The position numbers and the translations under genes were made by a program. Under the pieces are notes generated by a model. That model was not told the DNA's origin. It saw only the letters and a program-made list of their open reading frames with translations, and ran no database searches. Below, in pieces: positions 1 through 64,000 of a stretch of DNA of 64,000 nt. Position 1 is the first letter of the stretch; each line of letters opens with the position of its first letter. The stretch is from Tribonema minus (lineage: Eukaryota; Sar; Xanthophyceae; Tribonematales; Tribonemataceae): NCBI GenBank assembly GCA_017506865.1, contig JAFCMP010000235.1, positions 310,001 through 374,000 on the forward strand. Reading direction: 5' to 3'.

Positions 1-49
1 TTTTTTTTCTGACCTTGGCAGATCAACTGGCACAGCGTATTCCACAAAA

Positions 50-240
50 CCATAAAACGCTCAAAAGCTTGCACACGCAAGCCTTTTGGCTCCTGTGGAT
101 ATGGTGACACTGTTTGACTGTGGCCGATTGCCACAGCAGCGGCGACCACGGTCAAATGGTGGAACGCATTTGCAGCCGGCCACACCACCTTGTCACCTAG
201 AGCTCTACAATTTTTTGATTCGTTTCCTCAACACTCTGTC
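50..240. repeat. Dispersed repeat A, copy 1
   Basis: This copy lies in the transporter intron at the window's left edge. It is about 75-80 percent similar by eye to copy 2 over about 190 bp. Confidence 0.75.
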
Positions 241-331
241 TCCATGATACTCTGTTATTTTTCTTGCAGATTGACTGGCACAGCATGTTCCACAGAAACA
301 TAATATCCCGTGCTTGTTTTGCCCTGAGCAG

Positions 332-549
332 ATCAACTGGCACAGCGTGTTCCACAAGGGGCGCGACGTCAATGTGCTCAGCGCGGCGCGCTTCTGGCTC
401 TTCGGCTCGCGCGACGTGTGGTTCGAGATCGCCCTGCCGCTCTTCCTCGCCAACGGGTTCGGGTGGAGCGACGCCTACGTGGGCCTGTTTTTGGGCGCGT
501 ACGTGGTTGTGTACGGCAACCTGCAGGCCTTCTCCACGAGCCTGTACAA
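332..549 (+). CDS. arsJ: ArsJ-like exon (first visible)
   Basis: The acceptor is gccctgagcag at 321-331 and the frame starts with ATC. The exon ends AA|GTGAGC, phase 2. It holds the NVLSAARF and GSRDVWFE segments and one membrane helix. Two decayed copies of the acceptor plus exon start lie upstream (18-55 and 261-300). Seven copies of the exon end plus donor lie downstream. Confidence 0.8.
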
Positions 550-3500
550 GTGAGCGATTCACCAAGTATGAGTATGAGTATGAGTATGAGTGAATCAAAT
601 GTTTTCGGGCATATGGTCGTGTACGGCAACCTGCAGGCCTTCTCCACGAGCCTGTACAAGTGAGCGATTCACCAAGTATGAGTATGAGTACGAGTACCTT
701 TGAGTGAATTGCATGTACCATATAGAAGTACGTGTTTGTGGTTGGCAACTTCGAGGCCTTCGTCATGAGACGTGAACGAGTGAGGGAGTCAACGAGTACA
801 AGTATGAGTGAGTCGCGTGTTGTTCCTGGGGTCGTGTACGGCAACCTGCAGGCCTTCTCCACGAGCCTGTACAAGTGAGTGACTCGTCAAGTATGAGTGA
901 ATTGCATGTTCAAGAAGGGCATTTGTGCGGGTGAAGCGACGCCTACGTGGGCCTGTTTCTGGGGGCGTACGTGGTCGTGTATGGCAACCTGCAGGCCTGC
1001 TCCACAAGCCTGGAAAAGTGAGCGAGTCAATGAGTTTGAGTGTGAGTGAATCGCATGTTGAAAGCGCATACGTACGTGGTAGTGTACGGCAACCTGCAGG
1101 CCTTCTCCACGAGCCTGTACAAGTGAATGACTCACAAAGTATGAGTACAAGTATAAGTATGAATGAAACGCATGTTTGGGGGCGGTGTACGGCAACCTGC
1201 AGGCGTTCCCCACGAGCCTGTACAACTGAGCGACTCACTCAGTATGAGTATGAGTATGAATGAGTCACGTGTTGTTCCTGGGGTTGTGTACGGCAACCTG
1301 CAGGCACTTGCCGCCCACTTGTCATGCTCATAGCGACACCAACAGCTGCCACCAAGATTGCAGCCATGGACTTCTGCCAATAGTCTAATCACCTGCTGCC
1401 TGTTTCTTTTATCACGGCTTCAAAGGAAGGGCACCGATGGCTTGCTTGGCTGGCCACGGCCTCAGAGAGGCAGATGCCCAGTCTTCACGCTTACAGTGCC
1501 CAAAAGCCGCCATCGATCCTACCTACATCTGGTGCTGCTGGTTGTCTGATGCGCTGATACTGCCACCGCGCACGTGTCCGTGGACCGTCGATCGATGCAG
1601 GAAGGGCGCCGGCGGCGTGCTCCTCTGTCGCTGGCCTCAGAGCATCAGATGCCCAGTCCTTACGCTCACAGCGCAAAATGCTGCAACCAATCCTACAGCT
1701 TCTGATACTACTGATGCTGTCTGTCGGTTTCGCGGCACCACAGGAAGGGCGCCGACGGCGTGCTCGGGCGGCCCCAGCCGGAGAGCGTCTCGCGCTGGGC
1801 GCTCGGCTGCGCCTTCATCCCCGCGCTCACGGGCACGGCGCTGTACTTCACGTACGACGCGCACGACCCCACGGACAACGTCGCGAGCATCGTGGTGCTG
1901 TGCGCCGGCATCCTCGCGTTCTCCGCCGTCTTCGCCGTCAACTCGGCGATCCACTCGTACCTCATCGTGTCCTTCTCGGACCAGGACAAGGTGTCGCAGG
2001 TGAGCGCGCGCGCGCGCTCTGCGGAGCGCTGCTGCGGGGACTTGAGACGCCAGCGCATGTTGATGTTGAAGGTTTATAGTATAGTACGCTGTGCTTTGTT
2101 ACATGTCTGAAGTATCGCGCGGAGCCGCTTTGGCAATTTTCCTTGTGCTTATCTCATCGTCCTGTTGATTCTACTACATGAGCAACGCCGGCGGGCGCCT
2201 CGTGGGCGTCGTCCAGGCTATGTCGGCCTAATATAATCGCCACTATGATACTTTCTATTGTGTCGTGATTTGTGTATCTGCACAGGTACTCAGCAGCGCT
2301 ACTCAACACGCACGCCCTCCGCTCCTGCAGGACGTGGGCTTCTACTACGTGAGCAGCGCACTTCGATGCCTCGTGGGTGTCCCCCCGAGCGCTGGTGATT
2401 GTCCTTGTCAATCTCCACTTACGATCCTTCCTTTGATGCGATGATTTGCGCATGTGCGCCTGTACTCAACAGCGCTGCTTGATACACCCACCCCGCCGCC
2501 GCCACCGCCCCCGCTGCAGGACGTCGGCTTCTACTACATGAGCAACGCCGGCGGGCGCCTCGTGGGCGTTCTCCTCGGCGGCATCGTATACCAGTACAGC
2601 GTGGACGAGTACGGCCTGTCCATGGTGCTGTGGGTCGCGACCCCCTTCCTGCTGCTGTCGGCGCTGCTGGGGGGCTTCCTGCGCGGCGGGTGCGTCATGT
2701 TCTTGTGGATTGCACACTTCAAGTAGAAGTTGAAGTACTGCATTTGTGCCAGCAGTAGATGGACGGCGTCATGTCCAGTGCATCCATGATCACGTCTGCC
2801 GCGCACCTGCCGCCGCTCCCTGCCCCCCTACCCCTCCCCCCACACACACACAAACACACACACTCACACCACTCCACGTCCTATGCTGACTGACCCGCCT
2901 CGTTGTGTCCCCCCGTACATGCACCTTGGAACTCTTGTGCGCTCGCCCCCCCCCCCCCTATGCTGTGACTGGCTGCCCTCGTCGTGTCCCCCCCTGCGTG
3001 CACCTTTGAGTTCTCAAGCGCGCCTCAAGTGCGTGACGGAGTGCGTGTTTTTAGTACCAGCGGTACGCGCCCCAACGGCAGGTGCGCGTGTGCGCCGCGG
3101 TGTCTTGCCAGCACATGACAATGTGAACGAGCCCTGCTGCAAATTGGCAGCGTGTTCACAAGTGCCTGAGGCGGTGCTTTGTAGCAGTGCGTGCTCGCTG
3201 AGCTTCGCCAGCGACAGTGCACGCCTCAAAATGCCCGTATCTGTGCCGTGCGCACGACTCGTCAGTGCTGCTGCAATGCTCGCTCACTCCTCACTGTCAA
3301 AGCGGGGGTTTACATGCATCACGTGGCAAAACAGGTGCCCTCTGCTTCGTGGAATTGCTATACCGGGCGTTACTGCAGTTTCTCCCGCTGAGCTGCTTCA
3401 GCAAACTCCTCTGCTAACACCAACACGCATACCCTCCGTGCGTCACAGGCGCTTCGACACGCAGACCAAGAAAAACGACGGCAGCAGCGAAGCGGACGAC

Positions 3501-3638
3501 GCAGCGCTGGAGCCTCTGGGCAAAGAGCGCAGCCACGCTGCCGTTCACGAAGTCGTTGCCGCAGCGCCTGTGTCAGCGCTCGACGCCAGCGCCGGCGGCG
3601 CGCCTTCGCAGTACGAGCTCGTGAACAAGGGACTGTAA
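332..3638 (+). CDS. arsJ: ArsJ-like MFS transporter, C-terminal half (5' partial, 4 exons)
   Basis: Spliced exons are 332-549, 1744-1999, 2520-2689 and 3449-3638 (stop TAA 3636-3638), joining in phase to 278 codons. The first exon reads NVLSAARFWLFGSRDVWFEI and the third DVGFYYMSNAGGRLVGVLLG. Both are close to the second-half signatures of bacterial ArsJ, a roughly 400-residue major-facilitator permease that exports 1-arseno-3-phosphoglycerate. About five hydrophobic segments are visible: one in exon 1, two in exon 2, two in exon 3. The N-terminal half must lie upstream of the window. The last exon adds a hydrophilic tail of about 60 residues that bacterial ArsJ lacks as far as I recall. Introns are GT-AG. 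The family match is from recognition, not a search; another MFS subfamily is possible. A bacterial origin by transfer is inference. Confidence 0.75.
1744..1999 (+). CDS. arsJ: ArsJ-like exon (second visible)
   Basis: The acceptor is ccacag at 1738-1743 and the donor is CAG|GTGAGC. The exon encodes KGADGVLGRPQPESVS followed by two hydrophobic helices and the loop AIHSYLIVSFSDQDKVSQ, which matches the central part of ArsJ's second half. Two decayed acceptor-side copies precede it at about 1424-1470 and 1594-1642. Confidence 0.8.
2520..2689 (+). CDS. arsJ: ArsJ-like exon (third visible)
   Basis: The acceptor is ccgctgcag and the donor is GG|GTGCGT, phase 2. The exon encodes DVGFYYMSNAGGRLVGVLLG, then a final helix LSMVLWVATPFLLLSALLGG. 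Two truncated copies of its acceptor and 5' part lie in the preceding intron (about 2170-2219 and 2323-2386). The downstream intron 2690-3448 holds a C run at 2946-2958 and a tandem repeat of about 90 bp (2885-3025). Confidence 0.8.
3449..3638 (+). CDS. arsJ: ArsJ-like terminal exon
   Basis: The acceptor is cgtcacag and the frame is set by the phase-2 donor at 2689. It encodes a charged, non-membrane tail that begins RFDTQTKKNDGSSEADD and ends YELVNKGL before TAA at 3636-3638. The stop overlaps a TGTAA pentamer. TGTAA is the usual poly(A) signal in green algae, but here it is too close to the stop to be convincing. Confidence 0.7.
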
Positions 3639-4572
3639 TTTCATGTAGAGGTATTGTAGCCGACAGGACCGCATCATGAGAAGTAGTTAGTTCAGGCAGC
3701 CGTAGACTGGCGTGGCGCTTCCATGCATTGCGTGGGTTAGTTCTTCAATCTTGAAGTATGGTCGTTGATCGGTACAGTGAGCCTCCATAGGCGGCAAACC
3801 AGGCGGTGCTGCTCCACAGCAACGAATGTATCATCATGTTCCCGATCTGACCGGCGCGGTGCTGCCCGTGTCGGCTGTTGTCTTTTTGCTGTTATGTCAA
3901 GCATGTGACAGTGGCCTGCCACTTGCAGAGTGCTGGTTGTGTTGGGTTGAACACAATCAGCAGGCATTAATCAGCAGCCTAGGGGGGTGTCGAGGCCTTT
4001 GCGGGCCCTCGTCAGATGCTACTTGAAATAGACCAATCCACTTCTGGGGATGCGTACACACAGTTTTGATCCCAGCGAAGGATGCATATGTTTATGCGCA
4101 TGCCTGCCGTGCAGTGACGTGAAGTGACGCTGTTCCGACGGGACTGACTGCTGAGCGCAATCAGTAAGCAGTGCAACGTGATCATCTCAGACATCGAGCT
4201 TCAACAGGCCTTGCGGGCCTTGTCAGATGAATATATGATCAAAGCACGGCCATCCAATTCTGGGAAGCGGAAGTGTACACAACAGCCAAAACCTTGGCTA
4301 AATAAATACCTTCCTGAAATCACCTTTTTATAAATGGGTATTCAACTTGAAGTTCTATGAATTTATTGAAGTGTGTGAATTTATTGAAGTGTCGTGTAAA
4401 AGTGTGTATGTCTGTGCACGAGTGACTGTGCTGCTGTTGCATTGAGAGGAGCCTATGTGGTGGCGGCTGGATCCCGGCGCGACACTGATCAGTAACGCGT
4501 GTCGCGTGGCACACATGCGTACGACAGAGTTTGACACTTGAAGGATCTGCTGGAGAACAGCGGTGTGGTGAC
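3639..4572. other. Intergenic region between the transporter and VPS13
   Basis: There is no supported gene in this stretch. It must contain the transporter's 3' UTR and the VPS13 promoter and 5' UTR, but I see no confident TATA box or poly(A) site. It contains a direct repeat pair of about 80 bp at 3984-4062 and 4198-4282, each with an aggcct..gcgggcc core, a weak hairpin, followed by gtcagatg. Confidence 0.5.
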
Positions 4573-4675
4573 ATGTTTGAAAGACTGCTTGCGAGCATAC
4601 TCACCAGCGTCCTGGGTGAGTATGTGGAGAGCAGCAGCTTCAGCCAGGAGACCATACGGCTGGGCGTGTGGAGCG
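4573..4675 (+). CDS. VPS13: VPS13 exon 1 (start codon, chorein N-terminus)
   Basis: The ATG at 4573 is the first in its frame, and MFERLLASILTSVLGEYVE aligns with the family's start (MFE..V...L..YLG.YVE). The exon ends RLGVWSG at G|GTGAGC, phase 1. Codon use is less GC-rich than in later exons. The following intron, 4676-5282, shows nothing recognisable. Confidence 0.88.
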
Positions 4676-7600
4676 GTGAGCGAACTGCAACATTCCGAAA
4701 TGCAGCAAGATGTGACCTGCCGTCTAGTGATGTATGTGGATGAGCAAGCAGAGCCGATTGCTGGCCAGACATTCAGTATCAGTCATGCACGTGAAATGCT
4801 GTGACAGCAAGACTGAGTGCTTGCATGGTTACGGGTGGGGTCACTTTTGTGTGATATAAAGCAACATGAAATCCGAGCTGGTATGCGAACGCACGAGTAA
4901 CACGGCTTGGGCGTTGCGACACCTTTGTCCTCAGATGACTTTTTAAAAACCGGGCTTGCAAGTGGCAAGTGGGCAGCTTGCAGAACAGTGGGCGGATGCT
5001 GTGAGGATTGGCAACCAACTCTCATGAATCACAGAGCAGCTATCCGCCAGTGTTTCTCGCAGCAGCACTTGGCATACCAGCCATGCATACCTTCTGCTAT
5101 TCTGACATACATCGGTTGTCATAGCCATTATCTTATGAAAAACATTCTGATCCTGCACATGTCGGGCCTCGAAAACCTTCATGCCACAACTTCAACTTGA
5201 GGCCTCAGTTCGAAAGCTCCCAGCTGATGCAGAACCGCCCTCAACACCCAATCCCACGGCACCGCTGACTACGCACGCGCAGGCAACCTCGTGCTGGAGA
5301 ACATGACGCTCAAGGCGAGCGTGCTGGATCCCGCGCAGCTGCCGCTGGAGCTGCGGCACGGGCGCATCGGGCGGCTGGAGTTGAAGATACCGCTGACGCG
5401 CCTCGGCACGGACCCGATCGTGGCGACGCTGGAGCACGTGTACGTGGTGGTGGTGCCCAAGTACGAGTGGGACGAGGGGGCGCGCGCGGCGCGGGAGCAG
5501 GCCATCAAGCGCGCGAAGGCACGTGCACGTTGACTTTGAAGTGTAGGGTTGAAGTATGCAAGATCATGAAAGCGGAGCCTGACTGACGTCAAAGTGTGTC
5601 GGGAGTAGGCCATCAAGCGCGCTAAGGCAAGTGCACGCGGAGAAAGAACTAGCAGTCGACCGCATGGCTGACTTCAAAGTATAGGGATATAATATGCAAG
5701 ATGTCCATGATTAGGGTTGCCAAAACCGTACCTTTTTTACAAATATACTCCGTAAATCGTACCGTAATTTGACCGTAAACTCCTGCCTATTGAGGTTTTG
5801 GAGAACTTCGATACCATTTTTGCGTCTGGCACAGTAAGCCCGAAGATAAACCTCAGGGCACCCGAAGCTGTGGTCAAGATCAGCATGGTTTACGCTACAA
5901 ATACCGTTGACCGTATTTTTTCAATAATACCGTTTTGGCAACCCTATATGATAGTAAGCGGAGTTTAAATTTCACCGCGATAAGCGGAGTTCTGACTTCA
6001 AGGTCCGTAGGGAGCAGGCCATCAAGCCCGCCAAGGCAAGTGCATGTGGAGGATGAACTGGCAGGCGACAGCATTGCTGACTTCCAGTACTTTGAAGTAC
6101 AAGATTGGAGTGTGCGCGAACTTCCATGATAAGCAGAGTCATGACCTCAAAGGGCGTCGAGAGCAGGCCATCAAGCACGCCAAGGCAAGTGCACGCGGAA
6201 GATGAAGTTGCAGCGGGCCGAGCGTTGCTGACTTTGGAAGTAAAGGGTTGAAGTATGCAAGATCATGAACGCGGAGTCTGACTGACGTCAATGTGCGTCG
6301 GGAGCAGGCCATCAAGCGCGCCAAGGCACCTGCACGCGGAGGAAGAATTGCTTATCTGAAAGTAAAGGCTTGTAGTAGATTTTCCAAGGGTTTCCATGAT
6401 AAATGGAATTATGACCTCAAATCGCGCAGGAAGCAGTTCATCAATCGCGGCAAGGCAGGTGCGAGCGGAGGAAGAAGTAGAGGCGGTCGACGCGCTGCTG
6501 ACATTGAAGTAAAGAGTTGAAGTATTTTGATATTCTAGTATCAGGAGAATATTGACTTGAAAGCACGCATGGGGCATGCCATCGACCGCGCCAAGGCACA
6601 TACATGCGTACAGGCAAGACGGCAACAGCGAACTGGTTGCTTCTTAAGAGGTATTCAAATACTTGTGGCAGTTGTGCTATTGCAACAGGCCATTCAGCAC
6701 GCCGAGGCACGTGAGGACGGCAGAGTGAGAGTCGGCGGCTGACACTTTTGCGAGCTGAGATCATGAAGTAGTACTTCAAGTAGTTGAAGTTGGACATGGT
6801 CGCTCCCAGTGCGTCAGCAGAACCTGCCACTGGCTCTGTTGATAGCAGAGCCGTGAGACACGTTGTAGCAGTTGCAACTGAGGTGTAAAATGATAAGTGT
6901 CACTCCACTAGCAGCTCAAGCAGGCGCCGGACTTCTCAGCAGCAGTAGCAGAAGTGGCACAGTAGCAGTAGACAGCTCGCAAAAATAGTTGATCTGAGGC
7001 AGCGATACCTGACGCTGATTGCATAGGCGCTGTTGCTACAGACGCACTGCGCCTGAGTCTGCTCTCAGGGGCAATGTTCTTCGTCCTGTAACAACAGAGC
7101 TGTTGACACCTGTTACTGTCTGACAAGCTACTGCGGTATTTGATGAAGGCCCGCTCAAGGGTCGTTGCCAGCTAAATGCCGCTTTCAGCTGAAGACTTGC
7201 ACTCTACTACAGTGGTCGAGGGCTCTGAATCAGAGTGCAAGGTACTGCACGATTTCACTCTGATTGACAACAGCTGAAGACGTGAATTCTGGTGTATGTC
7301 TGTAATGAGAGTGCGCACAATTGCTTGAGTTTTGAGAGCAGTCGAGCGCTGATCTGCTGCCCGCATTCGATGCACGCCAGTGCTTCGCGTTGCAGCTGAT
7401 GGCGCATCAGCAATGTTCAGGAGCTGCACACTGCGATGGCAGTGAGCAGCGATGGAGTACGGTTGATTGCTTTCCGACCGTGCGTCGCGTTGTCGCTGAT
7501 GACGCATCAGCAATTGCGCATTGCAATTGCAGTGAGCAACAACGGAGTAGGGCATGAGAGCTGCTGGACAGCGTGTCGGTTTTGCTGTGCTTGTGTCGAT

Positions 7601-9914
7601 TTCTTGCTGATGCACAGATCGCAAGTCATACTGAAGGCACACCCCTGAACTGAGCCAACAGGAAGATTGCTTTACAATGTTTGTCTTTCGTCTCGTGCGG
7701 GATAGGACTAGTCTAGAGCTAGTGTGCCAGAGCGAAGTGCGCCTTATGAAGGTCTTGATTCACCTTGTCATAACGTGGTAGAAGAAGACGGTCTTGTCAA
7801 GAACATTCGGGTGTACAGCAACGTTCTTCAACTATACAGCATCATCTCTATCTTGACGTTGAAGTGTGGATCTTGCAGTGTTGCAGATTTCGGTTCACGC
7901 GGCGCAACAGGAGCACCTGCGACTTCTAATCCGAATGCCGTGTGATGCTGCTTCATTGACTGCTTTGCTGGTGTGGCAGATCCCCACGGCCGAGCTATGC
8001 ATTAAAGCTTCAACTTCACCTTCATTTTTGGGCATCTGCTTGAGTAATCGTTGCTGATATGTACGTGTAGCTCTGCAACTGAGCGATGTTCTCTTGCCGC
8101 GCCGATCGCCTGCTGATGCGGCAGATTGCCGCGGCTGATCTGTGTTTGAAGAATCAGAGTTTGCTTTGAAGTTCGGGGCTCTAATAAATGTGGTATCTGT
8201 AGCGTTGGAACTGAACTATGTTTTCCTGCCCCGTTGATTGCTCGCTGACGCGGCAGATCGCCGCGGCGGAGATGTTCCGCAGCAGCATGCTGGCGGTTGA
8301 GGGGGAGGAGAAGCAAGGGGGGAGGTGGGGGAGCGCCGCTCAGCAGGTATGTATGTATGTACGGGGCAGCTGAGGAGCTTTTACACCGCTCGTGCACACT
8401 GTGTGTGCTCGAGACATTCGTCTCGTACTTTACAAGTACACGCATATGTTTAAAATGTCGCACTCACTCATCTACTTCTATGATGTTTGCGTTTGTGTGG
8501 GGGATTGATGCAGCGAGCGCCACACACCTCAAGTGGAAGCTGAAGTACTGCATTCATGCCGTGCGTCAGGTGCACATCTCACAGCAGCAAATGGTTGGCA
8601 TAATGTCAACGGCGTCCATGATCGCCTTCGCGCCATGCCTCCCCCCCCCCCCCCCCCCACCCCCACCCACAACCGCACGCCCCGTTGCATCTGCAGTGGC
8701 TGCAGCGGCGCCTACTGGACAGGCTCGTGGACAGCGTGCAGGTCCACGTGCGCGACGTGCACGTGCGCTACGAGGACGCCGTGTCGAGCCCCGAGGCGCC
8801 GTTCTTCGTGGGCGTCACGCTGGAGGCGCTGCACGCGCAGTCCGCCGCCGCCGCCGCAGCCACCGCTGCCGCCGCCGCCAAGGAGGTGTGTGCCATGAGC
8901 TGATCACGGATCACGCGTGATGCCGAAAGGCATGGTGTATACATGAGACCGAACAGTTGGTACATCGAAGCATCTTCTTACTCGATTTTACCTTTGGTGC
9001 ACAGCTGAGGTGGTTGGCTACTATGCCGCTGCCGCTGCCGCCGCCGCCACCGCCGCTGCCGCCGCCGCCAAGGAGGTGTGTGTCTCATGAGTCGGATATG
9101 TGCGTGGCGCGAGCGCCTCATGCTGCGTGTTCTATGGCGCTCAGCGTTCTCTTGTGCTTGCGAGTACATACTTGGAGTGCGCCATATGCTGGTCGGTCTG
9201 TGCTTGCGGCTGCTGCTGCGGCGGTTTGTCATCTGCGGGCGTCACGCTGGCGGCGTTGAATGCACAGTCCGTCACCGCCGCTGCCGCTGCCGCGGCCGCC
9301 AAGGAGGTGCGTGTCTCATGTTGAAGCATGTTCCGCAGGCAGCACCAGGAGTGCCGCCAGTCCTGACGTGCCTCGCGGGGATTTGCTTGAGTACCGCCCA
9401 AGAAGTCGTCTGCTGGTGCTGGCCTACTCACTTCCTGCATTCCGGTGCAGCAGAGCTACTTGTACGTATCTGCATGTGCGGGAGCGGGGAGGGGGGGGTG
9501 GGGGCAGGGGCTTGACGATCCTTCCAGACGCGCGCATGCAGAGGATCTGCGCACTCTCATGCGGTCTCGCGGGCATGTGTAATGCACATCTCAGCTGCGG
9601 CACTGCCGCCGCTGCGTAAGCAGCGCAGCACCGTCGTCGCCACACCACCGCCGCCGCGCACACTTGCGCTGCCCGCTCTCACCCTCGCGTCACCGCCCCC
9701 GCGCCGTGCGCCGCCACCGCCGCCGCCGCCGCAGCACGCGCGCGGCGGCACCTTCACCAAGGAGGTGCGCGTGCACCAGCTCGGCGCGTACTGGAACGCG
9801 GACGAGATCGGCAGCCCCTGCAGCATGCACCTCGCGCGCCTGCCAGCGGAGGAGGCGTACATGGTCATGCAGCGCCTCGTGCCGCGCCGCGCCGCGCGGG
9901 AGGCGCTCGAGCGC

Positions 9915-9945
<31 letters not shown>

Positions 9946-12900
9946 CGCAGCAGCAGGCGGCGGCGGCGGCGGCGCTCGCGCGCGCCGCGGCGCCGGCGCT
10001 CGCGCACCGCTTCGTCGTCGCGCCGGGTGATGCCGTCGCAACGGTGACGCTCCCGCGCGACTTCAACGACAGGTAAGAGGGCGAGGAGGGCATGCGGATG
10101 CTCAAAGTCTCTGCATGCGCCAGCTGCTGTGATCTTGCGCCGGAGAGCGGGTCTGGGAGAGTGGCGGCATCGGCAGCCGTGACCCCTGCGCTATCACCCT
10201 TGCGCCGACGCGTGTTTTTGGATGCCACTTTTTAGGGGGGTATGGTTAGGGCTAGGGGTGACGTGCCGCCGTGCCTGTGGCAGCACGTGAGCGTCTTGTC
10301 CGCTGGGCTGCTGCGCGAGGCACCGTTGCTCTTAGCGTCCGCCGCGCTGCAGGAGGTGTCCCCGGGCGTTGTTTGCGTGTGCGCCAACGGCTGCTGCGAA
10401 CCTGCGCTCTTGTGCCGCTCTGTGCGGTTCTTAACGCTGTTGATGGAGTGAGCGAACATCATCGCGCCGTTGCGTTGGTAATGCTGTATGCGCTGCCTGA
10501 TGTCGCGGCATCTGCGAGCTCATGCGCACCAGACGGTGACAGCACGAGCGCTGAGCGCTGCTGCAGTGGCGATCCTCGCGGCCCTGCATCAGTGCGCCGC
10601 ATCGCAGGCGGCGTCACCGCAGTGACGCTCCTCTGGGCCATCACACGCCTCCTTCGCATCACTACTGTTGTGTGGTGAGTGTGGTATTCACGGTGTTCTC
10701 ACGATGCGCTGATCGCTGCTGCAGGAGCGTGCCGATGGCGCGCGTGACCCTGCGCCTGGAGGCGCTGGCAGCGCGCTTCGAGGACTACCAGTACCGGGAC
10801 GCGCTGTGCCTGGCGGCGGCGTTTGCGCAGTACCAGGTGAGCAGGCCTAACACTACCAAGAAGTCCTAACCCTAATTAATACCCTAGAAGTACCACTCGA
10901 GGCGGCCGCACACCTGGCCCTAATCCAACCCTCCGGGCCAGGCGTGTCGCGCAGTTGCTGAACTGAAAATGGATATGCAATGGTTTGCATGAGCAGCAAA
11001 CTTCAATATCTTGGGCAGCCGTCGTGGTTTCTGAGGCCTTCAGAAATACTCTCTGTTCAACTTCAGTGATTCACCCCATGATGCGATTGAAGCGTCACTT
11101 GAGCATTGCTCAGTGCAGCGCTGCCGGGCACTCGCCCTGACTCATTCGACGACCCCGCCAGCGCTTGCACGCTCACCTTTCGAGCGTAGCACCTGCCTAC
11201 CCGTGCACCACATGCCTACATACCCCTACGCAGTCATACATACATACCCATTGTGCACTGCATACTTACATACCCCTTCTGCAGAGGCCCTGGAGCGGCA
11301 CAGCGCGCGGCGTGCGCAAGCGCGCACGAGAGGCCCTCGCGCTGCGGCCACTTACACATACCCCTGCGCACTGTCATGCCGACACACTCCTACACACCCC
11401 TCTGCGCTACGCAGGCGCTGGAGCGGCGCCGCGCGGGGCGACTGCGCGTGTGGCATGTGTGTCGACCCCGCGCAACCACACGCACATACCCGCGAGCACT
11501 GCGTGCTACATGCTCCCCTGCACTACGCAGGCGCTGGCGCGGCCGCGGGTGCACACTTGCGCTCGCATACCCCCCTGCACTGCACAGGTGTGGAGTGTCA
11601 CAGCACGGGGCGGCCGCGCGCGCGCGTGCGTGAGGACCCCGCGCAATCACACATACATCCCTGAGCACTGCATACCTGCCTACCCCCCCTGTGCAGGCGT
11701 TGGAGCGGCACAGCGCGGGGCGGCCGCGCGCGCGCGTGCGCGAGGACCCCGCGGCGTGGTGGCGCTACGCGTGCGGCGCGGCGGCGGCGCGCGTGCGCGA
11801 GCGCCGCGGGCGCTGGCCGCTGCGGCGCACGGGCGAACGTCGGCAGGTGCGCACCCGTGCATGGCTGCAAGCGCAGTCGCGCACAGCAACGAGCACATAT
11901 CCATATCCCATGCTCTCAGCTGCAGTGTGCAGTTTTCAGTGTAGATGAGTGATGGCGGCGCGCATGCGCGAGCGCCGCGGGCGCTGGCCGCTGCGGCGCG
12001 CGGGCAAGCGCCTACAGGTGCGCGCGCTTGGCTGCGGCACGGGAGCGTTTGTTCACGCGCAGAGGGAGGCGCATCGCCCAATCCGTGCTCTCGGTTGCAG
12101 CGCTCGATCAGTACTGTCAAGTAGCAGAAATGGCAGTGCGGGCATCGCGCTGCACTGAACCTTCATTTCACTCCTGGTGGCGCTACGCGGGCGCTGGCCG
12201 CTGCGGCGCACTGGCGAGCGCCGTCAGGTGCGCGCCTGTGCGTGGCAGCGGCGCGAAAGCGCAGTCGCGCGCAGAAACGAGCACATATCCATGTCCCATG
12301 CTCTCAGCTGCGGCGTACAGTAGTCAGTGTCGACGAGCGATGATGGCGGCGCTGTGTAACACTGGCACCAGCCAAGCTGGTGCATAGGGCGGGCGCTGAC
12401 AGGGGGCGCTGCGCGACAGATTACCGCTCGTTCTACTTTTGCTCTCGGGGAATGTTGCTCATGCCGATGCCTGTTCTGAGCGCGCGTGGCAAGCAGTAGT
12501 ACAGCAGCAGATACGCCCGCCCGTGTCCCCTGCCAAGCCCGCGCCATCGCCACGCACGTATCATTTGCCTCCTGGATGCCCGTCGCCCTCCGCTGCTGCA
12601 ACGCCTTTTGACACCCGCCGGTTTTGCAATAACCCCGGAGCGCCAGTTCCTCAACGTAGTGCGCGTGCGCCCTGTTTCGCTGGCGGGCACCGCTAAACTG
12701 GCTTTTGTGGCGCGCTCGCTCGCCAGTCGCATAGGTCCCCAACTCACACTTGAACACCTTTGAACCGAAGCTCATGATTGCTGGCTCTGCTGCTGTGTCG
12801 TCGCAGCTGCGGCGCGAGTACTGCGCGCTGTGGACGCAGCACATGGGCTGGATCAACGCGGCAGCAGACGGCGCCGCCGCCGCCGCCGATGCGCGGCGGG

Positions 12901-15900
12901 GGGGCGCAAAGGGGGGGGAGGGATGGCTGAGCGGTGATGACCGCGCACGGCTCGGCCAACTTGAAGATGAACTTGAATTTGAGGACATCATGACCTTCAG
13001 GGCGTGGGCGGAGCGGGTGAGCGCTGCTGGTGTCAACGGAGATGAAATGCTAGAGTTGAAGTGTTGCAAAGCGGTTGCTAAATGTTCTTACATTTTACAC
13101 TTCATGAGGGCTGCTGGCAAGAACGAAGCAGGGGCTGCACGTGCACATCAGGCTCCAGCATCAGCTATGCGCCTTACAAGCTCTGCCGATGATTTCTCGA
13201 TTAAATGAACAACGTTGAAGTGAGCAGCCGTAAAGACATGGCCGGCAGCGGGTGCGGCGAGTGAGTATTATTCCTGAGGCGCTGAGCGCTGGCTGATACT
13301 GAGAGCGGTCAGCGCAGCCAAAAGACTGTCTGAAGCTCCTGTCACCCTCAGTCCACCGGGCGCCCCAGTTGAAGTTGCCTCGTCAGCAGGATGGCATGCA
13401 CACTGTGCCGCATCAAGCGCGTGCGGCAGACGACGTGCACGCATCTTTCACTCATGGACAGCTCATCACATCACTCACTGCCACGATGCGCTGCTCCTCT
13501 GAGAGCCTCATGTCGACAATCGACACACGGTGACGCGCGGCCCCCTCAAACCTCGTACTGCAGTCGAGCACGTGCATGCCTACCCAGGGACCTTACTCCC
13601 TTTCGTGCGCAGCCGTCCCATGCGCTGGCGAAAGGGCGCTCCATGTTATTGTGCCCTCTTGGAGGGTGCAGCGGACGCCGCCGCAGGCGTCCAGAGCGAC
13701 GGTGCCGCCCTACTGAGCGCTGCTGCTGCAGCCGCTGCTGCGGCCGCCGCCTCCTCGCATTCCCTGCCCGCGTCCCGCGAAGCGCGATGCCACTGTACAC
13801 CTCCTGTCCGCGGCTGATGCGCCTACTAGAGCACTGCGACACATGCCGCCCAGCCTGCCCTTAAATGACACTCACCACCACACATTCGCCCGGCACCCTC
13901 GCTACCGCCGCAGGAGGCGCTGCAGGGCATGCGCACCAGAGCCGCCGTCGCCGCCGCCGCTGCGCCGAGCGACGCTGCCGCCGCCCCGGCGCTGCTGCCG
14001 GCGGCGGCAGCGGCACGCGCGTCGGCGGCTGGGTGTCATGGGCGCTGGGCTACGGCGCCGCCGCGCCCGCGCTCGGCGCGCGCAGCACCGCCGATGAGGA
14101 TTTCGAAAGACTGTGAGTGCGCTGCAATTTGAAGTTGTTGTGGGCTGGTGTGGTGCGCGGACGAGGTACGGCAGCGGAGGCGCCGCGGCAGCGGCAGCTG
14201 CTGCGGCACCCGCTTAGCAGCGGAAGTCCCTGAACGCTCGTACGCACGCCATATTCGCACCTTGCCAACGAGGGACAAGGACACTGCGCAAACATCCGCA
14301 GGGTCAGGGGCACATGTGTCAAGCCCCGCTACCGTCGCTTGCAAGCTGCAGGTGCAAGCTGGATCAACTGACTCTGTGAAGGAGGGGGCAGTGGTGGCAG
14401 CGGCAGCGGCCGCGGTGCCCATCTTGCAGCTCTACTCGCCCATACTTTGTCAGGCATATGCTCTGCCTGCGCATGCACCTGCAGTGTCACAACATATACG
14501 TTGAGAGCCGCTCCGCATGTCAGGTTCCAGCACAGGTGCAAGCCGGCCAACTTTGACCCCGCGAAGGAGGCCGCGGCGGTGGCGGCGGCAGCAGGACAGC
14601 AGCACCTGCGGTACCAGTTTTTCAGCTGCCCCTCCCTCCCCCCACCGCACTACGGAAGGCACCACATTTCTGACCTCCTCAATGAATACAATAACGGCAG
14701 CAGAATCACTACGAAGTATACTGATTAACTGACTTCACGTCGGCCGCAGGTGCAAGCTGGTCGACTTTGACCCCGCGAAGGAGGCCGCAGCGGCGGCGGC
14801 AGCGAAGGCGGCGGCGTCCGCAGACTATCTGGCGGCGCGCGCCGAGCTGCTGCCGTGCAGGGGGACGCTGACGCTGTGCACGACGTCGCGGGGGCTGGGG
14901 GCTGCGGGCCCCCTCACGAGCGCCCCCTTCCTGCGGCTGCAGTTCGATGGGCTCGGTACCACCGTGCAGGGTGCGTGTATCGTGATGTACTTCCCTTGTG
15001 CCGGAGGCCTGTGCCATGGAGACTTCATGCTCAGGTGTCGCAGACGTGCCGTTCCGAGGCACCGGGCGCCAACTACCGCGCTGCGCACGTTGAGCTGCAG
15101 TTCGACGGGCTGGGCGCCACCGTGCAGGGTGTGTGGAGAGCGTGCCCCGTTCTCAGCTTGCGTGCACGCAGTGCCACAGCATTCCCTCCAGGCCGCATCC
15201 ATCAGCCTGTGTCCCGAACGGTGCTCCGACACACTGCACCTAGCATTGAAATCACTTTGACTTCAACAAGCAGCTGACCGCCATCAAAAGGGTGCGTGGA
15301 GAGCGTGCCGCGTTTTCGGCTGTACTTGGGCGGGCTGTGTCGTTTTTCGTGGACGACATGCCCCGTTTTTTCGCTGTTCTTGGTGCATCGCATCGCGTTT
15401 GTGCGTGCAGGAGATGGGTGCCCTGGGTAGGGAAGGGTTAGGGTTAGGCGGCGCTTTTGATCGCTGGGCGCCACCATGCAGGGTGCGCACATTGTTATGC
15501 ACTCTCCTTGTGCCGGAGGCCTGTGCCATGCAGGCTTTGTTTTCGTCCATACTTGAGCGTGCCTGTATCGAGACTTCGTTTGTGTCCGTTTCTCGAGCAT
15601 GCCTTTGTCGGGCGCTGTGAGAGGCGCCGAGTGTCTGACAGAGCGCCTGCCACAGCGCTCAGGAGTCGCAGACGCGCCGTCTGAAGGGCTGGGCACCAGC
15701 TACCGCGCAGTGTGCGCTGCGCTGCGTCTCGCCCTCGGCGTGGCAGTGAGATGACTCAGCTGGGAATGCTGCCGGAGTTCTGCGTGTGAGCAGTGCCTTG
15801 TGCAGGATGTGCCTAGCTTGCCTGTTCAGGTGCAGTTCGCCCAAGTTCTGCTGGCCTCAGCTGGTGCGGGAGGTCATGCGCGCTTCGCCCGCCCCATGCC

Positions 15901-18900
15901 GTGGCTACTGTACAGACCGCTATCCATGCGCGATGCGTCGGTGTCTTAGCAGCAGCGCGCACGTCGTCACAACATGCAGATCCCTCGCTACGCGCCCTGA
16001 ACATGCGCCCATGCACCTTCAGAACCATCTTCAACAACTAATTGAACTTATCAATACGCCAGCGCGCCGGCTCCTGGAGCCGCCTGCATTAGCTTGCCAT
16101 GCTGATTTCCCCTACCCGCCACGCTGTCCTGCCGTGTCGCGTCGCGCAGCGTTCGGCGAGAACATGAGCGCTATCGAGGTCTGCGTGCAGCTCACGGTGA
16201 GTGCTGTCCCCGTACATGCCTATCCTGTTGCGGCAACAGTTGCGCGCCATGCGCCTTATAGGGTTAGGGTCAGGGTAAGGCAGTGTGTGCTTTTGTAGAC
16301 AGCCATCTGCTTTGCCGTCAGCACGAGCTGCACGGTGGCGTATATGTATGGTACGCGTTGGGGTGTGCGGTGGGGGCAGCGGTCTTGCATGGGGTTCCAA
16401 CGCAATGACTCGCCAATGAGTGTCGCCATCCACGACGTGCGTCGGTATTCTGGAGGGTTCACTATTGTCAAGGGGACCGGACGTCCGCAAGCTCTTATTA
16501 TGCGCGCACTTCCTGCGCGGCCACCTCTGTCCATGTACGCAGAGCATGCTGGCATGTGCTCGTGATTGAGCACTGCTGCATTGTTACCAGGCACTGCCTC
16601 GTAATACAAGTACCAAGCAGGATGATGATCATCTGGGCTCCTTGGTCACCAGGGCGCTAGAACACTTGCGAGCTGTTCTCGCACGCTCGCATTGTCCGCA
16701 ATGCCACTCTTATGTCCATGTAGTCAGAGCACGCCGGCGGGTGCTCGTGATCAGGCATTGTGGCATTTTTCGACAGGCCGTGACTTGTGTTGTAGCGGGC
16801 GGGACACTGATCATCGGCGCTTTTTGCGCCCTACGCAATCGCCATTACCAGCAGCAGTGCTACGCATGCACCCCATCGCCGCCATCGACGCAGATCGCTC
16901 GCCTGTGTACATCACCGATGCCTACCTACCCCCCCTGCTGTCTGCAGGACAGCGGCGTACACGAGCTCCGTCCGAACGCTGCCGCCGTGACTGATCCCTC
17001 ACATTCGTGTTCGAAGTCCTATCGCCGTGACTGACGCGTACGAAGTCCGTCCGAGCGCTGCCGCCCCGACTGAAGCCTGCCTACCCTCCGATTTCTCGTG
17101 CAGGACTGCGGCATACACGAGCTCCGTCCGAGCGCTGCCGCCGCCGCCGCGGCAGTGCCGCACCAGCCCGCCGAGAGCGTGGTGCATGGGCGCATACTGT
17201 CGCGCCGCGGCGCCGCGTGGCAGCATGATGCGCCTGCGCTCTTCTCGCTCAGCGTTCAGGTCAGTGAGCCCTTTCTTACAGTGCACACGGCGCGTCACCT
17301 CGTGAGCTTACGAGGTGCAGCCAGCGCTGCAGAGGCAGGCTCCGGCTCCGTTCCGATGTCGGCGTCGGAGACTGTCTGCCCGACGCATTTCACACTGCAT
17401 CTGCTGACTTGTCTGTATCCGGTACTGTAGCGACGTCCATCGGCAGTGGTGTCGTCACGCGGTGACCTTGCCTGCATGCTGTCCCTGCCTCTGCAGATGA
17501 ATCCGCCCGGAGGGGAGTACGATAACGTGCTGCGCCTGGCCATGGAGCAAGTTGAAGTGGTGGTGGACCCTGCTGGTGAGCGCTCATTGATATGTTCTGC
17601 TGTCCATCTGTGTGCGAGCAGTGACCCATGGCTGACTTCATCTTGACGATGATCAAGAGCTTCAAGGGGTGGCATAGTTGTGTGTGGGCTGGTAGAGGGG
17701 CATCAAAGTGCCATCTCAGTATGTACTTCTTGACGTACAGAACTTTCCGTGAGGTGGTAGACCTGCCGGTGAGCGCATGTTGTTGGTCCCCCCTGTCTAA
17801 CAACGCAAACATTGCGGCACAAGCACATGCACCAGCCACGAGAATTGGACAATGTTCAAGAAAAATAGATGAGTGGTCATCTACAAATGCAGATGATTGA
17901 GGGCAGAAACGGTGCCGCATGACTGTTTGTTGGTCTGTACACGGGCAGCGCGGTGGCGTCTGCAGGCTTGTCACACTTCGCGTGCGTGCACAATGGCTGA
18001 ACTCCAGGTCCCACACACGGAGCGCGCCTCGTTGTGTCGTGTTCAGGGTAGCGCCTGTGGTGTCAGTTACGCACCAGCGTCCGCCTTGCTGTGTCATGCC
18101 CAGTCGGACTGTTTTGCAGCAGCAAAGGCGTCGATGGCCCGAGGAACCTGCACTCGCGGCGCGGTACCCATTTGTTGCTGACGCATTTCAACCCCGCGTA
18201 CTGCAGCCCCACAAATCTGTTTGCATGACGACAGTGTGCTACGACAGTCGCGGCAACACCTTTGCCAGAGCGCAAGATGCGATGCACACACTCGCCGCCG
18301 CGGCTACCTTCGTCGTCACGCTCTATCCGCTGACTGCATCGTCGCGCGTGAGAACGCACTACACCGGTCATTGAGATTCGATCATTGCCCTTCACACTGC
18401 GAGTGCCGCGCCGCCGTTCGTGTTTTTGCATGCGCCTCAATAGCATCGTCAAAGCTTGAGTGCAATTCCTTCGCAGCGCAAGTCTTGTGTGCCGTGCGTC
18501 CGTGCCGCCGCGCGCAGCTGACAGCTGCGGCAACGCCTCTGGCAGAACGCGAGACGCGATCCGCACACTTCTGATACCCCTTTCCTCACCATCGCGCTGC
18601 TGACACCGAGAGCATGTCAGCGCGCGCATGCACCTCAGTGGCATCGTCGAAGCTCAAGTGCGATCCTTCACAGCGCAAGTCCTGCGTCTCATTACTGTGC
18701 CGCCTTGCGCAGCTGGCTGGATCGAGAGCGCCATGGCGTTTGCGACGCCGCCGGCGGAGCTCGAGGCGTGGTCGGAGCTCGAGATGGCCGCCGTGAACAA
18801 GCTCAACACGGTCAAGGCGCAGCTGGTGAGCGCGCCTTGAAGTACGCAAAACTGTTGAACTTACCCCGTGCATTGGTGGTGACGTGCCCCGTGAGCTCAA

Positions 18901-21900
18901 CACGGTCAAGGCGCAGCTGGTGAGCGCGCCTTGCAGTACGCAGCACTGTTGAACTTACCCCGTGCATTGATGGTGATGTGCCCCTTGAGCGCAACACGGT
19001 CAAGGCGCAGCTGGTGAGCGTGCCTTGAAGTACGCGGCTTTGTTGAACATGCTCCGTGCGCATCGGTGGTGGCGCGCCATGAGCGCGTGCGCTTCGCTGC
19101 CCTCGAAGAGGAGAGGAGCATCTTGTGCACTTCAAATCCAACTGATGATGCCATACCTAGCAAAAAGGGAATAGGCTTCAGGATGTGTACTTTTGCGGAC
19201 GTTGATTGATACAGTCCGGCAAGCGTAGGCACGTAGCTGGTGCACAGTGCTAGCTGGTAGGCTGGCATGGAAAGCATGCCACCCTGACGCTTGCGTCGGT
19301 GCAGTGCAGCTGCTGGTATGCGCCTTGAAGTACGCAACACTGTTGAACATACCCATGCGCAGTGGTGGTGACAAGCCGGAGAGCGCTTCGGCAGACTGCA
19401 CAATGTAGGTTCATAATGTTGCGCCTGTTCTCAATCGGGCCGTAGCTCATGATCCCCCCCCCCCCCCTCCCCCCCCCCCCCCCCCCCCCCCCGCGACCCC
19501 CGTAACAGGAGGCAAAGTTGCAGGTTGCCATGTCCTCGCGCACGCGCTCCCACCTCGACGTCGACGTCAAGGCCCCAGTGCTGATCCTGCCCATCAAGCT
19601 CGCCCCCCCCCCCGCCGCCGCCCCCGCCGCCGGGGGGCGCCCCCCCCCGCCCCCCCCCGCCGCGCCGCGGGGGGAGCTCGTGGTGGCGGACCTCGGGCGC
19701 GTGCGCTTTGTAACTGCCACGCTCGCGGACGTGGGCGCGCTGAGCGCTGGGGACATGGCGGCACTGGCGAGCGCTGACGCGGCGACGACTGTGGCCAACG
19801 CGGTGGCGCCATCGGGGGGGTCGGCGCCGGCGTCGCCGGGTGAGCGAGCGCGGAGGGGCCCTGCGCGCACGGTCGCACGAGCGGCTGCATGTCATTTGAA
19901 AATGCTTGAGTTAATCAAGTCTAGAATGACTGCTTGTTATGTCAAGGCTCAGGGACAAATTTGCGAGGCAGCAATACAGAAATTGGGGAATGCGCGCGGA
20001 GTGTGCTCTACGCGCGTAGCTTTGGGAGAAGGGGGGTCACATCATAACTGATAAATATTTCATTGTAGTCCTGTAATTTATGAATTACAAGGTCGTCGCC
20101 GGCGTCGCCGGGCGAGCGAGCGCTGAGGGGTCTGCGCACACGGCCGTGTGAGCGGCTGCGTCGTACTTCTATCTATACTTCTATTCAACAAGTCTAGGAT
20201 TTCTGCTTATTTTGTTGAGATGCAAATACAAGCTTACAAGGAAGTGATACAAGAAATTGGGGCATGCGCGCGGCGCGCACGTCCGCTGTACGGCCGCGCG
20301 AGCGGCTGAGTGTGCGCATCGTGTACGCCTGCTGCGCTGCGCGCCTCGTGCCGTGTGTTCTGCTTCCAGTTGCCCAATACCCCTACTTGTAGGCATTCTT
20401 GATCTGACCCCAACCCTAACCACCGCTGTCACCTCCACCTTCCATCTATGAAGCTGACAGTGCGAATGCTCCGGTGTTCTCCGTAACGCACAGGGGGCGC
20501 GGGCAGGGGCGACAGGGGGGGCGCCCCCCCCGGCTCCCCGAGCTCGCTTGCGCGCTTCCGCAGCCTCAGCTCGCTGGACTGGCAGAAGAGCGGCCTGTAC
20601 GACGTCTACTCGCTCAACGTCACGCGCGTCGGCCTCTTCCTGGTACCAACACAGGTGATGTTTGTCATTCATAAGTTGAAGTTTGTACGTGCGTCAACTT
20701 CACATTGCAGAACTGTAGGACGTCTACTCGCTGAACGTTACGCGTGTTGGCCTCTTCCTGGTACCAATGCAGGTGTGTTTTTGATCAAGTGTTGAAGTGT
20801 GTGTGGAAGTTTTCACGACGTCTCAACATCACACATATTGGCCTCTTTCTGGTACCAACGCAGGTGCGTTTTTGATAAGGTGTTGAAGTGTGTGTTGAAG
20901 TTTGTACAACGTGTGTTCGCTCAACGTCACGCGCGTCGGCCTCTTCCTGGTCCCAACGCAGGTGACGTGCTGCTGTTTTCTACTTCTACGATGTTGGAAG
21001 TTGTGTTGAAGTTTGCACCTAGAATGTCCGCCATTTTCGCATGTTGCGTCCTCAGAGGTCGTCCGCTGCGGCAAAGACGTAGGCCGCGCGCAGCCTGCAG
21101 GTGAGTATCTCAACAGGGCATGGGCTGCTGCGACCTTACGTGCACTGCAAGGCGGAGCAGCATGCGCTGTGTGGCAGTGTTGGACGCGCCGGATTGCTGT
21201 CCACGCAGCACTGAGACTTGGGCACGGCATCTCCCTAAAATGACCCCTCCCCTGCTCTGTGATCATCTGACCCTACCCCCTCAACGCAACGAAGGGCAGT
21301 GTGGGTGGGGTTTCTGTGCCAGCCAACCAGCTAGTACTCTGCTGCAGCTGCGTGCCTACACTTGCTGGACGGTACCAGTTGAAAAGTGACGCGCGTGCTG
21401 CTTCCTCCCCCTGGACTCTTCCGAAAAAGTACACATTCCGAGGCCTGTTCGTCAACGAGGATGTACACAGTTTACAGTCTCACCTTCGACATTCGAACCT
21501 AACCAAAAAACTCAATGAGCTGCTGGATGTTGAGGTCCAACATTCATGTAAAATGGCGTACACGATTTGCTGTTCGCACGCACGTACAGGACTGCGCGGC
21601 GGCGTCTCTGGGCTTGGTGGGCGTCAACGACGACCCGCAGTGGCGCCTCCTCTGCCGCGCACTCACCGCACAACCCTGATCGCTACCACAGACAGACTCA
21701 GCTCGCCCACTCCTTCACAGGCTGCTCTGACTGACCATCTCCTTTGTGGCGCTATGCGTGTGTGTGTGAGCACAGGACTGCGCGGCGGCGTCGCTTGGCG
21801 CGGCGGGCGTCGACGACGACCCGCAGTGGCGCCTCTTGGACCGCCTCGACATTGCGCTGGAGCTGCACACGAGCGTCCTCGCGGACGACGCCGCCACCAC

Positions 21901-24900
21901 CAAGCTCAAGGTGCGACGCTCCGTGGGGGACTAAACTTCAACTCTTTCTTTTTCGCGTTTCCTGCCAGCGGTTTCGCTGTCGGTTGTCGCTCGTGTGCAC
22001 TGACTGTTACCTCCAGGCCTCGTGCATTTGATGGAATGGCGCAGTTTCTCTCCTGCAGATGCCGCAGAGTTGAACTATGAGGGCGAGACACGTGCGTTTA
22101 CACGACTCCCTGGGGGACACGGCAACGCTCAACCGGCGCAGCAGGCGAGAGCTGACGTGCCCAGGACGTCTGACCACGCACCGAAAACGAGCTTTTGTTG
22201 CGGAACAGTTGGTCGAGAAGCAGCGGGAGCCGCGCGCGCGGCGTGCCTCGTCACGGGTCGGAAAACAAGCTGTGCGAGCGCACCGCATCCAGAAGTATGA
22301 CTGCCGCGGTCGGCACAGGCTGTGAACCCACAAAACCTGTTGGGGTCAGCACGCCGAGAGGCCTGCGCAGATGCAAAGGCGGCCACCGCGCAAGTGGCTA
22401 CCGCCATCACTTGAACTCATCTCAGGTGCCCGCCGCTGCCGCAGGTGTATGGCGACCTGCCGGAGCTGCGGCTGCGGCTCAGCCAGCGCAAGCTGACGCG
22501 CGCGGCGCGCGCCGCGGCGTGCCTGTCCGCCACCGTGGAGGCCTCCCAGGCACTCGCGGCAGCCAGGTTAGTCTGCAACATGTTGGTAGCATGCCAGTCA
22601 CTTTCGGCGGAAGTGCAGCGCGTGACTGGACTGGTCGAGTCGGGCGCCTGGGAATCGTGTTGAAGTGTTGAAAATGCGGACGCAGGGGTCTCTGGGCGCT
22701 CACAACTTCACAACCGGCACATCAGCGCTCTGCGCTGCTGGCTGACACTGCGGCGCGCGCCGCGCCCTCCCGGGCGCTCGCAGCAGCTCAGTGAGACTGA
22801 CTGCCGAATGGCGCTTCAGTCGCCATTGGCAGAAGTGCAAAGCATGACTGTCTAGACGGATCGCGCTCAGCGCCTCCGATGTCGGCTGCCATGTGGGTGT
22901 AATGAATGGCGCCGGTGAGGCGTCTCAGGTGCCAGTGGTCCCACACTCCTGGCAGAGCAACGCCCAGCTGACGCTGCAAAACGAGCTTGAGTACGTGCAG
23001 GGGTCTCTGGCGTATGAACATTCAAGTCCCGCAGATCAGCGCTCTGCGCCGTCGACTGACACTGCGGCGCGCGCCGCGGCCTCCCAGGCGCTCGCAGCAG
23101 CCCGGTAAGACTGACTTTCGAATGGCGCTTCAGTCACATTTGACGAAGGCGCAAAGTATGACTGACGGGACTGATTGCACTGGGTGCCCTGTGCTGCAGC
23201 GCGCAATGTTGATGTTTTGAATGGCGCCAGCAATGTGTCTCGGGCGCTCTTGGACCCACACCCTGCTCAGCAGCGCCCAGCGCTATGGAGCTGAACGCTG
23301 CGAAACGAACCTCGAGTATGTTCTCCTTCCTCGTGAGCTTTCTTGCTGAGCACTGACCCATCGGCTGCGGTGTCTACGCGCCGCTTCTGAAGCGACGAGC
23401 TGCTGCTGCACGTGCACCCACCTCCGCCACCACTACCGACTCCCCCCCCCCCCCCCCCTTCCCGTCCCATCCCTTCCTTCACACCCGCGCCGTGGCGCAG
23501 GCGGCAGGCGGCGGCCGCTGCGGCAGCGGCATCTTGGGCGCTCGTGGCTCTACACTGTGCTGAGTGCTGTCACTGATGCTGCGACATGAACTTCAAGTAC
23601 GGCTGCTTACTTGGAAGCTTGCTTTTTCACCACAAGGCCGATGAGGCTGAGCACTGTCACACTGTCCGCAGGGGCCTGACCGCTGCCTCTGAAACGACGA
23701 GTGCTGCTGCACGTGCATCCGCCTCCGCCACCTTTACCGACTTTGCATCCCCCTTTCCCCCTCTCCTTTACCGCCCGTTCTTTCACCTGCGGCGCGGCGC
23801 AGGCGGCAGGCGGCGGCGGCAGCGGCGGCGGCGGTGCTGGCTGCAGGCGAGGCCGGCCACGGCGGCCTCGCCACGTTCCTCGACTTCCAGCAGACGCTGG
23901 GGCGCCGCTTCGACGCGCTCATGTCTGGCAAGGTGGGTGCGGCTGCCTCTGCGCGCAACTGCTACGAAGTAGTAAACGTTGCGTGCGGCTGTCAGGGTAG
24001 CAGGCACTGACTGCAGTCTACGCGGCGCGCTCATGTCGGGCAAGGTGGGTGCGGCTGCCTCCGTGCGCAAGTACTGCTCGTAGACTGCGAATGACTCACA
24101 TTGACATGCGATGTAAGCGAATAATTGATCAATCGTACCAGGTACAGGATTGACGTGGGTGCGTGCGGGTCCTTGCCCCTCACGCAAAAATGACTGAAAG
24201 TACTATTGTACTGGGGCGCCGCTTCGACGCCTTCATGTCCTGCAAAGTGGGTGTGACTGCCAATGTGCACGTCTAGAACGTCGTGCGCCGCTGTTGCAGT
24301 TGTGTGGGTACTGACTGCCGGCTAAGGGCTTTGCAGCCGCCACGTGGGGGAGCCGCACGTGTGCGGTTGCGGCGCGTGCAAAGCGCGCTCCTCAGCGCTG
24401 CCCCGCCGGGCTCGACTGCAGCAGTACGACCGAGATGAGCGACCCCCCCCCCCCCTGTTTGGGATTTGTGTTTTGAGACGCTGCTTTCCGCTGTCATACA
24501 AGCAGCAGCTGCTGTGCGTACGCGCATCGCAGTGACGTCAGATGCAATTTGCAGCCTAACCTCGCGGGCAGCAGCTGCGCTGTCCCCCAGCACCGCCACC
24601 ACTACTGCAACTTGCGGCAAGTACTGATGTGCCTCGCAACGTGCTTCGTCGCGCAGATGGCGCTTATCCACGCCCGCCTTGCCTTTTACGGTGCACACTT
24701 TTTTTTTCAGCCGCAACATTGGGTATGGTGCCTCGAGTACAAGTCACGGCTTGCTGCGACAGCAGCACCTTCCAGAGCTCAACACCGTTTCATGCAGCCC
24801 CTTGTTTTGGCGTTCGCTGTCGCTGCTGCCTTGGCTGCTGAACACTGGTTCTGACCGGCTGGTGCTCCTCTGCCACGGCTGCTGCTGTTTGCTGCTTACT

Positions 24901-27900
24901 GCTGCCGCTGCGGTGTTGCTGCTGCTGCTGACGACGATCGCGATGATTGCCGCTAGCAGCCGGTCTCAGAACGAGGGCGAGGTAAGCCTGCACGATGTCA
25001 TGAGACTAGTGTGATCGAATACGTGCATGCAATGAATGTTGCAGCTCTCGTCGTCACCAGGTCGAAGCCAGTTGCTGGCTGCACTACAGTAGACTGCACT
25101 TGCAACATCAGCACATGTGTTGGTTTGGGGTATGCACAAGCTCATACACATCACATGCAGCAATGATTTCATGTCGTGTTGCCCTGTAGTACTGAGGAAC
25201 GCGTCACAACAGCTGGTGGTTTCACTGAACTAAGGGCACCCTCAGGCATCATCGAAGGTTTAGCTCAGCACTGATTATACTCTCCCGCTTGGCAGGCGAT
25301 GGCGCCTCATGCTTCTGCATGATACTCCTCAGGCAAAGATGATCGAGCTGAACGCTGACTCTGTTGAGCACTGATTCTGCTCTCCTGCTGAGCAGGCAAT
25401 GGCAGCAGCAGCGGCACGGCCAAGGGCCGCTGCCGCTCTGTGTCCGACAGCGAAAAATGGTGTATACTCATTAGGCAACGACAAAAAAATACTTGCATAC
25501 TCTTCAGGCAACATCATTGGTTGGGCTGAGCGCTGACTCTGCTCTCCCGCTGCGCAGGCGATGGCGGCGGCAGCGGCACGGACCAGAGCTGCAGCCGCTC
25601 CGTGTCTGGCAAGGCATTCTGAGTTATACTTATAAATACTCACAAGGCAATGACAATAATTTTACTTATCACGCAACAACTAACTTGAAGTATGGCCGAA
25701 ATGAGCGCTGACTCTGCCAAATTCAAATTTTGGTGTCCCGCTGCGCAGGCGATGGCGGCGGCAGCGGCACGGACAAGAGCCGCAGCCGCTCCGTGTCCGG
25801 CGAGGAGTTCTATGACGCGGAGGAGGAGCCAGATGACGATGCTCAGTACGCCGATTACGAGGTGCGCAGTTGGCACGATTGGTGGTCGTCAATGACGCAT
25901 TCACGTATCCAAGCGTGAGAGCGGTTGGCAAGTGCGTCTGAAGCGGCGTTGAGGCGGGCGGCAACGGGTGGAAGGGCTTGCCAACATGACGCCTGAGCAC
26001 TGCGAGATTAGGGTTAGGGGTAAGGCTAGGGTTAAGGGAGCATTCGGGGTAGAGAAGAAGAAGAAGCGCGGTGCAGCGGCAGGGCAAGAGCTGCCACAGA
26101 TCAACAAAATTCCTCGTACTCAGTCATGCTGAACACTCCCTTACCCCGATAATTGTAATTTGACGGCACAACAAGTAGCCAGCATTTCAATGGCGGCGCC
26201 GCAGAAATGCGTGGTCGCAGCGGAGCAATGCTGCCCGCTGCCCAGCGCGCCCGCACGGCGTGGCTGCGGCATGCCAGTGGCGATTCCGCGCAGTCAGCAG
26301 CACTCAGTACCGTCAACAGCGCTCAGCGCAGTCAACAGCGCCTCTCGCATCGCCTCAAGAACTTGCAAAACTGTGATACTGACTCTGAAGCTACGTCATA
26401 CGCACCCTCCGCACTCCACATGCGATGGCAGTGCTCACCACCACCGCCTCACGCCGCTCACGCTCGTTATCATATTCATGCTGCGCTTGTGTCTGCAGCC
26501 CGCGGCGCTCGATCGCACCGCCGCGACGGCGGCCGCGGCAGAGGGCACAAGCGGAGCATCACCGCATTCCCTGACGCACCTGGTCATTCCCGAGAGCCGC
26601 AACGGTGGCGCTGCGGGCGCAAGCGCCGCGAGCGATGTCAACGATGACGTGGAGTCGCTGGACAGTCCGGTGAGCGCGCCTCCAAAGTCTTCGTCGTCAG
26701 TAAATATATGTTCAAGGAGGTGCCGGGCGCTAGCTGCATGAGTCTGTATGCTGTCAATTGCGCACATGGAGCCAGGGTCGGGTACAGGCGCAGGGTCCGC
26801 GCACAGAAAGCGGTGCCAGTTGTCATGACGCACCACCCCACGCTTCTGTCACACTCGTGAGTACGCCACCAACAGGACGGACGCGCGTCGCTGACAAGAA
26901 TCACATCTGCAAACGTGCAGGACTTTGAGGACGCGCGCGACCTGCGCATGTATCCGGAGGAGGGTAGCACAGTGCTAGCTTAGGGTTAGGGTTACCCTCC
27001 GGGCGGTCTGACAAACGCGCAGGACTTTCCCAACGAGCGCAACGACTTCTGAACGTGCAGGACTTTGAACACGCGTGCGACCTGCTGTCGCTACATCTCT
27101 AACTTCAACCCCAACTGGTACCATTGTCGCAACTGCCTTTGGTTTATGCATCTATCACACTCACGAGTACGCCAACAACAGAACAGCCTCCTGCCGCTGA
27201 CAAGAATCATATCTGCAAATGCGCAGGACTTTGAAGACGCGCGCGACCTGCGCGTGGAGCTGGAGGACGCGCTGTCCGCACTCGAGGCGCAGCAGGCGGC
27301 GCTGCGCTCGCGCCAGGCCGGCCTGCGCGCGGCGCAGCTCGCCGACGACGCCCATCACCCCAACGCCTCCGCCGAGCTGGCGCAGGTGAGTATATGTATT
27401 TATATACATATTGTTCCCGAGAGAGCATGTTTCATGGTAGGGCTTAACCCTAACCCTATCGGCACAGCTCGCTGACGACGCCCACCGCCCCAACGCCTCC
27501 GCCAGGCTGGCGCAGGTTCGTGCGCGTTCACACAAATTATTGCTGCATCGACTCATCAAGACCCGCTTCGGCGTGGCAAATGCACACAGTGTGGACGTCT
27601 TGGTGCTACCCTGATGCGAAGCGCGCCTGCCACCTCGCTGTCTGTGCAGGTGATGGAGAGTTGAAGTGGTTGTCGCATGATGTCAAAGCTGATGCGTGGA
27701 TGTCTGGCAAAGTTGAAGTGGTGTCGTTGCCGGCGGATGCGCTGACGCACACCATGACGCAGTCTCACCTGCCGTTGACAAGTATCATCACTGCCAGTGC
27801 CTCCGCAGAGGTGGACGTCATTATGGGCGCTGCTTTGGCTGATGCAGCTACCTCGGTCCCTGCTGCAAGCCCTACATACATATCAGGTGTTGTTACTTCT

Positions 27901-30900
27901 ACACCAACTGCCCACACCAAAGACTAATGACCACTGTCATGCCGCAGGTGACGGAAGCGCTCGACCGCTGCGAGTCGGAGCTACGCGAGCTGCACAGGGC
28001 ATACGTCAACATGGTCGCCGCGTACGACCACGCCGCGGCGTCTACGGGCGTGCGCGAGTCACGCGCAGCGTCGAGGACAACTCGCTCACGCTCTCGCAGC
28101 AGGTGTGTGTGCGGCTTGCCAACGCTCTGATAAGTAAGCTGTGTTACACACATCTGAGGGGCAGGCTTCAACAGGGATGTGCGCTCTTCGCAGAGATTCT
28201 GGCGTCGGCAACAGTGTGTGCATCACTGCTCTCTCGCTCGTGCTCGCGCAGCAGGTATGCCAAATCAAGTCTTGCAGGTAGTCTAGGCTCTCTGGAGTGC
28301 TCGGTGGCGTCAACGAAGACGCGTTGCGCAGGCCCGCGTCAGATGCCGCACCGAGACTTCAGCCAAGCGCTGCGGAAGCGGCCGTGTAAGCTGCACGCGC
28401 GTCCGCGCTTCGCTGAAACGCACTTCGTTGTTTGTTTGAAGAGCACCAGAGATAACCCTGCATGCCCCCCCCGCCCGCCTTCCCCCAGGTCTCCGCCGCG
28501 CTCGCTGTTTTATTGAATTGAAAAGCACTGAATTAAACCCTGCATGTACCCCCCCCCCCCCCCCCCCCTTCTCCCCCAGGTCCCCGCCGCGCTCGGGGCG
28601 CACTACCCCCCGCGACGACGACTGGCAAGTCACCAACTTCTTCGAGGCACTGTCCCCCAGCGCCGTGGAGCGGTCGCTGGGGGGGCCGGGGGGGGTGCGT
28701 GCCCCTGGCTCCGGCCCCCTGTCCGGAGCGCTGTCACCGGGCGATCGCCCGGTGCTCAACCGCGAGATGCTGATGGCCAGCATCACACGTGAGGCCCGCG
28801 TGCAGACTTCAAGTTGATGTACACGGCCCCGTATGTGCAATCACCGGGTGTTCAGCCGCATGAAGACTTCAATTTAATGCGTAACCGCATGTGCAAGTAG
28901 TGTATGTACTAAAAGTGTAGCCCGCTGCAGTCTGTACCCCAAGTAGCTGGGTAGGGTTGAGGTTGAGGCTGGGTGCGCGGAAGGTAACCCGTATGTGTAG
29001 GTACTGTATGTATCGACAACGTAACCCACTGCAGTCCATATCCCCAGCAGCTGGGTTAGGGTTGAGGTTGGGGTAAGGGTGCGTGAAGGGTTGTGCCACT
29101 GCGCTCGGCTTAAGCCGGTCGTACACGCAGCGCCATGGTGATCTTCAACGCCTGTCTTTCGGAAAGCCAGCGTGGACCTACACACGCAGATCACGGGGCT
29201 CTGCTGTAGCTATGTGCTGTCTTTTTGGCCTCTGCCAATCAACAATTTATCTCCCACTTTGTCGTGTGCGCAACGCTTGTACCCCCAGTATGTGCGAGCC
29301 ATGCCCCCTATGTACTCCCCCCTCCTGTCTCTGACACACTCCTCAGGCTCATGATCACGAATGCGCAAACTCAAGTTGAAGTTTGCAATTGCCGCTGCGC
29401 TCGACCCGCAGCCTCATCCAAGTGGACCTGCTGCGGGATGTCCCCATTATGGGAACGACAACAGGGAAACATGAAAGAACCGGAGCTAAACCTCAACTTG
29501 ATGTTTGTACCCTCAGCTAAACCTCAAACTTGATGTTTGTAACTGCTGCGCTCAAACCCGCAGTGCCCCTCATTCAAGTGGACCTGCTGCGGGACGTCCC
29601 CATTGAGGGGACGACGACGGGGGAATACGAAGTACCGGAGCAGCCGGTGCTAGTCGCAAGGCTGGAAGGCCTCTCCCTGCGCCTGCACACGAGGTGAGGA
29701 TGGGGATTGAGAGTGAATCAAAGTACTTGTTGCAGGGCGGGTGTTTGATGGAATCGCCAAGGTTGCTGCAGCTGAAAATGCGCGCATAATATGGTCACAG
29801 CAGCTTATGCTGTTCTCAAGTCTTGGAGCAGCCGGTGCTAGTCGCGAGGCTGGAAGGCCTCTAGGGCGCCTGCACACGAGGTGATGATGGGCTTGAAGGT
29901 CCAGAAGTTAACTGCATCAAAGTACTTTGAAGTGTGGGTGATTGATGGAAACGCCGGGGGTGCTGCAGCTGAAAATATGGGATATGGAATGCTGACAGCA
30001 GCACACGCTTTTCAAGTTTTGATGCAAACGCGTCTGGGGTGAGGCTGGAGGCCTCTCGCTGCGCCTTCACACAAGTGAATGGGGGTTGGAGGTTCAGAAG
30101 TCAATCACATCAAAGTATTCAAGAAGTATGGGCGTCTGATTGACTCGCTGGGGGTGCTGCAGCTGAACAAACCGCGTGTAAGATGATCCAGTCTTGGAGC
30201 AGCCAGTGCTAGTCGCAAGGCTGGAAACGCTCCTGCTGCAGCTTCACACAAGTGACGAGGGTCGAGTGGAGCTGAACAAGAACACAAGCACCTGTTGAGA
30301 TCAATTGGGGTGCTGCAGCGGGCCGTAGCACGGCAGACGGTCTCCGCAGCGAACTGCGCTGGCCTATAGGACAAAGCTCGCTGCAGCTGTGCGCACGGGG
30401 GCGCGCGGCCTGACGCGCATCGAATGCCGCCAGCCTGCCGTGACTGTGCTGCGTTGCTGCTCCCGTGTACAAGGCACACAACAGATCCTGGCTCCTTCAT
30501 TATTCGAAAACGAATTGGTGATGAGAAAAAACAACTTGGAAAAATTGCATTGCAACAAGTTTGTCCGCTATATTGGGGTTTACTATTAATCTTTGCTTTA
30601 GCGGTACCCCCCCCCCCCCCCCCCCCGCAACCCGCGTTAACTGCTTGCAAGTCTTTCGATGCGCGCCCATCGCTGTCCGTCTCGGGCCTGCACGTGACTG
30701 CGCTGCATAACTGCTCACCTGCACAAGCCGCACAACAGACCCCCTCCCTCCCCCCCTCCCCCCCCCCCCCCCCACCCCCCTACCCCCCTCAACCGCTGGC
30801 AGGTCTTTCGATGCGCGTGCATCGCTGTCCGTCTCCGGCCTGCACGTGCTGGACTGCCTACGCGCAGCGGGCGGCGGCGGCGCTGCCGATGACGCGCGGT

Positions 30901-33900
30901 TGCTGAGCGCGAGCATCGGCAGGGCCGGAGTGCTGCTGCGCGACGGCGCAGAGCTGGCAACTTCAAGTCCGGCGGCGCCGCTGTGGGGCGCGCTCCCGAA
31001 ACCCGGTGAGGAGCCGCGCACAGGCTCGCTGCATGCGTGGGTGTTAATGTGTTTCAAGTTCAACTTGAACTTGTGCTGCCCTCGCTTGCAATGACGGGTC
31101 AGGAGCGCCCCTGCCAGGTATCGATCACGTGCTCTTGTTGTGGAAGTCGTGTTTGAGTTTGCACAAGCGCGCGGACGCAGGCGCGGCGGGCGTGAACGCA
31201 GGACGCTTGGGGAAGCGCTTGTCAGCGCTCTTGCGCTCATCGCTGTATGTAGGGCTCAGAGCATCACGTGGCAACTGGAGAAGTGTATGGGCCCACGAGG
31301 ACGCCATCGTCGCGTCTGCCACTTAATTAACGTGGCATTTAGGCGCCGCGGACGCCGCACTTCGCAACCGCCGCGGCCACACCCGCTCGCCAGGCGCGCA
31401 GCCGGTGGGGCGGGGAGCGTCACCTCCCATTGGCGTGTCAGTGTTCAGCAGTCGATCCTCAGCCTAAGCTGTTCAGGCCTGCGCCGATGACTTCGCCGAT
31501 GCCGACGCACCGCTTCCGCCGTCGCCGCCGCGCAGTGTGCAGCAGAGCTGTACCTGTGCGTCGGCTCTTGCAGGATTGTCACCTCCAGCAGTGTCTCAGC
31601 ACCCGGATGCAATTTATCCGCATGTTTGACAACTCGTTGAGCAGGTGGATAACTCCGCTGACGCTACCTCCGCCGCCTTCCGCCGCCGCCGCCGCGCAGC
31701 GCGCAATCGCAGCGTGAGCTTCTGCCCGGCCAGCGCTCACCACCACAGTGCTCAGCACCACAATGGCGCAGCTGCTGCCGCGCCGCCGCTGCCGGGGGAG
31801 GCGGCGGCGCCGCCGTTCCTGCGCGCCAGCTACGCGCTGTCGCGGCAGCCGCCGCAGCCGCCGCCGCCGCCGCCGCAGCAGCAGCAGCAGCAGTCGCCGC
31901 GGAAGGGCTCGTCCCCGTGTCGGCGGCGGCGCGAGCCTCAGGAGGTGCGTGTGCGCGGTATTTTGAAGTTGGTCCTCGGCACGTTCTTGCTCTGTGAGCC
32001 ACGCTTGCTCTGCTCACCGTGCAGTTGCAGTTGGTGGCGCTCGTATGTCCTGACCTGTTTCCTGCGCTCGCGCCCTACCTTTGTCCTCGCCCTTGCCGGC
32101 TGAGAGGTATCGCCGGTCACTAACTGCGGCATTGGTCTGTGAACTTCAGCTGTGAACTTGGACAGCGACGCTCCACCGCTCTGCTGTGTGCATGGCGTGT
32201 ATAGCGGGGTTCGACGTAGTTTTTGCAGCTGAGGGCAGCAGTGGAATCGGTGTTGTCACGCATGCGCATTGTAAACACTGACGTACGTCTACTCGAAACC
32301 GCATAGCTGTTGCCTGCCTGACACCATCTCTCCCCCCCCCCCCCCTCTTATATACACCCCTCCCGTCCCCTGGCGTTGCAGACGCACCGTGGTGTCCACG
32401 CTTGCGCATTGCAAACACTGACACAGGTCTACTTGAAAACGCCTACTTTGAAGTAGTTGTTTGACACATCTCTCTCCCCTCCCCCACACCCCTCCCTGTC
32501 CCCTGGCGTCGCAGACGCACCGCATCACCATCGCGCTGCACACGCTGTCGCTGGGCGTTGAGCAGTCCACGCTAGTCGCCCTGCTGCAAATTGCGGACGC
32601 TGTGCAGGCGGCGGGGGGGGACACGGGGGGGCAGGACAGGGGGGCAGGGGTTCCGCGCACCCCGCTCCCTGCGTCTGCAGGTGAAGAGCTTGTTCGCATC
32701 GTATGTACTGTATTGCCATCACTTGTGTGTACTGCAGTGCCATCACTTGTGCGTGGAATGCATGGGCCGCAAGAGTGTACTTCATAGAAGTAGTTGAAGA
32801 CACGAGGGGGGCAGGACAGGGGGGCGGGGGTGCCGCGCAACCCGCTCCCTGCGTCTGCAGGTGCATAGCGTGTTGGCATTGCATGTGGTGTATTGTGATC
32901 ATTGTTGTGTGAAGTGCACGGGCTGTAGGAGTATACTTCATAGTTGAAGACACGGGGCAGGACAGGGGGGCGCGGGTGTTGTGCACTCCGCTCCCTGCGC
33001 CTGCAGGTGAACAGCGTGTTCACATCGTATGTACCGTATTGCCATCACTTATTTGTGCAGTGCACGGGCCATAGAACTGTTTTCCAGCGCTGCAGCGAGT
33101 ATTCGCTTTCTGCGTCTGCGGGCGAAGGCGGTGCTTGTGCTGCATGTGTCACCGCCAGTTTACGAAAGGCACAGGCAATGGCAGAAGATAATGAAGTTCG
33201 CATCATAAGACGCTTGGGATATCTGCTTGCAGGTATTGTACACACTGACCTTGACGAGCCCGGCTCAACCCTCAGGGACAACCACATCAACTGCTCAAGT
33301 ACGACAAGCTGCCGCCGCACGGCGATGCTCCGCTAGCCGCCGCAGACTCTCCAATGCAGCGAATTGACACGAGTGCAGTATTTTAATGCATTTCTGAATG
33401 CCAGACCGAAACAGCCCGCTTCACTTTCTCATACACTTCTTCTTTGCTCTGTCTTTTGCCGCAGGCCCAGTGAGCGCGCTGTCTGCTGAGCCGGCGCCAG
33501 TGCAGCCCGCGTCCCCGCGCCTGCAACTTCAAGTTGAACATCACCTGCAGCAGCAGCCGAAGCAGCAGCAGGAACAGCAGCCGGCCGGCGGCAGCGGCGG
33601 CGGCGCGTCGATCGCGCTGTGCGTCGATGTGGCAGCGCTCAGCGTGGCGCTTCTGCAAGGTGAGCGAGGCGACTCTCCGGCCAGCCGACCCTCCCGTACT
33701 GCTCTGTACGCATTGCTCACCACCAAGAGTATATGACTTAGACACGTCGGCAGTAAGTGTTTTTCAGAGGTTTGCTTTACCAATCCGACTGCATAGCTGA
33801 CCCGACTGCATAGTTCCCCAGTAGTGCGCCTGGCGATCTCTGTGGCGTGCTCGCTCGACAGACCATTCCCGCCGGCGCTGATGCGCCGTCGTGTTGCGTG

Positions 33901-36900
33901 CGCTGCAGCGGCAGCCGGCGCTTGCGACGCGCTCGCCCTCCGTGCAAATGTCAAGCGCACTACATGTATGCCATCGTCAGCGTCGCACGACGGTGGTGCG
34001 CCTGGCCGGCGCCTGTGGCGCGCTCGCTCCGCAGACCATCTGCGGATGCGCTGATGCACCGCCGTGTTGCGTGAGCTGCTGCAGGCGGCGCCGGCGTCGC
34101 GGCGGCGGTGGCGTGCGGCCTGCACGCGTCGGCCGCGGGAACAGGGCCGGAGCAGCTGCGCGCCAGCGCACGGCTCAGCAGCCTGCGCATCCTGGACCTT
34201 GGCGCGTCGGTGAGGGCCAAGGGGCATCCACTTTTGCTGGAACACTGATGATTGACTCTCGCGCAGTGCAAGTTCAGCCTCGAAGTACGGCTGTAGTTGT
34301 TGATGTTCACTACTCATGAATTGGTGAACAGTGCTCGCGCCTTGAAGTTTGTACTTGAAGCTTGCGCCAGCGCACGGCTCAGCAGCCTGCGCATCCTGGA
34401 CCTGGGCGCGTCCGTGAGGGCCGCTGGCGTTATCCATCGGGAAACAGGCCTTGAAGAGTGTGGAGTTTTTGCGAAGAGTCTGCGAGAGGCAGCAGCATGT
34501 GCAGCACTCGTTGCATGGCACCGACCAGCAAGGGCATCCCTTGCATGGCACCGACCAGCAAGGATAGGCTGCAGCAGAGTACTAGCTGGTAGGCTAGATA
34601 GAAAAGCTGGAATGCTGATGATTGACTCTCGCGCAATGCAAGTTCATACTCGAAGTAAGAGTGTAGTTGTTGACGTTCGCTGCCTGAGAACCGATAAACA
34701 TTGCGCACGCTCAGAAGTTTATACTTTGAAGTACTTCAAAGTACTTGAAGCGAAAGTGTAGTGTTTGCTGCGAACCCTCTCTCTGCGTGCACCAGCCACT
34801 TGTTTTCATTTGGGTGGTGTATGGAGTACATCGCCCCGTGCCTTCTGGACTTGGGAGAGCGACGGTGAGTTGACGAAGGACTTGAAGTGGCTGAGACGAG
34901 CGAGACTGTGTAGGCACACAGCTGCAGCCCTGCACGGGCCCGCTGGCGTTATCTGTTGCTGGGGAAATTCGAAGTGCTGGCGCTCACACGTTTACACTCA
35001 AAGCATGAAAGTGCTGTTGTTCTCTGAAGCGTCCTTCTTGAGCGCAGGAGTGGCCGCTGCTTCTGGTTTCCGACGACACTGCGTGTTGTGCGGGCCTCAG
35101 CGGAACATTCGCCAGGCATAGTCATTGGTCACTCACTCACAGTGACGTGCATCACCAGCAGTGCGTCCAAGACATCACCAGCTGTGACGACGTGGTTTGC
35201 TAAACCATCCCCCTGCCTCTGCTTCCAGGGGGGGTGCCACAGAGAGGTGGCGGGACGGCGCGCCGGCGCCGGCGCAAGTCAGGGTTAGGCTTAGGGTTGG
35301 GTTAGAACCACTAGCTGTGCGCTCGAGACATAACCAATTTTGACGACACAGTCTTCTGAAGCTCCGTCTTGCCGCTGCTCATCTCACGCTGGGTGTCACA
35401 GGGAGCTGGCTGTACCCTGCAACCGCTTTCGTGAGGTCAGGAGCGGCGGACGCTGGTTGTTTTATAAAATTGACCCCTCCGGCCTTGATCGACATGTTAG
35501 CTGTTGGCCTTTCTGCCTTGCTCCCTCCTGCTGCTCTCAGAGCGGGTGTCACAGAGAGGTGTTGGGACGGCGCGACAGCGGCGTCGCAAGTTTGGGTTAG
35601 GGTTAGGGTTAGGGTTGGGTAAGAACCACTAGCCGTGCGCTCAAGACATGATTCACTGTGACGACACAGTCTTCTGAACCACCTCCCTGCCTCTGTTTTC
35701 AGGGTGGGTGTCACAGGGAGGTGGTGGGACGACGCGACAGCGACGGCGAGCCGCTGGTCGAGCTGGCCGTCACACGCGGCGACGGCGGTGCCAGCGCCAT
35801 GCTGAAGGTGCGTGGCCGTGCGGTGACTATGTTGGGAGAGTCACACTTCGATATGATGACAATTAGACATGACGAGGACCTGATCTAATGCAGTTCAACA
35901 GCACTGTCGACACTGCAAGTCGTTTCGTCACGTGCACTTGGCGGCTGAAGGTGCGTAGCCGTGCGGTGACGATGTTGGGAGGCTCACACTTCTAACGTGA
36001 TGATGCTTCACCATGAGGAGGACCTGATCTAAGGCGGCGGCAGCGCCGTGCTGCAACGACGTCGTGAGAGTCACACTTCAACATGATGACTCTTCAACAT
36101 GATGACACTTCAACATGACGAAGACCTCATCTCTGTTGCAGATTCAACAGCGCTGTTGACAGTGCAAATCATTTCTTTGCGTGCATTTGGCGGCTGAAGG
36201 CGCGTAGCCGTGCGGTGACTATGTTGGGAGACTCACACTTTAACGCAATGACACTTCAACATGACGAGGACGTGATCTAAGGCGGCGCCAGCGCACTGAA
36301 GGTGCGTAGCCATGCTGCAACGACGTCGTGAGAGTCACACGTCAACATGATGACTCTTCAACATGATGACACTTCAACATGACGAAGACCTCATCTCTGA
36401 TGCAGTTTATCAGCGCAAATCATTTCTTTACATGCACTTGCCAATTTTGCACGCGATTCTCTCTTCTTCTTATGAGGTTCAACAACGCAAATCGTTTCTT
36501 CGCGTGCATCTGCCGACCTTAGGCGCGAGTCTCCCTCTCCTGCGGTGATGGCAAGAGTGGATCGGCACTGCGAGGTGTACCCGCTCGCGTGCTTCAACCG
36601 TCGGGTGTTGTACGTGCGCATTATCAGATAGCTCTCCGCCTGCAACAGTGCAGGCGAGCCTGCGAAGCGTGTTTGAGGTGACAGTCTGTCCTACTATCAA
36701 AGTAGGAGGAACTGCTGCTGCTGCTTCCCCAAGTCTCTCCGCAAAACTTCGCATTCTATACCACACGCCAGTTTCCCATTGACTTGAGAGCGCTGCTGCT
36801 TTTGCACTGCAGGTGATTGCCCTCGTCAACTGACCTCTGCTCTCCTGTCTTAGTGAGCAAGTATATCAGGAAAACTCCAGTAGTGGCGGTTCTCTGTGAT

Positions 36901-39900
36901 CAGGGCAAGGGTCAGCTCTCAACTTCGCCACCCCTGTTGATTCGAAAGCGCTGCTGCTGTTGTGCTGCAGGTGAACGCCTTCGTTGACCTATTTCTCCTG
37001 TGCTACCGTAGCAGCAGGCAACATTCGTTAGCAGTGGTACTCCGTTCTGCACTCAAGCACGCATCCCTGTTGACTTGAAAGCGCTGTCTGTTGCCATTGC
37101 GCTGCAGGTGAACGCCCTCGCAGTGGTGGCGTCCGTCCCCTTTGCGCAGCGCGTTGCGCGCTGCGTGTCCGAGGGAGCGCTGACGCCGCGCCTCGCGGAA
37201 CTCTCCTCCGCAGAACCCTCCGCAGAATCGTCCTCCGGACCGGCGCCAGAACACAGATCTGGCGGCGGCGCTGCGGCGCCATTTCCGCCGTGTGTGCGCG
37301 CGTGCGTGGAGATGCGCAGGCCGCTGCTGGTGCTGCCAGTGGGGGACGCCGCCGAGGGCCGCGGCGTAACTGCCGAGGTGAGGGTGTGGCCCCGCATTTG
37401 TTTCAATAAGTGGAAGTGTATAAAGCTTTGGTTGATCTGTAAACACAGGAAACTGAGCATGGGCAAATTTGAGCGAGAAAATAAAAGGGCTTAAAAAATT
37501 CCTTGATACGACTGAGCAAGCGCCACCCTCCATGAAAATCCGGAGAAAGTGGGGGACCCCGCCGGGGGGCGCGGCATAACCGCCGAGGTGAGGTTGTGGC
37601 TTTGTATTCATTATACTGGAAGTATATAGTATTTTGGCTGGCTCAAAATCCACGGTCCTCTTCAACACAGCCTGCGGCTGCACAACACGCCCGAATGACG
37701 ACACATCAGGCGTCGCAGCGGCGCAGGCAAGGCCCGTGCGAGCCAGCCGGCAGCTCGAGATGTCAAAGGCGAGAGTGAAGACGCCAGTAGCTTGCCCTCA
37801 CCGCCAACGCAGCCGATACAAAGCGCCCAACAACAAAAACTCTTGAACAGTCCTGGCTCAGCGCGAGCAGAAGCGCCTCGTTCGTGTAGAGCTTGGGGAG
37901 CGGGAGGCTGCGGCTCAGGCGCGCAAAGCTGAAGCAGCGCTCAACTTTGCAGAGGCCAAGGGCATTAGGTTGAGGCGCTGGCGCCGTCGGGAACACTAAG
38001 GCACAGCAGCAAGGCAGCCGCCAGGCAACAAGAAGTCGACGCTGCCGCACTCGCCTTACAAGAACAAGGACGAGGCGCTGGCCCTAGACAGGCAGAAGGC
38101 GCAGCTGCAAGTCAACAAGAAAGAGTCGTCGGCGGAGATCGACTGCAATCTGCAGGCGCGCAAAGGCCAGATTGCGGAGCGCCGCATGAAAATGTCGGCT
38201 AACATGAAGGAGGGCAAGGCCAGGGCGCACAAGGCTGAAGCAGAGCTCAAGACAGGCCAGCCATATCTGCGGCTGGCCGGCGCGCGCGACGGCGGCGTTC
38301 TCCCCCTACAGGCCTTGATGTCAGGCGGAAAGCCGCGGCGTGCAGGCCGCTCACCCCCCGCAACACCACTCTCAGCAGGGGACAGAGCGCCCCGGCGAAA
38401 CGTGGCAGCGAGCAACGCACGAGCGGTCACGGCAGCCGCAAGAGCAAGGCACAGGCGCGCAGGGAGGAACGGGAGGCAAACGGGACATGCTGGCCAGCCG
38501 CAGATATGGCAGGCCTGTCTTCAGCTCTGCTTCAGCCTTGCGCGCCTTGGCCTTGCCCTCCTTCATGTTAGCCGACATTTGCATGCGGCGCGCCGCAATC
38601 TGGCCTTTGCGCGCCTGCAGGTTGCGGTCAATCTTCGCCATTGCTTCTCTCTTGTGGACTTGCAGTTAAGCCGGTTGCTCTAGGGCCAGCGCCTTGTCTT
38701 TGTTCTGCAAGGCGAGTGCGGCCGTGTCTGCTTCTTTGCTGCCTTGCTGTTCTGCCTTGGAAACAGCGCCCGCCTCCGCCAGCGCCCTTTGACCTCTATA
38801 GCCTGGGCCTCTGCAAGGTTGAGCGTTGCTTCAGTTCGGATCGCCCCCCACCCCTCGAGCTCTACGCGGACAAGGCGCTTCGGCTTGCACTGAGCCGAGA
38901 TCGTTTCTGAAGACTTCTTGACTTTTAGCATTTCTTATCGGCTGCGATGTCGGTGAGGGCAAGCTGCCGGTGTCGTCAGTCTCGCTTTCGGCTGCTGGTG
39001 TCGCCAGTCTCGCTTTCGGCATTTTTTGCGGTGCCGGCTGGCTGGCATGGGCAGCCTTGCCTGCGCCGCCGCGACCCCTGGTGTGTCGCAATCAGGGTGT
39101 ATTACGCAGCCACAGGCTGTGCTGCAGTGGGCCGTGGATTTGTAGCCCGCACATGCTTGAGCATCATGCCTAGTGGTCTCTGCAACCAACTGTGCGCAAG
39201 ACGTGCTCCAAACAGCTACATCCAGAGACGCGCTAAAGAGTGGAAGAACACGTCCATTTTCTATTTGGCGTTGTTGCTGACTTCAAGCATGAAGTTTTCA
39301 TGATCTGAGTGATGCTGGCTTTTGGCGTGCTCCAAATCTGCCTCGCGCACGCTTGCAGAAGTGTCCCCGTAGCTAACACCATGTGTACTCGCAAGAAGTG
39401 ACCGCAGCGCTCTCATTTCATGTGCGACCGTCAGCAAATGTGCAATCACCGAGATTAAATACGTGGCGGCATACATGCATCGCCTCTCCCCCCTCAAGCT
39501 CAGAGTCACTCCTGCATGTTACTTGTGCACCCCCTTGCCTCCCCTGCACCCCTACCTCTCTTGCCACGGTCGCTTGCAAGCTCATTGCTCGATGATCTTT
39601 GCCCTGCACACGCGCAGATGTCACACGTGAGCGTAACCGCCTACGCCGGAGGGTCCACCTTTCCGGCCTTTGCGGCAGCGCTCTGCGCCTCGCGCGCTGA
39701 CCCACGGTGAGCGCCGCTGTGGGCATACATACTAACCTCCTGTATGTGAGCTGCCAACTGGAGCTGGCCTAATGAACACGTGAAACCTTTCCATACTGAA
39801 CTGAACACCCACGCCTCAAATGCTAAAAAGCTTGCACACAGAAGTCTTTCCACTACTGTGGATATGATGGCACTGTTTGACTCGTGGCCAATGACTGCAG

Positions 39901-42900
39901 CAGCGGCAACCACAGTTATTGGTGGCAGGCACTTGCGGCTAACCACTCCTTGTCACTCAGAGCTGTATGATCCTTTGTTTCGTTTTCAGATATATATTGT
40001 ACACACACATATCATCTACGCACACATATACACATGCACACACATATGTATCTATGATGCTCACGCATGTATGTACATATATGCACATACACATTCTGAA
40101 GTACACAAAGCTGTGGGGGGCGGAGCGTGGCGTGCAAGCTTCGCTTAGGGTTAGGGTTAGGGTTAGGGTTAGGGTTAGGGTTAGGGTTAGGGTTAGGGTT
40201 ATGTGTGCTACATCCATGAGTGGAAGCAAGGCCAATGATCATACAGCAGGGCATTCCCACAGCCCCACGTGAAAGTTCATGGCCGCGCGGCGCCCGTCGT
40301 CGACACCAGCAGCTGAGCACTGCCACCTACTGACCCCCCCCTCCCCCCCCCCCCCCTCCTCTGCACTTGCGCGCCGCTCTCGGCAGCGGCGTCGTGTTTG
40401 CGGAGGGTCGCATCTGTAGAGCGCTGCTGCGCGCGCAGCCCGACGGCCAGGACCTCCTCGCCGAGTGGCACGCGCAGGCGGCAGCTGCAGGTGCGTGCAG
40501 TGCCGCGCTTAACACTGAGGTAATTGGTCTGGGTTTTCTTCTCCCCCTTCTTTCTTTAATTCTGTCTCTCTTCTTCGCCATTGCCGCGTGTGCGGTCTCC
40601 AGCTCGTGCCTGCATGTCGGTGATACGCGCTCCGTCAGCCGATGAGCGCACTTGAAGTTACGTCTTTAGGCGAGTGACCTCTTCTGTTGAGTGCGGCGCC
40701 GAGCCTGCCGTTGATGTCATCGTTCCGGAGATGTATTGTTCGCGTCCGCAGATCGCGAGAGTTGCACACCTGCGGCGCATTTTCTCTGCCATGTTCCTCA
40801 TCTCGGCTCAATTTGTGATTGACTATGAGTGATCGCCGAGTGGCACGCCCAGGCGGCAGCTGCAGGCGCGTGCGCCGCCGTGCCTGGCACCAACGTCACT
40901 GATCAAGGAATGTTATCGGGCGTGCAGTATTCGGCGCGTTCGTCAGGGGCGTGCACGCTGTCAGCGCGGTTGAAGGCGCTTGAAGTGCGACAGCTGCGCA
41001 CCTGCGGCGCATCTTCTCTGCCGCGTTCCACTGTTTGGTCCACCTTGTGACTGCCTATGAGTGACCGCGGAGTGGCACGCACAGGCAACAGCAGCAGGCG
41101 CATATGGCGCCGCGCCTTCGCGCCAACGTCACTGTTCTAGGGGTTTTGTGTGTGCGGTGGGGGGTGAGGGTTAGGGTCATGGTTGAGGTTCACCCAGCTC
41201 ATGTGTGCATGTCTGGATCATAGACATCGTCGCAGGCTGTCGGCGCTTGGAGCCTCTTAAGCAGACCTTTTTTTGGTGAGAGTGGCGCCCAAGCCTGATG
41301 CCAGCGCCGTCAACCCAAGATTTCGGTGCGCATGGATTCCAAGATAGCCAGTGAAGCTGCAGCCCCCGAGCACGTGCTGTCGCAGCACTCACTGTGCCGT
41401 GTGCGCACAGGCATCACCTCTCTTACCAGCTTCAACTTCAAATCTTGCAGACAACAGAGCAACATTGAGGACTCAAACACATTCTACTACGCTGTTGCTG
41501 CGCTGATGGTGTTGCAGTACCACTGGAGGCGAGGACCCTCGCTGTGCCGGCGCAAGTGGCATCACAGGTATGTACACTCATGTGCAATAATAATAAACGT
41601 ATGCATATCACCTCTTTCTGCAAATCTCGTCGGGGAGTGAAACGTGCATGTGTGTCCAGCGCAAGTGCAGAACAGCACGCATAAACAAGGCGAAGCTCAC
41701 AGCTGAAGTTCCGACATCTTCGCTACACGGCTGAACTTCAACATGTACGTGCAGCGAGCCCTCCAAGCGCACCGCTCCCCCCTTCACAACGCTTCTGCCC
41801 CCCCCCCCCCCCCCTGCCCCCCTTACGCAGGCGCCCCCGACCCCCCTCCCCCTGTCCGACAGCCTGTCCCTCGACGAGACCCCCCCCCCCTCCCTTGTGG
41901 GTGATCGCTTCTTTCCCCTCCGGCCGCAGCTGGCGGTGGCAGCAGCAGCGATCGAGCTCACGGCGGCAGCGCAGCACGTGCGGCTGCTCACGGAACTTTC
42001 CGCAGAACTGTCCCGCGGCGCCGACGCGCTGCTGGCGCTCGCGCCCGGCAATCAGCAGCAGCAGCGCTCAGAACAGCAAGGATCGGAAGAGGAGGGCGCC
42101 GGCAGCGCCGGCGGCAGCAACAGCGACAGCGGCAGCAGCGGCGGCAGCAACAGCGACAGCGGCAGCAGCGGCGGCGGTGATGACGGCGGCAGCAGCAGCG
42201 GCAGCAGCAGCGGCGGCAGCAGCGGCAGCGGATGGCTGCCGGAGCTGCCAGCGGCAGTCGGCGCTGTGAGCGTCGCAAGCATCGCGTTCACGCTGCTGGA
42301 TGAAGGGGGCAGCGATGCCGCCAGCGCGGCGGAAGGCTCACAGGAGGTGAGCTGAACTTCACTGGAATTCCTTCGTCTACTTCGAAGTATTAGAGTTCAA
42401 GTGTATGCACTTCACGAGCAGGGACGGAATAATTGGACTGAGGTGACGCAGGCGCTAAGTCTAACCCGAACCCTCACCCTAACCTTAACCCTAGGAGGAA
42501 GATGGAGGGGAGTGCAACGCGTAAATACTACGCGTGAGCGATCACAACGGAGTGCGCTGTTGTTGCGGGAATGTACGGGCACTGCGTGGGTTTCCCAGCA
42601 TCGCTGCGCGGCTGCAGCAGGGCAGGATATTCGCCGCAGCATGTGATCGTAGTGCATATGGGGGGCGAACCCGAGTGACCATCTGCGCACCACCACGCAG
42701 CGGCACGCTGACGCAAACTTAGCATCATGGGCGAGAAATAGGTGGCGAAGATCGTGTGATGGCGGCGGTGCGCCAGAGCTTTGCGGCAGAAATGGCGCTT
42801 GATATGCGGGAGAGCGCAGGCTGCCGCCACCAGACATGCTGTCGTCGTCGCATCCTGCGACCCTGCGCGCAGCGATGCGGGCGTGTCACTGCTCGCCCAC

Positions 42901-45900
42901 ACCACTTTCTCACGAAGCCTCCGCGGGAAGTGCTGCGTCATAGCATGCGGCGAACATGTGCACGCGACATAGTGCTCATCTCGACGCCGCGCCCGCTGCG
43001 TGCGATCACAGGCCGCCGCCGTCGGAGGCCGCGCCGCCGCCGCGCGCTTCTGCCTGTGCGACGTCACCGCAACGGCAGACGTGGAGCCGCCCATCGCTAA
43101 CCTGATGGGCAGCGGCGGCAGCAGCGGCGGCGGCGGCGGCAGCAGCGGCGGCGCGGCGGCGGCGCAGCAGACGCTGACCGTGTCGGTGGGCGCGCTGGGC
43201 GTGGAAGCCGCGGCGCAAGCGCCGGGCGCCAGGCTGGCGTGCCTGCTGGGGCCGTCGAGCGCTGCCACACCTGCGCTGCCCTACGCAGGTATGTATGCTT
43301 TGATTCGCGCCTGTCAACACAAACCTCGTACCGAACACCTGATTGCTGCAAGTGGGGGTTTGTTGGGCGTCTTTGTGCCCGCTGTGCGAGTCGACAGCCT
43401 CGTGCTGTGTGGTTGGCCCCGTACGTTGCGTCGTTTTGATTGCACGAGGGCGCGTGCGGCTGCTGCGGCGCTGCGCGGCGGGCGGAGGGGAGGTGCCTGG
43501 ATTGGCAGAGCCTGATTGCTTGAAAAGCGCGTGAAGCGAGCAGCGTGCGGCTGCTGCGGCGCTGCGCGGGGCAGGCGGAGGTGCCTGCTGGCACGGCTCA
43601 GCACTGCACTGCTTGATGCTGTGGGCAGGTGTGTTCCACTTTGTGCTGCCAAGCGTTTGCTATGCAGGATGTGGGTTTGCTGGCACGGTACACGTGTTTG
43701 GGTGCTCCGAAACATCTGCATCGACCCTTGCCTCTGTACTGTGGCGGCACACGCGCATGCTCATAAGTTTGTTTGGCGACCGAACGAGAACCCCTCGAGC
43801 GCTGCCGCTGTGATGCCGCATTCAGGCAAGTGCACCATGGCAACAGCCCGCTAAGCGCGCACACACCCTATCACTGCAGTATCTGTTTCTCATATGGCAA
43901 GCCCCTGCAGAGCATGCTGCAGTAATCAAGCGCGCCCCCATTGGGCCCCTGACTCCCCCCCCGCCCCTTCTTTCCCCCTGCATTGAGCGCTCCGCAGTGG
44001 GGGCAACCTCGCACCTCGCCGCCGACGCCCAGTCCGCCTGGGGTCCCTCGTCAGCTCAGGAGGACGCGGCGGCGGCAACGCCGCAGCTGCTGGCGACGCT
44101 GCGCGCGACGCCCGCCGCCGCCGCCGCCGCCGGCGCAGGCGCTGCGCACGCCGTGGACGCAGTCGCGGCGGAAGTGCGCGTGCGCGGCCTGAGGGCGATG
44201 GCGCTGCCGCAGCCGCTGGCGGCGCTGCAGGCGCACGTCGGCGCGCTGATGGACGCGATGGCGGGAGGCGAGAGCGGCGGCGGCGGCGGCGGCGGCGAGG
44301 GCAGCGGCAGCGGCGGCGGCAGCGGCGCAGGTGACAGTTCCGTCGACAATGATATTAGCGTGGCTTTCAAAGTTTTAGGCACGAATGGCACGTTCGCCGG
44401 TAGGAAAGGCGACTTGGAAAGTGGTTCAGCATGCGCGACTATGGCGCCAGCGGCAGGTTGTCCTTGCGGCTTCTGGTCCACGTGGTGTTTGCATGATGCC
44501 GAAAGTTCGCATCGGCGTTGATTCCTGAGAGGAGGTGTACGCGTAGCTCTACATGAATATATCACTGCTTGTATACTTTGTGTGTGTGTAGCATGGCCTG
44601 CGGGCGTGACAGCGTGCTGCAACAAATCCACGCGCATGCGTCAACTTCTCCACGTGCACGCTGAGCGCGTAATGACAGCTTATACAGCATGTCGCTAGCC
44701 TAACGTACTTCGTTGCAATCAACCGCTGCGCCCACTTCACGAGTGAGCATTGCACCAGTTCTCTTTTGATGCTGATTTTGCTGGGCCCCAAGGTAGCTTT
44801 ACTTCTGGGTCAACAAAGCGCCATAGAGCGCTGAACCTTGACTCATAAAGCCCTCACACCAGAGCGACAGCTCACCATTCAGCGTGAAGCATTGACTACC
44901 GCCTTTGCCCCCTCCCCCCCCCCCCTCGCGACAGGCGGCGCGGCGACAGAGCTGCCGCGGTTGCAAGTGTCCCTGACAGTGGACGCGGAGGGCATTGAAG
45001 TTTGGCTGCCGGAGGATCCGAGCACTGTCACAGCAGCAGCAGCAGCTGAGCCGCTGCACGCCCGGCGGCGCACCAAGGCACGTCACATTGTATTGAAGTT
45101 GCAGTTCCATAGCATCAATGTCGCAGCAGCGGCAGCAGCAGCAGCTGAGCCGCTGCACACTTGACGGCGCACCAAGGCACGTCACATTCTGCTGAGCTTG
45201 CTGCTCCGGGCAGCTGTGACTCCAACTCCTCTCCGGGGAGCTGGCACCACTCGTCGTACGACTGCAGCAGCAGCAGCAGCAGCAGCAGCGGCGGCAGCTG
45301 AGCCGCTGCACACTTGGTGGTGCACCAAGGCATGTCATACTCTGTTGCTTCTTTAGTCGGGGCTGACTCGGTAGCATCAAGTTGCTGATCATTGAGCCTG
45401 CATGCACCAAATGATCACTTCTTCCTCACTGAAATGAGAAGCCGGAATGGCAAGGACCCGGGAGCTCGAGGGACAAGCGAATGCGGGCGGATGAGGGGGG
45501 CGGTCACTTTATTGACATACCCAAAACCTGTGACTGCGAGCGGCGGCGGTTGTCTGATGCCTGGCGAAAAGATCAAATGCATGTGGCTTGAGACCGCAAT
45601 CAAGGCAGCCACGGCGCAGAGCAGGAATCTGCGCCACCAGCTGTGCCAGCAGCAGCAGCAGCAGCAGCAGCACCAGCAGCACCACCGTCAGCCAGCTTTA
45701 GGACTCCGCCAAATTGTATAGATACCATACGGGCAATGGTGCCGCAGCTTGTGGTGACAGTGGCGCAGGCCTCTTACATCGCATTGTGCGTCTTCTACAG
45801 CGTACTGCACCTTCACACATCCGTCAGAGCGCCTCTCATCACCCCAATGTTGTGGTGTGCGCGCTCTGCACCAACGCAGGCGCTCGTCATAGCGGCGGAT

Positions 45901-48900
45901 GCGAGCGCATCCGTCACGGCGGACTTTGCGGCATTTCACACCGCCCTCTCCGCACCAGCCACGCCGCAGCAGACTCCCGCGCCGCCAACGCAGCGTGAGC
46001 TCGTTGCCGTGACGCTATCGCTGCGGCGCGCGGAAGCCTTCGCGGCGCTTGTCCCGCCGCCGCCGCAGCAGCAACAGCAGCAGGACTTCCTCGCAGCGCC
46101 GCAGCGGCGCCGCTCGCTGTCGCCGCTGCCGCCGCAGTGGGCGTCTGACGCCGCGGTGGCCGCGGCAGCGGCGGCGGCGGCGCTCGCGCGGTCGCTCGCC
46201 GCGTCGGACGCTCCGCTGCCGGCGTCCGGCAGCTGTGGCTCGCTGTCGTCGCTGCGGTCGCCGCGCTCCACGACCAACTCGCTGACGGCGTCGGCGTCGC
46301 CGGTGAGCTCCGTGGGGCGTGCTAGCGGCGGTGGCGATGGCGGCGGCGGCGGCAGCGGCGGCAGCGCACGGGTGTACAGCATTGTGCGCCCCTTCGAGCT
46401 GTCGGTGCGGCACACAATACTCTCGTCGGCTGCGCCCCCCGTCGCTGTGGCGGCGGCAGGAGAAGCGGCGCCGGCGGCGGCGGCAGCGCGCGGCATCGCG
46501 CACAAGATGGAGGCCGACGTGGACGTGGTGTATGCACGCGTGTTGTTGCACTCGCGCCTGCCGCAGCGCGTGTACGAGAACACGCTGCGCCCGCTGCTCG
46601 AGGCCCTGCAAGGCGGCGACGGCGGCGGCGGCGACGGCGGCGGCGGCGGCGGCAGCGGCGACGGCGGCGGCGACGGCGGCGGCGGCGGCGGCAGCGGCGA
46701 CGGCGACGGCAGCGGCGGCAATGCCGGCTCGCAGCCCGATGAGGGCATTGCAGCGGCGATCATGGCCGCCGCAGTCACTGCGGAGCTGCGCGCGGGCGGC
46801 GCGGTGGTGACGCTCGCAGACGCATCGCAGCGGCCGTGCGCGCCCGTCGCTGAGGCGCGGCTGCGTGCGGTGGAGGGCGCCGCGCGCGTGGCGCCGCTCC
46901 TGAGTCCAGGTCAGAGTTAGGGCTAGGGTTTGGGTGAGGGTGCCATGCTACTGGACAGTCGGCCAGCGTCGAGCGGTGCGGTGTATGGCAGTCAAGGTCA
47001 GGGCCAGGGTTAGAATGGCGGAGGCTCGGCTGCGCGCAGTGGCTGGCGTCGCCCGCATGGCGCCGCTCCTCGGTTCAGGTCAGATCTAGGGCTAGGATTT
47101 GGGTGAGGACGGAACTGGACATTCAGGCGTCGAGCGGTGTGCGGTGCGGAGTATGGCGGTTAGGGTTTGGGGTTAGGGCCAGCACTGGCGGCGTTGACCG
47201 GGCAGCGAGCGCGCGCTTTCTCGCAGTGTCGTCCCATCGCATGATTGTGGCAGCGGTGGTGCCGCGCGGAGTTATTTTTGAAGGCGGTCACGGTGGACTC
47301 GAGAGTCGCCTGATTGCCACCACAAGGGGCAGCAGACTGCATCTGTATGGTGTGCGACGGATCAGCGGTACAGCGCGGGCCGCGCCGGTAACGTGCCTGG
47401 GCATGCTGGGGCGGGGATCAGTAGTCTTGGACTGTACCTGTCACGTGCCAGCGGCCTCGCAGTAAGCGAGAGACGTTGTCCTTCAGTGCAATGCACCACG
47501 CTACACATGAGCAGTGGAAGCGCCTGTCTCACATCAAATCCGGTGCTGCAGCACACGCAGCAGTTGGCGCGTGACTCGCAGCGCACATGTGCACAACGCC
47601 ATGTGAACACTGACACCCCGGCCGTGTCACGGCTCAGCTGGGCATCAGTTGCCGCCGCGCCGGGTCGGTTCACCGTCGAGAGCGAAGATGGTCCCCTTGC
47701 ACCCCCTGCAAGATGCCTTCCATAGGGGGCCAAAAAGGGGGGAGGAAGGGGCCCTGGGACCACAGGTGCAGCAATACGGACACTTCAGCAGCGGATGCTC
47801 AGTGCTGCCTGCTGCAGCAGTTCTGACCTCGATCACGGCTGCCGCTGTGCGCAGGCGGCGCAGAGCCAAGCGACATGACGCAGCGCGCGGCGTCCGCGAC
47901 GCTCAAGTTCAACATGGCCGCGGACTACTTCAACTCCCGCCTCGCCATCTGGGAGCCGCTGCTGGAGCCGTGGAGCGCCGGCATCAGCGCGCGCAGCTAC
48001 GAGCGGTTGAGCGCTGCTGCTGCTGCTCAGGCCGAGGGCGCCGGCGCGACTGACGGCGACGACAAAGGCGCGCTGGCCCTCATTGAGCGAGGTGACGTGG
48101 ACATTCACAATGTTGTGAAGTGAAGTACATGATCACGATGGTATTGATTGTACAATGAAACCGGTACTTGGAGTTTCCCATGCACGACTGGCGAGTGCTT
48201 TTCATGCTGCGGAAACAGCGGTATCAATTGGATGAAAGACTGAGGGCTCGCGATCATCCAGCATCATGCCCGAAGGGCTGGAGGTCCTCTTTGCGACTAC
48301 GGTCGTCTCTGAATTAGTTATAGGCTGAGTGTACACAGCTGCCTCGCGCTCACTGAGCACGCAGACCGAACTTACGGCGATTTTCTGCAGGTTGCGCCGT
48401 CCACAAGCATTGCCGCCTACCCTTCCTCTGCATCTACCCATGCGACGTCACGCACCTCGCTTGTACGGCGTGCACTGGCATTAGCTATGCCGCCGCTCGC
48501 CGCCGCCGTCAGCATCGCTCAATGCCCCGCAGCGGCAGCGCGCCTCTCGCTACCGCCGGCCTGGACCCCCGTTTTTCCCCGCATACGCCCCCGCCGCGTG
48601 CTGTCGCACGGACTGCATACGCCTGTACTGCGTGTCAGACAAAACTGGTTTATTCTTATACTGTGTCCCGCGGCCCCCGCAGACGCGGGCATCCACATTG
48701 CCGTCACCGCCCCCGCGGTCCTCAACGTAAACGTGACGGAGGCGCTGCTGGAGACGGCGGCGGCGGCGGCGCGCGGCGCGGAGCGTGCCGCCGCCCGCTC
48801 TGCGCGCCGCCGCCGCCCCGCCGCCGCCGCCGGCAGCGGCTTCGACGAGTCCCTCAGCACGCACTGGCTAAGCAACGACACCGGCGGCGCGCTGATGTAC

Positions 48901-51900
48901 TGGATCGACGGCGCCGCGCGGCCGCCGCGCGCGCTGCTGCCGGGCGCGGAGACGGCGCTGCGCTTCCCCGCCGCCGCCGCCGCCGCTGCCGCCGCCAGCG
49001 CGTTCGACGCGTGGTCAGGGGCAGAGGCGGACGCCGCCGTGAATGCGCACGCGCCGGCGGCAGCGGCAGCAGCAGCGCTCAGCGCCGCTGCCGTCCCTGC
49101 CTCCGGCCCCAGCCCTAGCCGTGGGGTTTGGGTGGCGGTGGAGGGCGCGGCCGCGGGCGAGGCGTGGGTCAGCGCTGCCCCAGTGCTCATCGACAGCGCC
49201 GCCGCCGCCGCCGGCGCCGCGACCGTGGTGCGGCTGGTGCCCAAGCGCGCACCGTCGGTGGCAGTGGCGGCAGACGCTGTGGCGGCGGCGGCGGCGGCGC
49301 CGGAGCCGGCGGTGCTGCGCGCGCTCGCGGAGGTGCGGCGCGCCGGCGGCGTGACAGTGCTCAGGATCGCGTCGTCGCTACGCGTCGCCAACGCGCTCGC
49401 AGTACCGCTGCGCGTCTCGCTGCGCGCCGCCGCCGACAAGCTGCACCCGCGCCCTCCACCCTGCTGGGAGGGGGTCGTGGAGGCGGGCGGTGACCCCTGC
49501 GCCGTCCCCCTGTTTGCTGCTGCTGCCGCGGGCCCGGGGGCGACGCTGCTCGTGCAGCCCGCGTCGGATGGCGATGACGACAACGGGTGGGATGCTGTGT
49601 CTGTAGAGCTGCCGACAGGCGGCGGCGGCGGCAGTGGCGGCGGCGGCAGTGGCGGCGGCGGCAGTGGCGGCGGCAGCGTGCTCTGGCGGCAGCTGCGCTT
49701 TTTGCCGCGCGACGACGGGGAGGGGCGGGGGGCGCCGCCGATGCGCTGCGTGCTGAGCGCAAGGATGGGGGTGGCGGAGGGGGCAAGCGGCGCGCTGCCA
49801 TCGCTGCTGCTGACGTTCGCCGCTCCGGTGACTGTGGCGAATCTGCTGGCGGCGCCCGTGTCGGTGCAGGTAATGGAGCAGGTACGGCCGAGACAAAAGC
49901 AAAGCAAAGCTGCACCTACCTACCTGTCCTGTTGGTGTTGAACTTCATGCTGCATCTGCCGCAAGGAGGTATTATTCGCTTTTGTATATACACATGTCAT
50001 CTTGGCTACTCGTGCCTTTGCGTCTGTTTATGACACTGTCAGTACGTCGGCTGGCTCAGTTTTGTAAGGCAAGCTGATACGGTCGCTGCTGAAATTGTCT
50101 TCTGTTGGCCCTTGTGGACAATTGGCCCCCAGAACGCAAACAGTGTCTCGCAAATGCCACATCTGCCTCACAGCAACCTCAACTCTATCCTCGCTTCTAC
50201 TTCAACCAACACCACGCTTCCTCATACATCAACACCACGCTTCCTCATTTCTTTGACTCTTGCAACCAGGGTGTCTCACAACCGCTGGCCGAGGCCTCGG
50301 CGCATTCTCCAGAACTTTCCATCGAGAAAGTTCTCGGCGTCGGTCAGCAGGCCCAGTGGACGTCCTGCGGCGCGCAAGAGCCGCTGCTGCTGTCGCTGGC
50401 GCTCGGCGGCTGGCCCCTGCGGGGGAGCGCTGACGTCGCTGCTGCCGCGACGCGTACGCGCGGCAAGGTGAACTTCAACTTCATCTTCTAGCGAGAGAGA
50501 CTACAGGCTGTGGATGTGCACGCTAAACACAACGGCATGACCGCTTCACTGCCTGCTTAACACACCCACCCCTGTTGCTGCGCCTGTACTATCATCATAT
50601 ATGCTATTACTTTAGAAGTGAGCATCATCAGATCCGCTTCAATCAGATCCGCTTCAATGATAAACGTTGTGCTGCCCGCGTTGCGTCCTTCGCGCCCGCA
50701 CCAGAAGGGCGCGGCGGAGCCCGCCGGCGATGCGTGGCAGCGCGGTGCCGCGATCGTGATATATCTATATGAATTGTCATGACACTTACGCTATGATGAT
50801 ATATACATGTGCTGTTATTACATAGACTTACACTATCACGGTATGTGCTGTTACTCGCTTCAAGTATAGCTTACTACTTCTATATTCTTTCTCAGATGTG
50901 CCTTGAAGCTGAACGTTGCGCTGCCCGTGCTGCATCCTCCGCGTGCACGCCAGAAGGGCGCGGCGCAGCCCGCCGACGACGCGTGGCAGCGCGGCGACAC
51001 CAGCAGCAACGGCAGCAGCTCGACAAGTGTGGCAACGCTCATACGGGAGGACGGCGCGGAGCTGCACGTCCAGGTGCTGCCGCTTTGCTCAGCTTGTGGT
51101 TGATGTCGTGTGTATAGGTGAAAACACATGTGTTCGATGTCATGCATTGCTGAGACGTTCGGTTGATGCCGTGTGTGTAGCTGAGACATCCAATGATGTC
51201 GTGTGTGAAGAAGTGTGAGCAACGCGCGATGGCAAGGCGGGCACGCTCTGACGCAGGCGCCTTCGGTGAGACACGCGGTTTGCGCAATGGTGGTGTGGTG
51301 ATAAACGTGTATTCTGCGTGAAGGGAGAAGGTGCAGTGGACAATGAAATGCTGCCTTGACATGCAGCACCAAAGTTGTCATGCAGGGGCACTGCCTTGGC
51401 TCTGGTGGTGCAGACGCTGCTCGCACATTATACCAGGCGATAACGGCGGCTGGTGCTGCTTGATATACATGTATGCACAAGAGGAGGCGGCGCTGCTACA
51501 GTAGCTGCTTCAATGTGAAGTATGTGGCATGTAATTCTTTAAGCCCGTGTTGCAAACCGCGACGCTGGCACTGCAAGCCCTATCCCCAACCCCTGAACAT
51601 TATGCTCATTGCATGGCACTGCGATTACTAACCCTATCCTTGAGCACATTCGTCGCCCTCTGCCAACGGCGGCTAGCTGCGGCGCCGCAGCACAAGCACT
51701 GCACACACCAAAGCCTGATGATGATGTTCAACTTGTATCTTAACAAGTTAAAACGATGGGCGCGCAGGTCGAGACCACGCGCAACACGCACGGCGCACTC
51801 GACGTGAGCCTCTGGGTGCCCTACTGGGTGGTGAACTGCGCAGCACTGCCGCTGGAGGTCCGGCACGCAGCACAGGTACGCGTTGAAAACGATACCTACC

Positions 51901-54900
51901 TACCCTGTACACATTGTCTGTACGTACCTGATGGCAGCCTGATGCCGGTCGTTCGCGATGTTACGCGCACGCGTTGCTTGCTGCTATTGAATGCACTCCC
52001 GGCAAACAACGCAAAGGCAAACGTGGACCAGTGCATCAAATGCTGTTGCTTTGCCCCATTGCTGAAATATTGCTGTAACGGCCGCTGCTCGCGTTCTTGC
52101 TCCGACTGTTCATCATGGGGGGTACTTGGCAACTACAGGCTATCTGTGCGGTCACTGATCACTTTTGGTCATCCGTGGTTATCGCCGAAAGGCTTCAGCT
52201 TGCACGTGCTGCGCCGTTCGCGGTGAACTCGACTCCCCACTCTCCTGTGGAGCACCTGTTTTCCGCACCATCGCCGCCGTGACACAAATGCGCCAGCTCG
52301 AGTTTTGTGGACAACCCCGCTTATGCGCCTGCCTGCGTTTCGCACTGCTGCGTGCGCGTCAGGGCTTGCTGAGCACGCGCGCAGCGCCTGCATTCACGGT
52401 GGCGGCGCCGCCGCCGCTGGCGCGGCGCGCGAGGGCCGCGTCCTCCGGCGCTGACACGGCGTCAGTGCTCAGCGCAGGAGCATCACCAGTGCTCAGCAGA
52501 GGAGGGGCGTCACCGCCGCCAGTTCCTGTACGAAAGGCGTCCACACCGGGGACAGAGGTAAGCGCTCTAATCTCGTATGCGGGAGTGCTGTAGTGTCGTA
52601 CTTTTGCATTGCTTCAGCTGTCGGCTGCTCCCTGCACTGCAGCTTGTGCGAAGCGTGCGCGACGTTTTGGTGCGGTGGCAAGCAGCGCTCAGCGCGGAGG
52701 AGCGTCACTGCCATGACCCGACGCAGCTCTTTCGTGCAGGCGAGCTCGCCACTGTTTATATGCATACCTCAAGTATGTAATGAAAATGGTGCAAGAGGGC
52801 CACTGTCATGGTCGGAGTTGCGCTGCGCAGCGATTTGGATCGGCATTCTCGTAAGTGTTTCTGCTTGAGGCAGTGCGTGCTGTGCACTGCCTCGCATCCA
52901 ACCCTGCATGCACGTCACCGCTTTCACATCGCTGCCGCTGCAGCATGCTTCAATCTGAAACCACCATCTCACGAGTTTAGCGGAAGTGTTTGGGTCAGCT
53001 ACTACGCACAACTGAGTCATGCACTTTAACTCTGCGCCTCCCTTGCTGACCCCCCCCCCCCCCCCCCCCGTTCTGAACAACAGGAGCACACCGTGGCAGG
53101 CGGCTGGGAAGTGGTTGGCAACAGCGGCGGCGCCAGTGTCAGCGGCGACCCTTCTGAGCCGCCGATGCTGATGCTGTCGCGGCCGTCTACTGCCAGCAAG
53201 GTCAGTAACCGACCTTCTCAGTGTGTGCGCCTTCCTTGAAAGGTCGCTGTGGCATTTGCTGCTGCCTCGGCGTTGTCAGTGGACCAGCAGCCATCGACGC
53301 CGCTTTGGACAGTCTGAAACTACACGTCCGTGTCCTGATCACCACACCACCACGTACAGGTTGTCCTGCGCGTGCGTCGTGTCAATGAACGCTTGCTGTT
53401 GCCTCGGCGTTGTCAGCTGTCAAGCAGCTGTTCATGATACTATGGACATTCCACGTTCAGGCTTGAGTACTCTTGAACCCGCCATCACACACGGCTTGTC
53501 CTGCAGCGCGCGCCGTGGCAAGTGCAATTGCGGCTGCACAACCGCTCCCTGAGGTGCCGCACAGTTACCACTGCACTTATTTTCACACATGACATTTGCC
53601 AGAACAGACCCTCCAACATTTCTCAAACAGTACCCCCCCCCCCCTCCGCCCATCTACCCTCCTTTCCCCCCCTGCAGAGCGGGCGCGTGTGCCTTCGGGT
53701 GGCCGGCAGCAGCGAGTGGTCTGCGCCATTCGGCGTGGATGCAGTGGGCACTGAATCTGCCGTTGAGGTTAGTGCGCTCACAGCGAACCTCAAGTGTCCG
53801 CGTAACTGCTGTTCTGCGGCCCTGCGTACCTTTAAAACTCGCTGGCAGGGCTGGTCACCTCTGCCTCCATGGCTATGAGGCCATTCACGCACTAGTTGCG
53901 TTTTGTCAAGGGGACGAATGCTGACGTTCTTTGCGCGTCTCTGCTCTCGCATCGGGGCTAGGGCGCGCGAAGCCCGTGCGCGTACGTCCATGCGCGCCTG
54001 TCTGCATCTGACAGCGCTTGCCCGATTGTGGAGGCATGCGGACCAGCTGCACCAGTGCTCAGCAACAGATGCACACACGCAGCGGTAGCACGGACGCTAA
54101 CCATCTCGCCCCACATTGGCATCTTTTGTGCTTCTATAGCCGCATGCACTGGCGTGTACAAATTGCCTCACAGTGCGCGCTGCTGCTGCTGCTGCTGCTG
54201 CCGTGTGCACATTGCTCAGGCGCGCGGACACCCTGCGCCAGTGCTCGGCGGCGCGGGCGCTGCTGCGGGGTTCGCGACGCGCGCGAAGCGCCTTCTGCGC
54301 TACGAGGCACGCACGTATGGCAGACAGGTATAGTCTACGAGTACATGTTGTATACTAATCCAAAGAACACGTGACAGTCGCAAAGATGATAGCACAGTCA
54401 TCCATGTGCCGTTGCCGCTCTTAGACATTGTGATTGCAATTGGCTGGAATTTTTCGATCAGCTGCAGCAAGCGCCGTGGCTACATAGCCGCAAGAGTGGA
54501 GGGGTGATTGTGCCCGCGATTGCAAGAATCGACGCGTGCTCGCACTGGTGTGGCAAATGGTGGCCCTCCTTCGGACTCCGTGGGAAGACATCCGGACAAT
54601 CAGGTTGCTGCAGGGTGAGCAGAAGGCTACACAGCTGCACTTGGTCCATGGCTGCGATTACATTGGTGACCGCCTCTGATGCCACCCGCCGCCGTCGTTC
54701 GCTCTCGCTGCCACAGATGTTCGCCATGGGGGTGGCCATCACCAGCGCGCCGGGGGAGTTCAGTCGCACAAAGGTCAGTCATTGAATCTTCAACTCTGTG
54801 ACGCTCCTCCTAGCAAGGCATACAGACAGATGCGCTGAGGGAGCAAGCTCCTCGTGCAAGCTCTGAAAGCTGGCAGTCATTGAAGTTGCAACTCTGTGAC

Positions 54901-57900
54901 TCTCACAATAGCATACCTGCGATGGACGTGCTGAAGGAGCACGCTGGTCATACAAGCTCTGAAAGCAGGTAGTAGCAGGTTGAATATGTGTGTCAGGTTC
55001 CTGAATCCTGCATCTAGTTGTCCGTGCTGATGCATGCTTGTCCGATAGCATCAAGTGCGCCGCGCCTTTATCTCAAGATGGGCGCCGGCGCGGTTGCTCA
55101 ACAGCACTGCTCAACTGCACGTGGCCCTGATTTGGGGTGGTGTCAGGGCAAGAAATTCAGGTCAGGGTCAATGCTGTCATTTATGGTAAGTCACCGCCCT
55201 ATGCAGTGTTTATCAGAGCTCTTGCTGCACTGCCAGTGAGTGGACTCGAGCAATGTCACCCAATTGTGCTCCGCCTGTTCCTTGCAACAGCTTCTGCTGC
55301 CCGCAGCATTGGTATGCAGTGGCCAATGCTACATACCCACCCTTATCCACCGGCGACTTACATCGTCTCATGTTTGTTTCTGTTGACGGGTGCCGCGCAA
55401 GGACAACAGACCCCCCCCTCCCAAGCCCCCCCCCCCTTCTACTTGCAGTTTCCCCCTCCTGCAGCCCGCAGTTCATTGCTCCAGCCCCCCGAGGCAACCG
55501 CGCAGCAGCAAGCAGTCAGAATACAGACTGTACAATGCCTTCGCCAATGCCGCCGCCCCCTTGTCAGCCATTATCACCAATCCCGCATCGTGCTACATGC
55601 GGTACACCGCGCCTCGCCTTCACCTGCCGCGCTTAACAACGGTAAAAAATGGGCAAAGAAAAACACGTATGTTTTTCTCATTGTTTTTTCGTGTATGTCT
55701 GTGTGGTACTGTTGACTTTAATGCCCCCCCGCTGCCAGGTGGTGACGGTGTCGCCGCGCTTCGTGGTCGCCAACGCCACCCCCCTGCCCCTGGAGGTGCG
55801 CCAGGCGCTGAGCGCTGGTGCGGGGGGCGGCGGGGCGCGCGTGTGGGCCCCCCTGTCCGTCCCCTCCGGGCGCGCCGCGCCGCTGCACTGGACGCTGAAC
55901 GCGCGCGGCGACACCTGCCAGCAGGCAAGTGACTCACTCGCATGCTCTGATGAGTGACTCACATGCTCTGCCGAGTGACTCGTGCGCTCTGCTGGGCGCT
56001 GTTGCAAGCTCTGCACATAGTGCGGGGCCAGCCCCCTGTCGGGGGGCATTTTCGGAGCGGGTGCGCAAGCACCGATATATGTATGTACATGTCTGTCCGC
56101 ACAGGGACAAGGGGACCCCTTGTGTGCTTGTCCTTCTGGGCAGTCTGCGCCGCTGCGGCAAACGCCCCAGTCAACGGCTAGGGTTAGGGTCAGGGTTGAG
56201 TACGACAATGCGGTGACAGGTGTACTGTGCGAGAGCTTCACATAAGGCTAAGGTACTGCTTGCGTGGGAAGTCAGAGTCGATGTTACTTGGGCACGCACT
56301 GCACCGGCCGCTGAGGCGATGTATGCTGTAATGAACTCCGCACTTCTGAACCGGCGAAGCTTGAAGCAGCTTGACGATTGCACGACGCCACGTACTTTGT
56401 ACTGTACACGGTGTGCAGTCTGAGCATAAGATGCTTATTGCACTCGTGCGCAGCAGTTGCCCACTGGGCTGTGCGTCTGGTGAGCCAAACATTGACACGG
56501 AGGCATACCCATCCGCTTAGAAGCCCCTCCAAATGGCAGTGCAGTTCGCGGCGCGATTGTTTCATTCACTCATTCATCGGCACACCATCCGCTCAGAAGG
56601 CCCTCCATGGCAGCGGCAGCGCAGTGCGCGGCTCATTTGTTTCAATCACTCATTCATTTGGCCTCTCATATGCCTGCACGCCGTCTGGTGACCACCTGGT
56701 GACCCAGAGAAGGAGATGGAAAAGGGTGGTGCATCAAACATCGAGCGATGCAGCCGCTGCCGATTGCAACCAATCACCCTGCCCCCCCCCCCCCCCCCCT
56801 GCGTGGAGCTCATCAACATTCATTCACGCTTTTGCCTGCGCGCACATGACAGTTGGAGGTACGCATCAGGGGTTCGGGCTGGGACTGGAGCGGTGCAGTG
56901 GCCGTGGGCGGCGACGCGTGCAGCGGCGGCAGCAGCGGCGGCGGCAGCGGCGCGCCGTTCAACGACGCCTGGCTGCGGCTGCACAATCCCAGCGACAACG
57001 CCAGTACGCTGCTCAAGCTCGAGGTGCGTGGCGCGTGGTGTCGCCTGTGACTGCAGCGCACGCATTTAAGTCCATGATCGCGGTTCCAATGCGTGGTCGC
57101 AGCGACGCTGTCAGAGCTGCTGTCGCATCGAAAAATCTGAAGAGCGCCCAGACTTGGACTTGGCGCTTGCTGGATGCGCGTGCTGTTGGGCACGCAAAAA
57201 ATACTGCGGCGCATGTGAGTTTGTCACAATGCGGGGCGTCAGTGTCAGTGCGCATGTGCAGCTGCGAGGTCCACGCAGCCGTTTCCGTGCAACCACTGCC
57301 GGCGTGGTCACTGAGTTCTTCGTTTGACGTTCACAGTGACTGACACATGCACGGTCAGCGACATGACTGTCATGCCATACGCCGCAGAGGCCTGCTCACT
57401 GCTGAGCACCGCTGCGCCTGACTGGGTTGCTTCCGTGGTTTCAGGTGTAGCCGCCCTGCCTTCCTGTGTCAGCACCCTTGGGGCGTAGTCCTCTTTCAGC
57501 ATCACCTTCATTGTGTGTCTTACCACGATGCCCCCACTGTTGTGCTCTGCGCCCCAGGTCGCTGAGCATCGTGGCAGCCTGGTGGCAACGCTCCGCGAGG
57601 TGCCCGTGGCAGCCGCCCCGTACCGCATTGACAACCGGACAGGGGACACCCTTATCGTGCGGCAGGCGCAGGGGGGCGTGCCCCTTACCGTAGGGCCCCA
57701 TCAGCAGGCTCCGGTGAGTCAACATCATCACATACTTCAAGTAGTTGAAGTACTGTGAAGTGCAACTTCTGTGGCAGGCATAGGAACACGATGGCATTGC
57801 GTGCGCCTGCTAGATGAGGGCATATGCCGCTGTCGAGTTGTGCGACAAGTTGCGCAGGCGTGTCACCGGTGGTGCAGCACACACGGCGAGAGGTTCAACA

Positions 57901-60900
57901 GGCGCGGAGGTGGAGCTGCATGCCTCGTGCAAGCCAGGACTTGAAGCGTTCAGCTGGACCGCTGATGTACCCCTGCGCCCCGTGGTCTGTTCGGTACGAC
58001 TGGGACGCCGCATGAGTTGCTCCAGGCCAGTGCCATGACCCACGACAGTTTTCAAGAGTAAGGACCAGCTGGCCTTCCCTTCTTCTACAATGGACAGCAC
58101 TGTGCGTGCTTTCTTGTCGGCCTTCGGTCCAGAGCTTTGTGCTCGCCGTGCCTCCTCTTTTCTAAGGTTCCACGCATCTGCTGCGTCGCTGCTCAGCGCA
58201 CAGTGCAGGCACTTCAGCTCTTCATGCAGCAGCACTCAAGTGCTGGACCTAACCATGTAGAAGTACTTCGGAGTTACACAGAGCGCAAGCGATGTACAAC
58301 CAAAACAAGCACCGTTTCAATGAACCAGGAGCGAAGTGCATGCTCTCTGCATCTCACATTGCGACACGACGGAGCGAGTTCACCATCGCGAAGAAGTCGC
58401 TGCAAAGGTTCCCCCTGTTGCAGTCACGTTATCAAGATGCACGCAGCTGCTCTGTGCTGAGCACTGCGCTGTCGCCTTTGCCCGCATCGCAGTTCGCCTG
58501 GGACGCTCCGCTGGGCGAGCACATGGTCGTCGTGCAGGTCGACGCGGGAGAGTCGCCGCCGGAAGAAGCGCCGCCCGCGCGCATCATAGGCGTCTTTCCC
58601 CTGGACCAGGCAAGCGGACAGCAATAAATTCACCCAGTAGTCATCACTCATGGCGGCGCTCTGTCTTTGTCATTGCCGCACTGCGGTGTTACCAGCAGTG
58701 TGTGTCCTGTCACTGCTGGTGAAGCACTGCTGCGCACACGCAAAAACTCCCCGCCGTACAACAGGTCACTCCTGCTCACGGGCCCGCTGCAACTGCTGCA
58801 GCAGCGGCGACCACGGTTATTGGTGGAAGGCACTTGCGGCTAACCATCCCTTATCTCCTACAGCTCTACGATCTTTTGATTCGTTTTCATGTGGGTGCGC
58901 CGCACTCTCCACACCATACCGCTCATGTAACCACGAACTGCTCATGAAACACCATGCGTGAGCGCTGCCGTGCCGACACCACGAGTACACTGTACACCAC
59001 GAGTCCACTGTACTCCGGACCTGAGCTGAACCGCGCACGACGCCATTCGTGTTGGTGCGATGCGCAGGTGCGATCGTTTCCGCGCACAGGGCCGCTGTGC
59101 GCGCGCGTGGAGCCCGAGGGCGCGACGCGCGTGCTGCGCATCACCAGTGCTCAGCAGGGCGAACCGCAGGTGCAGGTACGCCCAGAAGTACAGGGACGGA
59201 TTCTCAACGCGCATCAAGACACTTGCGCGTTTTCACCAGACGCATGCAGATTATGGTAGCAAGCTAGACATCTGCCATCTGGGCTTTTTCGCGCCTTCTC
59301 AGCGGGAATCAGTAAGAACTAGAGGCACTCGCTAAGCTGCAATTTGTAAGACATGAGGAGGCGCAATGCTGTTGTACTTTTGAAGTATGGATTATGCTTA
59401 CTGCTAGCACCCACTCTAGGGTCCGCTGCGCGCGCGCGTGGAGCCCGAGGGGGCGATGCGCGTGCTGCGCGTCACCAGTGCTCAGCAGGGAGAACCGGAA
59501 GTGCAGGTAGGCTTCAATGTGAACAACATGAGGCTCAATGCTGGTTTACAGTATGGACTATGCGTACCGGTCCGGAAATGCAGGTACACCTAGAAGTACA
59601 GGCACTCGCTACGCGCCAACTAGACAACACGAAGCGCAATCCTCCCTTTACAATGTGGACTATGCGTACTGGTAGCACGATTCAAAGGTGCAGGCCACGA
59701 GCGCCGGGAGGTGGGGAGTTGAACTTTGATTCCAAAACCTGGGAGATCGCACTTAATGAATCTTAGCTGCTGGAAGTGCATGTTAGGGCTGCATTGCTCC
59801 TGGTCACCGTTTGCTTGTTGCAATGCGTGCGTGGGGATGTGTGCCTCCCACTCACATAACGGTACGGACGGACCTGTGCAGATGTGCTGTCAGCAATATC
59901 CCACGTAATGGCTTGTCAGCCTTGTGACAACACTGTAAGCCGCTGACCCAGTACATGGTGATGGCCCGCACGTTGTTGAGACCAGCACCACGTCTTCTTG
60001 AATCCTCTGCAATGTTTCCCCTCATTCGCGATCTGAGACGATTCCTCTGTGCATTTTCCATACAGAAAGTGACGGCTGTTCCACCTCTATGATCGCCTCT
60101 GTTTCACCCGGCGGATTGCATCTCCTCACCCATGTCTCCGCGACGCCTCTCCGCTCGAGCGCGGTCACAAGGCGCTTCACGTCACCCACCTACTTATATG
60201 TATATATATACGTGTATACAATGTAGACAACTATTTGGTATATATGTATGAACTGGCAAGTCTTCAAGCACTGCTCTATACGCGCGCCCCCCCCAGCCCT
60301 AACCCTAACCCTAAAACCTAACCCTAATCCTAACCCTAACCCTATCCCAAATGACACCTGCTCACTCACGAGTCACGTCACGCGCTCCGCTCGCAGGCCC
60401 CTTGTGCCCTGTCTCAGACTGTCCAGGGTATTACTATGGTAAGCGACAGTGTAGCACCGCACTTCCTAATCTCCCTTTCCAGCTGCCAAATCACACCTCC
60501 TCACCCATGCCACATGCTCCGCCCGCAGGTCCCTCGGCGCACGACGCCTGCGCCGCAGCCGCTGCTGCTGACCGTTGCGCTCGGCGGCGTCGGACTGAGC
60601 ATAACCGAGAGCGCGCCGCAGCCGCGCGAGCTGCTGTACGTGCTGGCCGCGAACTTGGGTCTTGCGGTGACGCGCACCGCCGACGCAGGTGCGCACGCCA
60701 GCTCCTGCTGTGATGCGTGATGAGAAATGAGGAATGAAGTGAGCACGGTTCGAGCACCTGAAGTACGTCTGCGCACGGACGAACAGGAGATGTTGATTCG
60801 TGTGAGCGGCGACGCGCAGCACTGATGCAGGTGCTCTGGCCAACGCATGCCATCATCGATACCCACAACGGGTATACAGAGTATACTTCAAGTACTTGAA

Positions 60901-63900
60901 GTCATTAGGATTGAGAACCTACAAGGGCCCAAAAGTAGCGGATTGAATTCTGCTGTGAAGCATTGTTTCAGCCCACATGCACCGACAAACCTCTCGCATG
61001 CTATGCTGATCAATCTTGTTCAGATGGCTCTGAGCGAGGCAGCTGCATGTGGACACACCCCTGTCAGTGTATCTTCTAGGTTGAACCAACAATGCTGCCC
61101 AAGATGCAACCGCTCGCCGCTTTTGACAGACGTCGTCTGCTGCCGTTACAACAGTTTCCTTATGCACCATTGCCCTGTGCTTGCAGATCTGGTGGAGATT
61201 TCGGTTGGGCGGCTGCAGGTGGACAACCAACTGCCCCTCACGCCGTTCCCGGTCCTGCTCAGCCCCGTCGAGGTGAGCACGTACTTCAGAGTTGAAGCAT
61301 GCATTTTTGCCATGCACAGAGGGCAGGTATGACACTGTAAGACATTGTAAGACATTGTGAGATGATGTCTTACATTGAGCCCTTGAGTCCTAGGAGGGAA
61401 ACCTTTGTTGGAATATGCGAAAGGTTCAGCGTAAGACACTCTAAGACATTGTAAGACACTGTAAGACAATGTCTTAACTTGAACCTTTGAGCCGCAGGAG
61501 GGAAACTTTGGATGGGAGATGCGCCAGATGTGAGCATTGCCAGGTCCCTTGTCGCCAGGCCACCTATTATCTGCAACACATGCTGGTCAGTGACCCCCGT
61601 GTTTTGCAACAAAGTCACCAGACGTTCTCACTGCCGCCATCTCATTGAGGAGCTCATTGGTATACATCCAGGTAGGTATATTGTAGGCCTGCAGGTGGGT
61701 ATGCACGCATGCGCGGTTCACTCCCCCCTGAGAATTGGGCCTGCCCTGCACATTCCTTTCGCAGGTTCACCTAAACAAGTCCCTGCTTGCTTCAGAAGCT
61801 ACAGCGACTGATGCATCCTTTGTGAGGCAGAGGCCGTCGCCGCAACTGCTCGCGCATCCTGGCCCACGCTGTGTGTGCAATGACATGCGCAGTGACGCCG
61901 CTCCCTTCATCTTCATGCATCACCCACCGCCTGTTGCCCCGCGTCTGCAGAGCCGCGGCTATGGGCAGCAGCAGCACACGGCTATGGCGCGCACGGCGGC
62001 AGCCTGCGTTTCGACGCTCACGCCCGGTTCCGGCGACGCCACACCGGTGAGTCGAATGTGATCAGTGCCAGCAACACTCTATGCCATAACTACATAATGT
62101 ACGTGTGTACGCCCGGTGAGAGCTGTTGCGCTTGACATAGCAGCAGCAGCAGCAGCAGCACACGGCTCTGGCATGCACGGCGGCGGCCTGTGTCGCAACA
62201 ATGCCACCCGGTTTCAGCGACGCCACAACGGAGAGTCGGATGTGTTCAGTGCCGACACTCGATGCGTGATTAGTGCCAGCACTCTATGCCAGAACTACAA
62301 ATGTATGTGTACGCCCGATGAGCGTTGTTGCGCTGGACGTGACAGCAGCAGCAGCAGCAGCATACGGCGCTGGCGCGACGGCGGCGGCCTGCGTCGCGAC
62401 GCTCCCGCCCAGTTCAAGCGCCATCGCGGTGAGTTACATGTGATAAGTGCCAACAACAGTCTATGCCATAATTACAAAATGTACGTGTACGTCCGATGAG
62501 CGCTGTTGCGCTCGACATAACAGCAGCAGCAGCAGCACACGGCGCTGACGCGCACGGCGGCAGCCTGCGTTGCGACGCTCCCGCCCGGTTCAAGTGAGGC
62601 GAGACAGACGTCATTAGTGCCAACAGTATGCCAGAACGAACTGTATGCGCAAGCCGGAATGAGCGCTGTTGCGCTTGACGCAACAGGCACTCTCACACCG
62701 CCGTCTTGTCCTTCCCGCATCAGCCGCGCCTTGTATCCGGAGCTGCCTCCGCGGCGCCTGCGGCGCCACAGCGCTGACGGCACCAAAGCCTTCACGGCGC
62801 GATTCTGCACCGCTACCCCACGCTCTAAATTATGCTATCTTGCTATGACCCAGTGTGCAGTCACACCGGCCCAGCCGTGAGCGCGGCCTCTCCGCCATAG
62901 CCCGCCGCCGCTGCCGCTGTCGCCGCACTCGCGCTGGCGCACGCAGCAGCCCCGCACACGTGCTACACATACCCACCTACCCTTTGCCTCACTCACACCA
63001 AAAGCAACATGTCCTGCCTTCCTGCTGCAGTCTCGGCCCCCCGCCACCCTCGAAGTGGTCACCTGGGGTGACTTATTTGGCGGCCGCAGCGGCGGCAGCG
63101 GCGACAGCGGCGGCGGCAGCGGCGGCGCCATGTGGGTGCGCTCCGCCGTGGTGCGGCTACGGCCGCTCGACGTCAGCGCTGACGGCGCGCTGCTGCTGGC
63201 GCTGGGACGGTTCTACGGAAGGGTCTCCGGAAACTTCGACGGCGCAGACGTGAGTGACTCTATATAGAAAATGCTACAACTCAGGTCATCAGGCCTCAGG
63301 GGTGTTGGGAACCGGTATTGCAGCAGGGGGAGGGTGTCTTGGTTGCAAGAAAGCAGACTTGGAATGTGCATGCCTTTCAATGCACAGCGCAAAGCCAACA
63401 AGTCGGCTGCCGCTGCTGCCGTGCAGTGGCGCGCGCCCCTCTCATTGGCTGTGCCGCTGCCGCCGATCACTTTCATGCTCGTTAACAGAGAATTGTAACT
63501 CGATTGTGACTTGCGATGCAGGCCAGTTGCAATGCATACATCCTCACCATGCTCGGACAAGGTCTCACCCGTGTATCGATCTCTCCGCCGCGCAGCCCGC
63601 CGCCGCCTTCGAGGACGCCGCCGCCGCCGCCGCGCCGCAGTGCGTGGATCCCTTCGCGGCGCTGCAGCTGACGCCTGCCGCCGCGCAGCGCGTGCCTGTC
63701 TCCGCTGAGGCGCCGTCGGGCAAAGTGTACGTGGAAGCGCTTGACATCTCGCCGCTGCGCCTGCGCGTCAGCTTCTCGCTGAGCGCCGCCCCCGCCGCCG
63801 CCCCCGCCGCCCCCGCCGCCGCCGCCGCCGCCGCTTCGGAAGCGGCGCCGCTGCCAGATGGGGGGGCATCGCTGGGCGCAGCAGGGGGGCAGCGCCTGCT

Positions 63901-64000: not shown

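Follow-up and report, generated by a model that had tools for sequence, protein, structure and literature searches.

Recurrent local duplication across splice junctions as a probable source of intron lengthening in Tribonema minus

The window analysed here, a 64,000-nucleotide stretch of the genome of Tribonema minus, contains two genes, one for an ArsJ-like transporter and one for VPS13. Gene models were obtained ab initio by Viterbi decoding; manual pruning and adjustment of boundaries reduced the 128 predicted exons to 63, with 61 introns, and the models removed were mostly short or zero-length exons within introns. Two ArsJ intron joins are backed by the homologue P0001, and parts of VPS13 by the Pfam domains VPS13_N (E 7.4e-61, 465 spliced residues) and VPS13_VAB (E 5.7e-18); the remaining exon joins are ab initio predictions. 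Within the first 15 kb, two frames scanned unspliced against Pfam returned VPS13_N alone, and a plasmid search with one exon gave no match. A RuBisCO search yielded two degenerate fragments, probably of red-type rbcL; the alga is probably a red-plastid stramenopile. GC content is 74% in exons and 57% in introns.

An intron was scored as carrying a copy when a junction-spanning match to its own flanking exon outscored those to 60 other introns and to 20 dinucleotide-shuffled controls. By this measure, 31 of the 61 introns carry such a copy on either side, with donor-side copies in 23 and acceptor-side copies in 18; the intron at 17576-18712, counted among the 31, passed narrowly on both sides. 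The first-pass annotation had described exon-edge copies in at least 20 introns of the two genes between positions 550 and 63,030 and had proposed shuffled controls; the range is correct, and the controls, applied to the window introns, bear the description out.

Comparison of each exon with every intron of the window yielded 54 same-strand matches in adjacent introns, 36 downstream and 18 upstream of the exon. All 36 downstream matches end 0-21 nt from the donor and all 18 upstream matches start 0-13 nt from the acceptor. The polarity is therefore strict in the window and agrees with what had been noted earlier: the exon 3′ end with its donor is copied downstream, and the acceptor with the exon 5′ start is copied upstream. 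The same comparison gave no antisense match in adjacent introns and 11 weak matches in distant introns. When 40-bp probes were ranked across introns, the own intron came top for 23 donor edges and 15 acceptor edges out of 56 each, where chance would give 0.9; wrong-side controls stayed near chance (1/56 and 2/56), and exon-middle controls placed the adjacent intron top in 6/56 and 3/56 cases, above chance.

All features below are given in window coordinates and lie on the + strand. The parent of the first array is the ArsJ-like MFS exon at 332-549, from which the match to P0001 (66% identity over 83% of the query) runs across both next introns. Its donor edge recurs at 600-659, 830-874, 925-1017, 1071-1122, 1185-1225 and 1282-1305, six being the maximum number of donor-edge copies in any intron. 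The acceptor edge of exon 1744-1999 is copied at 1601-1622, and the start of exon 2520-2689 at 2169-2209 (identical, without its acceptor) and 2331-2380 (with CAG); the intron holding these last two falls outside the 31, as its best match does not span the junction. A VPS13 exon with a GC donor, at 5283-5518, is the parent of donor-edge copies at 5600-5626, 6010-6035, 6153-6184 and 6299-6325 (array 5600-6336), in which the GC is kept.

Several exons are copied at both edges. Exon 11697-11846 has three acceptor-edge copies in 11287-11643 and donor-edge copies at 11958-12035 and 12186-12227; exon 14750-14970 has acceptor-edge copies in 14352-14589 and a donor-edge copy at 15094-15135; exon 23810-23932 has an acceptor-edge copy at 23482-23530 and donor-edge copies at 24023-24070 and 24211-24246. 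Acceptor-edge copies of exon 27227-27385 lie in 26921-27085, and a copy of its 3′ end at 27460-27517 reaches only 2 nt past the junction, in an intron outside the 31. Exon 29564-29693 is copied at its acceptor edge (29408-29486) and three times at its donor edge (29825-30252), exon 32515-32680 once (32354-32389) and twice (32799-33006), respectively, and exon 34085-34209 once at each edge (33882-33931 and, with 97% identity, 34364-34422). Acceptor-edge copies of exon 35717-35807 occupy 35213-35586 and its donor-edge copies begin at 35944; exon 37108-37377 has an acceptor-edge copy at 36945-36983 and a donor-edge copy at 37548-37600.

Donor-edge copies further derive from exons 8697-8885 (copies in 9032-9306), 18713-18825 (18894-19013, a 94-bp tandem unit), 19509-19839 (one, 20091-20140), 20494-20654 (three, 20713-20961), 22445-22566 (one, 23078-23104), 27948-28102 (one, 28233-28259), 40387-40490 (40833-41097), 44935-45077 (45132-45329, with a GC donor), 45880-46909 (one, 47018-47108), 59068-59175 (one, 59418-59512, 90% over 93 bp), 60529-60688 (one, 60806-60850, 76%) and 61951-62046 (three, 62149-62679, units of about 184 bp). 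Acceptor-edge copies derive from exons 8257-8346 (one, 8066-8138), 17104-17259 (one, 16948-16987), 21776-21910 (one, 21586-21649), 25749-25861 (25396-25446 and 25558-25620), 28580-28788 (one, 28465-28504), 30803-31005 (one, 30623-30709) and 50954-51073 (one, 50675-50745). The matches at 17753-17776 (donor edge) and 18502-18520 (acceptor edge) are weak and marginal.

Paired copies are offset by 72 to 807 bp, mostly by less than 400 bp, and direct repeat pairs (90, of which 87 lie within 2 kb) far outnumber inverted ones (2), as they do at a looser cut-off (135 versus 20). In 36 of 54 copies (26/36 donor, 10/18 acceptor) the duplication extends into the intronic flank of the copied junction, as a junction-spanning unit predicts; the 18 copies in which intronic continuation was not detectable include some that may be non-tandem or trimmed. 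Introns with copies are longer than those without (median 945 bp, n=31, versus 597 bp, n=30; p=2.6e-5), a difference that is partly circular because longer introns offer more room for copies. Splice dinucleotides are kept in most copies, GT or GC in 32 of 36 on the donor side and AG in 15 of 18 on the acceptor side. The earlier description of the arrays as putative decoy splice sites is supported.

These copies are not confined to the window. Among other loci from the rest of the 158-Mb genome, copies were found in 17 of 49 introns, or 20 of 78 with a looser exon cut-off; the four acceptor-side matches there begin 12-53 nt away from the predicted acceptor, and three antisense matches occur in own introns. 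A paralogue of the ArsJ gene shares the intron positions and carries its own, separate arrays, and all 28 copies in the two paralogues are closest to their own exon. At the donor of an XPD exon, a fresh-looking event is seen: a 71-bp unit, 17 nt of it exonic, is repeated identically at an offset of 72 bp (array at L011:8460-8640), and the proteins of three relatives are collinear across the duplicated donor. By the exon-against-intron test, only one of ten XPD introns carries a copy; a second repeat pair begins 10 nt upstream of the L011:7306 donor. In an exact-match scan (at least 30 bp within 400 bp), 13 of 23 sources proved to contain identical pairs, and the idea that recent events are rare was abandoned on that account.

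The exonic parts of the 54 copies are 0.76-1.00 identical to their exon, and 44 of them fall below 0.95. Decay was quantified in 42 copies, kept for length and distinctness out of 73 junction-crossing pairs: divergence is 0.128 of sites in the exon part and 0.176 in the intron part, giving a Jukes-Cantor (JC) ratio of 0.70 (0.56-0.85), near the 0.5-0.7 that we expected for the case where only the copy is unconstrained. Indels shift the frame in 18 of 19 cases. Mismatches in the copied exon parts are distributed unevenly over codon positions one to three (83, 50 and 101; p=0.0002), with position two changed at 50 of 609 sites; the surplus at position three can stem from silent substitutions in the exon, and weak constraint on the copies is also possible.

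These data bear on whether the copies serve as alternative, mutually exclusive or poison exons. The retained splice dinucleotides would suit such a role, as would the 18 of 36 donor copies that score level with or above the real donor in our own generic matrix, although the dinucleotides retained are about what an identity of 0.9 would leave. Because their decay, with exon and intron parts at a near-neutral ratio, resembles that of free DNA and their indels are almost all frameshifting, the copies differ from alternative exons, and each is an exon fragment with a single splice site; a functional exon role is thus very unlikely. Tandem exon duplication and mutually exclusive exons likewise repeat exon sequence inside an intron, whereas here the exons are partial, have one splice site and show little sign of coding constraint. 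An assembly artefact could produce a unit as identical as that in XPD, yet it would not account for the many divergent, indel-bearing copies, and assembly cannot produce polarity relative to splice sites, so that this reading is vanishingly unlikely. The first-pass annotation, which had rightly seen the copies as decaying, named RNA evidence of mutually exclusive use and raw reads exposing misassembly as the observations that would count against it; the frameshifts and the divergence from the exon answer both in part.

Insertion of introner-like or other mobile elements is extremely unlikely. A dispersed 171-bp repeat does occur in introns of this genome (2045 first-look candidates), and introners are reported to be disproportionately common in aquatic lineages (PMC9860276). 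However, the same search tool that recovered this repeat, which thus served as a positive control, found no dispersed matches for two arrays searched genome-wide: they matched only their own place and the parent exon, plus, in the case of one of them, 45 bp at the equivalent exon edge in the paralogue; the array at 29825-30252 was found at its own locus alone. For these two arrays, there is accordingly no similar sequence across many unrelated introns of the kind that characterises introners. The arrays share with introners the association of repeated sequence with introns, and differ in that each derives from its own exon, as had been proposed from the start, and, for the two searched, in lacking dispersal.

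Another parallel is intron gain by tandem duplication (Gao and Lynch 2009; Hellsten 2011), in which, according to PMC3443670 and PMC4974935, duplication of an exonic AGGT segment makes a new intron. In both situations, a tandem duplication within a gene is tolerated since the spliceosome removes the extra copy. There, however, the unit is exonic and an intron is born; here the unit lies across an existing splice junction, and introns at fixed positions are lengthened repeatedly, both in the window and at other loci. The copies might instead be relics of intron birth under this Rogers or Gao-Lynch model, which requires the same type of mutation and fits the AG|GT or AG|GC found at the source junction of 25 of 36 donor copies. 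Against this stand the intronic flanks included in two thirds of the copies and the ArsJ paralogues: because they share intron positions yet carry independent arrays, the introns concerned predate their copies. We consider a birth origin quite improbable. In Drosophila, intron sliding or tandem duplication accounts for 5 of 31 cases of new intron positions (PMC2891723), which resembles the present arrays in the partial duplication of exons near introns and differs from lengthening at fixed positions. Tandem AGGT also recalls dual-specific splice sites and recursive splicing (PMC10809524); AG|GT or AG|GC is still read in 21 of 36 donor copies, which are candidate sites identified from sequence.

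A search of titles and abstract openings in the open-licence literature returned tandem-duplication intron gain and introners on this topic and nothing on exon-edge arrays lengthening introns genome-wide. The mutation class is known, and its role in intron lengthening, rather than intron birth, is apparently undescribed.

Taken together with the copy numbers per intron and the identical XPD unit, these results support the original proposal that introns lengthen by repeated duplication. Very probably, the introns were extended by small local duplications, for the most part tandem, that occurred repeatedly and were tolerated when they spanned a junction. Such duplications, mostly of about 70-400 bp and perhaps caused by slippage or break repair, would recur in nuclear genes of T. 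minus; in the single XPD unit, microhomology at the junction is about 1 bp at most, as judged by eye. A unit lying across a donor would leave the upstream original in use and place the extra exon end and donor in the intron; with a unit across an acceptor, splicing would use the downstream original, and the extra acceptor and exon start would join the intron. The outermost splice sites are probably those spliced in this species, judging by protein collinearity with relatives. Because the protein would be unchanged, the event would be nearly neutral and could be fixed by drift, leaving a longer intron in which the copy decays. Duplications confined to exons would presumably be cleared by selection, and those internal to introns would persist and blur.

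A preference of duplication for splice junctions would refine this model and is compatible with it. Arrays cross a junction in 40 of 58 cases in the window (0.69) and 17 of 32 at other loci. The remaining 18 and 15, respectively, are wholly intronic; no junction-aimed mechanism is therefore needed, and a general small-duplication process with purifying selection on exons may explain everything. Uniform placement predicts 19.0 crossing arrays at the present intron length and 25.5-48.2 if ancestral introns measured 500-200 bp. Forward simulations blind to junctions gave crossing fractions of 0.16-0.61 (39 replicates), and those weighting junction units 3-5 fold gave 0.61-0.76 (nine replicates). 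The window thus lies above every blind run, which hints at something beyond blind duplication, as does the age-matched comparison at intronic identity of at least 0.85 (17/21, against 0.30-0.59 in nine blind replicates). At other loci, by contrast, both the overall fraction and the age-matched one (9/16) fall inside the blind range. The simulations rest on assumed values for the length of ancestral introns, the size of units and the rates of decay, and most blind runs ended with introns shorter than the window median of 680; exon-anchored copies stay recognisable longer. Favoured targeting, for example through breaks or slippage linked to transcription, to R-loops or to the exon-intron GC step, is unlikely. 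That junctions in this lineage are duplication hotspots several-fold over intron interiors, with intact decoy donors and acceptors, many reading AG|GT, that may serve stepwise (recursive) removal of long introns, is unlikely too; if so, introns would gain most of their length from their own borders, copied again and again.

Self-BLAST over whole stretches misses some identical pairs close to the main diagonal (the XPD unit was absent from the output at all three word-11 settings and one word-7 setting), so repeat counts obtained in this way are lower bounds; the comparison with simulations is even-handed because the same detection was applied to both.

Intron lengthening is usually ascribed to transposons and drift. 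In this genome, the source of the new sequence is directly legible: every piece bears an exon-edge tag that reveals its origin, direction and, through decay, rough age. How fast introns grow, how far the spliceosome tolerates duplicate sites close by, and the rule favouring the outermost sites thereby become measurable in one genome. The arrays also carry a warning for gene prediction, as decoy exon ends gave many false short exons in the ab initio finder used here.

Within the window, positions 310001-374000 of contig C235, decayed repeats of flanking exon edges, carrying their splice sites, lie in 31 of the 61 introns of two genes, one of these introns passing by a narrow margin only. For each intron, the edges of the exons on either side, taken with up to 60 exonic and 30 intronic bases, were aligned to the remainder of that intron, and a copy was accepted when its score exceeded any match in 60 other introns and 20 dinucleotide shuffles. 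Accepted junction-spanning copies were found on the donor side in 23/61 introns and on the acceptor side in 18/61, so the recurrence of exon edges and splice sites reported by the first-pass annotation holds. The introns belong to two modelled genes on the + strand: an ArsJ-like MFS transporter gene, of which the window holds the 3' part (exons 332-549, 1744-1999, 2520-2689 and 3449-3638), and a VPS13 gene, most of which is included (ATG at 4573 to past 64000). Exons were called using a small codon-and-splice Viterbi model trained on exons picked by eye; its 128 exons were pruned to 63, mainly by removing short predictions within introns, and some borders were reset by hand. Pfam VPS13_N is matched by the spliced VPS13 start (465 residues, E 7.4e-61) and VPS13_VAB by a more downstream piece, and alignment to the ArsJ homologue protein P0001 confirms two ArsJ exon joins, passing both without gaps at the joins.

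The copies are strictly polarized. When every exon was compared with all introns and the single intergenic gap, 54 same-strand matches fell in adjoining introns, and no antisense exon matches were found there. All 36 downstream-intron matches derive from the exon 3' end (30 within 2 nt of the donor, six at 5-21 nt), and all 18 upstream-intron matches from its 5' start (no more than 1 nt from the acceptor in 14, 4-13 nt in four), as the first-pass annotation had described; distant introns gave 11 matches, all weak. With 40-bp probes, the own intron ranked top for 23/56 donor edges and 15/56 acceptor edges versus only 1/56 and 2/56 for wrong-side controls, while exon-middle probes gave 6/56 and 3/56, somewhat above the 0.9 expected by chance. 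In a self-comparison of the whole window, direct repeat pairs (90, of which 87 lie no more than 2 kb apart) far outnumber inverted ones (2), and a looser cut-off restricted to introns yielded 135 and 20, all self-BLAST repeat counts being lower bounds. This polarity is the outcome given by duplicating a unit that straddles a junction.

Decay was assessed on 42 distinct pairs, long enough on both sides, drawn from 73 junction-crossing repeat pairs. In the exonic part of the copies, 234/1831 sites (0.128) differ from the real exon; in the intronic part, within the nearest 60 bases, 333/1887 sites (0.176) differ. The corrected divergence ratio is 0.70 (bootstrap 0.56-0.85), where a free copy next to an exon under constraint predicts 0.5, or somewhat higher given silent exon changes. 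Mismatches are unevenly distributed over codon positions 1, 2 and 3 (83/50/101, p=0.0002), and 18/19 indels shift the frame. Under coding constraint, hardly any change at position 2 and only in-frame indels would be expected; the pattern seen is roughly that predicted for a free copy combined with silent drift in the exon. The proposed decay with indels is supported. Decoy splice sites, also anticipated, are predicted in most copies: GT or GC is retained in 32/36 donor copies and AG in 15/18 acceptor copies, and on a generic matrix 18/36 donor copies equal or exceed the score of the real donor. Because the decoys are mostly intact and half of the donor copies score no lower than the real one, position rather than strength presumably decides splice choice. 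GC-donor introns occur in the gene model at 5519, 45078, 55925 and 58610, and the copies in those at 5519 and 45078 also retain the GC donor.

The genome has another ArsJ gene, located on contig C112, with the same intron positions as the window gene. Its introns contain 16 acceptor-side and donor-side copies and those of the window gene 12, and for 28/28 the own exon outscores the paralogous exon. Given the shared positions and the own-exon match of every copy, the ArsJ introns predate the arrays, and the arrays of the two paralogues arose separately. Two arrays were also searched against the whole assembly (158.18 Mb in 554 contigs), passing over simple repeats and very common words; apart from the array loci themselves and the parent exons, the only match was, for the ArsJ array, one of 45 bp at the corresponding exon edge of the paralogue. 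As a positive control, a dispersed 171-bp window repeat returned 2045 first-look candidates, so a large dispersed array family would have shown. For these two arrays the suggested distinction from dispersed introners is upheld, and introners, as presented in PMC9860276, do not fit them. Tandem duplication is an established cause of new introns (PMC3443670 and PMC4974935); the kind of mutation is the same, but there new introns arise, whereas here existing junctions are struck and introns lengthened in place. No description of the exon-edge array pattern was found in the open-licence literature, judged at the level of listings.

Further loci were sampled as 22 stretches of 10 kb from five contigs with the ab initio model; among the 49 introns flanked by well-supported exons, just 3 come from the four stretches that adjoin the window or contain the ArsJ paralogue. 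Junction-spanning copies occur in 17/49 introns (12 donor, 6 acceptor), or 20/78 at a looser exon cut-off. Donor polarity recurs at these loci: of 22 same-strand donor matches, 20 lie within 2 nt of the donor and two at 6 and 21 nt. The four on the acceptor side begin 12-53 nt away from the called acceptor. Three antisense matches in own introns and 32 matches in distant introns were also recorded. A fresh-looking event was found in the XPD (ERCC2) gene on C112 (Pfam HBB, DEAD_2 and Helicase_C_2), whose best named protein matches are from Chrysoparadoxa australica (77%) and jgi Undpi1 (74%), the latter presumably the brown alga Undaria, from its protein name. Together with the rbcL-like fragments described below, these matches make the source most likely a photosynthetic stramenopile from the brown-alga side of the group. 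In sampled stretch L011, an identical 71-bp stretch at 8460 and 8532 (offset 72 bp) covers the donor of the exon ending VCFFTSY and comprises the exon end (17 exonic bases), the donor and the first intronic bases; the proteins of three relatives are collinear across this junction. A second XPD intron carries a repeat pair (76%) that begins 10 nt ahead of the donor. Only 1/10 XPD introns has a copy in the exon-against-intron test, so copy load varies from gene to gene.

In the window, introns with copies are longer than those without (median 945 bp, n=31, versus 597 bp, n=30; p=2.6e-5). The earlier proposal that introns lengthen by junction duplication is thereby backed but not proven, since copies also find more space in a long intron. 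Whether duplication is directed at junctions was weighed with a forward model whose parameters are assumptions. Window arrays comprise 22 donor-crossing, 18 acceptor-crossing and 18 interior arrays, with three exon pieces lacking a junction; the crossing fraction of 0.69 exceeds all 39 blind replicates (0.16-0.61); nine replicates in which junction units were weighted 3-5 fold yielded 0.61-0.76. Age-matched crossing arrays, at intronic identity of 0.75, 0.80 and 0.85, number 31/47, 25/38 and 17/21, likewise above blind runs at these thresholds (0.23-0.59, nine replicates). At other loci, however, crossing arrays (12/24, 11/23 and 9/16; overall 17/32) fall within the blind range. Duplication biased to splice junctions is therefore possible but unproven, and blind duplication with selection may be an adequate explanation. 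Only short pieces of exon were copied (7-93 nt, median 36), and most blind runs produced longer ones; either longer exon pieces may be counterselected as potential pseudoexons, or the assumed unit lengths may be too great.

Other features were also noted. The ~171-bp repeat is intronic (39818-39988, also 55-225 and 58799-58886) and SINE-like in size; the best 40 of its genome-wide candidates, which were scored, are 88-92% identical (self excepted). Intron 37378-39617 holds a large imperfect inverted repeat (74%; arms 37637-38281 and 38489-39150), one arm of which, queried against the genome, matched only the two arms. TTGAAGT occurs 40 times in window introns (1-3 in five shuffles; two in exons), ACTTCAA 26 times (0-5 in five shuffles; three in exons) and TTAGGG 29 times (0-5 in shuffles), with interstitial telomere-like TTAGGG tracts at 40145-40201, 60297-60348 and scattered elsewhere. 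Two degenerate fragments in nuclear contigs C334 and C112 (stretches L003 and L004), which we take to be red-type rbcL, are probably old plastid DNA insertions. Dense local repeats occupy two further sampled stretches, L010 (1-3822; units of ~390-410 bp, 95-97%) and L012 (4354-7681; many exact short repeats, offsets of ~134 and 204 bp).
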